A stretch of 64,000 nucleotides of DNA from Artemia franciscana. Its lineage: Eukaryota; Arthropoda; Branchiopoda; Anostraca; Artemiidae. Numbering within the stretch: the stretch's first letter is position 1; every line of letters begins with the position of its first letter. Position numbers and translations under genes: made by a program. The stretch is taken from assembly GCF_032884065.1 (NCBI RefSeq), contig NC_088865.1:50376489-50440488 (forward strand). Direction: 5' to 3'. Shown piece by piece: positions 1 to 64,000 of this stretch. The notes under the pieces were generated by a model, which was not told the DNA's origin, made no database searches, and saw only the letters and a list, made by a program, of their open reading frames with translations.

Positions 1-86
1 AAAATCTTTCTTTGATTTTAAAAAACATTTTAAATGAAAACGCATAAGAATTCGGCTTAATAAATAGAGTATAAAATAAAGCTCAC

Positions 87-359
87 CTGTGCTTCCAAAC
101 TTTAATCTCCAGATCGCGCATGAAAAATGCAGGATCAAAAATCCGTCGGCAATCCTTCAATTCGTCGCAATCCAAGTTTCTACCAACAGTCACGATCCGG
201 TAGGGCAACGGGGAAGAAGCTAGGGGGTTCTGCTCCATCTCAAGGTTTGTCGCTTGACCTAAATCTCTTGACTTGTCTAGTTCTTCGGCGTACCGCATTA
301 TTAGGTATTTTGGATATTTGCATCTACCAAGCTCTAAATACTTTTTACAAAGGCGCTGT
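87..359 (-). CDS. Putative internal exon, degenerate CCCH-finger-like segment
   Basis: Open reading of about 90 codons on the minus strand. It ends at a consensus donor (CACAG|GTGAGC, rc) at position 87 and begins at a CATAG or ACAG acceptor near 359/355. Entry and exit are both phase 2 if the first acceptor is used, so the exon is symmetric. The residues LCKKYLELGRC have the Cx8C spacing that opens a CCCH zinc finger. The third Cys and the His of a C-x8-C-x5-C-x3-H motif are replaced by Leu and Tyr, so a zinc site is unlikely. The remainder (for example RIVTVGRNLDCDELKDC) is not recognised. No partner exon is visible; the upstream exon would lie to the right on the minus strand and the downstream one left of the window. 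The polypyrimidine tract before the acceptor is weak. It could be a pseudogene fragment or a chance ORF with a good donor. Confidence 0.45.
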
Positions 360-2326
360 CTATGTGTGGTAACACTTTTAAGATGCATACCTCACTTTGA
401 TTTAATTTTCCCCATGATTTCGGCTTTGTGTGCACAACTTTACTGAAGGCTCCTGGCTATTTCTCATTTCTAGGTTACTTCATTGCATTGAAATAATTTA
501 TGAAAATTTCAACCTCTATTAACAAGCAGCTGATTATACCAGCTTGTCATTTTAGTCTCTGGGGGATATTATCGGTGATCTGAAAAGATTCTTTCTGGCA
601 ACCGACTTGTAAAAATTTCAGGTAGCTGAAAATATTCTAGGGGGCTGTTAGAAAACAGGAAAATACATCAAAAAATGGTTCCAATCATCTTATAGATTAA
701 TGTCTTCTGCTCATGATAGTACCGATTTTGTTCCAAAAGCAATATCCTTCATAGAGTACACTTGTGAAAAAGACCTAGACATTTTCTAAGATTTCTAAGC
801 AATTAGAGGAAATAGAACAAAATCCTTTCAAACATTTTGTAGCATCTTCAAGAAGCTATGGCCTGATATTAAAAGCGGCATCTTCCGCCAATCAATACTT
901 GAGTACTTTTTAAATATAAATTTTCAATTTAACATGGGATTTTCGAGTTCCGTCAGTTCACTTAATCACCGCCTTAACAAATGGGTATTGACATCTGCAC
1001 TCAAATCCTTAAATAATAAATTTTTAACAGTCAGTGTCATTACAAAATTGTTTTTACACATTTTTATAAGGCTTTCTTTCGTGCAAAATCTGTTAAAGCA
1101 GCAGGAAGGGAAATGTGATAGAATTAAAGGAAATATAAGCAATATAAAACAAAAATTAATATACTTTTGTAAAAGAGGCCATTATTTGCATGCCACATTA
1201 GACTTTTAAAGTTTTCTGTTTTCCGTTGTCCCTTTTATTTGCTGCTGATATTACTGGGTTTTTGATTTCAAGGAAGTACCAAGTAGAAGTGTAAATAAAA
1301 AGTAGAAAATAGTAACCACCGTTAAAGTTCTTTTTCCTCTTTCGACCCGATTTTTTCGACCTAAATTCTTTATAACTTTACATACTACATTAAACTTGGA
1401 ATGTGATTAACCACAAAAAACCAAATGCTCGAGAAATCAAATATTTCAACTGTTTAATTCATTTTCAACTTCAATATCGCATACAATTTAAGAGGCTAAG
1501 CACTTCTGATTTGGAAGTTTATACAGCAAAAATAATATTTACTTTAAATCAGGCGAATTTAAACATTATCAGACAAGAAATCAAAAATAAAGTGGTACTA
1601 AAGTAGAAATCTGCTATGAATACTCATTGCAAAACTAGTCCTGAAACCTTGGACTGCATCTAAGCTGCGGTAATTCAAAATGGCTTATGTGCTACCAGAC
1701 CAAGTCCACGGGAAGTGATTATTCATCCCTCTTAATATCAGTCTAATATCTCTTTGTAGTTACATCATAGGGTAACTCTTCTAAAATTTCCAGTAGTTTC
1801 ATGCTTTATAATTATTTCCTCTAACCTTCAAATTACCCAGCTATTCTAGCTCAATCTCACAAAATAAAAAAAAAAAAATAAAAATGTGGAAACAAATACT
1901 GTAGGATATTATACCCCCTATATTTTGTCAATATTTAGGAATTTGGGTAGAATATTCCAAAATTCCTTATTTAATCATTGTTTTTATTTGTCTTACTTTC
2001 CCTCTTGGTTCCTCAATTTGGTATGTGGGATGAAGTTCCCACGAGAAAGAATTTTTCATGGGTGGGAAATTTTCCGGGAAGAATATCGACGGGAGGAGAA
2101 AATCTTTGGAGGGAGGATATTCCGCTTGGGGAATTTGCCGGATAGAAAAAACGCCTAGCACCATTAAGTGGAAACTTTCACGGCATGTCGAAAGGATTTT
2201 GAATTAACGAGAAGTGTACAAACTGCTTCTCAACTACTACTTGTACTGCTACCGCTACTAGACTACTATAAATAATGCCAGTGCTAAAGGTAGTGAGGTG
2301 ATACTTCCAGAGACCGCTGAGGTGGA
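360..2326. other. No gene recognised
   Basis: AT-rich sequence with only short unconvincing ORFs. An A-rich stretch lies near 1,861-1,886. From about 2,030 to 2,140 there is a purine-rich GGGAAATTTTCC-like patch that resembles similar patches near 20,020-20,130 and 35,640-36,380. I see no exon with credible splice sites. Confidence 0.6.
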
Positions 2327-3465
2327 TCAAACAGTTCGTGGTAACGAACTGTAGTAAGGAGCGACCCGGCTCAATAGTGACCGAAACTGTAGAAATTGGA
2401 ATTTCGATACCCATAGTTACATAAAAAATCACATTTTAATACTGATTTTAAATATAAAACTCATCAAGATTGGTCTTACCTATAAAAAGTTACGATCCTG
2501 AGAAAATTTGGCTTATTTTAGAAAATAGGAGGAAACACCCCTAAAAGTCTTATAATCTTAACAAAAAACACACCATCAGATTCAGCGTATCAGAGACCCT
2601 TATTGTAGAAGTTTCAAGCTCCTATCTACAAAAATGTGGAATTTCGCATTTTCTGCCAGATGACAAATCACGGATGCGTGTTTATTTGTTTTTTTTTTGT
2701 TTTTTTTTCCCAGGGTTGATCATATCGACCCAGTGGTCCTAGAATGTCGTGTTAGGGCTTATTCTAACGGAAATTAAAAGTTCTAGTGCCCTTTCTAAGT
2801 GACCGAAGAAATTGTAGGGCACCAAGGCCCCCTCCCACGCTCATTTTTCCCCAAAGTCACCAGATCGAAATTCTGATATTTTATTCACCATAGTCGAATT
2901 GTCTTTGTAACTTAATAACGATGCCTTTGGGGACGACTTACTCCCCCGCAATCCCCGTCGGAGGGGTTGCAAGTTACACACTTTGACCTGTGTTTACATA
3001 TAGTAATGGTTACTGGTAAGTTTACGGACGTTTTCAGGGGGATTTTTTGGTTGGGGGGCAGAGTTGAGGTAGGGGGGGCAGAGTTGAGGTAGGGGGGTAC
3101 GGGAGAGGATCTTTCCATGGAAAAACCTCTCATGGGGGAAGAGACTTTCAATGAAGGGGGCGCAGGATTTTCTAGCATTATATAAAAAAAACAACGAAAA
3201 AACAAATATGAAAAGTTTTTTCTACTGAAAGTGAGGAGCAGCATTAAAACTTAAAACGAGCAGACATTATTGCACATATGAGGGGTTTACCTCCTCGTAA
3301 TACCTCGCTCTTTACGCTAAAGTATTTTTAGTAATTTCAACCAATTATTCTACGGCCTTTGTAATTCAAGGTTCATTCTTATGGAATAGGGGCAAAATTT
3401 AAGCTTTAGTGTCAAGAGCGAGGTATCGACGAGGGGTGAACCCCCTCATATACGCAATAAAAACG
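2327..3465 (+). mobile_element. Hairpin element copy 1 (3'-truncated)
   Basis: Begins A|TCAAACAG followed by the terminal hairpin CAGTTCGTGGTAACGAACTG, the family's 5' signature. It contains the conserved body: a T-tract near 2,685-2,710, the block around 2,760-2,880, and the first internal hairpin half near 3,225-3,465. It breaks off after ATACGCAATAAAAAC, so the giant 3' hairpin is missing. The segment 2,946-3,465 is almost identical to 59,001-59,485. A 20-bp unit is tandemly duplicated at 3,058-3,097 in this copy only. There is no protein-coding capacity. Confidence 0.85.
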
Positions 3466-3789
3466 AGTTTAGTTTGCATACTCTCTAAAATATGGGTGCA
3501 TATGTTGAAAGTTTTTATATTGAGAGATATTACTTATATTCCCTTTGTTCAAATAGGGATACCCAAGGTTGCGGAAAAGAAATGTAACATGAAGTTTAAT
3601 TTATTTCAAAGAACTAGATTTATCAAATTTCAGATAAATGCAGGACAAAATATGTGATGCAGGTAGTGCTTTTCTTCTTTTTTCGTTTTAGCGTTGACTT
3701 GATGACATCCCTTATAGACTTCCCTTATAGACTAAAAACTTTAATTTTCAGTGAGCAAATGTTTGATTATTTGCAATGAGCTTTCAGTA
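3466..3789. other. No gene recognised
   Basis: AT-rich sequence between two hairpin elements. Short ORFs only; no splice-bounded exon or known repeat is recognised. Confidence 0.5.
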
Positions 3790-5406
3790 TCAAACAGTTC
3801 GTGGTAACGAACTGTAGGAAGGAGCAACCCGGCTCAATAGTAACCAAAACTCTAAAAAATTGAATTTTGATGCCAATAGCTACATCAAGAGAATCGCATT
3901 TTAATGCTGATTTCAAATATATAAGTTTCATCAAGTTTAGTCTTGCCCATCAAAAGTTATGAGCCTGAGAAAATTTGCCTTATTTTAGAAAATAGGGGAA
4001 AACATCCCCTAAAGGTCATAAAATCTTCACGAAAATTACACCGTCAGATTCAGCGTATTAGAGAACCCTACTGTAGAAGTTTCAAGCTCCTATCTACAGA
4101 AATGTGGAATTTTGTATTTTTTGCCAGAAGGCAGATCACGGATGCGTGTTTTTTTTTTTTTTTTTTTTTTTTTTTTTCAGGGGTGATCGTATCGACCCAG
4201 TTGTCCTAGAATGTTGCGAGAGGGCTCATTCTAACGGAAATGAAAGGTTCTAGTTCCCTTTTTAAGTGACCAAAAATTCTGAGATAGCCATTTTATTCAG
4301 CGTAGTCGAAAAACCTTATAACTATGTCTTTGGGGACGACTTACTCCCCCACAGTCCCTGTGGGAGGGACTACAAGTTACAAACTTTGACATGTCCTTAA
4401 ATACATTAATGGTTATTGGGAAGTGTACAGGCGTTTTCAGGAGGATTTTTTGGTTGGGGAGGGGTTGAGAAGAAGGGAATATGCTGGGGGAGCTTTCCAT
4501 CGAGGAATTTGTCATGGGGGAAGAAAATTTCCATGAAGGGAGCGCAGGATTTACTAGCATTACTTAAAAAAAAACAATGAAAAAGTAAATATGAAAAAGT
4601 TTTTTTTCAGCTGGAAGTAAGGAGCAGCATTAAAACTTAAAACGAACAGAAATTATTACCCATATGAGGGGCTCACCTCCTCCTAATACCTCGCTCTTTA
4701 CGCTAATGTATTTTTTATAATGTCAACTATTTATTCTACGGCTTTTGTGATTCAGGGGTCATTCTTAATGAATTGGGACAAAATTATATCTTTCACTAAT
4801 GAAAAGATTCGTAGAAAATTGAAAGCTCTAGTTGACTTTTTAATTAACCAAAAAATTGAAGGGCAACTAGGGCTCCTCCCCCACTCTTTTTTTTTCAAAA
4901 TCATTCGATCAAAATTATGAGAAAGCCATTTAGCCAAAAAAAGTATATGCAAATTTCGTTTTAATTATTCCCCTGCGGACAGCCAAAATCAAAACATGCA
5001 TTGATTCAAAAACGTTCAGAAATTCAATAAAGGTTGAATGAATGAATGAATGAAAATAAAGGTTGAATGATATGAAATATAAGGTTGAATGAATGAAAAG
5101 AAAAAGATCGATTCTACTGTTAAATAAAAAAAAATTCAACTGAAAGTAAGGAGCGACATTAAAACTTAAAACGAGCAGAAATTGCTTCGTATATGAAAGG
5201 GGCTGCTTCCTCATCAACGCCCCTCTCTTTACGCTAAAGTTTTTTACTGTTTTAAAAAGAAGAGTTGAGAGAAAGAGTCAAACTTTAGCGTAAAGAGCGG
5301 GGCGTTGATGAGGAAGCAGCCCCTTTCATATACGAAGTAATTTCTGTTCGTTTTTATGTCGTTCCTTACTTTCAGTTGAAAAAACTTGTTTTTTTTTTTT
5401 ATTTAA
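3790..5406 (+). mobile_element. Hairpin element copy 2 (both ends present)
   Basis: Starts A|TCAAACAG with the terminal hairpin and ends with the giant hairpin and ATTTAA at 5,406, giving 1,617 bp. A long T-tract lies at 4,149-4,177. It is non-coding. The inner hairpin arm is preceded by TGAA-rich repeats and an inverted copy of the right-hand flank, described separately. The second half of the first internal hairpin is missing. Confidence 0.85.
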
Positions 5407-5445
5407 CAGTAGAATCGATCTTTTTCTTTTCATTCATTCAACCTT
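5081..5445. repeat. Giant hairpin of copy 2, extended into flanking DNA
   Basis: Core arms run about 5,141-5,240 and 5,281-5,399: GTAAGGAGCGAC through to CTTTACGCTAAAG, mirrored in the second arm. The inverted repeat does not stop at the element end. Positions 5,081-5,119 are a perfect 39-nt reverse complement of 5,407-5,445, which lies outside the element's 3' end (ATTTAA at 5,406). The left arm therefore contains an inverted copy of the right-hand flank. Confidence 0.85.
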
Positions 5446-5874
5446 GAACTTTAATTAGGCGATGACTTCAAGAAGAAGAAAACTATTCAGTTAAGAAGAT
5501 AATATCATTTGATATAAAAGAAAGAACTTCCGTTGTAATACTTGATTTCATATCTATCGCTTTTCCCTTCTTATCAAAAACGATGCCATGTATGTGAAAT
5601 TAGGAGTTGCCTTGTCATTTTTTGTTGTTAAAGAGTTCTTTCTTTTGGGAGTCTACGATTGTGGAAGTTTGATAAAGGTACTGCTCTACTTAGATTGGTT
5701 CACAATTACAAAAAAAGGTAGATATAGTTCCCGTGCATGAAAATTTAAACTAAAAGTACTGACAAAACAAGAAATATTTTAAATAGGTAAGTTTTTTACC
5801 TAGGTAAATCATGCTACGTATTTTAAGCAGGTAAGGAAAACCAATATTTTGTTTTTGTGATAATTGACACTTAC
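5446..5874. other. Unassigned, probable intron or intergenic DNA
   Basis: AT-rich sequence downstream (minus strand) of the last visible EGF exon. No exon, tRNA or repeat is recognised. Confidence 0.5.
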
Positions 5875-6035
5875 TTATGCATCCTTTGTAAACACCTTCA
5901 AAATCCGAGGAACAAGCGCATGTGTAATAGCCGTCTTCGTTAGAACAAGAAGCTTTTTCGTCCTGGAGACTACATTTATCAGTGGCCTCTGCGCATTCAT
6001 CAAGATCTTGACAGATTCCATTGATATCCTTAAAC
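5875..6035 (-). CDS. Calcium-binding EGF-like exon (SEA/EGF protein)
   Basis: Minus-strand exon between acceptor TACTACAG|G at 6,035 and donor ATAA|GTAAGTG at 5,875 (161 nt, phase 2 in, phase 1 out). The translation contains CQDLDECAEATDKC, then C(SNEDGYYT)C, A, C(SSDFEGVYKG)C. This is a cbEGF domain with the DxDEC calcium-binding opening and all expected cysteines. Such domains act in secreted or membrane-anchored extracellular proteins. It is the most 3' exon visible of the locus. Its phase-2 entry does not fit the phase-1 exit of the exon at 7,693-7,844, so either an exon is missing between them or the locus has decayed. The domain call is strong; membership of one transcript with the upstream exons is inferred. 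Confidence 0.8.
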
Positions 6036-7692
6036 CTGTAGTAAAGAATGCGTTGTCATGCAAAATAAAGTTGAAGAATAAGAATTAGGGTTCTATTTTT
6101 CGGTACTTGTGTGTTGTTCAGAACACGCTCAATATGTGAAGTTATTTTCTGCATTGGTGCAAGGTTCTATGGCTGTAGCCTTTATATCTGAAAACAAAAA
6201 TGGATTTCAGAAGAAGTAATAAAATTCGAATGACAAAGAAAAGAAAAAATTCTTTATTTTCAATACTGAAAGGCTAAAACCTGACTAGTTTATCGTATAA
6301 TATATTGTTTACGTTTAAATGAACATTATATTTCATTGCTATTTTTTTACTTTTACACTAAGAAAAATTAGTTGCATCGCAAAATTAACATTTGGGAATA
6401 TCCATTGTTATTTGCTCAGTTTTTATTATTGAAAAATTCAATTTAAAGTTTAAAAAAGTTCAAACTATCCCGTCGGTAATAGAAGGCAGGTAAATAGTAA
6501 AATAAATAAACAGATTAGGAAAAAGACAAATCTTGAAATAATTCGAAAAAAGATAGTAGAATTGTATCAGTTAAAAAACATGACAATTACAGTCAATTCA
6601 TGAAAAATACCAAGTATTTTTTTTAAACCATAATTTGTAAATGACTCTCTAAACCATTTTTGTTTAACCCATTTTTTAACCATTTTTTCTCTTAAAAATT
6701 TGGCTCAATTGTTTTAAACGTCTTTCTATAATTCCTCATTTTACAATTCTCCGAAGTGCAGTAAACCCTTTTCAACACTACTCCCCTTTGTTAACTTAAC
6801 TTATGTTTGTTAAAAAAAATAAAACTTTTGAAATCGGGAAAGAAAAACAAACAATCTTCAGAATAAATCAATTGTTAGTAGTTATTTCATTCTGAAAAGA
6901 CTAGAGTTTTGAATTGTCGCATAAAACTGGAGGTTATGACTTCCCCTGGAATCTAAATATATTATTTTCTTACCCAAAATAACAAATAGCCAAAAAATGT
7001 AAGAAAAAACCTGATTGTAAAGTAAAGAGTAAGACAAAATAAATATTTTAACAAAGACATATCTTGAAATAATTATAACAAACATAATGTATTTTTATCG
7101 GTTAAAATATGGGGCAATTAGAGTCAATATATAAAAGTGATAGGGATTTTTTTAAGAAGCATAATTTTTGGATGACCGTCTCTAAGCATTTTTGCCAATC
7201 CTAGTAAATCCAAAAGCGGCTGGATATGCTCTATTTTCTTAAACTAATTCTAGTGTTAACCATTTCGATATCCATCGAACTCCAATAAATCCACTTCCAA
7301 AACCCCTTTGTTGATTTATGTTGAAAAAAAAGGTAAAACTTTTCCAATTTAAAAAAAATAGAAATGGGAGAAAAAGGGAACAATTTTGTATCTATTAACC
7401 TGAAAAAAGCCATATAAAAAAGTTGATTTTACTTCAAGTTAATATACAAAAAAAATTTATAAAATTAAAATAAAATCATCAGAATAAGTTAATTTCTAGT
7501 ATTATTTGTTCTGAGCACACTAAGTTTTTGATATATTTCATGAAACAAAAGATTAAAACCTCCACTAGGACCCAAAGATACTATATTTCTACCTAAAATA
7601 AGTAATTACCAAAAAAAACAAATATTATGATTTTGTTTTTTTCATTCTAAAAAAACCTTTTTCAATTTTTTTAGAGAAACAATAAGTCTTAC
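6036..7692 (-). repeat. Intron with old internal duplications
   Basis: Intronic sequence of the SEA/EGF locus. Segments near 6,520-6,660 and 7,045-7,190 are diverged direct repeats (both carry ATCTTGAAATAATT, then CAATTA-GTCAAT). A second pair, about 6,860-7,000 and 7,490-7,640, shares AGAATAA...TTCTGA and AAAACTGGAGG/AAAACCTCCAC-type tracts. The duplicated blocks suggest the intron once contained tandem exon units. No coding exon with usable phases is seen here. Confidence 0.45.
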
Positions 7693-7844
7693 CAATGCAT
7701 CCACCAATGTATGGAAGAAAACCTAGAGGACAAATACACTCAAAATATCCAGGCTGATTGATGCAGGAGGCAGATTCTGTTCCACAGGCATTTGAGTCTT
7801 ATCATTCATCAATGTCCAAACAAACTCCCTCTTTAGCAACAAAT
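7693..7844 (-). pseudogene. EGF-like exon broken by two consecutive stop codons
   Basis: Bounded by acceptor TTTATTCAAG|A at 7,844 and donor ATTG|GTAAGA at 7,693 (152 nt, phase 2 in, phase 1 out). The frame reads VCLDIDE, then TGA TAA (7,804-7,799), then DSNACGTESASCINQPGYF and the CxC end of a cbEGF domain. The first stop sits exactly where the second cysteine of the DIDEC signature should be. The remaining cysteine pattern and both splice sites are intact. The entry phase matches the exit of the exon at 8,361-8,665 (CSKG|F), so this was once a real downstream exon. A double nonsense is unlikely to be one base-call error. The exon is either decayed or skipped. Confidence 0.8.
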
Positions 7845-8360
7845 CTTGAATAAAAAAGAAAATCAATGTTAATTGAAAAATAAATACAACAAATTACAAA
7901 ATGATATTTAGCTTGCTAGAATGGCTTTGATTTTAAGATTTAATAGTTTTACACACTTTTTAATATGAGATTGAATTTCAAATTTAACATTTCTACCTTA
8001 AAAACTAAACTAGCTGACATGGCAAGGTTTTTTTTTTATTAAATATAAAACTATGGATTAAGCATAAGCTTGCCCTCAAGACGATATAGGAACTGAACAT
8101 TATAGTTAAATATTTCTGGAAAACCTATAAAACTATTTCTGAGGAATCAAATTAATAACTCGGTTCCCTGGTATAAAGCATATCAATTCAATTTTCGTAA
8201 AAATGTATTTGTAGTGCTATACCAACGTTTAAATCCTTCTAAATCACAATAAAAGCTCAATTTAGGACTTTTTTTATTAGTTAATCAAACTAAACATTAT
8301 ATTTCTTAGGTTCAGGTAAGTATATAAGAAGATTTATACTACATTTAGAAGTTAACTTAC

Positions 8361-8665
8361 CCCTTGCTGCAAGCACATTTCAAAACTGAGTCTGAACAGA
8401 AAGCAAATTCATCCCCTCCAGACTGACATTTGGAAGTATCACAAGGTGGGGAGACTAATTCGAAATTTAGGGTGCTCAAGTCAAACTGCAGAAGTTGTAA
8501 TCCTGGTATGACTAAAACCTTTTGACCACCAAGGACTGATAATGCAATTTGAAGATTATCTTCAACAGAAAGTGATATGTCGCTTAGGATTCTCAGCTCC
8601 AGTTGCACACGTGAATTCAATTTCATAATAGATATTGAAAATTGTTCGTAATCAAAACTTCTTAC
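8361..8665 (-). CDS. SEA domain C-terminal half plus start of EGF domain
   Basis: Exon from acceptor CATTTACAG|GTA at 8,665 to donor AAGG|GTAAG at 8,361-8,360 (305 nt, phase 0 in, phase 2 out). The first ~60 residues (from VRSFDYEQFSISIMK) have the alternating beta pattern of the second half of a SEA domain. They are followed by a linker and C(DTSK)C(QSGGDEFAF)C(SDSVLK)C, A, C, SKG, which opens an EGF domain completed by the next exon. SEA domains are extracellular modules of membrane and secreted glycoproteins, often autoproteolysed. The exon itself has no stops. The acceptor also reads as a perfect donor (CAG|GTAAGA), which could confuse gene finders. The phase joins correctly to the exon at 9,435-9,559. 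Confidence 0.72.
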
Positions 8666-9250
8666 CTGTAAATGGAACAAAGGGGTATGAACAAAAAGTC
8701 TCTAAATGAATTTACTTTTATTTTATTGCTAAGCAATTTAATCTCAATAAATAGTAGAGATTTTTTTTTCTTTTACAGTTTATTAGTGTTTCTGGTATTC
8801 ATTGGCTGAAAGACTGTACAAGAAAATGAATATTAACAAAAATAAAGGGGAAATTTAATGATTTTTATTTTGTATTTATATTCATATTTTACTACTTTTT
8901 TTTCGTGATATAATATCCTTTCTTATATTTTTATGTTCTTTTACGTCTTTTGAAAATAAACTTTAGATCCTGTCTTATAGCCCCCTGATTTATCAAATCA
9001 AATCATTTTTAACTTGAACTTGCCTTCTTATTGACATCCGAGAGAAGACACGTATTAAGGTCAATATTTATATAAATCACGTGCTCTGATTTTCAAATTT
9101 CGTACTTTTCTGAAATTAGGTGCGTGTATTTGGCTTCTTTGTAAAGAGGAAAAATTAAAGACGCTTTAACGATTTTTTTGTGAATAAAAATGAGAGAAAA
9201 GAAAATGAAAAGAAAAGAGAGAGAAAGAGACTGAGGAGGGGGGGGGGTGG

Positions 9251-9301
<51 letters not shown>

Positions 9302-9434
9302 GAAAGGGAAGGAGAGTGGAAAAAACAAGTTTTTTTTTAAGCAGGACTATTAAACGGTAGTTGTCTTCCTTCGGTTTTGGATAAACTTTTTTTGTTTTAA
9401 TGAGTATAAAATTGACTTTTAAGCAAATACTTAC
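8666..9434 (-). repeat. Intron with purine-rich (GA)n microsatellite
   Basis: Intron between two SEA-half exons. It holds a purine-rich tract from about 9,190 to 9,320 with an uninterrupted GA-type microsatellite at about 9,259-9,298. Nothing else is recognised. Confidence 0.7.
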
Positions 9435-9559
9435 AGCTAAATTTATTGCAGTAATTAGGGTAATTTATTTTGCAGATGTGGGGTTATCGTAGTCAGAGAT
9501 CCATTGATTATTCAGTTGAATTGAAACTTTCTGCTCAACAAATCGAGATAGAGAAGGAT
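9435..9559 (-). pseudogene. SEA domain N-terminal half with in-frame stop
   Basis: Too short for usual ORF lists. The acceptor TTTCTTTTCTTAG|AT is at 9,559 and the donor TTAGCT|GTAAGT at 9,435 (125 nt, phase 1 in, phase 0 out). It reads PSLSRFVEQKVSIQLNNQW, ISDYDNPTSAK, then TAA (9,467-9,465), then ITLITAINLA. The DYxxPTSxxY-like pattern is the N-terminal part of a SEA domain, and the stop lies where an aromatic residue (TAC/TAT) is expected. Phases fit both neighbours: phase 1 from the EGF exon at 10,889-11,026, and phase 0 into 8,361-8,665. The SEA assignment is by pattern, not search. The nonsense codon argues that the locus, or at least this module, is no longer translated. Confidence 0.68.
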
Positions 9560-10888
9560 CTAAGAAAAGAAACTAATGTAAATTATCGTTCGCAATTAAC
9601 AAATAAAATAGAGGTCCTGCATACACACTCATAACTTATCTTTTTAATACATACTAGTCACAATCTTTTTTTATGAGAAATTTATGATCCTACGGTTATA
9701 ATAGAGTTTTTCAAAACAGTGTGATCTAAAAGCAGTTAGAAGGAAAACAATAAAATCTACTTTCGTTATATATTTTCCATTTTATCTTCTATATTTATGT
9801 ATTCTTATTAGCACAGTTATTACACTATAATTATACTTTCTTAAGATACCTTGCACAACAAGGGCTCACATATATACATACACAAACACAAAAATGCTGC
9901 CAGGGAGACACAAAAGTCGATTCCCCATTATTTGATAGCTGCTGCTGCCCCAACAGGAATCCCTAAAACCCATAAACTATGGTAATTTTCCCTTTTCATT
10001 GAGAGTGAATATTCTTACGGAACATTGTTATGAGGATGAGAAAGATTTTCTTTCTTTTACACTGCGTTGAGACTAGATGATTTTATTTCTTAGTATTTGG
10101 TTTAAATAATGGCATTTTTCGTTTAAAAGATATCAAAAACAATATAAAAATAGCATCCCTGATGTTCTGTTGGTGTATTTGTTTCTTTTTTTATCCTAAA
10201 TGAGGGGACTTACTATGAAGCATTGAAAATTATCCCAAAATATTTTTGAAGTTGTTGAATGGGACGGTGTTAACGACAGTTTAGAAAATCGAGTGATCAG
10301 AGAGTTACTTTTAATACTATATGAATGGAAAACAAATAAAATTGTAGATACACTATTTAAAGGTTACAATTTTTCAAAGGAAGACAAAATACGGATGGAG
10401 AAAGTCAAATATTAGTTATTGATTGTTTGTAGTCTAAATTGTAATTCAAACTTTGATTTTACCTATTGTACGTTGTTTTACATTCCAAAGAATAGAATAC
10501 TGTAAATTTCCCCGAAGCTGAATTAATTTCTTTGTCTTCGGCTATTCTTATCGTTTTCAATGTAACTATGACTATCGCGTGATTAGAGGTTTGAAACCTA
10601 TATAACATAGCGTCAATCGAGAGTTTTCTTGTCGAAGAACATGAACAACCTTTTGATACAAGGCTAAAAGCATTAATAGGATACAGATGACGTCCAAAAA
10701 CTTTTCTAAGTTTTTGGTTTCTCCAATTTATATATTTGAAAATAATTTACACAATTCCAAATTAACACCAGACAAATACTGAATTATTGTTGAAACAAAT
10801 GAGAGATGATGTTAATAAATATTTTCAAGTTATCAAATATGACTATAGTGCAAAAAATTTCCTAATGATAACAATTAAAAGTTATTAC

Positions 10889-11026
10889 CAAGTTTGCAAC
10901 TTCCTTCGATCAAGGTTTGTGGGAAAGGACAGGTACATTGGAATCCAACTTCACTGGCTATCACTGTACAACTTTGTCCCGGTAGACAAGCATCATCAGT
11001 ACAAAGGCTTGCAACGATTTGTACGA
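10889..11026 (-). CDS. EGF-like exon (SEA/EGF protein)
   Basis: Exon of 138 nt between acceptor GTTTTTTAG|TC at 11,026 and donor CTTG|GTAATA at 10,889, symmetric phase 1-1. The six cysteines are in EGF order: C(TDDA)C(LPGQS)C(TVIASEVGFQ)C, T, C(PFPQTLIEGS)C. No calcium-binding signature is seen. The phase-1 entry fits the SEA exon at 12,231-12,448, and the exit fits the exon at 9,435-9,559. A near-identical second copy with intact splice sites is at 16,711-16,848. Being symmetric, the exon can be duplicated or skipped without changing frame. Confidence 0.8.
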
Positions 11027-11264
11027 CTAAAAAACCACGAATTAAAATACATTCGAATAACATCTATTGCAAGTTGAATTATATTGGTTATTATATTACG
11101 GGTTAAACAGACAAGAAATGTGTTACAACATTTTTACCGATTTACTACTTTTTGATATAAAATATTTGCATCATATGCAATAAGAAGTACAAGAATGTAA
11201 GAGCATAAAAGACTGTGTATGTAAGAGTGTGCAAAAAAAATGGTAAAGTATATGTTAGGTAAGA

Positions 11265-11402
11265 TAAAGGTAAAGGATACGGCATTAGACTTTACAGTCC
11301 CTACCGGCGGTGCTGATCTCCGTTTCTTGGCCCTTCAGCCAGGAAGTGCAATGGGTGGTTGGGGGCCAACCATCCTGTGCTTTGGCACACCCTTCCTGTT
11401 TT
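11265..11402. repeat. GC-richer interspersed repeat inside intron
   Basis: A patch clearly richer in GC than its surroundings, from GGTAAAGGTAAAGGATACGG to the CTTCCTGTTTTACT region. It recurs at about 17,085-17,230 only because the whole segment is duplicated. It looks like a short interspersed element, but I could not find convincing A and B boxes or target duplications. Confidence 0.35.
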
Positions 11403-12230
11403 ACTAAATGTTAGACTATATGTTAGACTTAGACCTATATGTTAGACTAAAGAGTAATAACAGAAGTATTATGAGAACGACTATTAAAAAAGATTATAAT
11501 ATAGTTAGATGAATTTATTGCCCATCATAACTGTAAGATACAAAGCTGATGGAGTCACGAAGAAAGAAAAGGAAAAGAAACAAAAAAAATTTACATATAC
11601 AAACATTACCAAAACAAAGAAGAACTGACAAGAGAAATATACAATTAAGAACAGTTAAATGTGAGAACTAACACATGATCAAGGAAAAAAAATTTCATAG
11701 GTGCTTTCACAACTAATCTACCTCCAATACCTCTTATTTCTTTTTTGCTTCGCGGACACTGGACTAAAAATTCCATACTGCCAGAATAGGGAGCTATTGT
11801 TAGTCCAGAGAGGCAGTCGTTGCAAATAGTTTGCATTCTTGTAGTAATACTTCAGTATATCCTTAATGTTTAAGAAGAGACCCAAATGATGCAAGGGTGA
11901 GCAGATACAGAGGTAAAACTGCATTATTAATGCTAGCTAAGATACGGCAGTTAAATTTGAACTTTAATACAACTAGTAATCAATGTGCGTTCATAGATTT
12001 TCTGGCAAGACTGTATTTAAGAAATTGACATGAGACGTGAAGAATTGACCCCATTTGGAAACCAAGATTTGAGCGCTGATTTGAACGCAATGATTGAGCG
12101 GTGATTAATGAAGTATTACTTTGATTAAATTGATAGCCAGTACTTTAATACTTCCTATCAAAAAAATCAAAAATTTTGCTCAGAGAATAAGCAGCCATCA
12201 ATTGAAGTAGTTGACATTGATCCATCTTAC

Positions 12231-12448
12231 CTTTTTCAGAAATCAAGCTAGCAGTCTTTATTGAAACGTCTATTCCTGGGACGATCAACTCTAGAATCGA
12301 ATCTAATACAGAAAAATCACTAAGTGTCAAGGAAACTTTTGCTTCAACACCGACACTATTGCTTCGAATAAAGGAGATCACCTGACATACACTGACATCT
12401 AGGTCAGTTACACTGGATATAAGCTGATCCTTCAAAATTGTGGTTGAA
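12231..12448 (-). CDS. SEA domain exon (SEA/EGF protein)
   Basis: Minus-strand exon, acceptor GTTTTTTCAG|T at 12,448 and donor AAAAG|GTAAG at 12,231 (218 nt, phase 2 in, phase 1 out). It encodes a SEA core: DLDVSVCQVISFIRSNSVGV, then EAKVSLTLSDF. The residues NSVGV occupy the place of the GS[VI]VV autoproteolysis loop, so cleavage at this site is uncertain. It lies 5' of the EGF exon at 10,889-11,026 and the phases match (K|V junction). No first-half SEA exon is visible upstream, where repeats now fill 12.6-13.8 kb; it may be lost or further away. No stop codon lies in the frame. Confidence 0.72.
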
Positions 12449-12649
12449 CTGAAAAAACAAATTTGCATCAATCCCTTTTTATTAGTCATGTTAAATATTC
12501 TCACAAAAACACTTTAATTCGATGGCATGCTTGATTTAAGGCCGTTTGTCAAAAGGGGATATATTAAAAACGGCTAAACGTGTTAAATTGGAACTTTCAG
12601 GAAAAAGAGAGGGGCATGTTTATTTGACCAATTTGTGATATGTGCACGC

Positions 12650-13780
12650 TACTAATCCTACTAACATCATTACTACTAGTACCGCTACTACCACTACTAC
12701 TACTATTGCTACTAGTACTACTATTATTAACACTCTTACTACTATTACTACTACAATTACTACTGCTAAAACTAGGGTGGCTACCATATCCTCAATAAAT
12801 TGCTCTTTTAGCTCCAGCAGAAAATTCACTCTACCACTCGAAAAATGTATGCGGGCCTACCAAAAAATACTATACGTAAAATTGGGCAAATTTTACAATT
12901 TATTGAGCTTTCTCCAGTAGTTGTTGGGGTTCGTGTTATCTCCAAACGCATATTTTTTCTTCATTTCAACTATTTTGATGAAAATCTCGGTTTCGACACC
13001 CATCCGTGATCTGTCGTCTGGCAAAAAATATATATATTCCACATTTTTTTTTTTAAATAAGAGCTTGAAAGCAATACAGTGGGGTTATCTGATACGCTGA
13101 ATGAGATGACGTGATTTTCATTAATATTCTATAGCTTTTGAATATGACTAGTACTATTAACACTATTACTACTACTATTACTACTGCTAATACTAGGCTG
13201 GTTACCCAATCCTCAATAAATTGCTATTTTAGCTCCAGCAAAAGATTCACTCTCCCACCCGGAACATTCAAGCGTGACTACCAAAAAAAATACTATGCGA
13301 AAATTGGACAGCTTTTACAATTTATTGAGCTTTCTCCAGCAGTTGAGGGGGTTCGTGTTATCTCCAAACGCATATTTTTTCGGCCTTTAAACTATTTTGA
13401 TTAAAATGTCTATTTCGACACGCATCCGTGACCTGTCGTCTGGCAAAAGATACTTATTCCACATTTTTTTTAAGATAATAGTTTGAAATCTCTACAGTGG
13501 GTTTGTCTGATACGCTGAATCAGATGATGTGATTTTCATTAAGATTCTTTAGCTTTTGAATCATGATTCTATTACTTTTATTTAATTTCCCACTCTTTTC
13601 GAAAATGAGGCATATTTTCTCAGGCTCGTGACTCATGATATGTCAATATTAAATTTATAGATTTTCAATTAACATAATAAGCGAATTCTTTTATTATGTC
13701 TATTGGTGTCAAAATCTCGTTTTTTCGAATTTCGGTTACTGTTGAGCCGGGATGCTCCTAACTCATAATTCGAATGGCAT
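12650..13780. repeat. Two tandem ~421-bp units with (ACT)n tracts, diverged hairpin-element relatives
   Basis: Two units about 421 bp apart (TAGCTCCAGCA at about 12,809 and 13,230) each begin with an ACT/ATT trinucleotide tract. Each continues into a diverged, reverse-oriented piece of the hairpin family (GTGATCTGTCGTCTGGCAAAA; GAGCTTGAAA; GATACGCTGAAT). The segment up to about 13,780 ends with the reversed family 5' part (ACTGTTGAGCCGGGATGCTCC). Old insertion, tandemly duplicated. Confidence 0.7.
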
Positions 13781-14656
13781 GCTGAATGGATATTTGAACA
13801 TATCCAATTCACTACATGCCTTCACAATTGTCAAAAGGGTGTATCAGCTATAATACAAAAAAGATCGAGGGTATTACTTTGAAACATTAAGGGAACGTAA
13901 AAAAAGGGTTAATCAATATTTGCCTATAATCAAGCTAGTATAAGATGTCGGTTATATTTGATGAGCCTACCAGATACCTAAAGACTATGCAGATTTTAAT
14001 TTTAAAATATAAATAATATAATAATATAAATAATATGGTAATTTTCCCTTTTCATTGAGAGTGAATATTCTTACGGAACATTGTTATGAGGATGAGAAAG
14101 ATTTTCTTTCTTTTACACTGCGTTGAGACTAGATGATTTTATTTCTTAGTATTTGGTTTAAATAATGGCATTTTTCGTTTAAAAGATATCAAAAACAATA
14201 TAAAAATAGCATCCCTGATGTTCTGTATCTGTATTTGTTTCTTTTTTTATCCTAAATGAGGGGACTTACTATGAAGCACTGAAAATTATCCCAAAATATT
14301 TTTGAAGTTGTTGAATGGGACGGTGTTAACGACAGTTTAAAAAATCGAGTGATCAGAGAGTTACTTTTAATACTGTATGAATGGAAAACAAATAAAATTG
14401 TAGATACACTATTTAAAGGTTACAATTTTTCAAAGGAAGACAAAATACGGATGGAGAAAGTCAAATATTAGTTATTGATTGTTTGTAGTCTAAATTGTAA
14501 TTCAAACTTTGATTTTACCTATTGTACGTTGTTTTACATCCCAAAGAATAGAATACTGTAAATTTCCCCGAAGCTGAATTAATTTCTTTGTCTTCGGCTA
14601 TTCTTATCGTTTTCAATGTAGCTATGACTATCGCGTGATTAGAGGTTTGAAACCTA

Positions 14657-16421
14657 TCAAACAGTTCGTGGTAACGAACTGTAGTAAGGAGAGATCCGGC
14701 TCAATAGTAACCAAAACTCTAAAAAATTGAATTTTGATATCAATAGCTACATCAAAAGAATCGCATTTTAATGCTGATTTTAAATATATAAGTTTCATCA
14801 AGTTTAGTCTTACCCATCAAAAGTTACGAGCCTGAGAAAATTTGCCTTATTTAGGAAAATAGGGGGAAACGCCCCCTAAAAGTCGTAGGATCTTAACGAA
14901 AATGACACCATCAGATTCAGCGTATCAGAGAACCCTACTGTAGAAGTTTCAAGCTCCTATCTACAAAAATGTGGAATTTTGAATTTTTTGCCAGAAGACA
15001 AATCACGGGTGCGTGTTTATTTGTTTGTTTTTTTTTTTGTTTTTTTTTTTTTTTTTTTTTTTTCCCAGGGGTCATCGTATCGACCACGTGGTCCTAGAAT
15101 GTCGCAAGAGGGCTCATTCTAACGGAAATGAAAAGTTCTAGTGCCCTTTTTAAGTGACCAAAAAAATTGGAGGGCACCTAGGCCCCCTCCCACGCTCATT
15201 TTTTCTCCAAAGTCAACAGATCAAAATTTTGAGATAGCCATTTTGTTCTGCATAGTCAAACACCATAATAACTATGTCTTTGGGAATGACTTACTCCCCC
15301 AAAGTCCCTGGGGGTGGGGCTGCAACTTACAAACTTCGACCAGTGTTTACATATAATAATGGTTATTGGGAAGTGTACATTCGGTTTCAGGGGATTTTTT
15401 TTTGGTCTTGGGGGTGGGGTTGAGGGGAGGGGGCTATGTGGGAGGATCTTTCCATGGAGAAATGTGTCATGGGGGAACAGAAATTCAATGAAAAGGGCGC
15501 AGGATTTTCTAAAATTACTATAAAAAAACAATGAAAAAATAAACATGGAAAAATTTTTTTTCAATTGAAAGTAAAGAGTAGCATTGAAACTTAAAACGAA
15601 CAGAGATTATTACGCATGTGAGGGGTTCTAAAAATACTTTAGCATAAAGAGCGAGGTATTTAGGAGGAGATAAATACCTCGCTCTTTATGCTATAGTATT
15701 TTTAGTAATTTCAACTATTCATTCTACGGCCTTTCTGATTCAGGGGTCATTCTTAAAGAATTGGGACAAAACTTGCGATTTAGTGTAAAGAACGAGGTAT
15801 TAACGAGGGTACAAACCCTCTCATATACATAATAAAAATTAAAGAATATAAAAGTTTGTTACGTAAGATAATTCTTAAGTTACGTATATTTTTTACTAAC
15901 AGAAAAATTCGTTAAAAATAAAAATTTATAGTTGCCTTTTTATGTAACCGAAAAATTGCATGGCAACTAGGCCTCCTTTCCCACCCCTTATTTCTCAAAA
16001 TCGTCTGCTCAAAACTAAGAGAAAGCCATTTAGCCAAAAAAGGAATTAATATGCAAATTTCATTTTAATAATTTATGTGTGGAGAGCCAAAATCAAACAT
16101 GCATTAATTCAAAAACGTTCAGAAATTACATAATAAAACTAGTTTTTTTAACTGAAAGTAAGGAGCGACATTAAAACTTAAAACGAACAGAAATTACTCC
16201 GTATATGAAATGGGTTGTCCCCTCCTCAATCCCTCGCTCTTTACGCTAAAGTTTGACTCTTTGCCACAATTCTGCTTTTTAATACAAACAAAAGCTTTAG
16301 CGTAAAGAGCGAGGGATTGAGGAGGGGACAACCCATTTCATATACGGAGTAATTTCTGTTCGTTTTAAGTTTTAATGTCGCTCCTTACTTTCAGTTAAAA
16401 AAACTAGTTTTTTTTATGTAA
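14657..16421 (+). mobile_element. Hairpin element copy 3, full length, with known empty site
   Basis: 1,765 bp from TCAAACAG to ATGTAA. Flanks are CCTA on the left and TATAACATAG on the right. The uninterrupted paralogue at 10,600/10,601 reads CCTATATAACATAG, so insertion occurred between A and T with no target-site duplication. Body: terminal hairpin, T-tract at 15,025-15,063, first internal hairpin near 15,580-15,840, a second copy of the ~100-nt TTTTTA(A/T)GTAACC...CTAGG module near 15,935, and the giant hairpin to the 3' end. It has no ORF of note. It is the best reference copy in the window. Confidence 0.92.
16118..16421. repeat. Giant terminal hairpin of copy 3
   Basis: Arms about 16,118-16,250 and 16,290-16,421, pairing from TTACATAA at the inner edge to TTATGTAA at the element's last base. 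Arm-specific signatures match within the copy: ATGGGTTG pairs with CAACCCAT, and CCTCAATCC with GGATTGAGG. The loop is about 40 nt. Confidence 0.9.
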
Positions 16422-16710
16422 TATAACATAGCGTCAATCGAGAGTTTTCTTGTCGAAGAACATGAACAACCTTTTGATACAAGGCTAAAAGCATTAATAG
16501 GATACAGATGACATCCAAAAACTTTTCTAAGTTTTTGGTTTCTCCAATTTATATATTTGAAAATAATTTACACAATTCCAAATTAACACCAGACAAATAC
16601 TGAATTATTGTTGAAACAAATGAGAGATGATGTTAATAAATATTTTCAAGTTATCAATTATGACTATAGTGCAAAAAATTTCCTAATGATAACAATTTTA
16701 AAGTAATTAC

Positions 16711-16848
16711 CTAGTTTGCAACTTCCTTCGATCAAGGTTTGTGGGAAAGGACAGGTACATTGGAATCCAACTTCACTGGCAATCACTGTACAACTTTGTC
16801 CCGGTAGACAAGCATCATCAGTACAAAGGCTTGCATCGATTTGTACGA
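16711..16848 (-). CDS. Duplicated EGF-like exon
   Basis: Copy of the EGF exon at 10,889-11,026 within the segmental duplication: 138 nt, phase 1-1, acceptor TTTTTTAG|TC and donor CTAG|GTAATT. All six cysteines are present. One replacement is visible (QIVASL becomes QIDASL). It lies 5' of the SEA exon 12,231-12,448 on the minus strand. It could therefore be spliced as an extra EGF module without changing frame, but no upstream SEA partner was copied with it. Whether it is used is unknown; it may simply be a passenger. Confidence 0.6.
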
Positions 16849-17626
16849 CTAAAAAACAACGAATTAAAATACTTTCGAATAACATCTATTGGAAGTTGAA
16901 TTATATTGGTTATTATATTACGGGTTAAACAGACAAGAAATGTGTTACAACATTTTTACCGATTTACTACATTTTGATATAAAATATTTGCATCATATGC
17001 AATAAGAAGTACAAGAATGTAAGAGCATAAAAGACTGTGTATGTAAGAGTGTGCAAAAAAAAATGGTAAAGTATATGTTAGGTAAGGTAAAGGTAAAGGA
17101 TACGGCATTAGACTTTACAGTCCCTACCGGCGGTGCTGATCTCCGTTTCTTGGCCCTTCAGCCAGGAAGTGCAATGGGGGGTTGGGGGCCAACCATCCTG
17201 TGCTTTGGCACACCCGTCCTGTTTTACTAAATGTTAGACTATATGTTAGACTTAGACCTATATGTTAGACTAAAGAGTAATAACAGAAGTATTATGAGAA
17301 CGACTATTAAAAAAGATTATAATATAGTTAGATGAATTTATTGCCCATCATAACTGTAAGATACAAAGCTGATGGAGTCACGAAGAAAGAAAAGGAAAAT
17401 AAACAAAAAAAAATTACATATACAAACATTACCAAAACAAAGAAGAACTGACAAGAGAAAAATACAATTAAGAACAGTTAAATGTGAGAACTAACACATG
17501 ATCAAGGAAAAAAAAAAATTTCATAGGCGCTTTCACAATTAATCTACCTTTCCTAATTCCTGTACGAGGAGTACAGGAATTATTAAATTACATCCACCAT
17601 GTATTGTAGAAAAACGTACAGAAATG

Positions 17627-18078
17627 ATATGAAAAAAACTTCGTTTCTTAAAGAGTTAAAGAGGCTGCGTCCCAAAGTCGAACCTTAAAACGTACAGGAA
17701 TTAGGAGAGGCAGTAGGGGGGCTGCCGCCCCCCAAACCCCCCGATTTTAAAGACTCTTTTGTACAGGTTTTTTGTTGACCCCCCGCTCTTGGCTTCTGAA
17801 AGGCCCTCTTTTAATTAATGAAAAATTGAAATGAATGAATAATGGAATAACTTCGAAAAATGTTAAACACAAGAGGACAGGAGAACCATTGCACCGAATC
17901 TAGTAATTAGTAACAATGAAGTCCCCCCACAATAAAAAACCTGTACAAAAGTCTTTAAAATGGGGGGGTTTGGGGGGCGGCAGCCCCAACTGCCTCTCCT
18001 AATTCCTGTACGTTTTAAGGTTCGTTTTTGGGACGCAGCCTCTTTAACTCTTTAAGAAAACGAAGTTTTTTTTCATAT
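17627..18078. mobile_element. GC-rich foldback element
   Basis: Inverted repeat arms of about 150 bp (17,627-17,777 and 17,931-18,078) enclose a ~150-nt loop. Arms start ATATGAAAAAAACTTCG, pass GAGGCTGCGTCCCAAA, GTACAGGAATTAGG and CTGCCGCCCCCCAAA, and end at GTACAGGTTTTTT. A separate 11-bp palindrome, AATTCCTGTAC/GTACAGGAATT, sits just left at 17,555-17,581 and repeats part of the arm. This is a second foldback family, unlike the TCAAACAG family. Non-coding. Confidence 0.8.
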
Positions 18079-18476
18079 TATTGTTACTAGATCCATTTGG
18101 AAGCAAACTGTATTTCTTGTAACAAAGGAGAAAGCCTTAGGACTTTATGGGTGTGAAAGTCTCCAATTTTTAAGGAAAATACCTCCCCAGCCACCAGTAA
18201 ATCCTCTAAATTTAAGAAATAAAGATTAAAAGTATATTTTTAAGGTCCATGAAAATACTGGGCGAGCAGAGCAAATATTTTGCAACCCACCCCCCTGTAC
18301 TTTATTTCCATTAAATTAAAATTACACATTGATTATTTGAAATTTTGCAGCACTAAAATTTGTAGGCTCAGTGCTAGTGCTGCCCTCTCTAAAATCATTT
18401 CGAAAAAAAAAGACTGGAAGAAGAGATATAGAAAAGACGAATTTCTCTACTGGGATAGTCATAATGGGATCGTCAT
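18079..18476. other. No gene recognised
   Basis: AT-rich sequence between the foldback and the GTCCCGGT repeats. Only short ORFs; nothing supports a gene. Confidence 0.45.
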
Positions 18477-19060
18477 TTGTGTCCCGGTGCTTTGTTGATG
18501 GTGATTGCTAATCGAACATTCCTTGTGTCCCGGTCGCTTTCTCTTTGAGTGTCCCGGTCGTCATTTATATTCCCTATGTCCCGGTCGTCATTTGTGTCCC
18601 GATGTCCCGGTGTGTAATTTCGTCAATCAACAAACATGACGTCAGTCGACACAGAAACATGACGTCACTTGACAGACAACTTATTTTTATATATATAGAT
18701 AGATAGATAGATAGATATAGATGTGTCGCGGTGTCCCGGTCGTCATTTGTGTTCCGGTGTCCTGGTCTGTAATTTCTCTTTGAGTGTCCTGGTCGTCATT
18801 TATATTCCCTTTGTCCCGGTCGTCATTTGTGTCCCGGTGCTTTGTTGATGGTGATTGCTAATCGAACATTCCTTGTGTCCCGGTCGCTTTCTCTTTGAGT
18901 GTCCCGGTCGTCATTTATATTTCCTATGTCCCGGTCGTCATTTGTGTCCCGATGTCCCGGTGTGTAATTTCGTCAATCAACAAACATGACGTCAGTCAAC
19001 ACACAAACATGATGTCACCTGACAGACCCACAGACAGACAACTTATTTTTATATATATAG
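18477..19060 (+). mobile_element. Helitron-like non-coding repeat, tandem 350-bp units
   Basis: Many short GTGTCCCGGTCGTCATTT repeats are arranged in two units about 350 bp apart (GTCCCGGTGC at 18,481 and 18,831). Each ends AACATGACGTCA...CAGACAACTTATTTTTATAT near 18,690 and 19,050. The first is followed by a TAGA microsatellite. From memory, GTCCCGGT-rich sequence accompanies arthropod Helitrons; the Helitron at 55.8-57.1 kb has related GTCCC tracts near 57,045. No ORF. Confidence 0.55.
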
Positions 19061-19129
19061 ATTTATATTTTTGTGCTACATTACTGATATTTTGTGATAA
19101 CGATTTATTCAAAAGATAAAAAGATCATA

Positions 19130-19560
19130 TAGCAAGGGCTTTGGGATTACCACAGCGCCTCAGAATCTTGGGGCCAGGGTTTTAAGTTATATCCCAGGGG
19201 CATATAAGCTTTTTATGGAAGGTGCGGTCGTTAGCACTTTAGAGGAAGCTCATTGATTGGAAATATATAGTTTTAGTTCTTTTTAATAGTCAAAATCGGT
19301 GTAGGACATCTTGCCCCCCTTCCCTGACAACCTGTTTTCCCAAAACTTATCTAATCAAAATTGTGAGATGGCCATTTTGTTCACAATAGTTAAAAGAGCA
19401 CATAACAATGGCTTCAAGGTGGATACAGTCCTCCAGAGCCAAGGTGAAAGTTATAAGTTATTCCCCGGCAATACAGGCTCCTATGGAAATAATGGCTGCA
19501 TAAACTTTGAATTGGAAGGGGGTCATTTGATTAGAAGTTGGAAGAGCTAATGCCCTTTTC
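19130..19560 (-). mobile_element. Diverged hairpin-element relative
   Basis: Reverse-oriented, degraded family blocks: GCCCCCTTCCCTGACAACCTG near 19,310, GAGATGGCCATTTTGTTCAC near 19,365, and a CATAACAATGGC block near 19,400. It runs into the hairpin at 19,565. Ends are not defined. Confidence 0.5.
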
Positions 19561-19564
19561 ACAG

Positions 19565-19830
19565 AGAGGGAAATTATTCTGTATATGAAAGGGGCTGTCC
19601 CCTCCTCAACGCCCCACTCTTTACGCTAAAGTTTGACTCTGTCAAACTTTCTAGTTCTCATTTCACAGTTCTACTTTTCAAAACAATAAGAACTTTAGCG
19701 TAAAGAGCGGAGCGTTGAGGAGGGGACAGCCCCTTTCATATACGAAATAATTTCTGTTCATTTTAAGTTCTAATGTCGCTATCTATTTTCAGTTAAAAAA
19801 AATTTGGTTTTTAAAATTTAATCTCACAAA
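19565..19830. repeat. Giant hairpin (separate copy)
   Basis: Arms about 19,570-19,640 and 19,690-19,760. CTGTATATGAAAGGGGCTG pairs with CAGCCCCTTTCATATACG, and CTCAACGCCCC with GGAGCGTTGAG (one mismatch). The outer right part continues TAATGTCGCT and GTTAAAAAAAATTTGG to about 19,825. The left arm has lost its outermost part. Confidence 0.8.
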
Positions 19831-20239
19831 TAGAATGAGATTATTCTTCACATGAAGTTGTGTTTCAGGGAAATGGCTACTGTTTATACAATTTCATTAT
19901 AGATTGTTGTCACAGAAGGTTCAAAAGAATCGGATAAAGTAAACACCGTATTCACATTCTATTTACATACCTGAATAAATTATATAATCTTTACCGGGGT
20001 TCTTGGCGTTTATTACCCCGGTGATTACCCCCCCCCCCTGGAAAAAATCCCCCGCGGAAAATACCCTTCCTTAGAAAATACCCTCATGGAAAATACCCTT
20101 CCCCTGTGGAAAATAAGGTTTCCGAATTTGAGACTTTTATTTGAGTTGTTTTAGTTTCGTTCAAAAATGCTAGGGTACGGGAAAAAGAGAAAATTTATAC
20201 ACTAGAAGTATTTTAAAAATTTAGCAAAAAAACTGCAAA

Positions 20240-20412
20240 TCCATTTGTGTTGATTTTTTTTTAATTTTTAAGAATTAACGACGCTTCTTGACTACTAAGG
20301 TCCTTGCGTCGGCCCTGCAGAGCATTACTGCAGCGTGATTCGATCTCTGGGTCCCGTATTACCAAGCTAAGGTCAAATCCACTGCGCCACCACAGGACTC
20401 CATTTGTGTTGA
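20240..20412 (-). mobile_element. tRNA-derived SINE with 14-bp target-site duplication
   Basis: A perfect direct repeat TCCATTTGTGTTGA flanks the insert (20,240-20,253 and 20,399-20,412). Read on the minus strand, the 145-bp insert contains a pol III A box TGGCGCAGTGG (20,389-20,379) and a B-box-like GATCGAATCAC (20,345-20,335) at tRNA-like spacing. It ends in an A-rich tail, seen as TTTTTTTTAATTTTTAAG on the plus strand. Structure and target duplication together show LINE-mediated retroposition. The autonomous partner is not identified. Confidence 0.88.
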
Positions 20413-20880
20413 AAAGACTTCCATATGAACTTTTGCAATTTTTGGCAGTAGCGGGTGGAAAATAAGGCTTTTAAAATTTGAAAATTTTATTTGAGTTTTC
20501 TTTCCGTAGGGGAAGGAATTTTGGTAATTGTGTATTATACGCCACTCACTCAAGTTTACGCTTGTGTAAAACTCGAAAACAAATCGGTTTCTCCGTTGGT
20601 TTTTTCCAGCTTAGCACGAGACAAGACAAACACAAGTAACAGAATAGATGAAAATATGAGCACCAATAGATGTTTGAGACACCGAAAGAGATTTAACGAC
20701 AACAGTAGGCACAATTAAATCTACAAAGGGATTGGCAGGCATCACTAGATTAGACAAAATTTCAGAGTGTAATACTTCGTCACATTAATCCTTTGTTTTC
20801 ATCATTTTCTGCTACTGGCAATGCGAGAGTAGTATCTTGGATAGGCACAGGACTTGGCTCTTCTAATTCATTCTTTAGAC

Positions 20881-21318
20881 CTAGTTCTTCTCGAATTGCT
20901 TTTCTGTTACATTTGAGTCCTTCGTAACAGTATTCACAAGACTTGTTTGTTCTGGAGTGGGCTCAGCTGATTCACTATATTGGTAGAGTCTGTCTCCTAA
21001 TTCTGAGTGTCTAATTTTGTTACTGCTGCTTTTATAGGGCGTTCCACTATTTTTTTTTTCACCCGTGATTTTTCCAGTTCTATAGTCTAATACCGCTTCA
21101 TAACTTGTTTCTTCTTCTCTTGAAGCAATACTGCGGCTTTCTGTAGACCGTAAAATGAATTTTCCTTCCCTGAAATTCCATTCTACTTTTTGAGACACCG
21201 AATGTTCCTCATCTGTGGCAGTGTTGATGGTTCCAGCTTTAGAAGGCTGGAGCTCTACTCCAGTAATCTCTGTGTTGCTGAAATGTTTAGGAATAAAAAA
21301 ATTCAAGATTTTATTCAT
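20881..21318 (-). CDS. Unknown ORF, left copy (truncated)
   Basis: 145 codons starting MNKILNFFIPKHFSNTE. It is rich in Ser, Thr and Glu, has no membrane segment or recognised motif, and looks largely disordered. The paralogue at 26,194-26,733 starts almost identically but reads on to 179 residues. Here a missing base after the KQFE codons (near 20,890) shifts the frame and ends the protein early. It follows the kinase-like ORFs by a few bases in the same orientation, so they may have been one transcript. Function unknown. It is adjacent to decayed kinase sequence, so coding status today is doubtful. Confidence 0.45.
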   Translation of the reverse strand: MNKILNFFIPKHFSNTEITGVELQPSKAGTINTATDEEHSVSQKVEWNFREGKFILRSTESRSIASREEETSYEAVLDYRTGKITGEKKNSGTPYKSSSNKIRHSELGDRLYQYSESAEPTPEQTSLVNTVTKDSNVTEKQFEKN

Positions 21319-21332
21319 TTTGATCTGTCGAG

Positions 21333-21560
21333 TTAAGTTTTTCCACTGACTAAAATTCGGCCTTTTGTTTGGATCTTAGTTTTGACCCATGAACAATAAA
21401 TTATTGACCATTGGTGAAATGGAGGATACAGATATTTACTTTCCAAAGCTTTCAAGTCTGTGCTCTCCAAAAATGTTTCTGGTTCAATAAGTAAAAGTTG
21501 TGCCAATATTGCTCCCAAAGTCCATATTGTTTCTAGACCTATTCCACAGAGTCTATTCAT
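21333..21560 (-). pseudogene. Kinase-like C-lobe segment
   Basis: 75 codons beginning MNRLCGIGLETIWTLGAILA. The LETIWTLGAILAQLLL stretch matches the helix F region of protein kinases (the SLG..L.ELL..P pattern), and PPFHQW follows near the end. The start codon overlaps the stop of the ORF at 21,557-21,910 (ATGA). The other frame upstream continues kinase-like sequence (DNKIWEEMNRL), so the two ORFs were probably one protein split by a frameshift near the TCAGGAAGTGACAA stretch. The right arm has the same break, so the break predates the inversion duplication, or an intron or other joining event is involved. Confidence 0.55.
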
Positions 21561-21910
21561 TTCTTCCCAGATTTTATTGTCACTTCCTGAAATGAATCTA
21601 TGCTTAGAGTATTGTATTTTTCTTTTATTCTTTGGAAATGGCTATTCAATTCGGATGGAAGATAAAAATTGTCAAAAGGTAGTGCACCTTTCACTATTTT
21701 CTCTTCCATGTATGTCGAGGTATCAAAATCAATTATAAATACTTTGAAATTGCCATCTATAAGTACATTATCTGTCCTTAGATCTCCATTAGTAATTCTA
21801 CACTCTTCTAATCTCGCAACTATGGATACTATTTGATGGAATATATTAAGTACTTCACATTCACTCAATACTTTTTGTTGGAATATTTTAATGACTTTAC
21901 ATTCACTCAA
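21557..21910 (-). pseudogene. Protein-kinase-like catalytic-loop segment, left copy
   Basis: 117 codons. Residues 39-51, ITNGDLRTDNVLI, match the kinase catalytic loop HxDxxxxN with the catalytic Asp43 and Asn48 present but the His replaced. IIDFDTS at 59-65 sits where the DFG magnesium loop should be, as DFD. N-terminally a 45-nt tandem duplication gives two copies of SEC-[KE]V-[IL]-[KN]-IF. No N-lobe (glycine loop, VAIK lysine) is visible, so an active kinase is not encoded here. This left copy keeps the catalytic loop intact, whereas the right copy is disrupted. Kinase-fold membership is from motif; the family is not recognised. Confidence 0.6.
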
Positions 21911-21957
21911 CCAGCGATCACTTATTTAATCTCGCTTTATCTTTTCTTTGATGGGGA

Positions 21958-22236
21958 TTAAAAAAAAGCAAATTTTTTTTAACTGAAAGTAAGGAGCGAC
22001 ATTAAAACTTAAATCAAACAGAAATTGTTCCGTATATGAATAGGACTGTCCCTTCCTCAACGCCTCGCTACTTACGCTTAACTGTGACTCTTTGTCACAA
22101 CTCTACTTTTTAAAACAATAAAAACTAGCGTAAAGAGCAAGACATTGAAGAGGGATAGCCCCTTTCATATACAAAATAATTTCTGTTCGTTTTAGTTTTA
22201 ATGTCGCTCCCTACTTCCAGTTAAAAAAAACTTGTT
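21958..22236. repeat. Giant hairpin in left arm (diverged arms)
   Basis: Element 3' end, reversed: begins TTAA at 21,958-21,961 (flank A), then GCAAATTTTTTTTAACTGAAAG. Arms to about 22,085 and 22,115-22,236. Unlike younger copies, the two arms differ from each other at several sites (CCTTCCTCAACGCC against a partner reading CCTCTTCAATGTC), so this is an older copy. The family body continues in reverse to about 22,392. Confidence 0.75.
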
Positions 22237-22392
22237 TTTCATTTAATTTCTTAACGTTTTTCAACTAATGCAGGTTTGAATTTGGTTCACCGTACGCCAA
22301 AAGTTAAAACAAAATCTCCAGATCAATTTTGGCAGATTTATTCCGAATATAAAGGGTTGCCCCCTCCTCAATACCGTGCTCTTTACGTTAAA

Positions 22393-23850
22393 GCTGTTAA
22401 CGCTTTAAAGAAGCCTCATATTCTGATTAGACGGCCACCGTGTTTCAAACTTAGTTAATAGTAAAAATTTCGCGTGAAGAGTAATATATTGAGGAGGGGG
22501 GAACCCTTCATATGTGGCATTATTTCAGTTCCGTTTTTTCAAAAAATGCCGGTAAATCTGGCTCACCCTATATGAAATATCTCCCCCCTCACGGAAATCT
22601 CCTTGTGGAAATTTTAATCAGCATAAAGTGCACCCCCTCGTCCGTCCGATTTCCTCCAGACAGCTCCATTCTCGCTTGTAAAACTGCTTGAGGAAAATTC
22701 ATGCTGAAAAATTCTCATTAGCATTCTTTCATTTGAACAAGACTTCAATTGCTAATCTGTCTCTCGATAACTCAAGAAATGCCCCCCCCCCTTTCGTGGA
22801 AATTATTTCCCAGAAAACAAAACACGCCTATAAAAGCCCTTGGATTATTCCACCTGGACATCTCCACACAAGAAATTTGGCAAGGATAATATAAGACAAT
22901 TAAAAAGAATTTCGTATAGTAATTCTGTTAAAACCCCCAGTGTAATATATCCCCTAGATTATTCACCCTCCAGAAATTTCCCTCCTCAAGGAAGATTCTC
23001 CTCATAGAAATCTACCGCACACACCCGCCAAAAGAAATGGCTATGTGCTTCCCAATAACAAATACTGCATGTAAACAATGGGCAAACTTCACAACTTGCA
23101 GCCCTTCCCGGGATTCTGTGGGTCATTCTACGCCTAAAGACATAGTTATTAGATCTTTTGACTGTGTTGAACAAAAGGCTATCTCAAAATTTTGGTCCGG
23201 TGACTTTGGGAAAAGAATGAGAATGGGAGGGGGCCTAGTTGCCTTCCAATTCTTTTGGTCACTTAAAAATGGCACTAGAACTTTTAATTTCAGTTTGAAT
23301 GAGTTCTCTCGAGTTATTCTAGGACCACTGGGTCGACACGATCACCCATAGGAATAAAAAAAAAAACAAACAAATGAACACGCATCCACGAACTTTCTTC
23401 TGGCAAAAAATATAAAATTCCACTTTTTTGCAGGTAAGAGCTTGAAACCTCCTCAGTAGGGTAGGCTACTCTGATACGGTGAGTCTGGTTGTATGATTTT
23501 ATGATGGTCCGATTATTAAGATCTATGACTTTTAGCGTTTTTTCTCCCTTTTTGCGAAATAAGGCAATAAGGCAAATATTATCAGGCACTTTACTTTTGG
23601 TGGGTAAGACTAATATCGATAAAAATCATATATTTGAAATAGGCATAAAAAACCTAATTCTTTTGAAGCATCTTACTTACAGTTCGCTCCTGAAATACTG
23701 AAATAATGACTGAAATAAATGACTGAAATAAAATACTGAACTTACACTGAAATAATGCATTAAGTCCATCTTTTTCTTCACTTAGGCAGCGGTATTGCGC
23801 TGCCAATGATGATAACTGAATGAATTTATAGTCATAATTTAAATGCTTAC
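22393..23850 (-). mobile_element. Spacer of the inverted duplication: diverged reverse hairpin element
   Basis: Lies between the arms. From about 22,980 to 23,640 it is a reverse-oriented, degraded family member (AGGACCACTGGGTCGACACG near 23,320; GAGCTTGAAACCTCC near 23,430; CTCCCTTTTTGCGAAATAAG near 23,545). About 22,480-22,970 is unassigned C-rich/AT-rich sequence. No gene apart from the exon to its right. Confidence 0.6.
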
Positions 23851-24055
23851 CAGAAGGGATGACAGAGCCATAAATCTTATCTGCCCACCCAGCGTAATGC
23901 CTTATTGAAAAACAACAAAATATGAAAATAATATTATTGAAATAACAGCCAATTGAAAACTCTACATCTGCTTGAGATTCGACTAAAGGCTTTCTTTTGT
24001 GAAGTGTCTCAAGTCGAGCTAAGTAATCCTTATCTCGCAAGGCCAGCTCAACCAG
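23851..24055 (-). CDS. Aldehyde dehydrogenase (ALDH1/2-type) exon, solitary
   Basis: Exon from acceptor TAATTTTCAG|CTG at 24,055 to donor TCTG|GTAAGC at 23,851 (205 nt, phase 0 in, phase 1 out). It reads LVELALRDKDYLARLETLHK, RKPLVESQADVEFSIGC, then RHYAGWADKIYGSVIPSG. This matches the NAD-binding region of class 1/2 aldehyde dehydrogenases (ERD.YLA.LETLDNGKP and YYAGWADKI.G.TIP). The enzyme oxidises aldehydes to acids; the catalytic Cys and Glu would lie in later exons that I cannot find here. Between SIGC and RHYAGW there are 14 residues (YFNNIIFIFCCFSI) where the family normally has one, an in-frame AT-rich insertion that looks like a relic intron and would disturb a core helix. Either a pseudogene fragment or one exon of a gene with very long introns. 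Confidence 0.72.
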
Positions 24056-24454
24056 CTGAAAATTAAAGTAAAATAACGGTTAAACATATGATGAAAGCAG
24101 ATCCGTTTTTCAATGCACGTTTTTAGTCTTAACACTACGCGAGCTTGTTTGAAAACACAAATAGGTGCTTATAAGTTTGTCCTAATGCACTACACAATCT
24201 TTCAAGAACTTTAAGCAATGTTTAGTCAGAGAGCCACTCGCCGAAAATATGACTAGTAGGTGAGAGTCTTTTGCTTTTAGCTTTGAGTCAATCTAAAGCT
24301 TTAACGTAAAGAGCAAGGTATTGAGGAGGGGGCAACCCTTTATATACGGAATAAATCTGCCAAAACTAATCTGGAGATTTTGTTTTAACTTTTGGCGTAC
24401 GGTGAACCGAATTCAAACCTGCATTAGTTGAAAGACGTTAAGAAATTAAATGAA

Positions 24455-24734
24455 AAACAAGTTTTTTTTTAACTGGAAGTAAGGAGCGACATTAAAACTA
24501 AAACGAACAGAAATTATTTTGTATATGAAAGGGGCTATTCCTCTTCAATGTCTTGCTCTTTACGCTAGTTTTTATTGTTATAAAAAGTAGAATTGTGACA
24601 AAGAGTCACAATTTAGCGTGAGTAGCGAGGCGTTGAGGAAGGGACAGTTCTATTCATATACGGAACGATTTCTGTTCGATTTAAGTTTTAATGTCGCTCC
24701 TTACTTTCAGTTAAAAAAAAATTGTTTTTTTTAA
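24455..24734. repeat. Giant hairpin in right arm
   Basis: Counterpart of 21,958-22,236, here forward, ending TTAA at 24,734 followed by T. Arms about 24,470-24,565 and 24,600-24,734. Inner-arm and outer-arm sequences differ in the same way as in the left arm, so the hairpin was already diverged when the locus was duplicated. Confidence 0.75.
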
Positions 24735-24779
24735 TCCCCATCAAAGAACAGATAAAGCGAGATTAAATAAGTGATCGCT

Positions 24780-25401
24780 GGTTGAGTGAATGTGAAGTCA
24801 TTAAAGTATTCCAACAAAAAGTATTGAGTGAATGCGAAGTACTTAATATATTCCATCAAATAGTGTTCATAGTTGCGAGATTAGAAGAGTGTGGAATTAC
24901 TAATGGAGATCTAAAGACAGATCTACTAATCTGTAGATCTGTGTAATCTAAAGGAGATCTACTTATGGATGGCAATTTCAAAGTATTTATAATTGATTTT
25001 GATACCTCGACATACATGGAAGAGAAAATAGTGAAATGTGCAATACCTTTTGACGATTTTTATCTTCCATCCGAATTGAATAGCCATTTCCAAAGAATAA
25101 AAGAAAAATACAATACTCTAAGCATAAATTCATTTCAGAAAGTGACAATAAAATCTGGGAAGAAATGACTAGACTCTGTGGAATAGGTCTAGAAACAATA
25201 TGGACTTTGGGACTAATATTGGCACAACTTTTACTTATTGAACCAGAAACATTTTGGGAGAGCACAGACTTGAAAGCTTTGGTAAGTAAATATCTGTATC
25301 CTCCATTTCACCAATGGTCAATAATTTATTGTTCATGGGTCAAAACTAAGATCCAAACAAAAGGCCGAATACCAAATAAATTTTGGAATATTTGTATTTA
25401 A
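24780..25401 (+). pseudogene. Kinase-like sequence, right copy (catalytic loop destroyed)
   Basis: Counterpart of 21,333-21,910. The catalytic-loop codons at 24,906-24,975 carry a net 33-nt gain relative to the left arm. The gain includes a perfect hairpin, ACAGATCTAC (24,917-24,926) and GTAGATCTGT (24,933-24,942), and an in-frame TAA. Downstream, IIDFDTS and the helix-F-like LETIWTLG are retained (ORFs 24,965-25,168 and 25,165-25,401) with the same frame break between them as in the left arm. Clearly non-functional as a kinase. Confidence 0.75.
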
Positions 25402-26160
25402 GTCTACCGTATATAAGTCTATCGTAAATAATAAAACAGAAATTTCAAAAGAATTGAAAGTAAATTTCAAAAAATTTAATTCCACAAAGAAGACTGAAAA
25501 TTACAAAGCAGAAACTGAGTTCTTCCCAGCACGTAGATCTTGCGTGTACTGTTTTCAACTTGTAGGCTGTTGATGCTTTAAACTAGGTAGGCGGTGGATG
25601 TTTTAAATTCGGTAGGTTGTTGATGTTTTAAAGTAGGTGGAGTGTTTATGTTTTATACTAGGAAGACTGTTGATGTTAAGCTGTTAATATTTTAAACTTG
25701 GTAGGCTGCTGATGTTTCAAAGTAGGTAGGCTGTCGATGTTTTAAACTAGTTAGATCGTTGATGTTTAAACTAAATGGGCTGTTAATATTTTAAACTAGG
25801 TAGGTTGCTGATGTTTTAAACTAGGTATGTCGTTGATGTTTCAAAAACGGGGGGAGGGGGGTAAAACCCCTCTATTTAAGCCCTTTGCCCTCTTCAAGCC
25901 TTGTGACGAGGTAATCTTAAAAAGTGAGAATATCGACCAAGTGGATAGCTTTACATAACTTATTATTAGTAAAATAGTGAGTTAATTAGTGGACTTTGGT
26001 TCATTTAAAGTAGAGAAATCGGGCACTAAGAACCCTAGCTACACCGCTTATAACGTCATAGGATGAGATCAAACATGCATTTAGTTATAGTGTTACGTCA
26101 TTGAAAATTGTTTGTAATGACGTTATTTGAAGATATAACTTGGTTTATTTAGTATAGCTT
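25371..26160. repeat. Right-arm-specific segment with degenerate ~28-bp minisatellite
   Basis: Absent from the left arm. From about 25,555 to 25,845 there are around ten irregular units of the form TGTTGATGTTTTAAACTAGG (approximate unit ~28 bp with substitutions and small indels). The rest (25,846-26,160) is unassigned. Junctions are GCCGAAT on the left and TTAGTCAGTG on the right. It may be an insertion here or a deletion from the left arm. Confidence 0.75.
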
Positions 26161-26193
26161 AGTCAGTGTAAAAACTTAACTCGACAGATCAAA

Positions 26194-26733
26194 ATGAAAA
26201 AAATCTTGAATTTTTTTATCCCTAAACATTTCAGCAACACAGAGATGACTGGAGTAGAGCTCCAGCCTTCTAAAGCTGGAACCATCAACACTGCCACAGA
26301 TGAGGAACATTCGGTGTCTCAAAAAGTAGAATGGAATTACAGGCAAGGAAAATTCATTTTACGGTCTACAGAAAGCCGCAGTATTGCTTCAAGAGAAGAA
26401 GAAACAAGTTATGAAGCGGTATTAGACTATAGAACAGGAATAATCACGGGCGAAAAAACAATTAGTGAAACGCCCTATAAAAGCAGCAGTAAAAAAATTA
26501 GACACTCAAAATTAGAAGACAGACTCTACCAATGTAGTGAATCAGCTGAGAACACTCCAGAACAAACAAGTCTTGTGAATGCTATTACGAAGGACTCAAA
26601 TGTGACAGAAAAGCAATTCGAAGAAGAACCAGGTCTAAAGAATGAATTAGAAGAGCCAAGTCCTGTGCCTATCCAAGATACTACTCTCGCATTGCCAGTA
26701 GTAGAAAATGATGAAAATAAAGGATTAATGTGA
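26194..26733 (+). CDS. Unknown ORF, right copy (179 aa)
   Basis: Starts MKKILNFFIPKHFSNTEMTG and ends PVVENDENKGLM. It is acidic and Ser/Thr/Glu-rich with no hydrophobic segment, so predicted disordered and cytoplasmic or nuclear if made. It is a homologue of 20,881-21,318 with substitutions spread over the whole length. The last ~40 codons fall in the first unit of a 502-bp tandem array, and the same tail (KNELEEPS..PIQDTT) recurs at 27,120 and 27,630. A second short ORF at 26,756-26,977 (NPFVDLIVPTVVVKSLSVSQ) follows in another frame, repeated in the array. No family recognised. The conserved start in both arms suggests it was a real gene before duplication. Confidence 0.45.
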   Translation: MKKILNFFIPKHFSNTEMTGVELQPSKAGTINTATDEEHSVSQKVEWNYRQGKFILRSTESRSIASREEETSYEAVLDYRTGIITGEKTISETPYKSSSKKIRHSKLEDRLYQCSESAENTPEQTSLVNAITKDSNVTEKQFEEEPGLKNELEEPSPVPIQDTTLALPVVENDENKGLM

Positions 26734-27860
26734 CGAGGTATTACACTCTGAAATTTTGTCTAATCTAGTGATGCCTGCCAATCCCTTTGTAGATTTAATT
26801 GTGCCTACTGTTGTCGTTAAATCTCTTTCGGTGTCTCAAACGTCTATTGGTGCTCCAAAAGTATCGATTCTAACAACAAAAAGTACTAACAATGAACAAG
26901 ATGTAGAAGAAGGAAAAGTATCGAATATCGTTGAAAAAATTCCACCTGGAATTAGTGACAAAATAATCAGAGGCTGACATGTTTTTGTTTACACTCAACC
27001 TGACTTCAACTTGAATCAGTGACAAAGAAACCAGACGCCGACATGTTTTGTTGATGCTCAACTTGAGTGTTACAAAGAATTGAGTATTACAAATTGTTCA
27101 ATCGTAACGAAAACACAATTCGAAGAAGGAGCAGGTCTAAAGAATGAATTAGAAGAGCCAAGTCCTGTGCCTATCCAAGATACTACTCATGCATTGCCAG
27201 TAGCAGAAAATGAAGAAAAGGAAGGATTGATGTGACGAAGTATTACATTCTGAAATTTTGTTTAGTCTAGTGATGCCCGCCTATCCCGTTGCAGATTTAA
27301 TTGTACCTACTCTTGTCATTGAATCTCTTCCGGTGTCTCAAACATCTAAAGGTGCTCCATAGGCATAGATTCTAACAACAAAAAGTACTAACGCTGAACA
27401 AGATATAGAAGAAGGGAAAGTATCGAATATCTTTGAGAACGTTACACCTGAAATCAGTGACAAAATGATCAGAGGCCGACATTTTTTAGTTGTCGCTCAA
27501 CCTGAGCTCAACTTGAATCAGCGACAAAGAAACCAGACGTCGACATGTTTTGTTAATGCTGAACTTGAGTGTTACGGAGAATTGAGCATTACAAATTGTT
27601 CAATCGTAACGGAAAAACAATTCGAAGAAGAAACAGGTCTAAAGAATGAACTAGAAGAGCCAAGTTCTATGCCTATCCAAGATACTACTCTTGCATTGCC
27701 AGTAGCAGAAAATGAAGAAAAGGAAGGATTAATGTGACGAAGTATTACACAGAAATTTTGTTTAATCTAGTGATGCACGCCAATCCCGTTGTAGATTTAA
27801 TTGTGCCTACTGTTCTCGTTGAATCTCTTCCGGTGTCTCAAATATCTAATGGTGCTCCAA
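26614..27860 (+). repeat. 502-bp tandem repeat, about 2.5 units
   Basis: CAATTCGAAGAAG-type unit starts occur at 26,614, 27,116 and 27,618, exactly 502 bp apart. Each unit carries the C-terminal codons of the unknown ORF (ELEEPS, PIQDTT, ALPV) and the following NP.VDLIVPT ORF. The first unit is continuous with the full ORF; the third breaks at GGTGCTCCAAAGG near 27,860. An ORF at 27,465-27,737 spans a unit junction. Units differ by scattered substitutions. Confidence 0.9.
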
Positions 27861-27996
27861 AGGATAACAAATCTGTGATCTTGCGCGTTGAAAATCCTCC
27901 CACACATAAATCGCCCATAGGTTTTCAATTCTGCTGAAAATTTCCGTGAGCATTTTCTCGGACATTAGCTATCCTTACACATAAAGTCACCGACGA

Positions 27997-28006
27997 GAAA
28001 GTAAGA

Positions 28007-28053
<47 letters not shown>
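27997..28053 (+). repeat. Long poly(A) tract
   Basis: About 55 uninterrupted A residues after GTAAGAC. It could be the tail of a retroposed copy on the plus strand or a simple repeat. No target-site duplication was found. Confidence 0.8.
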
Positions 28054-28056
<3 letters not shown>

Positions 28057-28649
28057 AAGTGGAAGTAGCCACTACCCTGAAAAGTGATAAGTTCATTGGA
28101 GGCGCTGAATTTCATCGTTTTACGATGACAAGGGATCTAATAGACATAAAAAAATCTATGTTTATTTGATCAGAATAAACGTCTATCACTTTACAGCATT
28201 CGAAAAAAAAATTTCTTCGTAAACTTTTTTTCGGGTTTAAATATATCACAAATTAACTTATAAAAAAAAGCAACATTGCAGGGGGTCTATAGGCTCACAT
28301 TTGGCGGACAGTCAATTGACAACACAAAAATAAACCACGTAGGCTAATAAAAATAATATTCCTTAATATTTATGTTTCTCAAAAAGGCTCTCAAAAACTA
28401 AAGTTAAGCTTTTTGAAATTGATAGGAATTTCTTTAATTACTCATATTCAACCCTTCTCTAAGACTTTCCTTATTAAACCTAATATTGCGTTCTCTCTTT
28501 TTACACCCCTAAGTGTTGTTTTAAAAACTAAATTAGCTTCCTCCAAAAGCAAATTAAACATCAAAAAGCAAAAGCAAATAAACAGCGCTACGACTTTGGA
28601 TTTCTATTTCAATGAGCTCTTTCCCGATCTTCCAGTATCATTGGTTCAA
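28054..28649. other. No gene recognised
   Basis: AT-rich. A short ORF at 28,413-28,649 is cut by the insertion of element copy 4 and has no recognisable motif. Confidence 0.45.
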
Positions 28650-28907
28650 TCAAACAGTTCGTGGTAACGAACTGTAGTAAGGAGCGACCCGGCTCAATAG
28701 TAACCAAAAGTCTAAAAAATGGAATTTTGGTACCAATAGCTACTTCAAAAGAATCGCATTTTGATGCTGATTTTAAATATATAAGTTTCATTAAGTTTAG
28801 TTTTACCCATCAAAAGTTACGAGCCTGAGAAAATAGAAGTTTCAAGCTCCTATCTACAAAAATGTGGAATTTTATATTTTTTGCCAGGAGGCAGATCACG
28901 GATGCGT

Positions 28908-28949
<42 letters not shown>

Positions 28950-29575
28950 CAGGGGTGATCGTATCGACCCAGTTGTCCTAGAATGTTGTGAGAGGGCTCA
29001 TTCTAACGAAAATGAAAAGTTCTAGTGCCCTTTTTAAGTGACCAAAAAAATTGGAGGGCACCTAGGCCCCCTCCCACACTAATTATTTTCCCAAAGTCAG
29101 TGGATCAAAATTCTGAGATAGCCATTTTATTCAGTGTAGTCAAAAAACCTTATAACTATGTCTTTGGGGACGACTTACTCCCTCACAGTCCCCGTGGGAG
29201 GGGTTACAAGTTCAAAACTTTGACCAGTGCTTACATATAGTAATAGTTATTGGGAAGTGTACAGACGTTTTCAGGAGGATTTTTTGGTTGAAGGCAGGGG
29301 TTGAGAAGAGGGGGATATGCTGGGGGAACCTTTCCATCGAGGAATTTGTCATTGGGGAAGAAAATGTCCATGAAGGGAGCGCAGGATTTACTAGCATTAC
29401 TTAAAAAAAAACAATGAAAAAGTTTTTTCAGCTGGAAGTAAGCAGCAGTATTAAAACTTAAAACGAACAGAAATTGTTACCCATGTGAGGGGCTCACCTC
29501 CTCCTAATACCTCGCTCTTTACGCTAAAGTATTTTTAGTAATTTCAACTATTTATTGTGCAGCTTTTGTGATTCG
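28650..29575 (+). mobile_element. Hairpin element copy 4 (3'-truncated)
   Basis: A|TCAAACAG start with terminal hairpin, a very long T-tract (28,911-28,949), conserved body to CTTTACGCTAAAG near 29,527, ending near GTGATTCG at 29,575. An internal deletion removes the block between GAGAAAAT and AGAAGTTTCAAGC (28,835). No 3' giant hairpin. Confidence 0.85.
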
Positions 29576-29584
29576 TGTTATTTG

Positions 29585-30118
29585 TAAATAACACTAGAAA
29601 ATCTTACACCCCCTTAATCGAAATTCTCTTCCTCCATGACAAATTCCTCCGTGGAAGGATATCCCAACGTAACCCCCTCCCCTAAAACCCTCCTCCCAAC
29701 CAAAAAATCCCCCTGAAAACGTCTGTACACTTCTCAATAATAATTACTATATGTAAACACTGGTCAAAGTTTACAAATTGAAGCCCATCCTAAGGACATA
29801 GTTATGAGTTTTTTCGACTATGCTGAATAAAATGGTTATCCCAGAACTTTGTTCCGGTGACTTTGGGGGAAAATGAGAGTGGGAGGAGGCCTAGGTGCCC
29901 TCCAATTTTTTGGTTACTTAAAAAGGGCACTAGAATTTTTTATTTCCGTTAGAATGAGCCCTCTCGTGTCATTTTAGGACCACTGGCTCGATATGGTCAC
30001 CCCTTGAGGAAGAAAAAAAACAGAACAAATAAACACGGATCAGTAATCTGTCTTCTGGAATTGGAATAGATTGAAAAATAAAAATTTCACATTTTTGTAG
30101 ATAGGAGCTTGAAATTTC
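29585..30118 (-). mobile_element. Hairpin element copy 5 (internal fragment, reversed)
   Basis: Reverse copy of the middle of the family, from ACTAGAAAATCTTACACCC to ATAGGAGCTTGAAATTTCAG, directly abutting copy 4 tail to tail. No family ends. Confidence 0.8.
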
Positions 30119-31215
30119 AGAATTTCAGAAATAATTTTCAAGCCAGTCAAAATAAAGGTTCTCAACCCATTTTTTGTGGTTGGTGTTCCCAACTCTTTTT
30201 TTTCTTTTTTTTTTTAACCTAGGTTCTCTTAACCAAAGAACGTACAGGTGTAAGTTTCAAGTTTTTCAGAAAATAAACTGTACTCTTTCTTATGGAAGAT
30301 ATTCTCCCAACGTATCCTATTTTATCTTATTCATGGGGTTTTCCTCCTGGCCCAAAGATTTGAGGGCATATGCTTCGAGCTGATTAGGAAAAAACTAATC
30401 CCTTTTTGGGCTTTGCTTTGAAGAGACCATGCCCTTAATATTAATTTTTTATTAGGTTCCTATTGGACTGGGTATTTTAGCCGCATGTTTAATATTAATA
30501 AGGAGCAATAAGGTTATTGGCCTATTTCTGAGTCCCCTAACACCCACTTCCCCTTCCGACAGAAATGTGAAATCACCTTCGCCCAGGCAACAATTTTCGT
30601 TAGTGTCAAGGCAATTGGGATTAAAGTTGATAGACCGTTTTCAAAAACAATATTTGGGGTGTCTGTACCCCAATTAAAAATAATATCTTTAAGGTAAATT
30701 CTAATATTTAAATCAAATTTTCTTTGCAATTTTTCTTTTTGCATTCATGTCTCCGTGGCCCAAGGACTTTAGGATATGTGTTTCAAGCTGGTCCAAAAAA
30801 TTACATCAACATAATCACCCTTTTCCAATATAAAGGGCACAGGAAAGGGTTGGTTGCTCTCCAAACACTTTAAGCTCTTAAAAATGGTACTATAACTTTC
30901 AATTTCCTATCAAATGATTTACCTTCCGACTTATACGACGATTTGTTCCGTACAACACATAAGTACAACAAAATCAACAGAACAAATAGATGAGAACAAA
31001 GGTACAAAGGTACATCACAAGTACAACAAAATCAACAAGGAAAAGGGTCAACAAAACAAACGGATGAGCCTGTGATATGGGGTGAGCTGTCAATAAGCTT
31101 GTGCCAATAACTTATCATGAAGCTCCTATAGTTTTGCAGTTATATCTGGAGCTTCAAATTTTCGTTTTATTCTCCGATTTCGACACGATAGAGGTAGATA
31201 AAACAGGTATTTATA
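30119..31215. other. No gene recognised
   Basis: AT-rich, with T-rich tracts near 30,195. Short ORFs only. Nothing supports an exon. Confidence 0.45.
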
Positions 31216-32230
31216 TCATTTATAGTAACATCTACGTAGTTTACTTAAGTCACTCTTTCTCAGCGGAATGAAGGTCCCAGAAAGATAAAGTACAGAGTGA
31301 TCACAAAAAACTGAATACAAAGAAACCAGAGCCTTTCGATTATACTTAGACCGGTTTGACACAATCTTAAAGTAACCAAATCTGACTTTTATACAAGCTT
31401 CAGATATTGCAGGCTGGCAGAAGGACAAAATATTTTTACAAATTGTTAAACCAAGCCACCGAAAATTTTCAACAGAGGGAACTGATGTATTTTTTATTTG
31501 AAGAGGAGTATTTGGCAAGGTACCGTTAAAACAAATATACTCGCATTTTTCAAGTTTCAGATTTAGCCCAATATCAAGGAAATCCTTTTTAGCCCTTTGA
31601 ACTGTGCGGGATAGGTAAGATGTGCATCTACTGATAAGGAGAATATCATCTGGGTAAGCAATATATGACACATCAGTAAACTCCATAAAAGTCGTCAGAG
31701 AGATCTTGTCAATTATTCCAGCAATACATATCTTTGAAATATAAGGTGACAACACTCCACCTTGACGTACACCACAATGGACTGCAATATTTTCTTGCAT
31801 GAGTTTTAAAATTTTTAAACGCAATTTTGAAGTTTTAAACGCATTTAGTTTTAAACGCAAATGCGTTTAAAACTTTAAGCCATTAGTTTTAAACGCAAGT
31901 GTTCGAGTACTATCGAACGCCTTAGAAATATCTAACGAGTAAAAATTAACTTTCTCATTTCGTTGAAAGGCTTGACGTAGAACATCCGTGAGTACAATGT
32001 GGGCGAGTGCACAACTTATTCCTTGCTTGAACCCAAACTTATTTTCTCCATAAATGCGCTCTCATTGATGATGATGAATTGGGCACTGTAGTAGAAGGTG
32101 ATTGACTGTTTCCACTTGATCACAGCAGCTAAACTTTGGGTTTTCATTACAGAAGCGGGCTAAGTATAATTTGTTCCTACAGGTTCTGATCGCAGCCTGA
32201 ATAGTATTTTACCCTGTTGTCTTTATTACT
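31216..32230 (-). pseudogene. Non-LTR retrotransposon RT fragment with misplaced C-terminal zinc module
   Basis: From 32,060 leftward (minus) the sequence reads FGFKQGISCALAH, then FYSLDISKAFDSTRT (the RT D-motif), GVRQGGVLSP, then AYPDDILL in place of the YADD box, followed by RT-thumb-like sequence to 31,216. This is a LINE reverse transcriptase with frame breaks. GTTTTAAACGCA repeats at 31,815-31,905 interrupt it. Upstream in the same orientation (32,230-32,060) is a zinc-knuckle-like end of another LINE (CRNKLYLARFCNENPKFSCC, then H and C), which normally comes after the RT. Not functional. Clade not assigned. Confidence 0.75.
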
Positions 32231-32289
32231 GTAAAGTTCTTTTTCAAAAAACTGTTTTTGTTTCCTGGTAACATGAAAATGTAATATGA

Positions 32290-34208
32290 AAAAGTTTTTC
32301 AACTGAAAGTAAGGAGCAGTATTAAAACTTAAAACGAACAGAAATTATTACGCACATGAGGGGTTCACCTCCTCTTAATACCTCGCTCTTTACGCTAAAG
32401 TATTTATAATAATTTCAACTATTTATTCTGTGGCCTTTGTGATTCAGGGATCATTCTTAAGAATTGAAACAAAATTTAAGCTTTAGTGTAAAGAGCGAGG
32501 TATTGACGAGGGGGTAAACCCCCTTATATACGTAATAAAAACATATGAATATAGAAGTTCGTCACGTAAGTTAATTTGTAATTTATGTATATTTTTTACT
32601 AATCAAAACGTTCGTAAAAAACTAAAAGTACTCGTTGTCTTTTTAAGTAACAAAAAAATTGGACGGCAACTAAGCCTCCTCCCCCGCTCTTTTTTTTCTC
32701 AAAATCGTCCAATCAAAACTATGAGAAAGACATTTAGCCCAAAAAAATTTTTTTGTAGAATAAAAAAAATTACTCTGGAAGTTTCAAGCTCTTATCTACA
32801 AAAATGTGAAATTTTGTATTTTTTAATCCATTCCAATTCCAGAAGACAGATCACTGATGCATGTTTATTTGTTTTGTTTTTTTCTTCCTCAAGGGGTGAC
32901 CGTATCGACCCAGTGGTCCTAGAATGTCACGAGAGGTCTCATTCTAACGGAAATTACAAGTTCTAGTGCCCTTTTTAAGTAGCCAAAAAAACTGGAGGGC
33001 ACCTAGGCCTTCTCCCACTCTCATTTTCCCCCAAAGTCACCGGAACAAAGTTCTGGGATAACCGTTTTATTAAGCATAGTCGAAAAACCTCATAACTATG
33101 TCCTTGGGGATGATCTACTCCCCCATAGTCCCCGTGGGATGGGCTTCAATTTATAAACTTTGACTAGTGTTTACATATAGTAATGATTATTGAGAAGTGT
33201 ACAGACGTTTTCAGGGGGATTTTTTGTTGGGAGGAGGATTTGAGGGGAGGGGGATACGTTGGGAGATCTTTCCACGGAGGAATTTGTCATGGAAGAAGAG
33301 AATTTCGAATAAGGGGGCGTAGGATTTTCTAGTGTTATTTAAAAAAAACAATGAAAAAAAAATATGAAAAAGTTTTTCAACTGAAAGCAAGGAGCAGTAT
33401 TAAAACTTAAAGTGAACAAAAATTATTAAGCACATGAGGGCTTCACCTCCTCTTAATACCTCACTCTTTACACTAAATCACTTTTAATAATTTCAACTAT
33501 TTATTCTGTGGCCTATGTGATTCAGGGATCATTCTTAAGAATTGAAACAAAATTTAAGCTTTAGTGTAAAGAGCGAGGTATTGACGAGGGGGCAAGCCCC
33601 CTTATATACGTAATAAAAGTAAATGAATATAGAAGTTCGTCACGTAAGTTAATTGGTAAGTTACGTGAATTTCTTACTAATAAAGACGTTCGTAAAAAAC
33701 TCAAAGTTCTAGTTGTCTTTTTAAGTAACCAATAAATTGGACGGCAACTAGGCCTCCTCCCCCGCTCTTTTTTTTCTCAAAATCGTCCAATCATAACTAT
33801 GAGAAAGCCATTTAGCCAAAAAAAAAATAATAATGTGGAAAATTCGCTTTAATTATTCTTGTTCGGAGAACCAAAATCAAAACATGCATTAATTCAAAAA
33901 CGTTCAGAAATTAATGTAAAAAAAAAGTTTTTTTTTTTAATTTAAGGTAAGGAGCGACATTAAAACTTAAAACGAACAGAAATTATTTCGCATATGAAAG
34001 GCGCTGTTCCCTCCTCAACGGCCCACTCTCTATGCTAAAGTTTTTTACTATTTAAAAAGTATAGTTGAGAGAAAGTCAAACTTTAGCATAAAGAACGGGG
34101 CGTTGAGGAGGGAACAGCTCCTATCATATACGGAGTAATTTCTGTTCGTTTTAAGTTTTAATGTCACTCCTTACTATAAGTTAAAAAAACTTGTTTTTTT
34201 TATATTAA
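32290..34208 (+). mobile_element. Hairpin element copy 6 (composite, 5' end missing)
   Basis: Two successive partial units: 32,290-32,760 begins inside the first internal hairpin; 32,785-34,208 restarts at the GTTTCAAGCTC block and runs to the giant hairpin and TATATTAA|T at 34,208. Hairpin arms (about 33,930-34,060 and 34,078-34,208) match each other, including copy-specific GTTCCCTCC/GGAGGGAAC and ATGCTAAAG/CTTTAGCAT. Confidence 0.85.
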
Positions 34209-36814
34209 TATGTAGTCAGGGCCAAGAGAACTATATTGAAGGCAAGAAAGTTCGTAGAGTCAAAAACTAGGAGCTATATTTTTCTGCGTCTTTTTTGATA
34301 TGTGTAAATCGCAAGTCTGGCCAAATATGAGGGGTTCTTGAAATATACTTTAGATTAGGTTTGCTTATATGAATGCTAATACGAATTCTCCATATTAGCA
34401 AAAATAACACAAATTCAAGCTGCTGGTAAATATGTAAATTTACTGACAATACGAAATTGAGCTTACTCCTAACTCCCGTCTTAAGTCTTAATTACTTATA
34501 TCAAAGTAATGCAGCGAGTACTTGAGAAAAAAATTATATTTAAATAAAGAAAGCATAATTTAAAAACACATACTTGCTGTTAGATATCAATGATAATCAG
34601 TCAAATGGCAAGGACCAGAAATTAAGCAGATTGTCCATTATTCGCAAATGTATTTTATATCAGAAAAAAATGGTTGGCATGCAAAGGGAGAAACAAACTG
34701 AAAAACTACAGAAACAAAATTCAATACCAGGCACTAAGAAACGAAAATCCTTTCAATACAAATATCGCTTCTGAAGAAAAGCATGAGAAACGGGATATCA
34801 ACACAAAACAAATTATACGAAGATACAGAAATTCCTTCAATAAAAGCATCCCCAATGAAAAAAAAATAAACCTTGTCAAATTCTCTGACTCACCTAAACG
34901 TTTTTGCACTACAAGCTGGTACGGGACATAAAACTTATGTGCCTCTGAGTAGAAAGATAAATCAAAAGACAACAGTGTGTTGCCAGCTTAGAAAAATAAT
35001 GTATACACAATGCCTCATGAAATGCTTCAAGGATCAAGTTAAAACTTTCGGGGAGCGTTAGGGGGGGATATAGACTTTATTTAAGACACATAGCATTTAA
35101 TAAATTATCATAAATTCAAATAAGGATCGAGTAGTGAGTGACAAACAATCTTCAAGATGGGCTCCTTTTCATATACGGAAATATTTCTGTCCGTTTTAAG
35201 TTTTAATGTTGCTTCTTACTTTTAGTAAAAAAAAACTTGTTTTTTGTAATTAATTTCTGAACGTTTTTCAACTAATAACAGTCTAACTCTAGCGTAAAGA
35301 GCAAGGTATCAAGGAGGGGGGCACCTTTCATATATATGAAGGCGGCAACCCTGCCCAACGCGGAAATATCCTTGTGTGAAATTTCATCCTACGTAAATTA
35401 AACCTTCCCCCCCGTCAAATACCCTCCAGACAGTTCCATCCTCGCTGTAAAAATTGAATATGCAAAAAGTATACGTATACTAAAGTATACGTATACTATA
35501 TACTAAACTATATTAAACTAAATACGTATACCATGTAATAAACTATACTAACGTCTAGGTAATAATTTCTGTCCATTTTAAGTTTTGATGTTGTTCCTTA
35601 GTTTCAGTTGAAAAAAATTAAAAATAAATTTAATTTCTAATTGTTCTCAGATAATACCCGGAAATTTGGCTCTGCTCCGTGAAAAATTCCTTCCACGATG
35701 GAAAAATTCCACCGTGAAAAGATTTTTTCACGTAAAAATACCCCCTCCCCTCCAGAGAAATTCCCCCGAGACAATTCCATCTAGCTGAAAATTCCACCCA
35801 GAAACTTTCTTGCGGACAATCTCAGGTGAAAAATATTTCTTGCGCACTTTCCTTTGAAAAAGAGTTTAATTTCAGATTTATTTTAAAATCATGCCGGTAA
35901 TCCCCTCACGTGAAAAGTTTCCCGACAAAAAAACCTGGAAAAGGGTATTTTCCGGCGAATTTTTTTTTTTGGGGGGGGGGCACGAAAAAACTTTTGAAAC
36001 GCATCAAAAATGTGAAATTAATATCTACTCCCTTATAATTTCTGGGTATATTTTTGGTCTACGCTGTTATTATGAAAGTAAAGAATAAGATTAAATTCCA
36101 AAATGAGCAGAATTTATTCCTTACAGGAGAGGAAAGGGATTTCCCCCTCCCTATCCACACCTCCACCTCGAGGTCAGAGAGACTTCAGAGTGGGCTAATT
36201 AGATCAGAAATTGAGTGTTCTAGTCATTTTTCTTGAAGTCCAAAGGGATTGGAGACCAGCCAGCTACGTGGGGATCATATTTTTCGGGGAGGGGGGTATT
36301 TTCCATGTTTTTCCGGGGGATATTTTCCATGGGGAGCTGTTTTCCGCCAGGTGTTTTAGAGGGGCTATTCTCCGGGGGGGGGTAAAAGCCGGAAAGGGCA
36401 AGGAGAGTTAAAAAAGGACCGCTAATATCTTGAGATACGTCAAACGAGGCATGCTCAATGCGGATAAAAACCAGAACAGAGCATAAACGTCTAAAAATAA
36501 GAAAAAAGGAATTGCAACTAATCAAGTGAAGAAGAAAAGGGTGAAGATGACGTCAGAATCGTGCGTCAATAAAACTAAAAGTAATTAAAATCTATACTGC
36601 ATTAGGCTGGACTCTGTATACCTCGATGGGGTTGGAGTAGCTTAAATACATTTGGTTTGCTTTGTTGTGCGGGAGGGGGGTAAATTTTTTTCTGATTTTC
36701 TCTTTTTAATATTGTCTCTAGTTTTCTTATCTCTTCTTGCACTGTTTTTGTTGTTCCATTCTTCCAGTTTCGAATTTCTTTCGTTTTTATTCTTTTGTTG
36801 TACTAATATGAATG
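34209..36814. other. No convincing gene; short repeats and palindromes
   Basis: ORFs at 34,574-34,774 and 34,674-34,931 are Lys-rich and unrecognised. At about 35,465-35,500 GTATACGTATAC occurs twice as a self-complementary repeat. 35,150-35,340 and 35,560-35,620 hold degraded hairpin-family pieces. 35,640-36,380 contains a G/T-rich TTTTCCGGGG-like repeat patch. Confidence 0.5.
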
Positions 36815-37050
36815 TATAAATAAATCTTAAGACGAGTTCAGCTAAAATTTAATATGCAAATAAAGCTTAAAACGAACAAAAATATTTCACTATTGTAGCA
36901 TTAATGAAGCCCAAAACGAACAGAAACTAAATAAACAATCATAGCAAATAAAGATACAACATGTACTAACATAAATGAATAAATAAACCTTAAAATGAAT
37001 AAAGCATTAATTAAATATACGAATTAAGATTGAAACGAACAAAAATCTAT
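36815..37050 (+). repeat. Degenerate array of the hairpin-arm motif
   Basis: CTTAAAACGAACAAAAAT-like motifs recur about five times at irregular 45-60 nt spacing (near 36,826, 36,866, 36,908, 36,979, 37,027). This is the same motif that forms the hairpin arms elsewhere, here without the rest of the element. Confidence 0.6.
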
Positions 37051-38285
37051 TCAAAAAAGAGGGTACTGCCTCCTTCCCTAACTGTAAAAGTCTAAAACCT
37101 ACTGCGTCATTGGCGCTTTACTGAGAATGGCACTTTATTACAAACAATTTCTTACGTATTTATTACAACTTTAAAAATAAAAATGAAATTAAAATCAAAT
37201 CAAATTTTTTACTGATTGGGTTGTCAGCAGTTGACATCATTATATATCAAGTATTTAGTTTAACCTTATCTCTTCCCAAGACCGTTATCGACAAATTTAG
37301 TTTCACTTCAAACAAGAATGTAGCTACTGCTTCCTTTCTTAACCTTAAAAATCTAAAGCCTACTGTTTCATTGGTGCTGCTTCACTGAAAGCGAATTATG
37401 TTACAAATATTCTCTTTTCCAGTTATTTTAGCATTGAACTGAAAATACATATTAAACCATTCAAATTCTACTTATTCAATTTTATTTATTATGAAAAGAA
37501 TTTTACTTTTTTAATTTCATTTATTCAATTAGAGTGAAAATTTGTAATTCCTTACAGTGTATTAAACGCTAGATGCATATTAAATGCGTTCAGTACCTTG
37601 TGGCAATTAAATATTTTTCCTTGTACTATAAAAATATTAGATTCAGATACCTATTGGTAAGGAAATTTTGGCCCACAACCCCACTGCGCGTGTGGGTGTT
37701 CCTAGCAGACAACAAGCTGAACGTAATCGATGTCCAGGGGTAGATAAAAATAACAGTGCTTAGAAACTGAGACAGGTTCCACATTTCCAATCGGTTGTTG
37801 GATAAAGGTATTTGTTCAGCCTTCTCACCAGCAAGTCTCATTGGACTTGCTACACAAAAAAATTGGACCCAAGCTACTACAAGCTATTCTGGTCACATTG
37901 CCTCGGGCATAGGTCATAGTTAGAAATTAATTACTTTAGAAAAAAAGACCAAGAGGGCCGACGTGACAACACCGTTAAAATGCTTCAAAAGCGAGCTATG
38001 CAGCTTAGAGGCTTAAGAAATTACTTCTTATTCAATACATTCAAGCATAACAAAGAATTCGGAAAAATTAATTATTATTAAATTTTAACGTTTCGCGCAA
38101 ACACAAGTGCCAGTGAAAACGCCCCAAAAATAAAACAGCACAAAAGAAAGTCAAATAAAGTATTTTCCTGCAAACTCATAAAAGGCCATTAATCAGATTT
38201 CAAGTTACAAATAAGCTCTTTAGCTTCTTAAAACTCTAGATTTGAGACTAATTTTTATTCTTTGAAGGTCTATTTAAAAAATATA
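37051..38285. other. No gene recognised; weak ~255-bp duplication
   Basis: Two related blocks near 37,068 and 37,323 share the CTACTG...TTCATTGG(T/C)GCT order. A minus-strand ORF at 37,626-37,841 (MRLAGEKAEQIPLSNNRLEM) is unrecognised and lacks clear splice sites. Confidence 0.45.
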
Positions 38286-38399
38286 CATTTAGATCTATTT
38301 CAAATATACCTATAATGTATGACAAATTCTTCAACTATTTTAATTTCCTCCCCCTATAGCTAAATCTTAGCCCCCCCCCTATTTTCCAGCTAGTCCTAA

Positions 38400-39240
38400 G
38401 CATCATAAATACCGGCTTATCGATATTTAAAGCTAATCGTTTTTCCATAAAGTACTCTGAAGCCAAGTCTAGAAGCTTTTGAAGATTTTCCTAACTAGAA
38501 ATAACAGGGGACCAAGAACAGATCCTTGGGGTATTCCAAATTTAACATTACTGACTGAAGAAACATTATCTCCTAGTTGTACCTATTGAGTTCTTTTTTT
38601 TTAAACGAGGACAGTAATTAAAGAAATGGTCTTCTAAATCCGCAATTTTCTAATTTGGCAATGAGTATAAAATGGTCACCACAGTCAAAAGCTTTTACAT
38701 CAAGAAAAACAGAAGCGACCTTCATACCATTATCCAACGCATCGCTCACAAAAGTTGTCAAAAATAAAACAGCATGCTCAGTAGATAAACTCCTCCGAAA
38801 ATTAAATTGATTTGGATTAAAAAATGACTTACTCTCCAAAAATTCAACCATTCTTTTAACTATTAATTTTTCAAACAATCGGGATACTACTGGTAATAAG
38901 GAAATGGGCCTATAATTTCCTAGTACATTTTTATCCCTGCCTTTATAAACAGGAATAACTTTTGCAATTTAAAACAACTTGGAAACACCCCAGTCCTAAA
39001 ACATTAATGAAATAGATGCACTGCATGACCGGAAGTAACAGGGTAAATATATTTTAAAGTTTTAACTGTTACAAAATCAGAGCCTGAAACTCCAATTTTC
39101 ATATTTTTCAATGTTTCAGAAAGCTCAGAAGCATTGATTGGCTTCAAATATGCTGAAACATCACTTGCATTCAATAAATATTGTTTTAGGCTAACATCGT
39201 GCTCAGAAATAACTATAAGTTGAACCAAATCCTTCCCCAC
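38400..39240 (-). pseudogene. LINE reverse transcriptase remnant (reversed copy)
   Basis: Segments 39,004-39,240 and 38,618-38,878 read LKPINASELSETLKNMK and then VASVFLDVKAFDCGDHFILI, the RT fingers and first catalytic-Asp motif. Further left the frame gives GIPQGSVLGPLLFLV, followed directly by RKIFKS, with the usual segment containing the (Y/F)ADD box missing. Inactive. Confidence 0.82.
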
Positions 39241-39640
39241 ATTAGCAAAATGACGGCAAATTCTATCAGCAACTGTATTATCATTATGTTTACCGTCAAG
39301 AAATATACCATCATAATTAGTACTTATGACAAATTTTATAATTTGCCATGTTTTTCTAGAATTACCTTCACAAGATTTAAATTGATTACGATAGTAATCA
39401 GCTTTGATTTTACGAAGTAGTGTATTTAACTAGTTACTACAAATCTTATATTATATTTTATCACTTACACTATTACTAGCCGCAAACATTTTGAACAAAT
39501 ACCTTTTTCTAACAATAGCCTTTAAAAGAGCTCGAGTAATTCATGGTTTCTGTGGAGTTTCTCTACGACGAGTTACACTTTTACGAGTACTACAATCAAC
39601 CAATAAACTATTTATAATTGAATATCGATTTTGAAAATTA

Positions 39641-39895
39641 GCATTAATACCTAGTTTGTCACTATTTAAAAATCTCGATTTTATTATATTTAAAAATATC
39701 GATTTTGAAAATTAGTATTAATACCTAGTTTGTCACTATTTAAAAATCTCGATTTTATTATATTTAAAAATATCGATTTTGAAAATTAGCATTAATACCT
39801 AGTTTGTCACTATTTAAAAATCTCGATTTTATTATATTTAAAAATATCGATTTTGAAAATTAGCATTAATACCTAGTTTGTCACAATTTAAAAAT
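39641..39895. repeat. 74-bp tandem repeat inside the reversed LINE
   Basis: Unit starts GCATTAATACCTAGTTTGTC at 39,641, 39,715, 39,789 and 39,863, exactly 74 bp apart. The last unit is partial. The homologous place in the plus-strand copy (about 43,720-43,745) has a single unit. Confidence 0.9.
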
Positions 39896-40850
39896 CCAAA
39901 ACTATATTTCTCTAACATTCCTTTATAAAGAATGAGCATATTATTATCAATGATCACTTTTTTACACCTATTTTGTGAATTTGTGTTAAGCCTAGTACCG
40001 TTACTAAAAAATTTCTGAACACTTGTCAATATCCCAAAATGGTCAGATACTTCATTTATTATCACACTTGCATTGTGGTAACTGACCTTAGCAAAAACAT
40101 TATCAATCAACCATGCTGAATTCATAGTGACCATTGCTGGGACTGTAATCGTAGGCTTCATCCTATAACTCAACATAATATTTAAAAACTGGCTAACCTC
40201 TGGATTAATTAACAAATTCATTAGATCAATAATGAAATCACCACACACAAATATAGGTAAGTTTCTACTCCTAATCATGTCCAACTGTTTGTTTAGTAAC
40301 ATAAAAAATTCAATAATATTACTCGACGGAGGTCTATGAACAACAACCAAATAAAACACCTTAGATTTCTTGCTAACCGCTAATAACAAACTCTCAAATA
40401 CCATTTCTCTATTAACCATTAAATCATCTCTTTCTATAGCTAGCAAGTCCTTTCTAGTGTAAGAACCCAGTCCACCATTCTGACGAGTTTCCCTATTCTT
40501 AAGACACAATCGATAACTACCTATTTCAAATAAACTAGAATTTTGATTCTATATCCAAGTTTCAGGTAGAGCTAATATTTGAATTCCAGAAAACATACAT
40601 AGTTCATTTAAATATCTTACACTGCCTTACAGTCCCCGACATTTCAAATAGAAAACTGTAAGAGAGTCAATAGGCATCGATTCAGAAATATCAACTGGGC
40701 TAATATAGTGTACTGCTTTTTTTTACTTTCCTCTACAACAGAATCATCAATCCCTCTGCTTTCATCCACTAACTCCAAATGAACCAAATTAAGTGGACTA
40801 TTCTCAAGTGAACGCAATGTATCAAAATCTACAACCATATTCAAAATCAC
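39838..40850 (-). pseudogene. LINE apurinic-like endonuclease domain (reversed copy)
   Basis: Frames 40,644-40,850 and 39,838-40,509 give the start of ORF2 and most of an exonuclease-endonuclease-phosphatase domain: VVVHRPPSSN, IFVCGDFIIDL (the GDFN-like catalytic box, here GDFI), LIDNVFAKVSYHNAS and VSDHFGI (the SDH box). The domain nicks target DNA for target-primed reverse transcription. An Asn to Ile change in the GDFN box, frame breaks and the 74-bp repeat array at its 3' end make it inactive. Confidence 0.8.
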
Positions 40851-41108
40851 TTAAATGGTACTGGTCAAGTGAAAAAATATCATCATAACCAGCCAATATT
40901 ATTCTACTCAGTGAATCCCGGGACGAATGAAATTTAAAACATCCTTTTGTAACTTCTTTCAAAAAACGGAAATAAAAAAAAAAAATATTTGCATGGACAT
41001 ACTAGATGCCTTTGATTGGGGACTAATCCATTGAATGTAGGCACTGACTTGGATAATAATCTGATACTTTGTTTCCGGTAAAATCGTTTAGTATCTTTTT
41101 ATAAGAAT

Positions 41109-41958
41109 ATGGGGAAAAGAAAAAAGCAGAAAAGAAATGAAAATGCATCAAGTGATGATGGCCCATCAAACCCCTCAATGTTTGATGTTTTGGATGCATC
41201 AAGTGTTTAAATTCAGTGTTTTCAAAAGTTAATGATGAGTTATCTTTAAAATCTTTGGCTGATAATTTCACTCAGATGTTAGAAATTGTAAAAGATTATA
41301 AGAAGGTTTTGGAGTCAATTGACGGTAGATTAAAAACTTTGGAATGCCGTATTTCAACAGTGCAATCTGTACATACAAATTTAAACAAAAAAGTTAATCG
41401 CGTTGATGCTGAAGTTACTGGCGTGAAAAGCGAAGTTGATGAACTCAACTAACATCTCGTGTTGTCTCAGAAGAAACTTGTTTCTTCAGAGATTCTACCT
41501 CTAATTTATTTAACCGCCTAATTTCCCTAGAACATAGATCTAATGACAGCAACCTAATTGTGTGGAATGTTCCGTGTGGAAGCCAAAATAAAGCTAAGGT
41601 CATTTTTGAAAAAATTTGTGAGGACGGTCTGCAGATGTCTTAAATAGCGAAATTCTCCATTATGATGGTAAAGAAGGAGAAAAAAATCTTTAGGGTGAAT
41701 GTTCAATCATCTGATGCTAAGGTGGATATATTAAAAAGAGGTAAAAGGGTGAAAGGCAAGTCAGTAGCTAATCACATTAACATTCATTTTATTGATGATG
41801 CATCTATTTCTATTCGTGTTGCTAGAAAAAACTTATTTGCAATGAAAGATGAATTGACTACACTGGGTATATCGTCTTGGGTTCTGAATTCCGTTCCGCC
41901 AGTTATTTGTATCGAAATAGCAAATGCAGTGAAGGCTGTTTATCAATGTGTCAATTAA
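41109..41958 (+). pseudogene. LINE ORF1 remnant (coiled coil plus RNA-binding-like region)
   Basis: It begins ATG GGG AAA AGA (MGKRKKQKRNENASSDDG), is frameshifted near 41,205, and continues as 41,216-41,452 with heptad-rich sequence (MLEIVKDYKKVLESIDGRLK; LNKKVNRVDAEVTGVKSEVD), a coiled coil. A further frame change leads through LEHRSNDSNLIVWNVPCGS into 41,662-41,958. The order (basic N-terminus, coiled coil, LExxSRRNxLxxxGVP-like segment) is that of LINE ORF1 proteins, which bind element RNA. At least two frameshifts. Confidence 0.7.
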
Positions 41959-42522
41959 TTCCCGAAATAAGCCAACCAATGTGTTTAGGCAGTGTTCCAC
42001 AATGAAATTATAATTATGTAGTATGTCCATGCAAATATGTTTTTTTTTTCTCCCTTTGCTTATATTTTTTCTTTTAAGTGTATGTTTGTGTATGTTGTTT
42101 TTGTTATCAAAATTAATTTATTTCAAAAGAAATGGACATAGTTTTAATTTTCTCCTTCCCCCCCTTAGTGTTAGTGTGTGATGTATTTATGTGTGTGTGT
42201 ATTGTGTAGGTACCCGGTAAATAAATATTGAGAATTATACTAGTTTGCAAGTCATTCCTTCCTTGGCCGATATTGCTGAGGAAAAGCATAGCTTGTATTT
42301 TTTTTCTGTTTGTATATTTTCTTAATCTATTTTCTTTTAATTCACTTATTGCATGTGTTAAGAATAGTTATTTCAGTCGTAATATTGTTAGTTATATTTA
42401 TTTCCGTTTTTCGAAGGAAGTTACAAAAGGCTGTTTTAAATTTGATTCGTCCTGGGATTCGCTGAGTAGAATAATATTGGCTAGTTATGATGATATTTTT
42501 TCACTTGACCAGTACCAATTAA

Positions 42523-43672
42523 GTGATTTTGAATATGGTTGTAGATTTTTATAGATTGCATTCACTTAAGGATAGTCCACTTAATTTGGTTCATTTGGAG
42601 TTAGTAGATGAAAGAAGAGGGATTGATGATTTTGTTGTAGAGGAAAGTAAAAAAAAGCAGTATGCTATATTAGCCCAGTTGATATTTCTGAATCGATGCC
42701 TATTGACTCTCTTACAGTTTTCCATTTGAATTGTCGGGGACTGTAAGGCAGTGTAAGATATTTAAATGAACTATAGAGTTTCTGGAACTCAAATATTAGC
42801 TCTAACTGAAACTTGGTTACAAAATCAAAATTCTAGTTTATTTGAAATATGTAATTATCGATTGTGTCTTAAGAATAGGGAGACTCGTCAGCATGGTGAA
42901 CTGGGTGCTTACATTAGAAAAGACTTGCTAGTTATAGAAAGATACGATTTAAGGGTTAATAGAGAAATGGTATTTGAGAGTTTGTTATTAGCGGCTAGCA
43001 AGAAATCTAAGGTGTTTTATTTGGTTGTTGTTCACAGACTTCCGTCGAGTAATATTAATAGAGAAATAATAGAGAAATGGTATTTGAGAGTTTGTTATTA
43101 GCGGCTAGCAAGAAATCTAAGGTGTTTTATTTGGTTGTTGTTCACAGACTTCCGTCGAGTAATATTAATAGAGAAATAATAGAGAAATGGTATTTGAGAG
43201 TTTGTTATTAGCGGCTAGCAAGAAATCTAAGGTGTTTTATTTGGTTGTTGTTCATAGACCTCCGTCGAGTAATATTAAAGAATTTTTTATGTTACTAAAC
43301 AAACAGTTGGACATGATTATGAGTAGAAACTTACCTATATTTGTGTGTGGTGATTTCATTATTGATCTAATGAATTTGTTCATTAATCCAGAGGTTAGCC
43401 AGTTTTTAAATATTATGTTGAGTTATAGGATGAAGCCTACGATTACAGTCCCAACAATGGTCACTATGAATTCAGCATTGTTGATTGATAATGTTTTTGC
43501 TAATGTAAGTTACCATAATGCAAGTGTGATAATAAATGAAGTATCTGACCATTTTGGGATATTTACAAGTGTTCAGAAATTTTTTAGTAACGGTACTAGG
43601 CTTAACACAAATACACAAAATAGGTGTAAAAAAGTGATAATTGATAATAATATGCTCATTCTTTATAAATGA
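42523..43672 (+). pseudogene. LINE endonuclease domain (forward copy)
   Basis: Frames 42,523-42,729, 42,766-43,101 and 43,187-43,672 together cover the domain: ILALTETWLQNQ (the TETW catalytic Glu box), VVVHRPPSSN, FVCGDFIIDL, LIDNVFANVSYHNAS, VSDHFGI. The three-fold 110-bp repeat (not a multiple of three) shifts the frame in the middle. The same GDFI variant as in the reversed copy indicates common descent. Confidence 0.8.
42961..43290 (+). repeat. 110-bp unit in three tandem copies
   Basis: AGAGAAATGG occurs at 42,961, 43,071 and 43,181 with near-identical 110-bp units between. The third continues into unique sequence. The reversed LINE has a single copy, so the expansion followed the duplication or insertion. 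Confidence 0.92.
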
Positions 43673-43872
43673 ATGTTAGAGAAATGTAGTTTGGGATTTT
43701 TAAATAGTGACAAACTAGATATTAATGCTAATTTTCAAAATTGATATTCAATTATAAGTAGTTTATTGGTTGATTGTAGTACTCGTAAAAGTGTAACTCG
43801 TCGTAGAGAAACTCCACAGAAACCATGAATTACTCAAGCTCTTTAAAAGGCTATTATTAGAAAAAGGTATTT

Positions 43873-43930
43873 ATTTATTTATTTATTTATTAATACCAAA
43901 TACGGTAAGCTTTCAAGCTTACCGTATTTG
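43873..43930 (+). repeat. Foldback micro-insertion in the LINE
   Basis: Compared with the reversed LINE (GGTATTTGTTCAAAATG when read forward), about 53 bp are added here. The addition is an ATTT microsatellite followed by a near-perfect palindrome, AAATACGGTAAGCTT-TC-AAGCTTACCGTATTT. It also contains GGTATT...AATACC. Confidence 0.85.
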
Positions 43931-44024
43931 TTCAAAATGTGTGCGGCTAGTAATAGTGCAAGTTATAAAACAGAATATAAGATTTATAGTAACTAGTTAA
44001 ATACACTACTTCGTAAAACCAAAG

Positions 44025-45060
44025 ATGATTACTATCGTTAATCAATTTAATTCTTGTAAAGGTAACCCTAGAAAAACATGGCAAATTATAAAATCCGTCA
44101 TAAATACGAATTATGATGGTATATTTCCTGACGGTATACATAATGATAATACAGTTGCTGATAGAATTTGCCGTCATTTTCCTAATGTTGGGAAGAATTT
44201 GGTTCAACGTTTAGTTATTTCTGAGCATGATGTTAGTCTAAAAAAATATTTATTCTATACAAGTGTTGTTTCAGCATATTTGAAGCCAATCAATGCTTCT
44301 GAGCTTTCTGAAACATTGAAAAATATGAAAATTGGAGCTTCAGGCTCTGATTTTGTAACAGTTAAAACTTTAAAGTATATTTACGCTGTTACTTCCGGTC
44401 ATTTAGTGTATCTATTTCATGAATGTTTTAGGACTGGGGTGTTTCCAAGTTGTTTTAAATTGCAAAAGTCTTTCCTGTTCTTAAAGGCAGGGATAAAAAT
44501 GTACTGGGAAATTATAGGCCCATTTCCTTATTACCAGTAGTATCCACATTATTTGAGAAATTAATAGTTAAAAGAATGGTTGAATTTTCGGAGAGTAAGC
44601 TATTTTTTAATCCAAATCAATTTGGTTTTCGGAGGGGTTTATCTACTGAGCGTGCTGTTTTATTTTTGACAACTTTTGTGAGTGATGCGTTGGATAATGG
44701 TATGAAAGTCGCTTCTGTTTTTCTTGATGTAAAAGCTTTTGACTGCGTTGACCATTTTATACTCATTGCCAAATTAAAAAATTGTGGATTTAGAGAACCA
44801 TTTCCTCAATTACTGTCCTCGTTTTAAAAAGAAAGAACTCAATAGGTACAACTAGAAGATAATGTTTCTTCAGTCAGTAATGTTCAATTTGGAATACCCC
44901 AAGGATCTGTTCTTGGTCCCTTGTTATTTCTAGTTAGGAAAATCTTCAAAAGCTCCTAAACTTGGCTTCATAGTACTTTAAAGAAAAACGATTAACTTTA
45001 AATATAGATAAGTCGGTATTTATGATGTTTAGGACTAGCGGGAAAATAGGGGTGGGGGGC
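44025..45060 (+). pseudogene. LINE reverse transcriptase remnant (forward copy)
   Basis: 44,025-44,540 covers the linker and RT N-terminal part (LKPINASELSETLKNMKIGA). 44,576-44,827 reads NPNQFGFRRGLSTERAVLFL, then VASVFLDVKAFDCVDHFILI, the first Asp motif. After 44,830 another frame gives GIPQGSVLGPLLFLV, followed at once by RKIFKS; the (Y/F)ADD segment is missing exactly as in the reversed copy. Inactive. Confidence 0.82.
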
Positions 45061-45079
45061 TAAGATTTAGCTATAGGGA

Positions 45080-46310
45080 AAGGCAATTATAAAAGTTGAA
45101 GAATTTAATTATTTAAGAATTAAGTTAATGGCTAATGGAAAATGGAAGAGGCATATAGAGGATGTGGTAATTAAAGGGATTAGGGTAATGGGTATGTTCC
45201 TCAGAAGTAGTATTAAAGAATTAGGCCTAACTGATATTAAGCTGCAGAAGAGAATTCAGGGATTCAGAGAATTTTAGGGAAAGTTAATTTAAATAGTATA
45301 TTATGGATAAGAATTATGTGTATGTGGGGGGGGGATAATTGAATGGGGTTGGAAAGGATTCAGCTTAAGTATTTTAAGAGACTGTTAGGTTTAAATGATA
45401 GTTTTAATAGTCTAGTATTAAGTGGAGATTTAGGCCTTGACACTTTTAGGAATAAGAGCTAGTAAAATGGTTAAGTTTTGAGAAAGGATAACATCATTGT
45501 CTTAGGATAGACTATTTAAAGTAAAATTATAGAAAAGATTCATGGCCAAATCAAATAAGAAAAATTTGAATAGTTGTGGGAAGTCCCTGTTGTAGTTGTA
45601 GGAGACCCAGCTATGGCAGGCAAGTCAGACCGCAGCAGTGCCTCTAGGTGTGTACGTTGAGGTCAAGGAGGTATGGAGAGAGGGATATTATTTTAAAGTG
45701 GGACTTTAGGGGGAGGATTTAAGTTGGGTCATTTCAAAAAGAGGTAATTTTATGTCTTTTGGTGAAGGAAACAAGTATTTGGGGAGGTTTAAGTCACAGA
45801 GAAACCTGTATTTTTGTCCAATGTGCAGAGAAAATTAAAATTCAGAGTAATTAATGTGGAATTGTAAGGAGTTCAAGGATTTGAGAGTAGAAACTTTTGG
45901 GATTGGGGTAAATGGAAAGGATTGGATATTCAGAATTTTAAAAAGTAAGTGTAAAGTGGATATTAAGAATATCGGGATGTACGTGCATGTAGCCATGCAG
46001 CACAGGTAGAGAGAGAGAGATTTTTGGAGGGTAGACGATAGGCGGGACAAGAAAAGAACGTTGAATGTTATTTTATATGGTGTGCTTGAAGCATTTCGTT
46101 TTTCTTTTTTATATCCATGATCCATGTTGCTTTAAAACATTTAAAATATATTGATCATGTGTCTGACATTTTGCGTAATTATGTGAGTTTTATATACCCT
46201 GTTATGTGAGTTAGCATCTTGTAGTATTATTTTGTATTATTTGTTGTTTTTTTCCATGGCCCCTAAGTGGCTTTTGCTGCAATAAATATCTTTCTATCTA
46301 TCTATTTATC
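45080..46310 (+). pseudogene. LINE C-terminal region and 3' end
   Basis: Frames from 45,085 read VEEFNYLRIKLMANGKWKRH, GIRVMGMFLRSSIKELGLTD, then LGLNDSFN and SGDLGLDTFRNK. Near 45,810 comes CPMCREN, a zinc-knuckle-like start, and CKEFKDLRVETFGIG. These are the post-RT and zinc regions of a LINE. The end near 46,290 is GCAATAAATATC followed by TATC/ATCT microsatellite, typical of LINE 3' ends. It may belong to the forward element or to a second, related LINE joined near 45,100; the reversed copy does not extend this far. Many stops. Confidence 0.65.
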
Positions 46311-47674
46311 TATATGTGAAAATGGGGTATTTAACAGAACAGTTTGAATTATTGAATACAGCTGATCGTATTTATTTTTCTTCTGCGATTAAATTTTTGA
46401 TTTTATTCTCTCTACAATATAGCAAAGGAAAATATACGCCACTTTTTTCACCATTAAGTAGCAATAATAAAATATTTAGACTGCTTAAAATGGATGTAAT
46501 TGGAAATTTAGATCGCTTTCTCAAAAATCGCAGATTATGTTGAACCATAACACCCCAATTTGCAATTCACATGTAATATCGTAGTCTTCAAATTTTCTGG
46601 CTGGTAAGGATCTTTTCATGCAATTATAAGAAGAGCAGCTGTTCGGTAGAAAAGCCTTTTACATTATTGAAGCTATTATAAAGAGTTTAACATAGCGTAC
46701 CTGTTTATACCTTTTTTTAACAATCTTCTTCGATTAGCAAAATAGTGCATTGAAATTGTAGGCGGGGAGTACAAGTGTATATTTTTCAAGAAAACTAGGT
46801 TATTCTTTTATTGAGAGAACCATGTAATAGCAGGAGGGAGGGGTCTTCTAGGTGTTCATCTAACAAAAAGAATTGTAGTATAGTCGAATTCGGATATTCA
46901 CACATTCTTTTGGTGGTGGGAGCAGGTGTATGGAAAGAAAGGCTTACCTGTTTGTATCTCTGAAATATATCCGTTTTAAAAGTTGATATGTTTACGTTTA
47001 AAATTTAAAAGAAGACCGATTGGTGACCCAGTTCAGGTAACCGTTTTCATAGCCCCTCAAAGACAATAGAAAATAACTCGGTTCCCGTCAGAAGAATGAT
47101 GGATGACATTTCTATTTTCCTGGAAATTGCAGGATACTAGGAAGCCTTTGTTCATGGGAAAATCAATACTCTCTCTAGCGATTCTCCACATAAGAAATGG
47201 TGGTGAAAACCACAATTTTGCTAATACAAAATGGTGGAAAAGCATGCAAATATCGGGATGATATAAGGATCGTGTCCCTAATTGAGGGAGGGCCCCTGAA
47301 GGTTTTCAAAAGGAAATATTGATTGGGCCAGACCCCCTGAATGTTTTTTTAAGGAATCAGAGCCTATTACTGAACATTCTTATAAAACCCGATTTGGTTG
47401 GCCCTCTGAAGGTTTTTAAACTCTTGGTTCAACTTGCCTAGGACCATAGGTGGGCGTTCCTGGTTTACCTCTCATTCCAGGTAATCTAATGGTCCTATGT
47501 CAATTTTAAATTCTTGGTCTACCTGCCTGAGACTCTAGGTGGGCGTGCCTTGCAAAAAGATAACAAAAAAAGTATTGGTCCAATAAGAGAAGAATACTCA
47601 TTTCCACTGTTTACCCGTGCATTTTAACCAAACACTTGGAAAACTATAGGCTCTACGTCTGTCTTATCTCTATA
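46311..47674. other. No gene recognised
   Basis: Lower-repeat AT-rich DNA. ORFs are short and lack splice-bounded structure. Near 47,400-47,540 CTAGGTGGGCGT-like stretches repeat loosely. Confidence 0.45.
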
Positions 47675-48235
47675 ACTATCTACCTTAGTTCTTCTAAGTC
47701 CTAGGAATGACGCATGGGCGGATCATAGATAGACTTATCTATTAACAAATGAAATGACATCATTTTTATACAATCCTTATAAGGGGGTTAATGCCAGATT
47801 TTCCTATCACTCAATCGGACTATCTGTCTTGACTTTTTCTACAATTAGCCATGTTTTGATGCCCACAACTATTCGATTTTAATTCAAAAGTTCTATTCAT
47901 AGTTTTAGGACTATCTTAGTTCTATAACTATCTATCTTAGTTCTTCTACCCTAGGAATGACGCATGGACGCATATTAGATAGACTTATCTATTAACAAAT
48001 GAACTAACATCATTTTTATACAATCCTAATAAGGAAGTTAATGCCAGATTTGCCTCTCACTCAATTCGACTATCTGTGCTGGCTTTCTCTACAATTAGCC
48101 ATCGCTAGATGCCAACAACAATTCGATTTTAATTCAACATCATTTTTAATTTTGAATTAAAATCGAATAATTATGGGCATCAAGCGATAGCTAATGGTTG
48201 ACAAAGCCAAGATAGATAGTCCGATTGAGTAAGCT
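47675..48235. repeat. 250-bp direct duplication with a third inverted partial copy
   Basis: CTAGGAATGACGCATGG occurs at 47,701 and 47,951 within two diverged ~215-bp copies (to ATTCGATTTTAATTCAA). A third partial copy follows inverted at about 48,150-48,235 (TTGAATTAAAATCGAATAAT to AGTCCGATTGAGT). Together with copy 2 the inverted piece can fold into a hairpin. Confidence 0.8.
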
Positions 48236-48784
48236 TGATTTAATCGGGCAAAAAAATTGGTAGAAAAAAAAGGAAAGATCTAGACAGCGATAATTGAAAG
48301 AAGATGAGGGATTGTAAGACAAAGAGAAACACTAGCTGTTGCATCTAGTTCCTCCACAGATAACTTAAAAGTCTAGGAGATTCAGGCAAACAAAAACAGT
48401 TCTTGCTGCACTGTGTGCAGGAGCATAAAAATTGTATCGGACTGTAATAAAAACTACTCTATATATATATGTATGTGCAAAATATTCCCTATGAACCACT
48501 GCTTGTTGCATACATCTAACTATGGGAGGAGGGGGATTTTATTATCCTAAAATGAAATCAAACGACCAGCTTTGAGGATCCTTGACACTTTCTCCCAAAA
48601 ACATAGGTTTTTGAAAATCTGAAAGCTTGGATGGATGTCATTGTTTGTTATGTTTTTCACTGTTATTTCCTTATAAAAGTAAGAATCAACTATCAAGTAG
48701 AAAAAATAATTATTTTCATTTCAAAACAAATAAATATGCCAATAAATAAAATACAGGGACTAGTCTACACGAGGTGGAATTAAC
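48236..48784. other. No gene recognised (downstream intron or flank)
   Basis: AT-rich sequence 3' of the putative membrane-helix exon; no further exon is evident. Confidence 0.4.
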
Positions 48785-49003
48785 CTCTCCTTAAGGATCG
48801 GAGAATGAAGTCTCGGTTTTCTAAGATATCATCAAGTGTGAATGGTAATGTTGAAAACCTTCTCCCAATTATATTCTTCTTCTTCTTTTTTCGAAAACCA
48901 CCTAAAGGTCGGAGCAAAGCATAAAGAACGTAGACAGGTGACAGTATAAATGCTCGAACCAAATAGATCAGGATCTCCAGAATTCTTGTGGGCCAAGTCA
49001 CAC
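48785..49003 (-). CDS. Putative exon: membrane helix with basic stop-transfer
   Basis: Minus-strand open exon of 219 nt with acceptor AATTTTATAG|GT at 49,003 and donor GGAGAG|GTTAAT at 48,785, phase 1-1. It encodes TWPTRILEILIYLVRAFILS, then PVYVLYALLRPLGG, a strongly hydrophobic span of about 25 residues. FRKKKKKNIIGRR, a positive stop-transfer, follows, then FSTLPFTLDDILENRDFIL. The Lys run is encoded by a CTT-type microsatellite. Phase 1 entry matches the phase 1 exit of the Ser-rich exon at 51,796-52,032 on the same strand. Together they would form part of a single-pass membrane protein with the Ser/acidic part on the other side. The family is not recognised. The donor is only moderately good. 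Confidence 0.45.
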
Positions 49004-51795
49004 CTATAAAATTGAATCCATGTACACTCTTAGAAATCTTTTAAATTCTTTAAAAGGAAAACACTTGAGGAGAGCTTTAACATTTTGGCTAAGATAGTGG
49101 ACGATATTTATATGGTCGACCACTTTTTCTATGGTATTATTTCCACATTAATTTTTTTAATTTCCTTAGATGAATTATTCTAAGAATTAAACTCTATCCT
49201 CCTTCCATTTTCTCTTTCTCTCTCCATCTCTTTTTTTAGTTGAGTATCGAAGCTCACCATAACTGGGTTGACAAAATTCCCAGCGCCTTACCCTCTTCTC
49301 CATGTAAGGTTTGATAATAGCTGATTTTCTAAAATTGCTGTTTTTATTAAAATTTTGCAATTTAAAATATGTTTTATTTTTTTAAATGATATTGGCTAAT
49401 TTTAAAAGAAAGAACTGAAACTAAAGAACTAAATAACTAAAGGATATCTAATCTGCACCATTTTACAACCTCTGAACCAATGATGACAAAGAGTGTAGAG
49501 TCATGCCATAAATTTAAGGTGGTCAATTAACTAAAAAATTTGAAATACAACAAAATATGTCATAAGACTTATTATGTCCCTTGCTGCTTCAAACTTCTAG
49601 TAAGACAATCCCAGCTCATTGAAGTGACCAATTCTTAAATGAAAAAAGTTATTGGTGAACTATGTTCGAAAGGTGAGAATGTTATAACTGGTTGGAATTT
49701 CCATTTCACAGAGATTTTATCCAAAAGTTTTAGGATCTCTTTGACCTTTCATTTTTTGCGCAAATGAACGATTTAAGGATATGCTGTATTCTTGGCCCAA
49801 GGGTTAATAGATAAGCTTTAGGGAAAAGTGAGCATATCGGGAAGTTTTGAATTGAATTTGGAGAGCGAAATCTGTCTTTTATAATTGGCAGATTTGAACC
49901 CCGACGCTTTCCCTCTATCAATCTAAAATTAAAAATAAGAGGGCTTATCAAATATAATTGATTGTTGAAGAATTTTGGAAGAGGGCTCCTTTGAACATAA
50001 AATTCAAGCTGTAGAACTCTGTCTATGGTTTGGGATGTTTGGAGGACACCAAAGCCACTCCCTTAAAATTTTGGTCTATGGTTCTATCATCATAAGAAAA
50101 CAACGGTGATGTAACAGAAATTTCAAATACTTTTTCACGATGCCTTTAGAATAAGAGAGTTTATTTCTTTGGTAAATAGAATCCTTAAATCAAACACTTG
50201 CAATCACGAAATGGCAATACTTTTTACGCTCTAAGTTGGTTTTTGCGAAGCACCAACTTGTGTGGTCTAAGTGCACAGACTTGAAGGGCTGACTTATTTT
50301 CATTTACTAAGTAGTTTCTGTTTGTTTTATGTGCCAATTTTGTTCTCAATTTTCATTTGAAAACAAAAATGTTTTTATAATTGAGTATCTGATAAGTTGG
50401 ACCACACATCTTATTGAGCAGTTTTCTATAAGAAATAATCTCAAAAGTCAATATTCAATGTTTCTTTGTAGCATTGTATTTAAAAATAGTAACGCAAAGC
50501 TAATTTATAAAAAAAATTCTTGAGATTGTCATTTTGGCATTTACTGCATCGGGAGAGCTTAATATTACGATCTTCACTCAAGTTTGACAGCAAAACTACA
50601 AACGAATAGATAACTACTTTTATATATTTTGAGGTTCAATAACAACTATTATATAACGGGTGTGCATATGTAGATGCCACCCATAAACATATTTTTATAA
50701 TTCGCATAAATTTCCCTTCTTTTTCTTTAACTATGATAGAGGATAATCAGAAGCAGGCTACAAAATATAACTCCCTTTGTTGATCAAAGTGTAAGACCAA
50801 CGCAAACTTTAAACTCTTAACTAACTCACTTGAAGGTTTACTTACATGGACTAACTGTAAAAGATATATACAAAAGAAAAGTTAAGTCACCTCTCTCGCG
50901 GCCCAGTGAGGATACCAAGCAACAAAAAGACGGACAATCTAAAACTTAATTTAACAGCATCCAGAGATTAAAATCTATGAAGAAAGAATAAATCGGCTAG
51001 TATGATGACTCATTAATCATTATGTGGTCATATATATTGGTCACGTGGCTCTTGGTCGTATTTGATCTTGGAAAATTTATAAATTTAAACTTGGAGTGAA
51101 AGTAGTTTGTACATATATGAGGACCACGACCTAAATCTGACAAATTGGGCTACAAGCCCAACAAGAACTATTGTTGAATTCATCAAGTTTTATGTACTTA
51201 ATCCTTCTGACTGGCCATGAGATGGTCGTTTTATCATTATATGCACGTAAATTATACTTTACGTACACACGACATCATCATAGCTCCACAAAAAGTGTTA
51301 GTCATTTATCACGTCTATTTCGGTTTTTTTGAAGTGTAGAATATAAAAAATCTCGAAGGTCACTTGATGACTAATGGTAAATGGTCTCTAGCTTATATCG
51401 GCAAATTATCGAAATGTAAAACTCTATGCCGTCTGTGACTTCTGTCCCAAGTGTTTTCTCTTTAAATTACTGAATGTGTTGTAATTTTCATTTAAATTAA
51501 GTATTAAAAATATTTCATAGCTTTTAAACAAGAACAATGCATATTAAGCATAAATTGTGAGATTTACTTGATCAACAGACATAAAAATAAAAATAAAATT
51601 CTAAATGTAGATTGATTGCATATATGAGATGAGGTTTCATTATATTCACGGTAAGAATGACAATTATTATATTCACAATCTTGTGAAAATGCCAAGCTTG
51701 TCCTCTCATCCTCCTTTGACTGGACAACCAAATGATGACAATGTCCAACCAATTATATCTGTAAGAAGTAAAAATTATATATTAATTTCAATTAC
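49004..51795 (-). other. Probable intron or intergenic DNA; nothing recognised
   Basis: Low-repeat AT-rich DNA between the two putative exons. ORFs such as 49,730-49,951, 50,329-50,523 and 51,564-51,752 lack motifs. No transposon signatures were seen. Confidence 0.45.
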
Positions 51796-52032
51796 CTATG
51801 CTGGTTGCAGTGGCCTCTTGATCCTCATTTGGTGCTAAGATGGTGAGTCCACTCTCAACGATAGGCATCTCGTCAGGACCTGGGGCTAGTATAGTCAGTT
51901 CATATAAATTGTCATTTGTTTCAGATGGTGATGGAGCTAAGTACACTAGAGAACCCGGAAATTCATTTGATTCAGAACCACTGCTGCTACTGCTTGGCCT
52001 GTTACTTGAAGAGCCACTTGTTGATGACAGTG
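51796..52032 (-). CDS. Putative Ser-rich exon with repeated LAP motifs
   Basis: 237-nt minus-strand exon, acceptor TGGTTTTCTAG|CA at 52,032 and donor AGCATAG|GTAATT at 51,796, phase 1-1. The frame reads LSSTSGSSSNRPSSSSSGSE, then three related motifs: SLVYLAPSPSE, ELTILAPGPDE and GLTILAPNEDQE. The composition (Ser stretch, then acidic/Pro repeats, no Cys) suggests an extracellular or otherwise disordered linker. It fits in phase to the helix-bearing exon at 48,785-49,003. Good splice sites and internal repeats support it; no homologue is recognised. Upstream on the minus strand lies a CT microsatellite and LINE debris, so the preceding exon is not visible. Confidence 0.5.
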
Positions 52033-52157
52033 CTAGAAAACCAGGAATATTGTATTTAGGAGAGTTAGTTATTACTGTTTTGTCTCTTTAATTCCAAGTT
52101 TTTAGGTTGTGTATGTCTTTTGTCTTCCCCTAAACCTTTCTCTACCATCCATTCTCT

Positions 52158-52344
<187 letters not shown>

Positions 52345-52419
52345 CGTCTCCCATGCTTCCTTTCTGTCTCTACTTTCTTAACCCTTAATATATCTCAATT
52401 ACTTACTTTACTCTTATTG

Positions 52420-54889
52420 CTTAATGCTCATGCCAGCGTGGCTTTGAGAGCATCGTCAGCCTTCTCCCGTGGGTGGTCAATAGTAAGGGCCTCCGTATTA
52501 TGAAAAAAATTCTAGCTTGATCCAGGCAAATCAACGAGACTATCACTTCATAGGATCTCCGGTCTTTCTTTTGCACCTTTCCAGCCACTAATGATTGGCT
52601 CGAAGTCGTAAAGAGCCCGAGCTGAGGTGAGGCAATTGCAAAAGATGTCCAAGCCAACGAAGCGTCCTCTCGGCAACCAGGTGTGAAAAAGGTGACTAAA
52701 AAGTCATACTTCGTAAGCGCTTATTGCTGAATGTTTTTCCATCGTATTCCCTCCATTTTCCTTAACATCATGGAATAAAGGCTGTTGAGATAGCGCAGGA
52801 CAGCTGTAGTTGCAGGCCAAGTTTCAGCTTATTATTGCAAGATGGAATCGACCGACCCTCTAAGAATTTTCCTCTTGGATGCTCGTTGGGCTTCTTTCTA
52901 ACATGACTCAGTCTACCGAAGATGGAAGAGGCCTCGGTCACACGGGCAGCAAATTCATGTCGATGCAGCCATTCAATGATAAGATAGAACCCTGATAAGT
53001 GAAGTGGTTAACCCCTTTGTGGCTACCAAGTAATTGCTGTTAGACCTTGGCTACACTACCATGACTTTTGTTTTTATCCAGTTAATGGACAGTTCCGTCT
53101 TGGCAGCTTCACCCGGAAGTGTGTTTAGAGCCATGAGCAGCTATGACGTGGAGCTGGTGACTAGCACTATGTCATCAGACAAGCCACAATCAGTGACAAC
53201 TATATCTCCATACTTGATTTCAAAGCTCAACTTCCGAATTGTTCAAGTCACAATATGATCAGTAATACGGTTAAATAGCTCAGGAGCAACTGAAAAACTG
53301 AACAACCTTGCCCTGCTAATATTCTTACTTGAAAGAACACACCACATCTACCATTCACATGCACACAGCTCCTGGTTTCTTGATGTATGGCCCTGAGTAG
53401 GCGGATATCTTTTCACGGGAGGCATATATTAGACAGAATATTCCATAAAGAATATCGATTAACTGAGTCGAGTGTTGCCTTGAAATAGACATAATCAATG
53501 AAAGACTGCTGATAGAACTTGTTAGCCTTCTCTGCAATTTGTATTATAGAGAATATGGAGGGTGTGCAAAACATTACAGCAAACAAAACCATAGGAAAGA
53601 GCTCGTTTGGTACCGATAGAAACGCTATCCCTCCATATTTCTTGCACTACCTCCTAGAGCCTTTTCTCTTCCATGGTGGTAGGATTGCTTCTGTACGCCA
53701 TCTTTCTGGATGATCTCCGATTAATGTATTGCATTGAGTAGCATTTGAAGCAATAGCAGGATAGTGTCACCACCGTCTTAAGCAGTTCTGTTGAGATTCC
53801 ACATATGCCAGGGGCTTGTCGGTTTTTCAATTTCATCGCAGCATTTTTAATTCTAACACTGTGAACGGATAAATGTCAACATTACTAAAGTTATTATAGA
53901 TCACAGGTTGGGGGACGGCAGGAGTCATTCTACTCCTGCCTAAGTGTTCATTCTACCTTGAAAGGTTGGACACTATGTCTTCAAGAAGCACCCCCATCCA
54001 CAGATAGTACGTTCTCTATTGATTGATCACACTAGCCCAAGAGGTCATGAAAGCGTGTATACACTGCTCTAATGTGTTTTCTTGGGGCAGCCTCTTGTAG
54101 CTCATCAGCTTTGGCGTCGACGAAATATCTGCCTATGTATATGTATATGCATATGTATCCGCTCTATGTATCAGCCTATTATTGATGTCATTGAGATGTC
54201 GATATGTCTTCATAGCCCCCATTTTCTATGGAGTTTAATATCGTCCACAGGCCCCTGTGACAGGCAAGGCTTTTTTACCTTAATTTTCAAGCAAAGGGTT
54301 GTTCTAGCTGCGTCGGTGACTCCGATTTTAAACGAGTTGGATATTGAAACATGGCTTCAATATCCGCTAGCTGGGAAAGACTTTCAAAACAATTTTTAAT
54401 CTTCTCTTTGATCGCCAGAGTATCAAGACTATGGAAGCTTAACATTGCAATGCGGTTGTAGACATTCTGGAATTTCAGTTTAAAAGAAACTACATCAGGT
54501 ATTATTTCGTGGTATCAGCGCCATGAAACGAGTGGTAATTAAAACTGATGACCTTCATCGCCGAGAGATGATAATATAATCATTTTCTTTATGACGCCGT
54601 CGTTACTATACCTAGTATACTTATGAATTAAAGGTCTTTCGAAAACAGTGTTGGTGATAACAAGCTGATGGGCACTGCAGAACCGAAGCAAATGACTTTC
54701 ATTGCCCTTAGTTACGTCCGGGGTAACATTACCCATGATGGCTTTCCATATGTCTGTGGGATCAGTAACGGTAGCGTTGAAATATCCAAGAAGAATACTG
54801 TATGAACTTATGACATATATACACACCGGAAGTTCTATGACTAGGACGGCAGAACGAAAGAAAAAAATAAAAAGAGAAAATACACACAC
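52420..54889 (-). pseudogene. Degenerate LINE (endonuclease-RT, craniofacial-protein-2-like group)
   Basis: Minus-strand remains in correct order. 54,539-54,889: LLGYFNATVTDP (the GDFNA box with Asp changed to Tyr), then RFCSAHQLVITNTVFERPLI and KYTRYSNDG, the endonuclease. 53,654-53,836: LKNRQAPGICGISTELLK, the RT entry motif, and a degraded EDWR box. Near 53,460-53,530: FIDYVYFKATLDSVNRYSLW, the FxDFxxAFDSV motif. 53,040-53,220: CGLSDDIVLV in place of YADDIVL, then INWIKTKVMVV. 52,420-52,660: C-terminal remnants. The order and motifs are those of the RTE-like LINEs often annotated as craniofacial development protein 2. Multiple stops and frameshifts; dead. Confidence 0.8.
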
Positions 54890-55830
<941 letters not shown>

Positions 55831-55831
55831 T

Positions 55832-56467
55832 TTAACTACGTAAAACTTGCAAATATACAACATTCTTCGCTGTCGCATTGTCTGTGCATATAAATAGGTT
55901 GTCAGGTTTACCGACTCTTGAACAGGCAACATATAATTGTCCATGGGAGATCCACCAAGATGGTGGGGGCGCTTTGCACCCCCCAAGCCCCCCCCACGCG
56001 CTTAAGTCGTTATGCACCATATTAGTAACGCGCCATTGTAGTTGTGTACCACCTGTGAATATAGATAGTTCTGATTCAATCTTTGCATACATATCAACGA
56101 TGTATTGGTGAAACAATTGACGGCACTTTAAAATATAATTCCCGTCATTGGGACGAATCATTAGTCTATAGGAATAATAATTCATTGCACTGTATTTCTT
56201 AATCGTTTGTTTGTTATAGGATGGATCTATCAATTTATTATTAAAGTTACCCTGATAAATTTACCCTTGTACTTTGAAAGTAGGCATAAATTGATCTTGA
56301 TTTTTGATTTGGGCACCAAACGACGTCATTTGGAAACATGAGTTATATTTTCGGATGTTTGATAAAAAACGCTTAGATTCTGACGCAGTTCCAATAAGCA
56401 AAGTCTTCAATGGCTCTGGTGGTGCAGCCAGTTTAGGAAGTTTAACTTTTCCTGAGGCGCAGCACAT
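55832..56467 (-). pseudogene. Helitron Rep/helicase remnant with internal deletion
   Basis: Minus strand, two frames. 56,467-56,261: CCASGKVKLPKLAAPPEPLK, then FLSNIRKYNSCFQMTSFGAQ and FMPTFKVQG. 56,233-55,832: NYYSYRLMIRPNDGNYILKC, then LFHQYIVDMYAKIESE. These are the conserved start of the Helitron-like N-terminal (Rep) domain. About 40 residues later the same frame jumps to GQLYVACSRVGKPDNLFI and AKNVVYLQVL, the extreme C-terminus of the Pif1-family helicase. The Rep HUH/Tyr sites and almost the whole helicase are absent. A frameshift or stop separates the two frames. The bridging DNA (TGGTACACAACTACAATGG on the coding strand) recurs at about 57,000-57,050, so it is Helitron end or spacer sequence. 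Dead, internally deleted copy. Confidence 0.85.
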
Positions 56468-56569
56468 TTCTATTGTTTCACCAAATATTTACATATATTT
56501 TCACAAAGAATTAAAGCATTTCGAAAACTTTAAAACAGAAAACTAAATCAATTTACGTCATCAATTCGA

Positions 56570-56795
56570 TCCAAAAATGACATAGCGTTGCCGGGACCCA
56601 GAACACAAGGAACAATGAGAATCTATATATAGAAGCCTGCCGTGTGCCATGCTGGGGCCCACGGGGACTAGTGGTAAAGCCGACGAGACCCAGCACTATC
56701 TGTGGTTAGAACACAAGGGACAATGAGAATCCATATATAGAAACCTGCTGCGTGCCATGCTGGGGCCCTGTGGTGAAGCCGCCAGGACCCAGCTA

Positions 56796-56868
<73 letters not shown>

Positions 56869-56873
56869 CATAT

Positions 56874-56958
<85 letters not shown>

Positions 56959-57139
56959 TAGCTCCTGGTGTCACCCACCCCCAAAGCCTCCCCGCACGTG
57001 TAAGTCGTTACGCGCCATATTAGTTATGCACCATTGTAGTTGTGTCCCTGTGTCCCACCTGTGACTATAGATAGATATACATATGTTTTTAACTACGTAA
57101 TATACAACATTCTTCGCTCTCCCAATGTCTTTGAATATA
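56570..57139. mobile_element. Helitron flanking repeats: 108-bp tandem, (AT)n, second partial copy
   Basis: GAACACAAGG starts at 56,601 and 56,709 mark two ~108-bp units (ATATATAGAA, GTGCCATGCTGGGGCCC). CCCAGCTAG at about 56,795 abuts (TA)n 56,797-56,957, which ends TACTAGCT. From 56,958 to 57,139 there is a second partial Helitron copy (GTTACGCGCCATATTAG; TTTTTAACTACGTA; CAACATTCTTCGCTCT) matching 55,828-56,040, cut by element copy 7. Confidence 0.75.
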
Positions 57140-58881
57140 TTAAATAAAAAAAAATAATTTTTTTTAGCTGAAAGTAAGGAGCAACATTAAAACTTAAAGT
57201 GAACAGAAATTAATCCGTATATGAAATGGGTTGTCCCCTCCGCAATCCCTCGCTCTTTACGCTAAAGCTTTTAATTGTTTTAAAAAGTAGAATTGTGGAA
57301 AAGAGTCAAACTTTTGCGTAAAGAACGAGGGATTGTGGAGGGGACAACCCATTTCATATACGGAGTAATTTCTGTTCGTTTTAAGTTTTAATGTCGCTCC
57401 TTACTTTCAGCTAAAAAAAATAGTTTTTTTTATTTAAGTTCTGAATGTTTTTGAATTAATGCATGTTTGGTTTTTGCTTTCCACACATAAATTATTAAAT
57501 TGAAATTTGTACATTAATTCTTTTTTGGCTAAATGGCTATCTCTTAGTTTTGATCAGACGATTTTGAGAAATAAGGGGTGGAGAAGGAGGCCTAGTTGCC
57601 CTCCAATTTTTCGGTTACTTAAAAAGGCAACTAGAACTTTTAATTTTTAACGAACGTTTTTATTAGTAAAAAATATACGTAACTTAAGAATTAACTTACG
57701 TAACAAACTTTCATAACCTTATATTTTTATTATGTATACGAGGGGGTTTGTACCCTCGTTAATACCTCGCTCTTTATACTAAATCGTAAGTTTTGTCCCA
57801 ATTCTTTAAGAATGACCCCTGAATCAGAAAGGCCGTAGAATAAATAGTTGAAATTACTAAAAATATTTTAGCATAAAGAGCGAGGTGTTTATGTCCTCCT
57901 AAATACCTCGCTCTTTATGCTAAAGTATTATTAGAACCCCTCATATTCGTAATAATATCTGTTCGTTTTAAGTTTCAGTGCTACTCCTTCCTTTCATTTG
58001 AAAAAACGTTTTCGTGTTTATTTTTCATTGTTTTCTTATAGTAATGCTAGAAAATCCTGCACCCTTTTCATTGAATTTTTCTTCCCCCATGACAGATTCC
58101 TCCAAGGAAAGATCCTCCAACATAGCCCCCTATCCTCAGCCCCACCCCCAAACAAAATAAAATCCCCCTGAAAACGTCTGTACACTTCCCAATAACCATT
58201 ACTATATGTAAACACTGGTCAAAGTTATTAACTTGCAGCCCCTCCCCCAGGGATCGTTGGGGAGTAAGTCATCCCCAAAGACATAGTTCTTATGGTTTTA
58301 GACTATGCTGAACAAAATGGCTATCTCAAAATTTTGATCCGTTGACTTTGGGAAAAAAATGAGCGTGGGAGGGGGCCTAGATGCCCTCCAATTTTTTTGG
58401 TCACTTAAAAAGGGCACTAGAACTTTTCATTTCCGTTATAATGAGTCCTCTTGCGACATTCTAGGACCACTTGGTCGATACGATGTCCCCTGAAAAAAAA
58501 AAAAACAAAAAAAACAAATAAACACGCACCCGTGATTTGTCTTCTGGCAAAAAATACAAAATTCCACATTTTTGTAGATAGGAGCTTGAAACTTCTACAA
58601 TAGGGTTCTCTGATACACTGAATCCGATGGTGTCATTTTCGCTAAGATTCTACGACTTTTAGAGGGTGTTTTCCCCTATTTTCTTAAATAAGGCAAATTT
58701 TCTCAGGCTCGTTACTTTTGATGGGTAAGACTAAACTTGATGAAACTTATATATTTAAAATCAGCATTAAAATGCGATTCTTTTGATGTAGCTATTGATA
58801 TCAAAATTCAATTTTTTAGAGATTTGGTTACTATTGAGCCGGGTCGCTCCTTACTACAGTTCGTTACCACGAACTGTTTCA
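57140..58881 (-). mobile_element. Hairpin element copy 7, full length, reversed
   Basis: 1,742 bp. The 3' end (TTAAAT in plus, flank A) is at 57,140; the 5' end with hairpin CAGTTCGTTACCACGAACTG is at 58,858-58,877, starting TG rather than TC. Giant hairpin 57,155-57,430, with CCGCAATCC facing GGATTGTGG. The first internal hairpin near 57,860-57,960 has a short fold of ACCTCGCTCTTTATGCTAAAG with its complement. Non-coding. Inserted into the Helitron remnant. Confidence 0.9.
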
Positions 58882-58900
58882 AATACATTGTCAGGAATAC

Positions 58901-59000
58901 NNNNNNNNNNNNNNNNNNNNNNNNNNNNNNNNNNNNNNNNNNNNNNNNNNNNNNNNNNNNNNNNNNNNNNNNNNNNNNNNNNNNNNNNNNNNNNNNNNNN
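58901..59000. other. Assembly gap (100 N)
   Basis: Exactly 100 N, the usual placeholder for a gap of unknown size. The left side is a reversed element ending plus 19 bases; the right side starts in the middle of a forward element. Confidence 0.99.
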
Positions 59001-60042
59001 CCCCGCAATCCCCGTCGGAGGGGTTGCAAGTTACACACTTTGACCTGTGTTTACATATAGTAATGGTTACTGGTAAGTTTACGGACGTTTTCAGGGGGAT
59101 TTTTTGGTTGGGGGGCAGAGTTGAGGTAGGGGGGTACGGGAGAGAATCTTTCCATGGAAAAACCTCTCATGGGGGAAGAGACTTTCAATGAAGGGGGCGC
59201 AGGATTTTCTAGCATTATATAAAAAAAACAACGAAAAAACAAATATGAAAAGTTTTTTCTACTGAAAGTGAGGAGCAGCATTAAAACTTAAAACGAGCAG
59301 ACATTATTGCACATATGAGGGGTTTACCTCCTCGTAATACCTCGCTCTTTACGCTAAAGTATTTTTAGTAATTTCAACCAATTATTCTACGGCCTTTGTA
59401 ATTCAAGGTTCATTCTTATGGAATAGGGACAAAATTTAAGCTTTAGTGTCAAGAGCGAGGTATCGACGAGGGGTGAACCCCCTCATATACGCAATAAAAA
59501 CATACGAATATAGAAGCTCGTTACGTAACTTAATTCATAAATTACGTATAATTTTTACTAATGAAAATGTCCGTAAAAAATTAAACGTTCTAGTTGCCTC
59601 TTAAGTACTCAAAAAATTGGAGGGCAACTAGGCTTCCTCCCTCGCTCCTTTTTCCTCAAAATCTTCCGATTAAAACTATGAGAAAGCCATTTAGGAAAAA
59701 AAATTAATATGCATATTTCGTTTTAATTATTTATATGGGGAGAGCCAAGATCAAACATGGATTAATTAAAAAACGTTCAGAAATTAAATAAAAAAAAGTT
59801 TTTTTTTAGCTGAAAGTAAGGAGCGACATTAAAACTTTTCCTCTTCAACGCCCCGCTCTTTACACTAAAGTTTTTTTTTACTGTTTTAAGAAGTAGAATT
59901 AAGAGAAAGAATCAAACTTTAGCGTAAAGAGCGGGGCGTTGAAGAGGAAAAGCCCTTTCATATACGGAGTAATTTCTGTTCGTTTTAAGTTTTAGTGTCG
60001 CTCCTTACTTTCATTTAAAAAAAAACTTGTTTTTTTATTTAA
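59001..60042 (+). mobile_element. Hairpin element copy 9 (5' part lost in gap)
   Basis: Forward element from the CCCCGCAATCCCCG block to ATTTAA|T at 60,042. It is nearly identical to 2,946-3,465 over its first ~485 bp. The giant hairpin is at about 59,775-60,042; its first arm has lost about 70 nt (from AAACTT straight to TTCCTCTTCAACG). The remaining arm parts still match: CCTCTTCAACG with CGTTGAAGAGG. Confidence 0.88.
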
Positions 60043-60393
60043 TGCTGAACTAAAACCAAAAGACTATTTGCATGAAGGTTATCACCAGTAATTTCTCGGG
60101 AACGGCTTAGGGTATCAAGTTGAATCGTTCAGGTATTGTTGAGGGATATGTTGAGCTAATCAAAAGGCACTAAGTGCACATTACCCTTACTACTGTTGAG
60201 GGGTATATTGTACCCGATCAAAAGACACTAAATGCATGCAAGTGGTCAAAAGGGCCAACAGCAATATCTCGGGACTGGTAGGGATTAGAATATGCCTTCT
60301 TAGGCTGTGGGTCTTGCCCCCAAAGGGGTCGTGAGAAATTTTAATTTTAAATATTTAAATCGCCGATTCTATAATATTTACTTTAGATGTGTA
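60043..60393. other. No gene recognised; short internal repeats
   Basis: Spacer between two elements. Two loosely repeated stretches (TATTGTTGAGGGATATGTTGA and ACTGTTGAGGGGTATATTG; ATCAAAAGGCACTAAGTGCA and ATCAAAAGACACTAAATGCA) lie about 70 bp apart. Confidence 0.6.
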
Positions 60394-62144
60394 TTAAACA
60401 AAAAAAAAACTAATTTTTTTAGCTGAAAGTAAGGAGCGACATCAAAACTTAAAACGAACAGAAATTACTCCGTATATGAAATGAGTTGTCCCCTCCGCAA
60501 TCCCTCGCTCTTTACGCTAAAGCTTTAAATTGTTTTAAAAAGTAGAATTGTGGCAGAGTCAAACTTTAGCGTAAAGAGCGAGGGATTGCGGAGGGGACAA
60601 CTCATTTCATATACGGAGTAATTTCTGTTCGTTTTAAGTTTTAATGTCGCTCCTTACTTTCAGCTAAAAAAATTAGTTTTTTTTTTGTTTAATTTTTGAA
60701 CGTTTTTGAATTAATGCATGTTTGGTTTTGGCTCTCCGCACATAAACTATTAAAATGAAATTTGTATATTAATTCTTTTTTTGGCTAAATGGCTTTCTCT
60801 TAGTTTTGATCAGACGATTTTGAGAAATAAGGGGTGGAGAAGGAGGCCTAGTTGCCCTCCAATTTTTCGGTTACTTAAAAAGGCAACTAGATTTTTTAAT
60901 TTTTAACGAACGTTTTTATTAGTAAAAAATATACGTAACTTAAGAATTAACTTACGTAACAAACTTTCATAACCTTATATTTTTATTATGTATACGAGGG
61001 GGTTTGTACCCTCGTTAATACCTCGCTCTTTGCACTAAATCGTAAGTTTTGTCCCAATTCTTTAAGAATGACCCCTGAATCAGAAAGGCCTAGAATAACT
61101 AGTTGAAATTACTAAAAATACTTTAGCATAAAGAGCAAGGTATTTATCTCCTCCTAAATACCTCGCTCTTTATGCTAAAGTATTTTTAGAACCCCTCATA
61201 TGCGTAATAATCTCTGTTCGTTTTAAGTTTCAATGCTACTTCTTCCTTTCATTTGAAAAAACGTTTTCATGTTTATTTTTCATTGTTTTCTTATAGTAAT
61301 GCTAGAGAATCCTGCGCCCTTGTCATTGAATTTTTCTTTCCCTATGACAGATTCCTCCAAGGAAAGATCCTCCAACATAGCCCCCTCTCCTCAGCCCCAC
61401 CCCCAAACAAAATAAAATCCCCCTGAAAACGTCTGTACACTTCCCAATAACCATTACTATATGCAAACAATGGTCAAAGTTTATAACTTGCAGCCCCTCC
61501 CCCAGGGATTGTGGGGGAGTAAGTCATCCCCAAAGACATAGTTATTATGGTTTTCGACTATGTTGAACAAAATGGCTATCTCAAAATTTTGATCCGTTGA
61601 CTTTGGGAAAAAAATGAGCGTGGGAGGGGGCCTAGATGCCCTCCAATTTTTTTGGTCACTTAAAAAGGGCACTAGAACTTTTCATTTCCGTTAGAATGAG
61701 CCCTCTTGCGACATTATAGGACCACTTGGTCGATACGATGACCCCTGGGGAAAAGAAAAAAAAACCAAAAAAACAAACAAATAAACACGCACCCGTGATT
61801 TGTCTTCTGGCAAAAAATACAAAATTCCACATTTTTGTAGATAGGAGCTTGAAACTTCTACAGTATGGTTCTCTGATACCCTGAATCTGATGGTGTCATT
61901 TTCGTTAAGATCCTACGACTTTTAGGGGGTGTTTCCCCCTATTTTCCTAAATAAGGCAAATTTTCTCAGGCTCGTAACTTTTGATGGGTAATACTAATCT
62001 TGATGAAACTTATATATTTAAAATCAACATTAAAATGCGATTCTTTTGATGTAGCTATTGATATCAAAATTCAATTTTTTAGAGTTTTGGTTACTATTGA
62101 GCCGGGTCGCTCCTTACTACAGTTCGTTACCACGAACTGTTTGA
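60394..62144 (-). mobile_element. Hairpin element copy 8, full length, reversed
   Basis: 1,751 bp. Ends TTAAAC (plus) at 60,394 with flank A, and CTGTTTGA at 62,144 with flank T, so read forward it is A|TCAAACAG...GTTTAA|T. Giant hairpin about 60,394-60,700; arms share copy-specific ATGAGTTG/CAACTCAT and CCGCAATCC/GGATTGCGG. The inner arm edge also reads TGTTTAAT like the outer end. Non-coding. Confidence 0.92.
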
Positions 62145-62351
62145 TTTTAGTACAGTTACTCTCAAAATCCAGCACACAAAAAAGGTTCGAATGCGCACAC
62201 ATGGGTTCAGTGAGACAATGATTTATTAAGGTACATTTATAAAGATATGTGGAGGAAGAATTGTTATTATTTCGTCCTATAAAATACCATATTACAGGGA
62301 AAGACTTAATCAAACCATGTCTCTATACCGAGACATATAGAGACGTATAGA

Positions 62352-63930
62352 TCAAACAGGTCGTGATGATGAACTGTAGTAAGCAGCAACCCAGCTCAAT
62401 AGTAACCGAAACTCTAAAAAAAGGAATTTTGATACTAATAGATACATCAAAAGAATCAGATTTTTATGATGATTTTAAATATAAAATTTTGTTCTTACCC
62501 ATCAAAAGTTAAGAGCCCATCAAATCAAAAATAGGCCTTATTTTCGAAAAAGGGGGGAAAAACCTAAAAGTCAAAGAATATTAATGAGAGTCACACCATC
62601 AGATTCAGCGTATCAAAGAACTATACTGTAGGTTTTTCAAGCTCCTGTCCGTAAAAATGTGGAATTTTGTATTTTTTTTTGCCAGAAGAAAGATCACGGA
62701 TGCGTGTTTATTTATTTTTTTCTTTCTTTCTTTTTCCAAGGGGTAATCATTTCAACCCAAAAGTTCCTACACTTCCGCGAGAGGGCATATTCGAATGGAA
62801 ATTAAGTTCTAGTGCCCTTTTTAAGTAACCGTAAAAATCGGATGACAACTAGGCCCCCCATGCTCATTTTTTCCTAAAGTTACCGGATCAAAATTTTGAG
62901 ACGGCTTAATTTTTTTTCAGCATAGTCTAAATATCTAATAATCATGTCTTTTGAGAACAGTATAATCCCCCAAAGTCCCAGAGAGAAGAGCTTGAAGTTA
63001 TGATTTTGTCCATTGTTTAGATATAGTATTGGTTATTGGGAACCATAAAGACGCTTTCAGAAAGTTTTTTTTTCTGGGGGGGGGCGTCAGGAGGGGGTGA
63101 AGTAGAAGGATCTTTTATGGATAATTTTTTTATGGGGGAAGAGAATCTTCATAAAAATTATCTTAATTAAAATGAAAATTCTCGCATTATTTAAAAAAAA
63201 AAATGAGAAATTAAATATATAAAAAACAAGTTTTTTCAACTGAAAGTAAGGGGCAACATTAAAGCTTGAGACGAATAGAGGCTATTCAATACATGAAGGG
63301 GTTTCTCCCCTCTTCAATAGCTCGCTCTTTACGCTAAAGTATTTTTAGTAATTCCAAAAGAGCTATTTATTCTAATTACACGGCCTTTGTGATTCAGAGG
63401 TTATTCTTAAAGAATTGGAAGAAAATTAAAATTTTAGCGTAAAGAGCGAGGTGTTGACAAGGGGGCGAACCTTCTCATATACATAATACCAATATACGAA
63501 TATAGAAGTTCGTTGCGTAAGTTAGTTCGTTGCATTAGTATTTATTACTAATGAAAATGTTCGTAAATAAAATTTGAAGTTATAGTGGCCTTTTTAAGTA
63601 ACCAGAAAAACTAGAAGGCAACTAGTCCCCTCCCTCACCATTTTTCTCAAAATCTTCCAATCAAAATTTTGATAAAGCCATTTAGACAAAAAATTCAAAT
63701 TAAAATGCAAATTTCTTTTAATTATTCATGTAGGCTACGGTGAGCTAAAATCCTGCATTAATTCGAAAACGTTCAGAAAGTATTTTTTTTTACTGAAAGT
63801 ATGGAGCGACATTAACACTTAAAAGGAACAGAATATATTCCGTATTTGAAAGGGGCTGTCCCCTCCTCACCGCCTAGCTCTTTACACTATGACTCTTCCC
63901 CACAGCTCTACTTTTTAAAATAATAAAAAA
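62352..63930 (+). mobile_element. Hairpin element copy 10, old, 3' arm lost
   Basis: Starts A|TCAAACAGG with a degraded terminal hairpin. The whole body is recognisable but more diverged than other copies. The first internal hairpin is at about 63,235-63,490 and the second module near 63,590. The giant hairpin's first arm is at 63,790-63,890; the second arm is lost after ACTTTAGCTAAAAAAG near 63,940. Confidence 0.8.
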
Positions 63931-64000
63931 CTTTAGCTAAAAAAGTGCAATATATTTACTTCAAATGATAAAATGTAAAGTTTCTTGAAAGAAAATATCA

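Follow-up and report, generated by a model that had tools for sequence, protein, structure and literature searches.

Mirrored arm changes, loop inversion and palindrome overrun in the giant hairpin of a putative Helitron2-like transposon from Artemia franciscana

The window analysed here is a 64,000-nt stretch of the A. franciscana assembly GCF_032884065.1 (contig NC_088865.1, positions 50,376,489 to 50,440,488). It contains copies of a non-coding transposon of ~1.76 kb, very common in the brine shrimp genome, which carries at one end a giant hairpin of ~300 nt overall, with arms of ~130 nt and a loop of ~37 nt (Table 1). The giant inverted arms that a preliminary description had reported at full-length elements are real, with identities of 85-98%: 98% over 123 nt at 16.1 kb, 92% over 124 nt at 57.1 kb, 98% over 133 nt at 60.4 kb, 85% over 127 nt at 33.9 kb and 96% over 75 nt at 5.2 kb. 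The arm motifs named there were found in place and are mirrored in the partner arm, as claimed, but several are not specific to one copy: they are subfamily markers, such as ATGGGTTG, which is present at both 16.2 and 57.2 kb. The arms at 59.8 and 19.6 kb also carry mirrored motifs, but the inner arm at 59.8 kb has a large deletion, and at 19.6 kb, where the loop is flip-type provided that a weak body match gives the correct orientation, arm pairing now extends over about 64 nt only. The hairpins at 22.0 and 24.5 kb, previously described as two older copies, are one old insertion that was later duplicated as an inverted repeat (93-96% identity between the halves), and were rejected as independent evidence. 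In copy A, the first 12 nt of the segment that repeats the host flank are found again at 5030 and 5059.

Table 1. Copies of the transposon and associated features in the window.
Feature	Position	Strand	Description
Copy B, full-length	14657..16422	+	left end TCAAACAG with short palindrome, body, giant hairpin
Copy B hairpin	inner arm 16125-16254, loop 16255-16291, outer arm 16292-16422	+	flip loop
Copy I, full-length	60393..62144	-	outer arm 60393-60525, loop 60526-60560 (flip), inner arm 60561-60693, body, left end 62144
Copy G, nearly full-length	57138..58879	-	arms 57140-57270 and 57308-57437, flip
Copy A	3790..5406	+	flop loop, arms 5120-5242 and 5280-5406
Insert at inner junction of copy A	5029..5119	+	5081-5119 is an exact inverted copy of host flank 5407-5445
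Host flank of copy A	5407..5445	+	present also inverted within the element
Copy F, older	32771..34209	+	flop loop, arms 33910-34043 and 34078-34209
Copy H	59001..60050	+	run of N at left start, flop loop, part of inner arm deleted
Hairpin remnant C	19570..19754	+	pairing arms 19570-19633 and 19691-19754
Old hairpin D	21957..22247	-	flop; inside one half (20658-22395) of inverted segmental duplication
Old hairpin E	24445..24735	+	flop; inside other half (24297-26855); same insertion event as D
Copy J, diverged	62352..64000	+	flip-type loop; runs toward window edge

Judged by its sequence anatomy, the element is probably a non-autonomous, Helitron2-like (HINE-like) transposon, with the giant hairpin opposite its TC end. 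Among 39 left ends, those of the extension family not counted, the base preceding C is T in 97%, and the next one out is A in 72% and T in 21%. Insertion sites were read from the flanks, those of L048 being compared with a sibling sequence; repeats of 2, 3 and 4 nt flank 2, 0 and 1 of 31 insertions, respectively. The element inserts at A-T or T-T without target duplication, as Helitrons do. As regards Rep/helicase coding sequence, copies B, G and I contain no open reading frame of at least 150 aa; elsewhere in the genome, PF14214 gave 150 scored matches among 7,436 first-look candidates. An exact arm pattern had no match in IMG/VR and GTDB contigs, which may not include sequences of the genome analysed here.

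Helitron2 elements, Helentrons and the non-autonomous HINEs/DINEs are described as having asymmetric terminal inverted repeats and a hairpin at both termini (PMC5148889). Both features are found here: a ACAGTTCGT/ACGAACTGT palindrome on the left faces the giant hairpin on the right, and GTAAGGAGCGAC near the left end has, as read by eye, its inverted counterpart GTCGCTCCTTAC ~40 nt from the right end. The 3′ inverted repeat of Helitron2/Helentrons likewise lies tens of nt upstream of the 3′ end; some of these elements start with TC, and FoHeli1/2 begin TCAG (PMC5148889). Their hairpins, as presented in the available portion of that source, are short, whereas the structure studied here reaches ~300 nt, with ~130-nt arms that undergo conversion and a loop that inverts. 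Canonical Helitrons, including Helraiser, share the 5′-TC and the A-T insertion without target duplication, and are reported to use a 3′ hairpin as terminator and to form circles with head-to-tail end junctions (PMC4778049, PMC5876387); one such junction, L071, was seen here. They differ in having a CTRR 3′ end and a 19-bp palindrome, at least in the accessible parts of these sources: nearly all readable copies here terminate in ATTTAAT, ATGTAAT or GTTTAAT, with no CTRR terminus among them.

Copies elsewhere in the genome were sampled non-randomly, as top matches of one query, odd-length hairpins and the first-listed places on contig C1. The 28 odd-length hairpins, returned by an over-long gap range, were retained because junction insertions are informative. 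For the orientation tree, 32 of 129 junction matches were set aside by hand as second views of a hairpin or as spurious, and copy A was added by hand; 88 of the resulting 98 rows, those with at least 700 nt of body, were used. The arm-change analysis kept 75 of these 88 copies (13 had a hairpin score <120), the age regression 72 of the 75, and the nearest-partner comparison 69 of 80 parsed hairpins.

The two arms change together along element lineages. The preliminary description had proposed an excess similarity of arms within copies, which is borne out in this sample of genomic copies: arms of the same copy differ by 0.0334, against 0.0622-0.0634 between copies (75 copies; 0 of 10,000 permutations). 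The effect is small inside one tight family (n=32), where 0.0192 was observed against a shuffled mean of 0.0220 and minimum of 0.0195, and in only 17 of 69 copies does the inner arm have its own partner as its nearest or tied-nearest match among all the others, because many members of a subfamily have common arms and later mutations are unmatched. On the body tree, identical changes fell on the same branch in both arms 52 times, where 4.57 were expected and none of 500 simulations gave more than 13; in a control pairing the inner arm with a direct arm-like repeat of the body, there were 0 such changes against 1.5 expected. Under pair-state parsimony, mirrored changes number 17 on internal and 37 on terminal branches; in the same order, there are 3 and 184 single-arm changes, 8 and 7 corrective changes, and 3 and 4 double non-mirrored changes, and a single mismatch-to-mismatch change is terminal. 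When outer arms were shuffled 60 times, the mirrored total averaged 2.9 and never exceeded 8, against 54 observed. A 1-nt deletion is also mirrored, in L042 and L061. Counting against the copying model, the 17 internal mirrored changes fall below the 47.5 expected for a pair evolving as one locus at the body rate, though the arms may be constrained.

Arm correction is not obligatory. At core site 79, a T to A change confined to the inner arm arose at the base of a 35-tip clade, and the resulting mismatch, inherited by many copies, was later resolved to A in both arms on three internal branches and to T in both on one. The original picture of arm correction is amended to this extent: it is not performed at each transposition.

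The arms of older copies have drifted apart. Regressed on body age, as the preliminary description had advised, arm mismatch climbs with a slope of 0.97 from an intercept near zero (0.0038 +/- 0.0033; r 0.81, n=72), its mean being 0.0077 at terminal branches <0.01 (n=27) and 0.0608 at those >=0.03 (n=21); even so, 3 of the 21 copies whose terminal branches are long retain identical core arms. Since mismatch grows from near zero and 184 of 187 single-arm changes are terminal, correction largely stops after insertion; it would occur during transposition. The earlier proposal that it stops after insertion is based on this correlation with age, and a slope of ~1 rather than 2 suggests that some terminal-branch evolution preceded insertion, or that some correction continues in resident copies.

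The loop has also inverted recurrently. Exact patterns matched 3,943 flip and 1,475 flop loops, while a backward control pattern gave 0 matches. At least 10 orientation changes are needed on the 88-copy body tree, 8 of them forced by starred branches, against a shuffled mean of 29.2; orientation is clustered on the tree, so loop inversion would be occasional. The palindrome, in turn, has sometimes overrun its borders, as read in two copies: L086 carries 23 nt of inverted body beyond its outer end, and copy A has 39 nt of inverted host flank at its inner junction. A second case like copy A was not seen by eye, nor in an unsystematic search by arm alignment in 16 of the 28 odd-length hairpins (the remaining 12 lie on the other strand). 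The body end is found on both sides of one hairpin at 81 places, and a body motif ~90 nt out on both sides at 25. Among the 81 symmetric places are some whose joined arms look as if they came from separate subfamilies; these may be recombinants.

Taken together, homogenised arms, inverted loops and overruns are consistent with DNA synthesis by fold-back or strand switching, and copying of the partner arm tied to element replication is probably what explains all three. During replication, a nascent or freed end would fold back on, or jump to, the partner arm, use it as template and then return. A switch inside the arm would convert it, a switch across the loop would invert the loop, and an asymmetric switch would copy neighbouring body or flank. 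Because resident copies undergo little correction or none, such switching is probably linked to replication of the element itself, presumably by a rolling circle.

One alternative borrows from parvoviruses, in which an annealed 3′ end primes copying, the terminal hairpin of AAV occurs in flip and flop, as here, and concatemers of alternating orientation form (PMC8195378). In such a rolling-hairpin scheme, the 3′ end of an excised strand would fold back to prime synthesis across the body, and nicking at the inner junction would transfer the hairpin in flipped orientation. Both loop orientations exist; inverted body on both sides of hairpins is expected of fold-back priming without resolution; and the first bases of the inner arm are the reverse complement of the outer terminus, which places a terminus-like site at the inner junction too. 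The flips, however, are too clustered for one per cycle, transfer alone should swap mismatches rather than remove them, and the overrun of copy A copies flank instead of body. We regard this scheme as possible but unlikely. A bolder version, in which a rolling-circle transposon acquired such a step, so that its giant hairpin would prime its own copying and, through transfer and flipping, be proofread against itself, would join Helitron and parvoviral replication in one element; it too is possible but unlikely. Parvoviruses are viruses whose model, as given in the available text, predicts inversion at each round, whereas inversion here is occasional, and no relationship is claimed.

Rather improbable, in our view, is homogenisation by the host, with gene conversion and crossing-over between resident inverted arms, or cruciform extrusion and repair, acting independently of transposition. 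These processes would likewise yield mirrored changes and inverted loops, and an age slope of ~1 rather than 2 is in their favour; against them, arm mismatch climbs with age, and crossing-over by itself does not duplicate body or host flank in inverted form.

The preliminary description had left a choice between copying of one arm from the other and selection for a folded RNA or DNA. Retention of the hairpin in both orientations across sampled subfamilies is compatible with such selection, as is the terminator role reported for a Helitron hairpin (PMC4778049). Compensatory mutation is nevertheless very hard to reconcile with 17 transversions among 54 mirrored changes, a mirrored deletion and one mismatch in a ~130-nt stem that lasted through many copies; moreover, selection neither inverts loops nor copies flanks. 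Copying is accordingly favoured, and matched changes in hairpin arms alone are no proof of selection on a folded RNA. Least credible is an artefact of assembly or short-read polishing, for although Pilon was used in polishing the published assembly (PMC11492255) and reads of one arm could map to the other, the 17 internal mirrored changes are common to at least two copies, 187 unmatched single-arm changes remain and loop orientation follows the body tree.

Partner-arm copying of the favoured kind belongs to a known class of mechanism. Template switching at inverted repeats and quasipalindromes is reported to homogenise arms, invert spacers or loops and extend stems on phylogenies (PMC8604942, PMC8794818), and the element displays all three signatures. 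The cases in the available parts of these reports come from yeast genes or rRNA and involve arms and loops that are short, whereas here ~130-nt arms and a ~37-nt loop recur in thousands of mobile-element matches. The class of mechanism, like parvoviral flip and flop, is known; what is new is that it recurs in a transposon end of ~300 nt. In Galileo, a Foldback-like transposon, long terminal inverted repeats are alike within a copy and differ by several percent between copies (PMC2775673), as do the arms here; those repeats lie at two opposite ends of a P-superfamily element, whereas the present arms form a single hairpin at one end. Arm conversion, loop inversion and overrun are recorded in over 5,000 pattern-matched copies of this hairpin, so that fold-back synthesis can be measured in nature for its rates, direction and tract lengths; the copies also offer a way to study how the ends of Helitron-like elements are copied. 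As to which end is which, Helitron2 anatomy would place the giant hairpin at the 3′ end; a composite subfamily with an extension, seen at 21 of 61 readable left ends, instead extends past the opposite end.

The two arms of the giant hairpin that closes each copy of the element, an inner arm on the body side and an outer arm at the terminus, are more alike within a copy than between copies. In a non-random sample, the mean arm difference within a copy was 0.0515, versus 0.085–0.093 between copies (69 of 80 parsed hairpins); with core columns only (75 copies), the values were 0.0334 and 0.0622–0.0634, and 0 of 10,000 permutations were as low. For the family of flop copies that share G at core site 74 (n = 32; flip and flop are the two orientations of the loop relative to the body), the effect is small (0.0192, compared with 0.0220 on average after shuffling), and the 43 copies outside it gave 0.0440 against 0.0814, each with 0 of 10,000 permutations as low. 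The preliminary description held that the arms of each copy evolve together, which is borne out by these averages; by a stricter criterion, only 17 of 69 copies had their own partner arm as the closest, or equal closest, among all arms. Of the alleles found in a single inner and a single outer arm, seven had both arms in one copy and nine had them in different copies. The Artemia franciscana assembly was polished with short reads, according to PMC11492255.

Changes placed on a quick maximum-likelihood body tree with a midpoint root revealed the same pattern. An identical change in both arms on one branch was observed 52 times, versus 4.57 under independent placement (maximum 13 in 500 simulations), while a control pair, the inner arm and a direct arm-like body repeat (70 copies, 79 sites), gave 0 versus 1.5. 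By pair-state parsimony, mirrored changes number 17 on internal and 37 on terminal branches, single-arm changes 3 and 184, corrective changes 8 and 7, and double non-mirrored changes 3 and 4, respectively; one mismatch-to-mismatch change lies on a terminal branch. Shuffling the outer arms 60 times reduced the mirrored total to 2.9 (maximum 8). The 54 mirrored changes comprise 37 transitions and 17 transversions. A one-locus model at the body rate predicts 47.5 internal mirrored changes versus the 17 found, so the arms evolve at a lower rate than the body.

A conversion caught half-way is visible at core site 79, where parsimony places a T-to-A change, in the inner arm alone, at the base of a 35-tip clade. 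The mismatch persists in many of these tips, and mismatched arms are thus transposable; later, the two arms came to agree on A along three internal branches and on T along one. This history establishes that arm correction exists, works in either direction and is not obligatory.

With site 79 left out, arm mismatch rises with the length of a copy's terminal branch on the body tree (slope 0.97 ± 0.09, intercept 0.0038 ± 0.0033, r 0.81, n = 72), and core arms are identical in 13 of the 27 young copies, with branches below 0.01, versus 3 of the 21 old copies, with branches of at least 0.03. Given the near-zero intercept and this contrast, a new copy apparently starts out with almost no difference between its arms. 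The earlier proposal that correction stops after insertion agrees with this rise from near zero, but terminal branches that were wholly post-insertion should give a slope of 2. The 37 mirrored terminal changes suggest that these branches are partly pre-insertion; low-level correction may also continue in resident copies.

Beyond what had been noticed before, the loop itself inverts. In body orientation, it reads one way in the window copies at 16.1, 57.1, 60.4 and 63.8 kb, as well as at 19.6 kb provided that a weak body match is trustworthy, and as the reverse complement at 5.2, 22.0, 24.5, 33.9 and 59.8 kb. Genome-wide, exact-match patterns tied to the junction with the body occurred 3,943 times as flip and 1,475 times as flop (control 0); both counts are lower bounds because such patterns skip subfamilies, for example that of copy B, a flip copy in the window. 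The tree, with 39 flip and 49 flop copies (88 in all), requires at least 10 orientation changes, 8 of them forced by starred branches; shuffling the labels gives 29.2, and none of 500 shuffles came as low. Inversion is therefore recurrent yet occasional. One sampled copy, L013, has by eye a chimeric hairpin, with inner and outer arms from different subfamilies and pieces of both loop orientations.

The palindrome also sometimes overruns the hairpin. Beyond the outer terminus of another sampled copy, L086, lie 23 nt of exact inversion of the body end, followed by host DNA; among 75 hairpin views checked (L086 counted twice), no other overrun exceeded 5 nt. Genome-wide, the body end flanks one hairpin on both sides at 81 places, some with arms from different subfamilies, and a body motif lies ~90 nt out on both sides at 25 places (control 0 in each case; flanks read in L086 alone). 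Copy A, a flop copy at 5.1 kb, carries at its inner junction an inverted duplicate of 39 nt from its host flank, adjoined by two further short partial copies. Together, the L086 overrun and the copy A flank copy are traces of inner-to-outer and outer-to-inner copying.

According to PMC8604942 and PMC8794818, a template switch from one inverted arm to the other makes the arms alike, turns the spacer around and lengthens the stem. All three signatures are present in this hairpin, and we accordingly take fold-back or strand-switch synthesis as the probable mechanism, which would be coupled to the element's own replication. A rolling-hairpin step, which accounts for the flip and flop ends of AAV (PMC8195378), is possible by analogy, but the flips are too clustered for one every cycle. 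The element shares within-copy likeness of long inverted repeats with Galileo (PMC2775673), and terminal hairpins with Helitrons. Among the open-access titles and abstract openings listed, none describes concerted arms or loop inversion in a Helitron hairpin.

Intact window copies start with TCAAACAGTTCGTGGTAACGAACTGT, a short palindrome, followed by a ~1.45 kb body without coding and the hairpin (arms ~130 nt, loop ~37 nt), and terminate in ATTTAAT, ATGTAAT or GTTTAAT; read by eye, the motif GTAAGGAGCGAC lies close to each end in inverted relative order. In 39 copies, the base preceding the left-end C is T in 97%, and the one preceding that T is A (72%) or T (21%). Flank-to-flank repeats of 2, 3 and 4 nt occur in 2, 0 and 1 of 31 copies. 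Hairpin ends, an inverted subterminal motif and insertion at A-T or T-T without target duplication resemble Helitron2 (PMC5148889), whereas the element lacks the CTRR terminus typical of canonical Helitrons. L048, a copy within a sibling element, allows an empty-site comparison and has no evident target duplication. Among 68 right flanks, G is nearly missing at +1 (1%) and purines make up 82–90% at +9 to +11. L071 has a head-to-tail junction (ATTTAA/TCAAACAG) in which its outer terminus abuts the left end of a following copy, of the kind that circles or rolling-circle replication would leave. A composite subfamily with a common left extension accounts for 21 of 61 readable left ends (flop copies such as L069, L070, L072, L074, L076 and L085); in six copies followed further upstream, the extension comprises some 300 nt of different sequence plus a portion of another body. 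Its short palindrome is mostly mutated, and intact in L076.

The genome searched comprised 1,270,528,402 bases; the published female assembly is given as 1.27 Gb in 21 chromosomes, with 8.81% Helitrons (PMC11492255). The PF14214 search had matches in 0 of 14 control genomes. Rep/helicase relatives are numerous in this genome, with 7,436 first-look PF14214 candidates, 150 scored and matched, and open frames of up to 2,091 aa.

Features of the window
Feature	Position	Strand	Remarks
Copy A	3790-5406	+	flop
Inverted repeat of host flank, copy A inner junction	5081-5119		
Host flank of copy A	5407-5445		
Copy B	14657-16422	+	flip
Separate inverted repeat	17632-18071		arms 88 nt, 91% complementary, spacing 264 nt
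Inverted segmental duplication	20658-22395 and 24297-26855		93-96% identical; the same old hairpin insertion in both halves
Reverse transcriptase fragment	31219-31866	-	RVT_1, E 5.7e-16
Helitron_like_N (PF14214) fragment	55835-56260	-	E 2e-5, under curated cut-off
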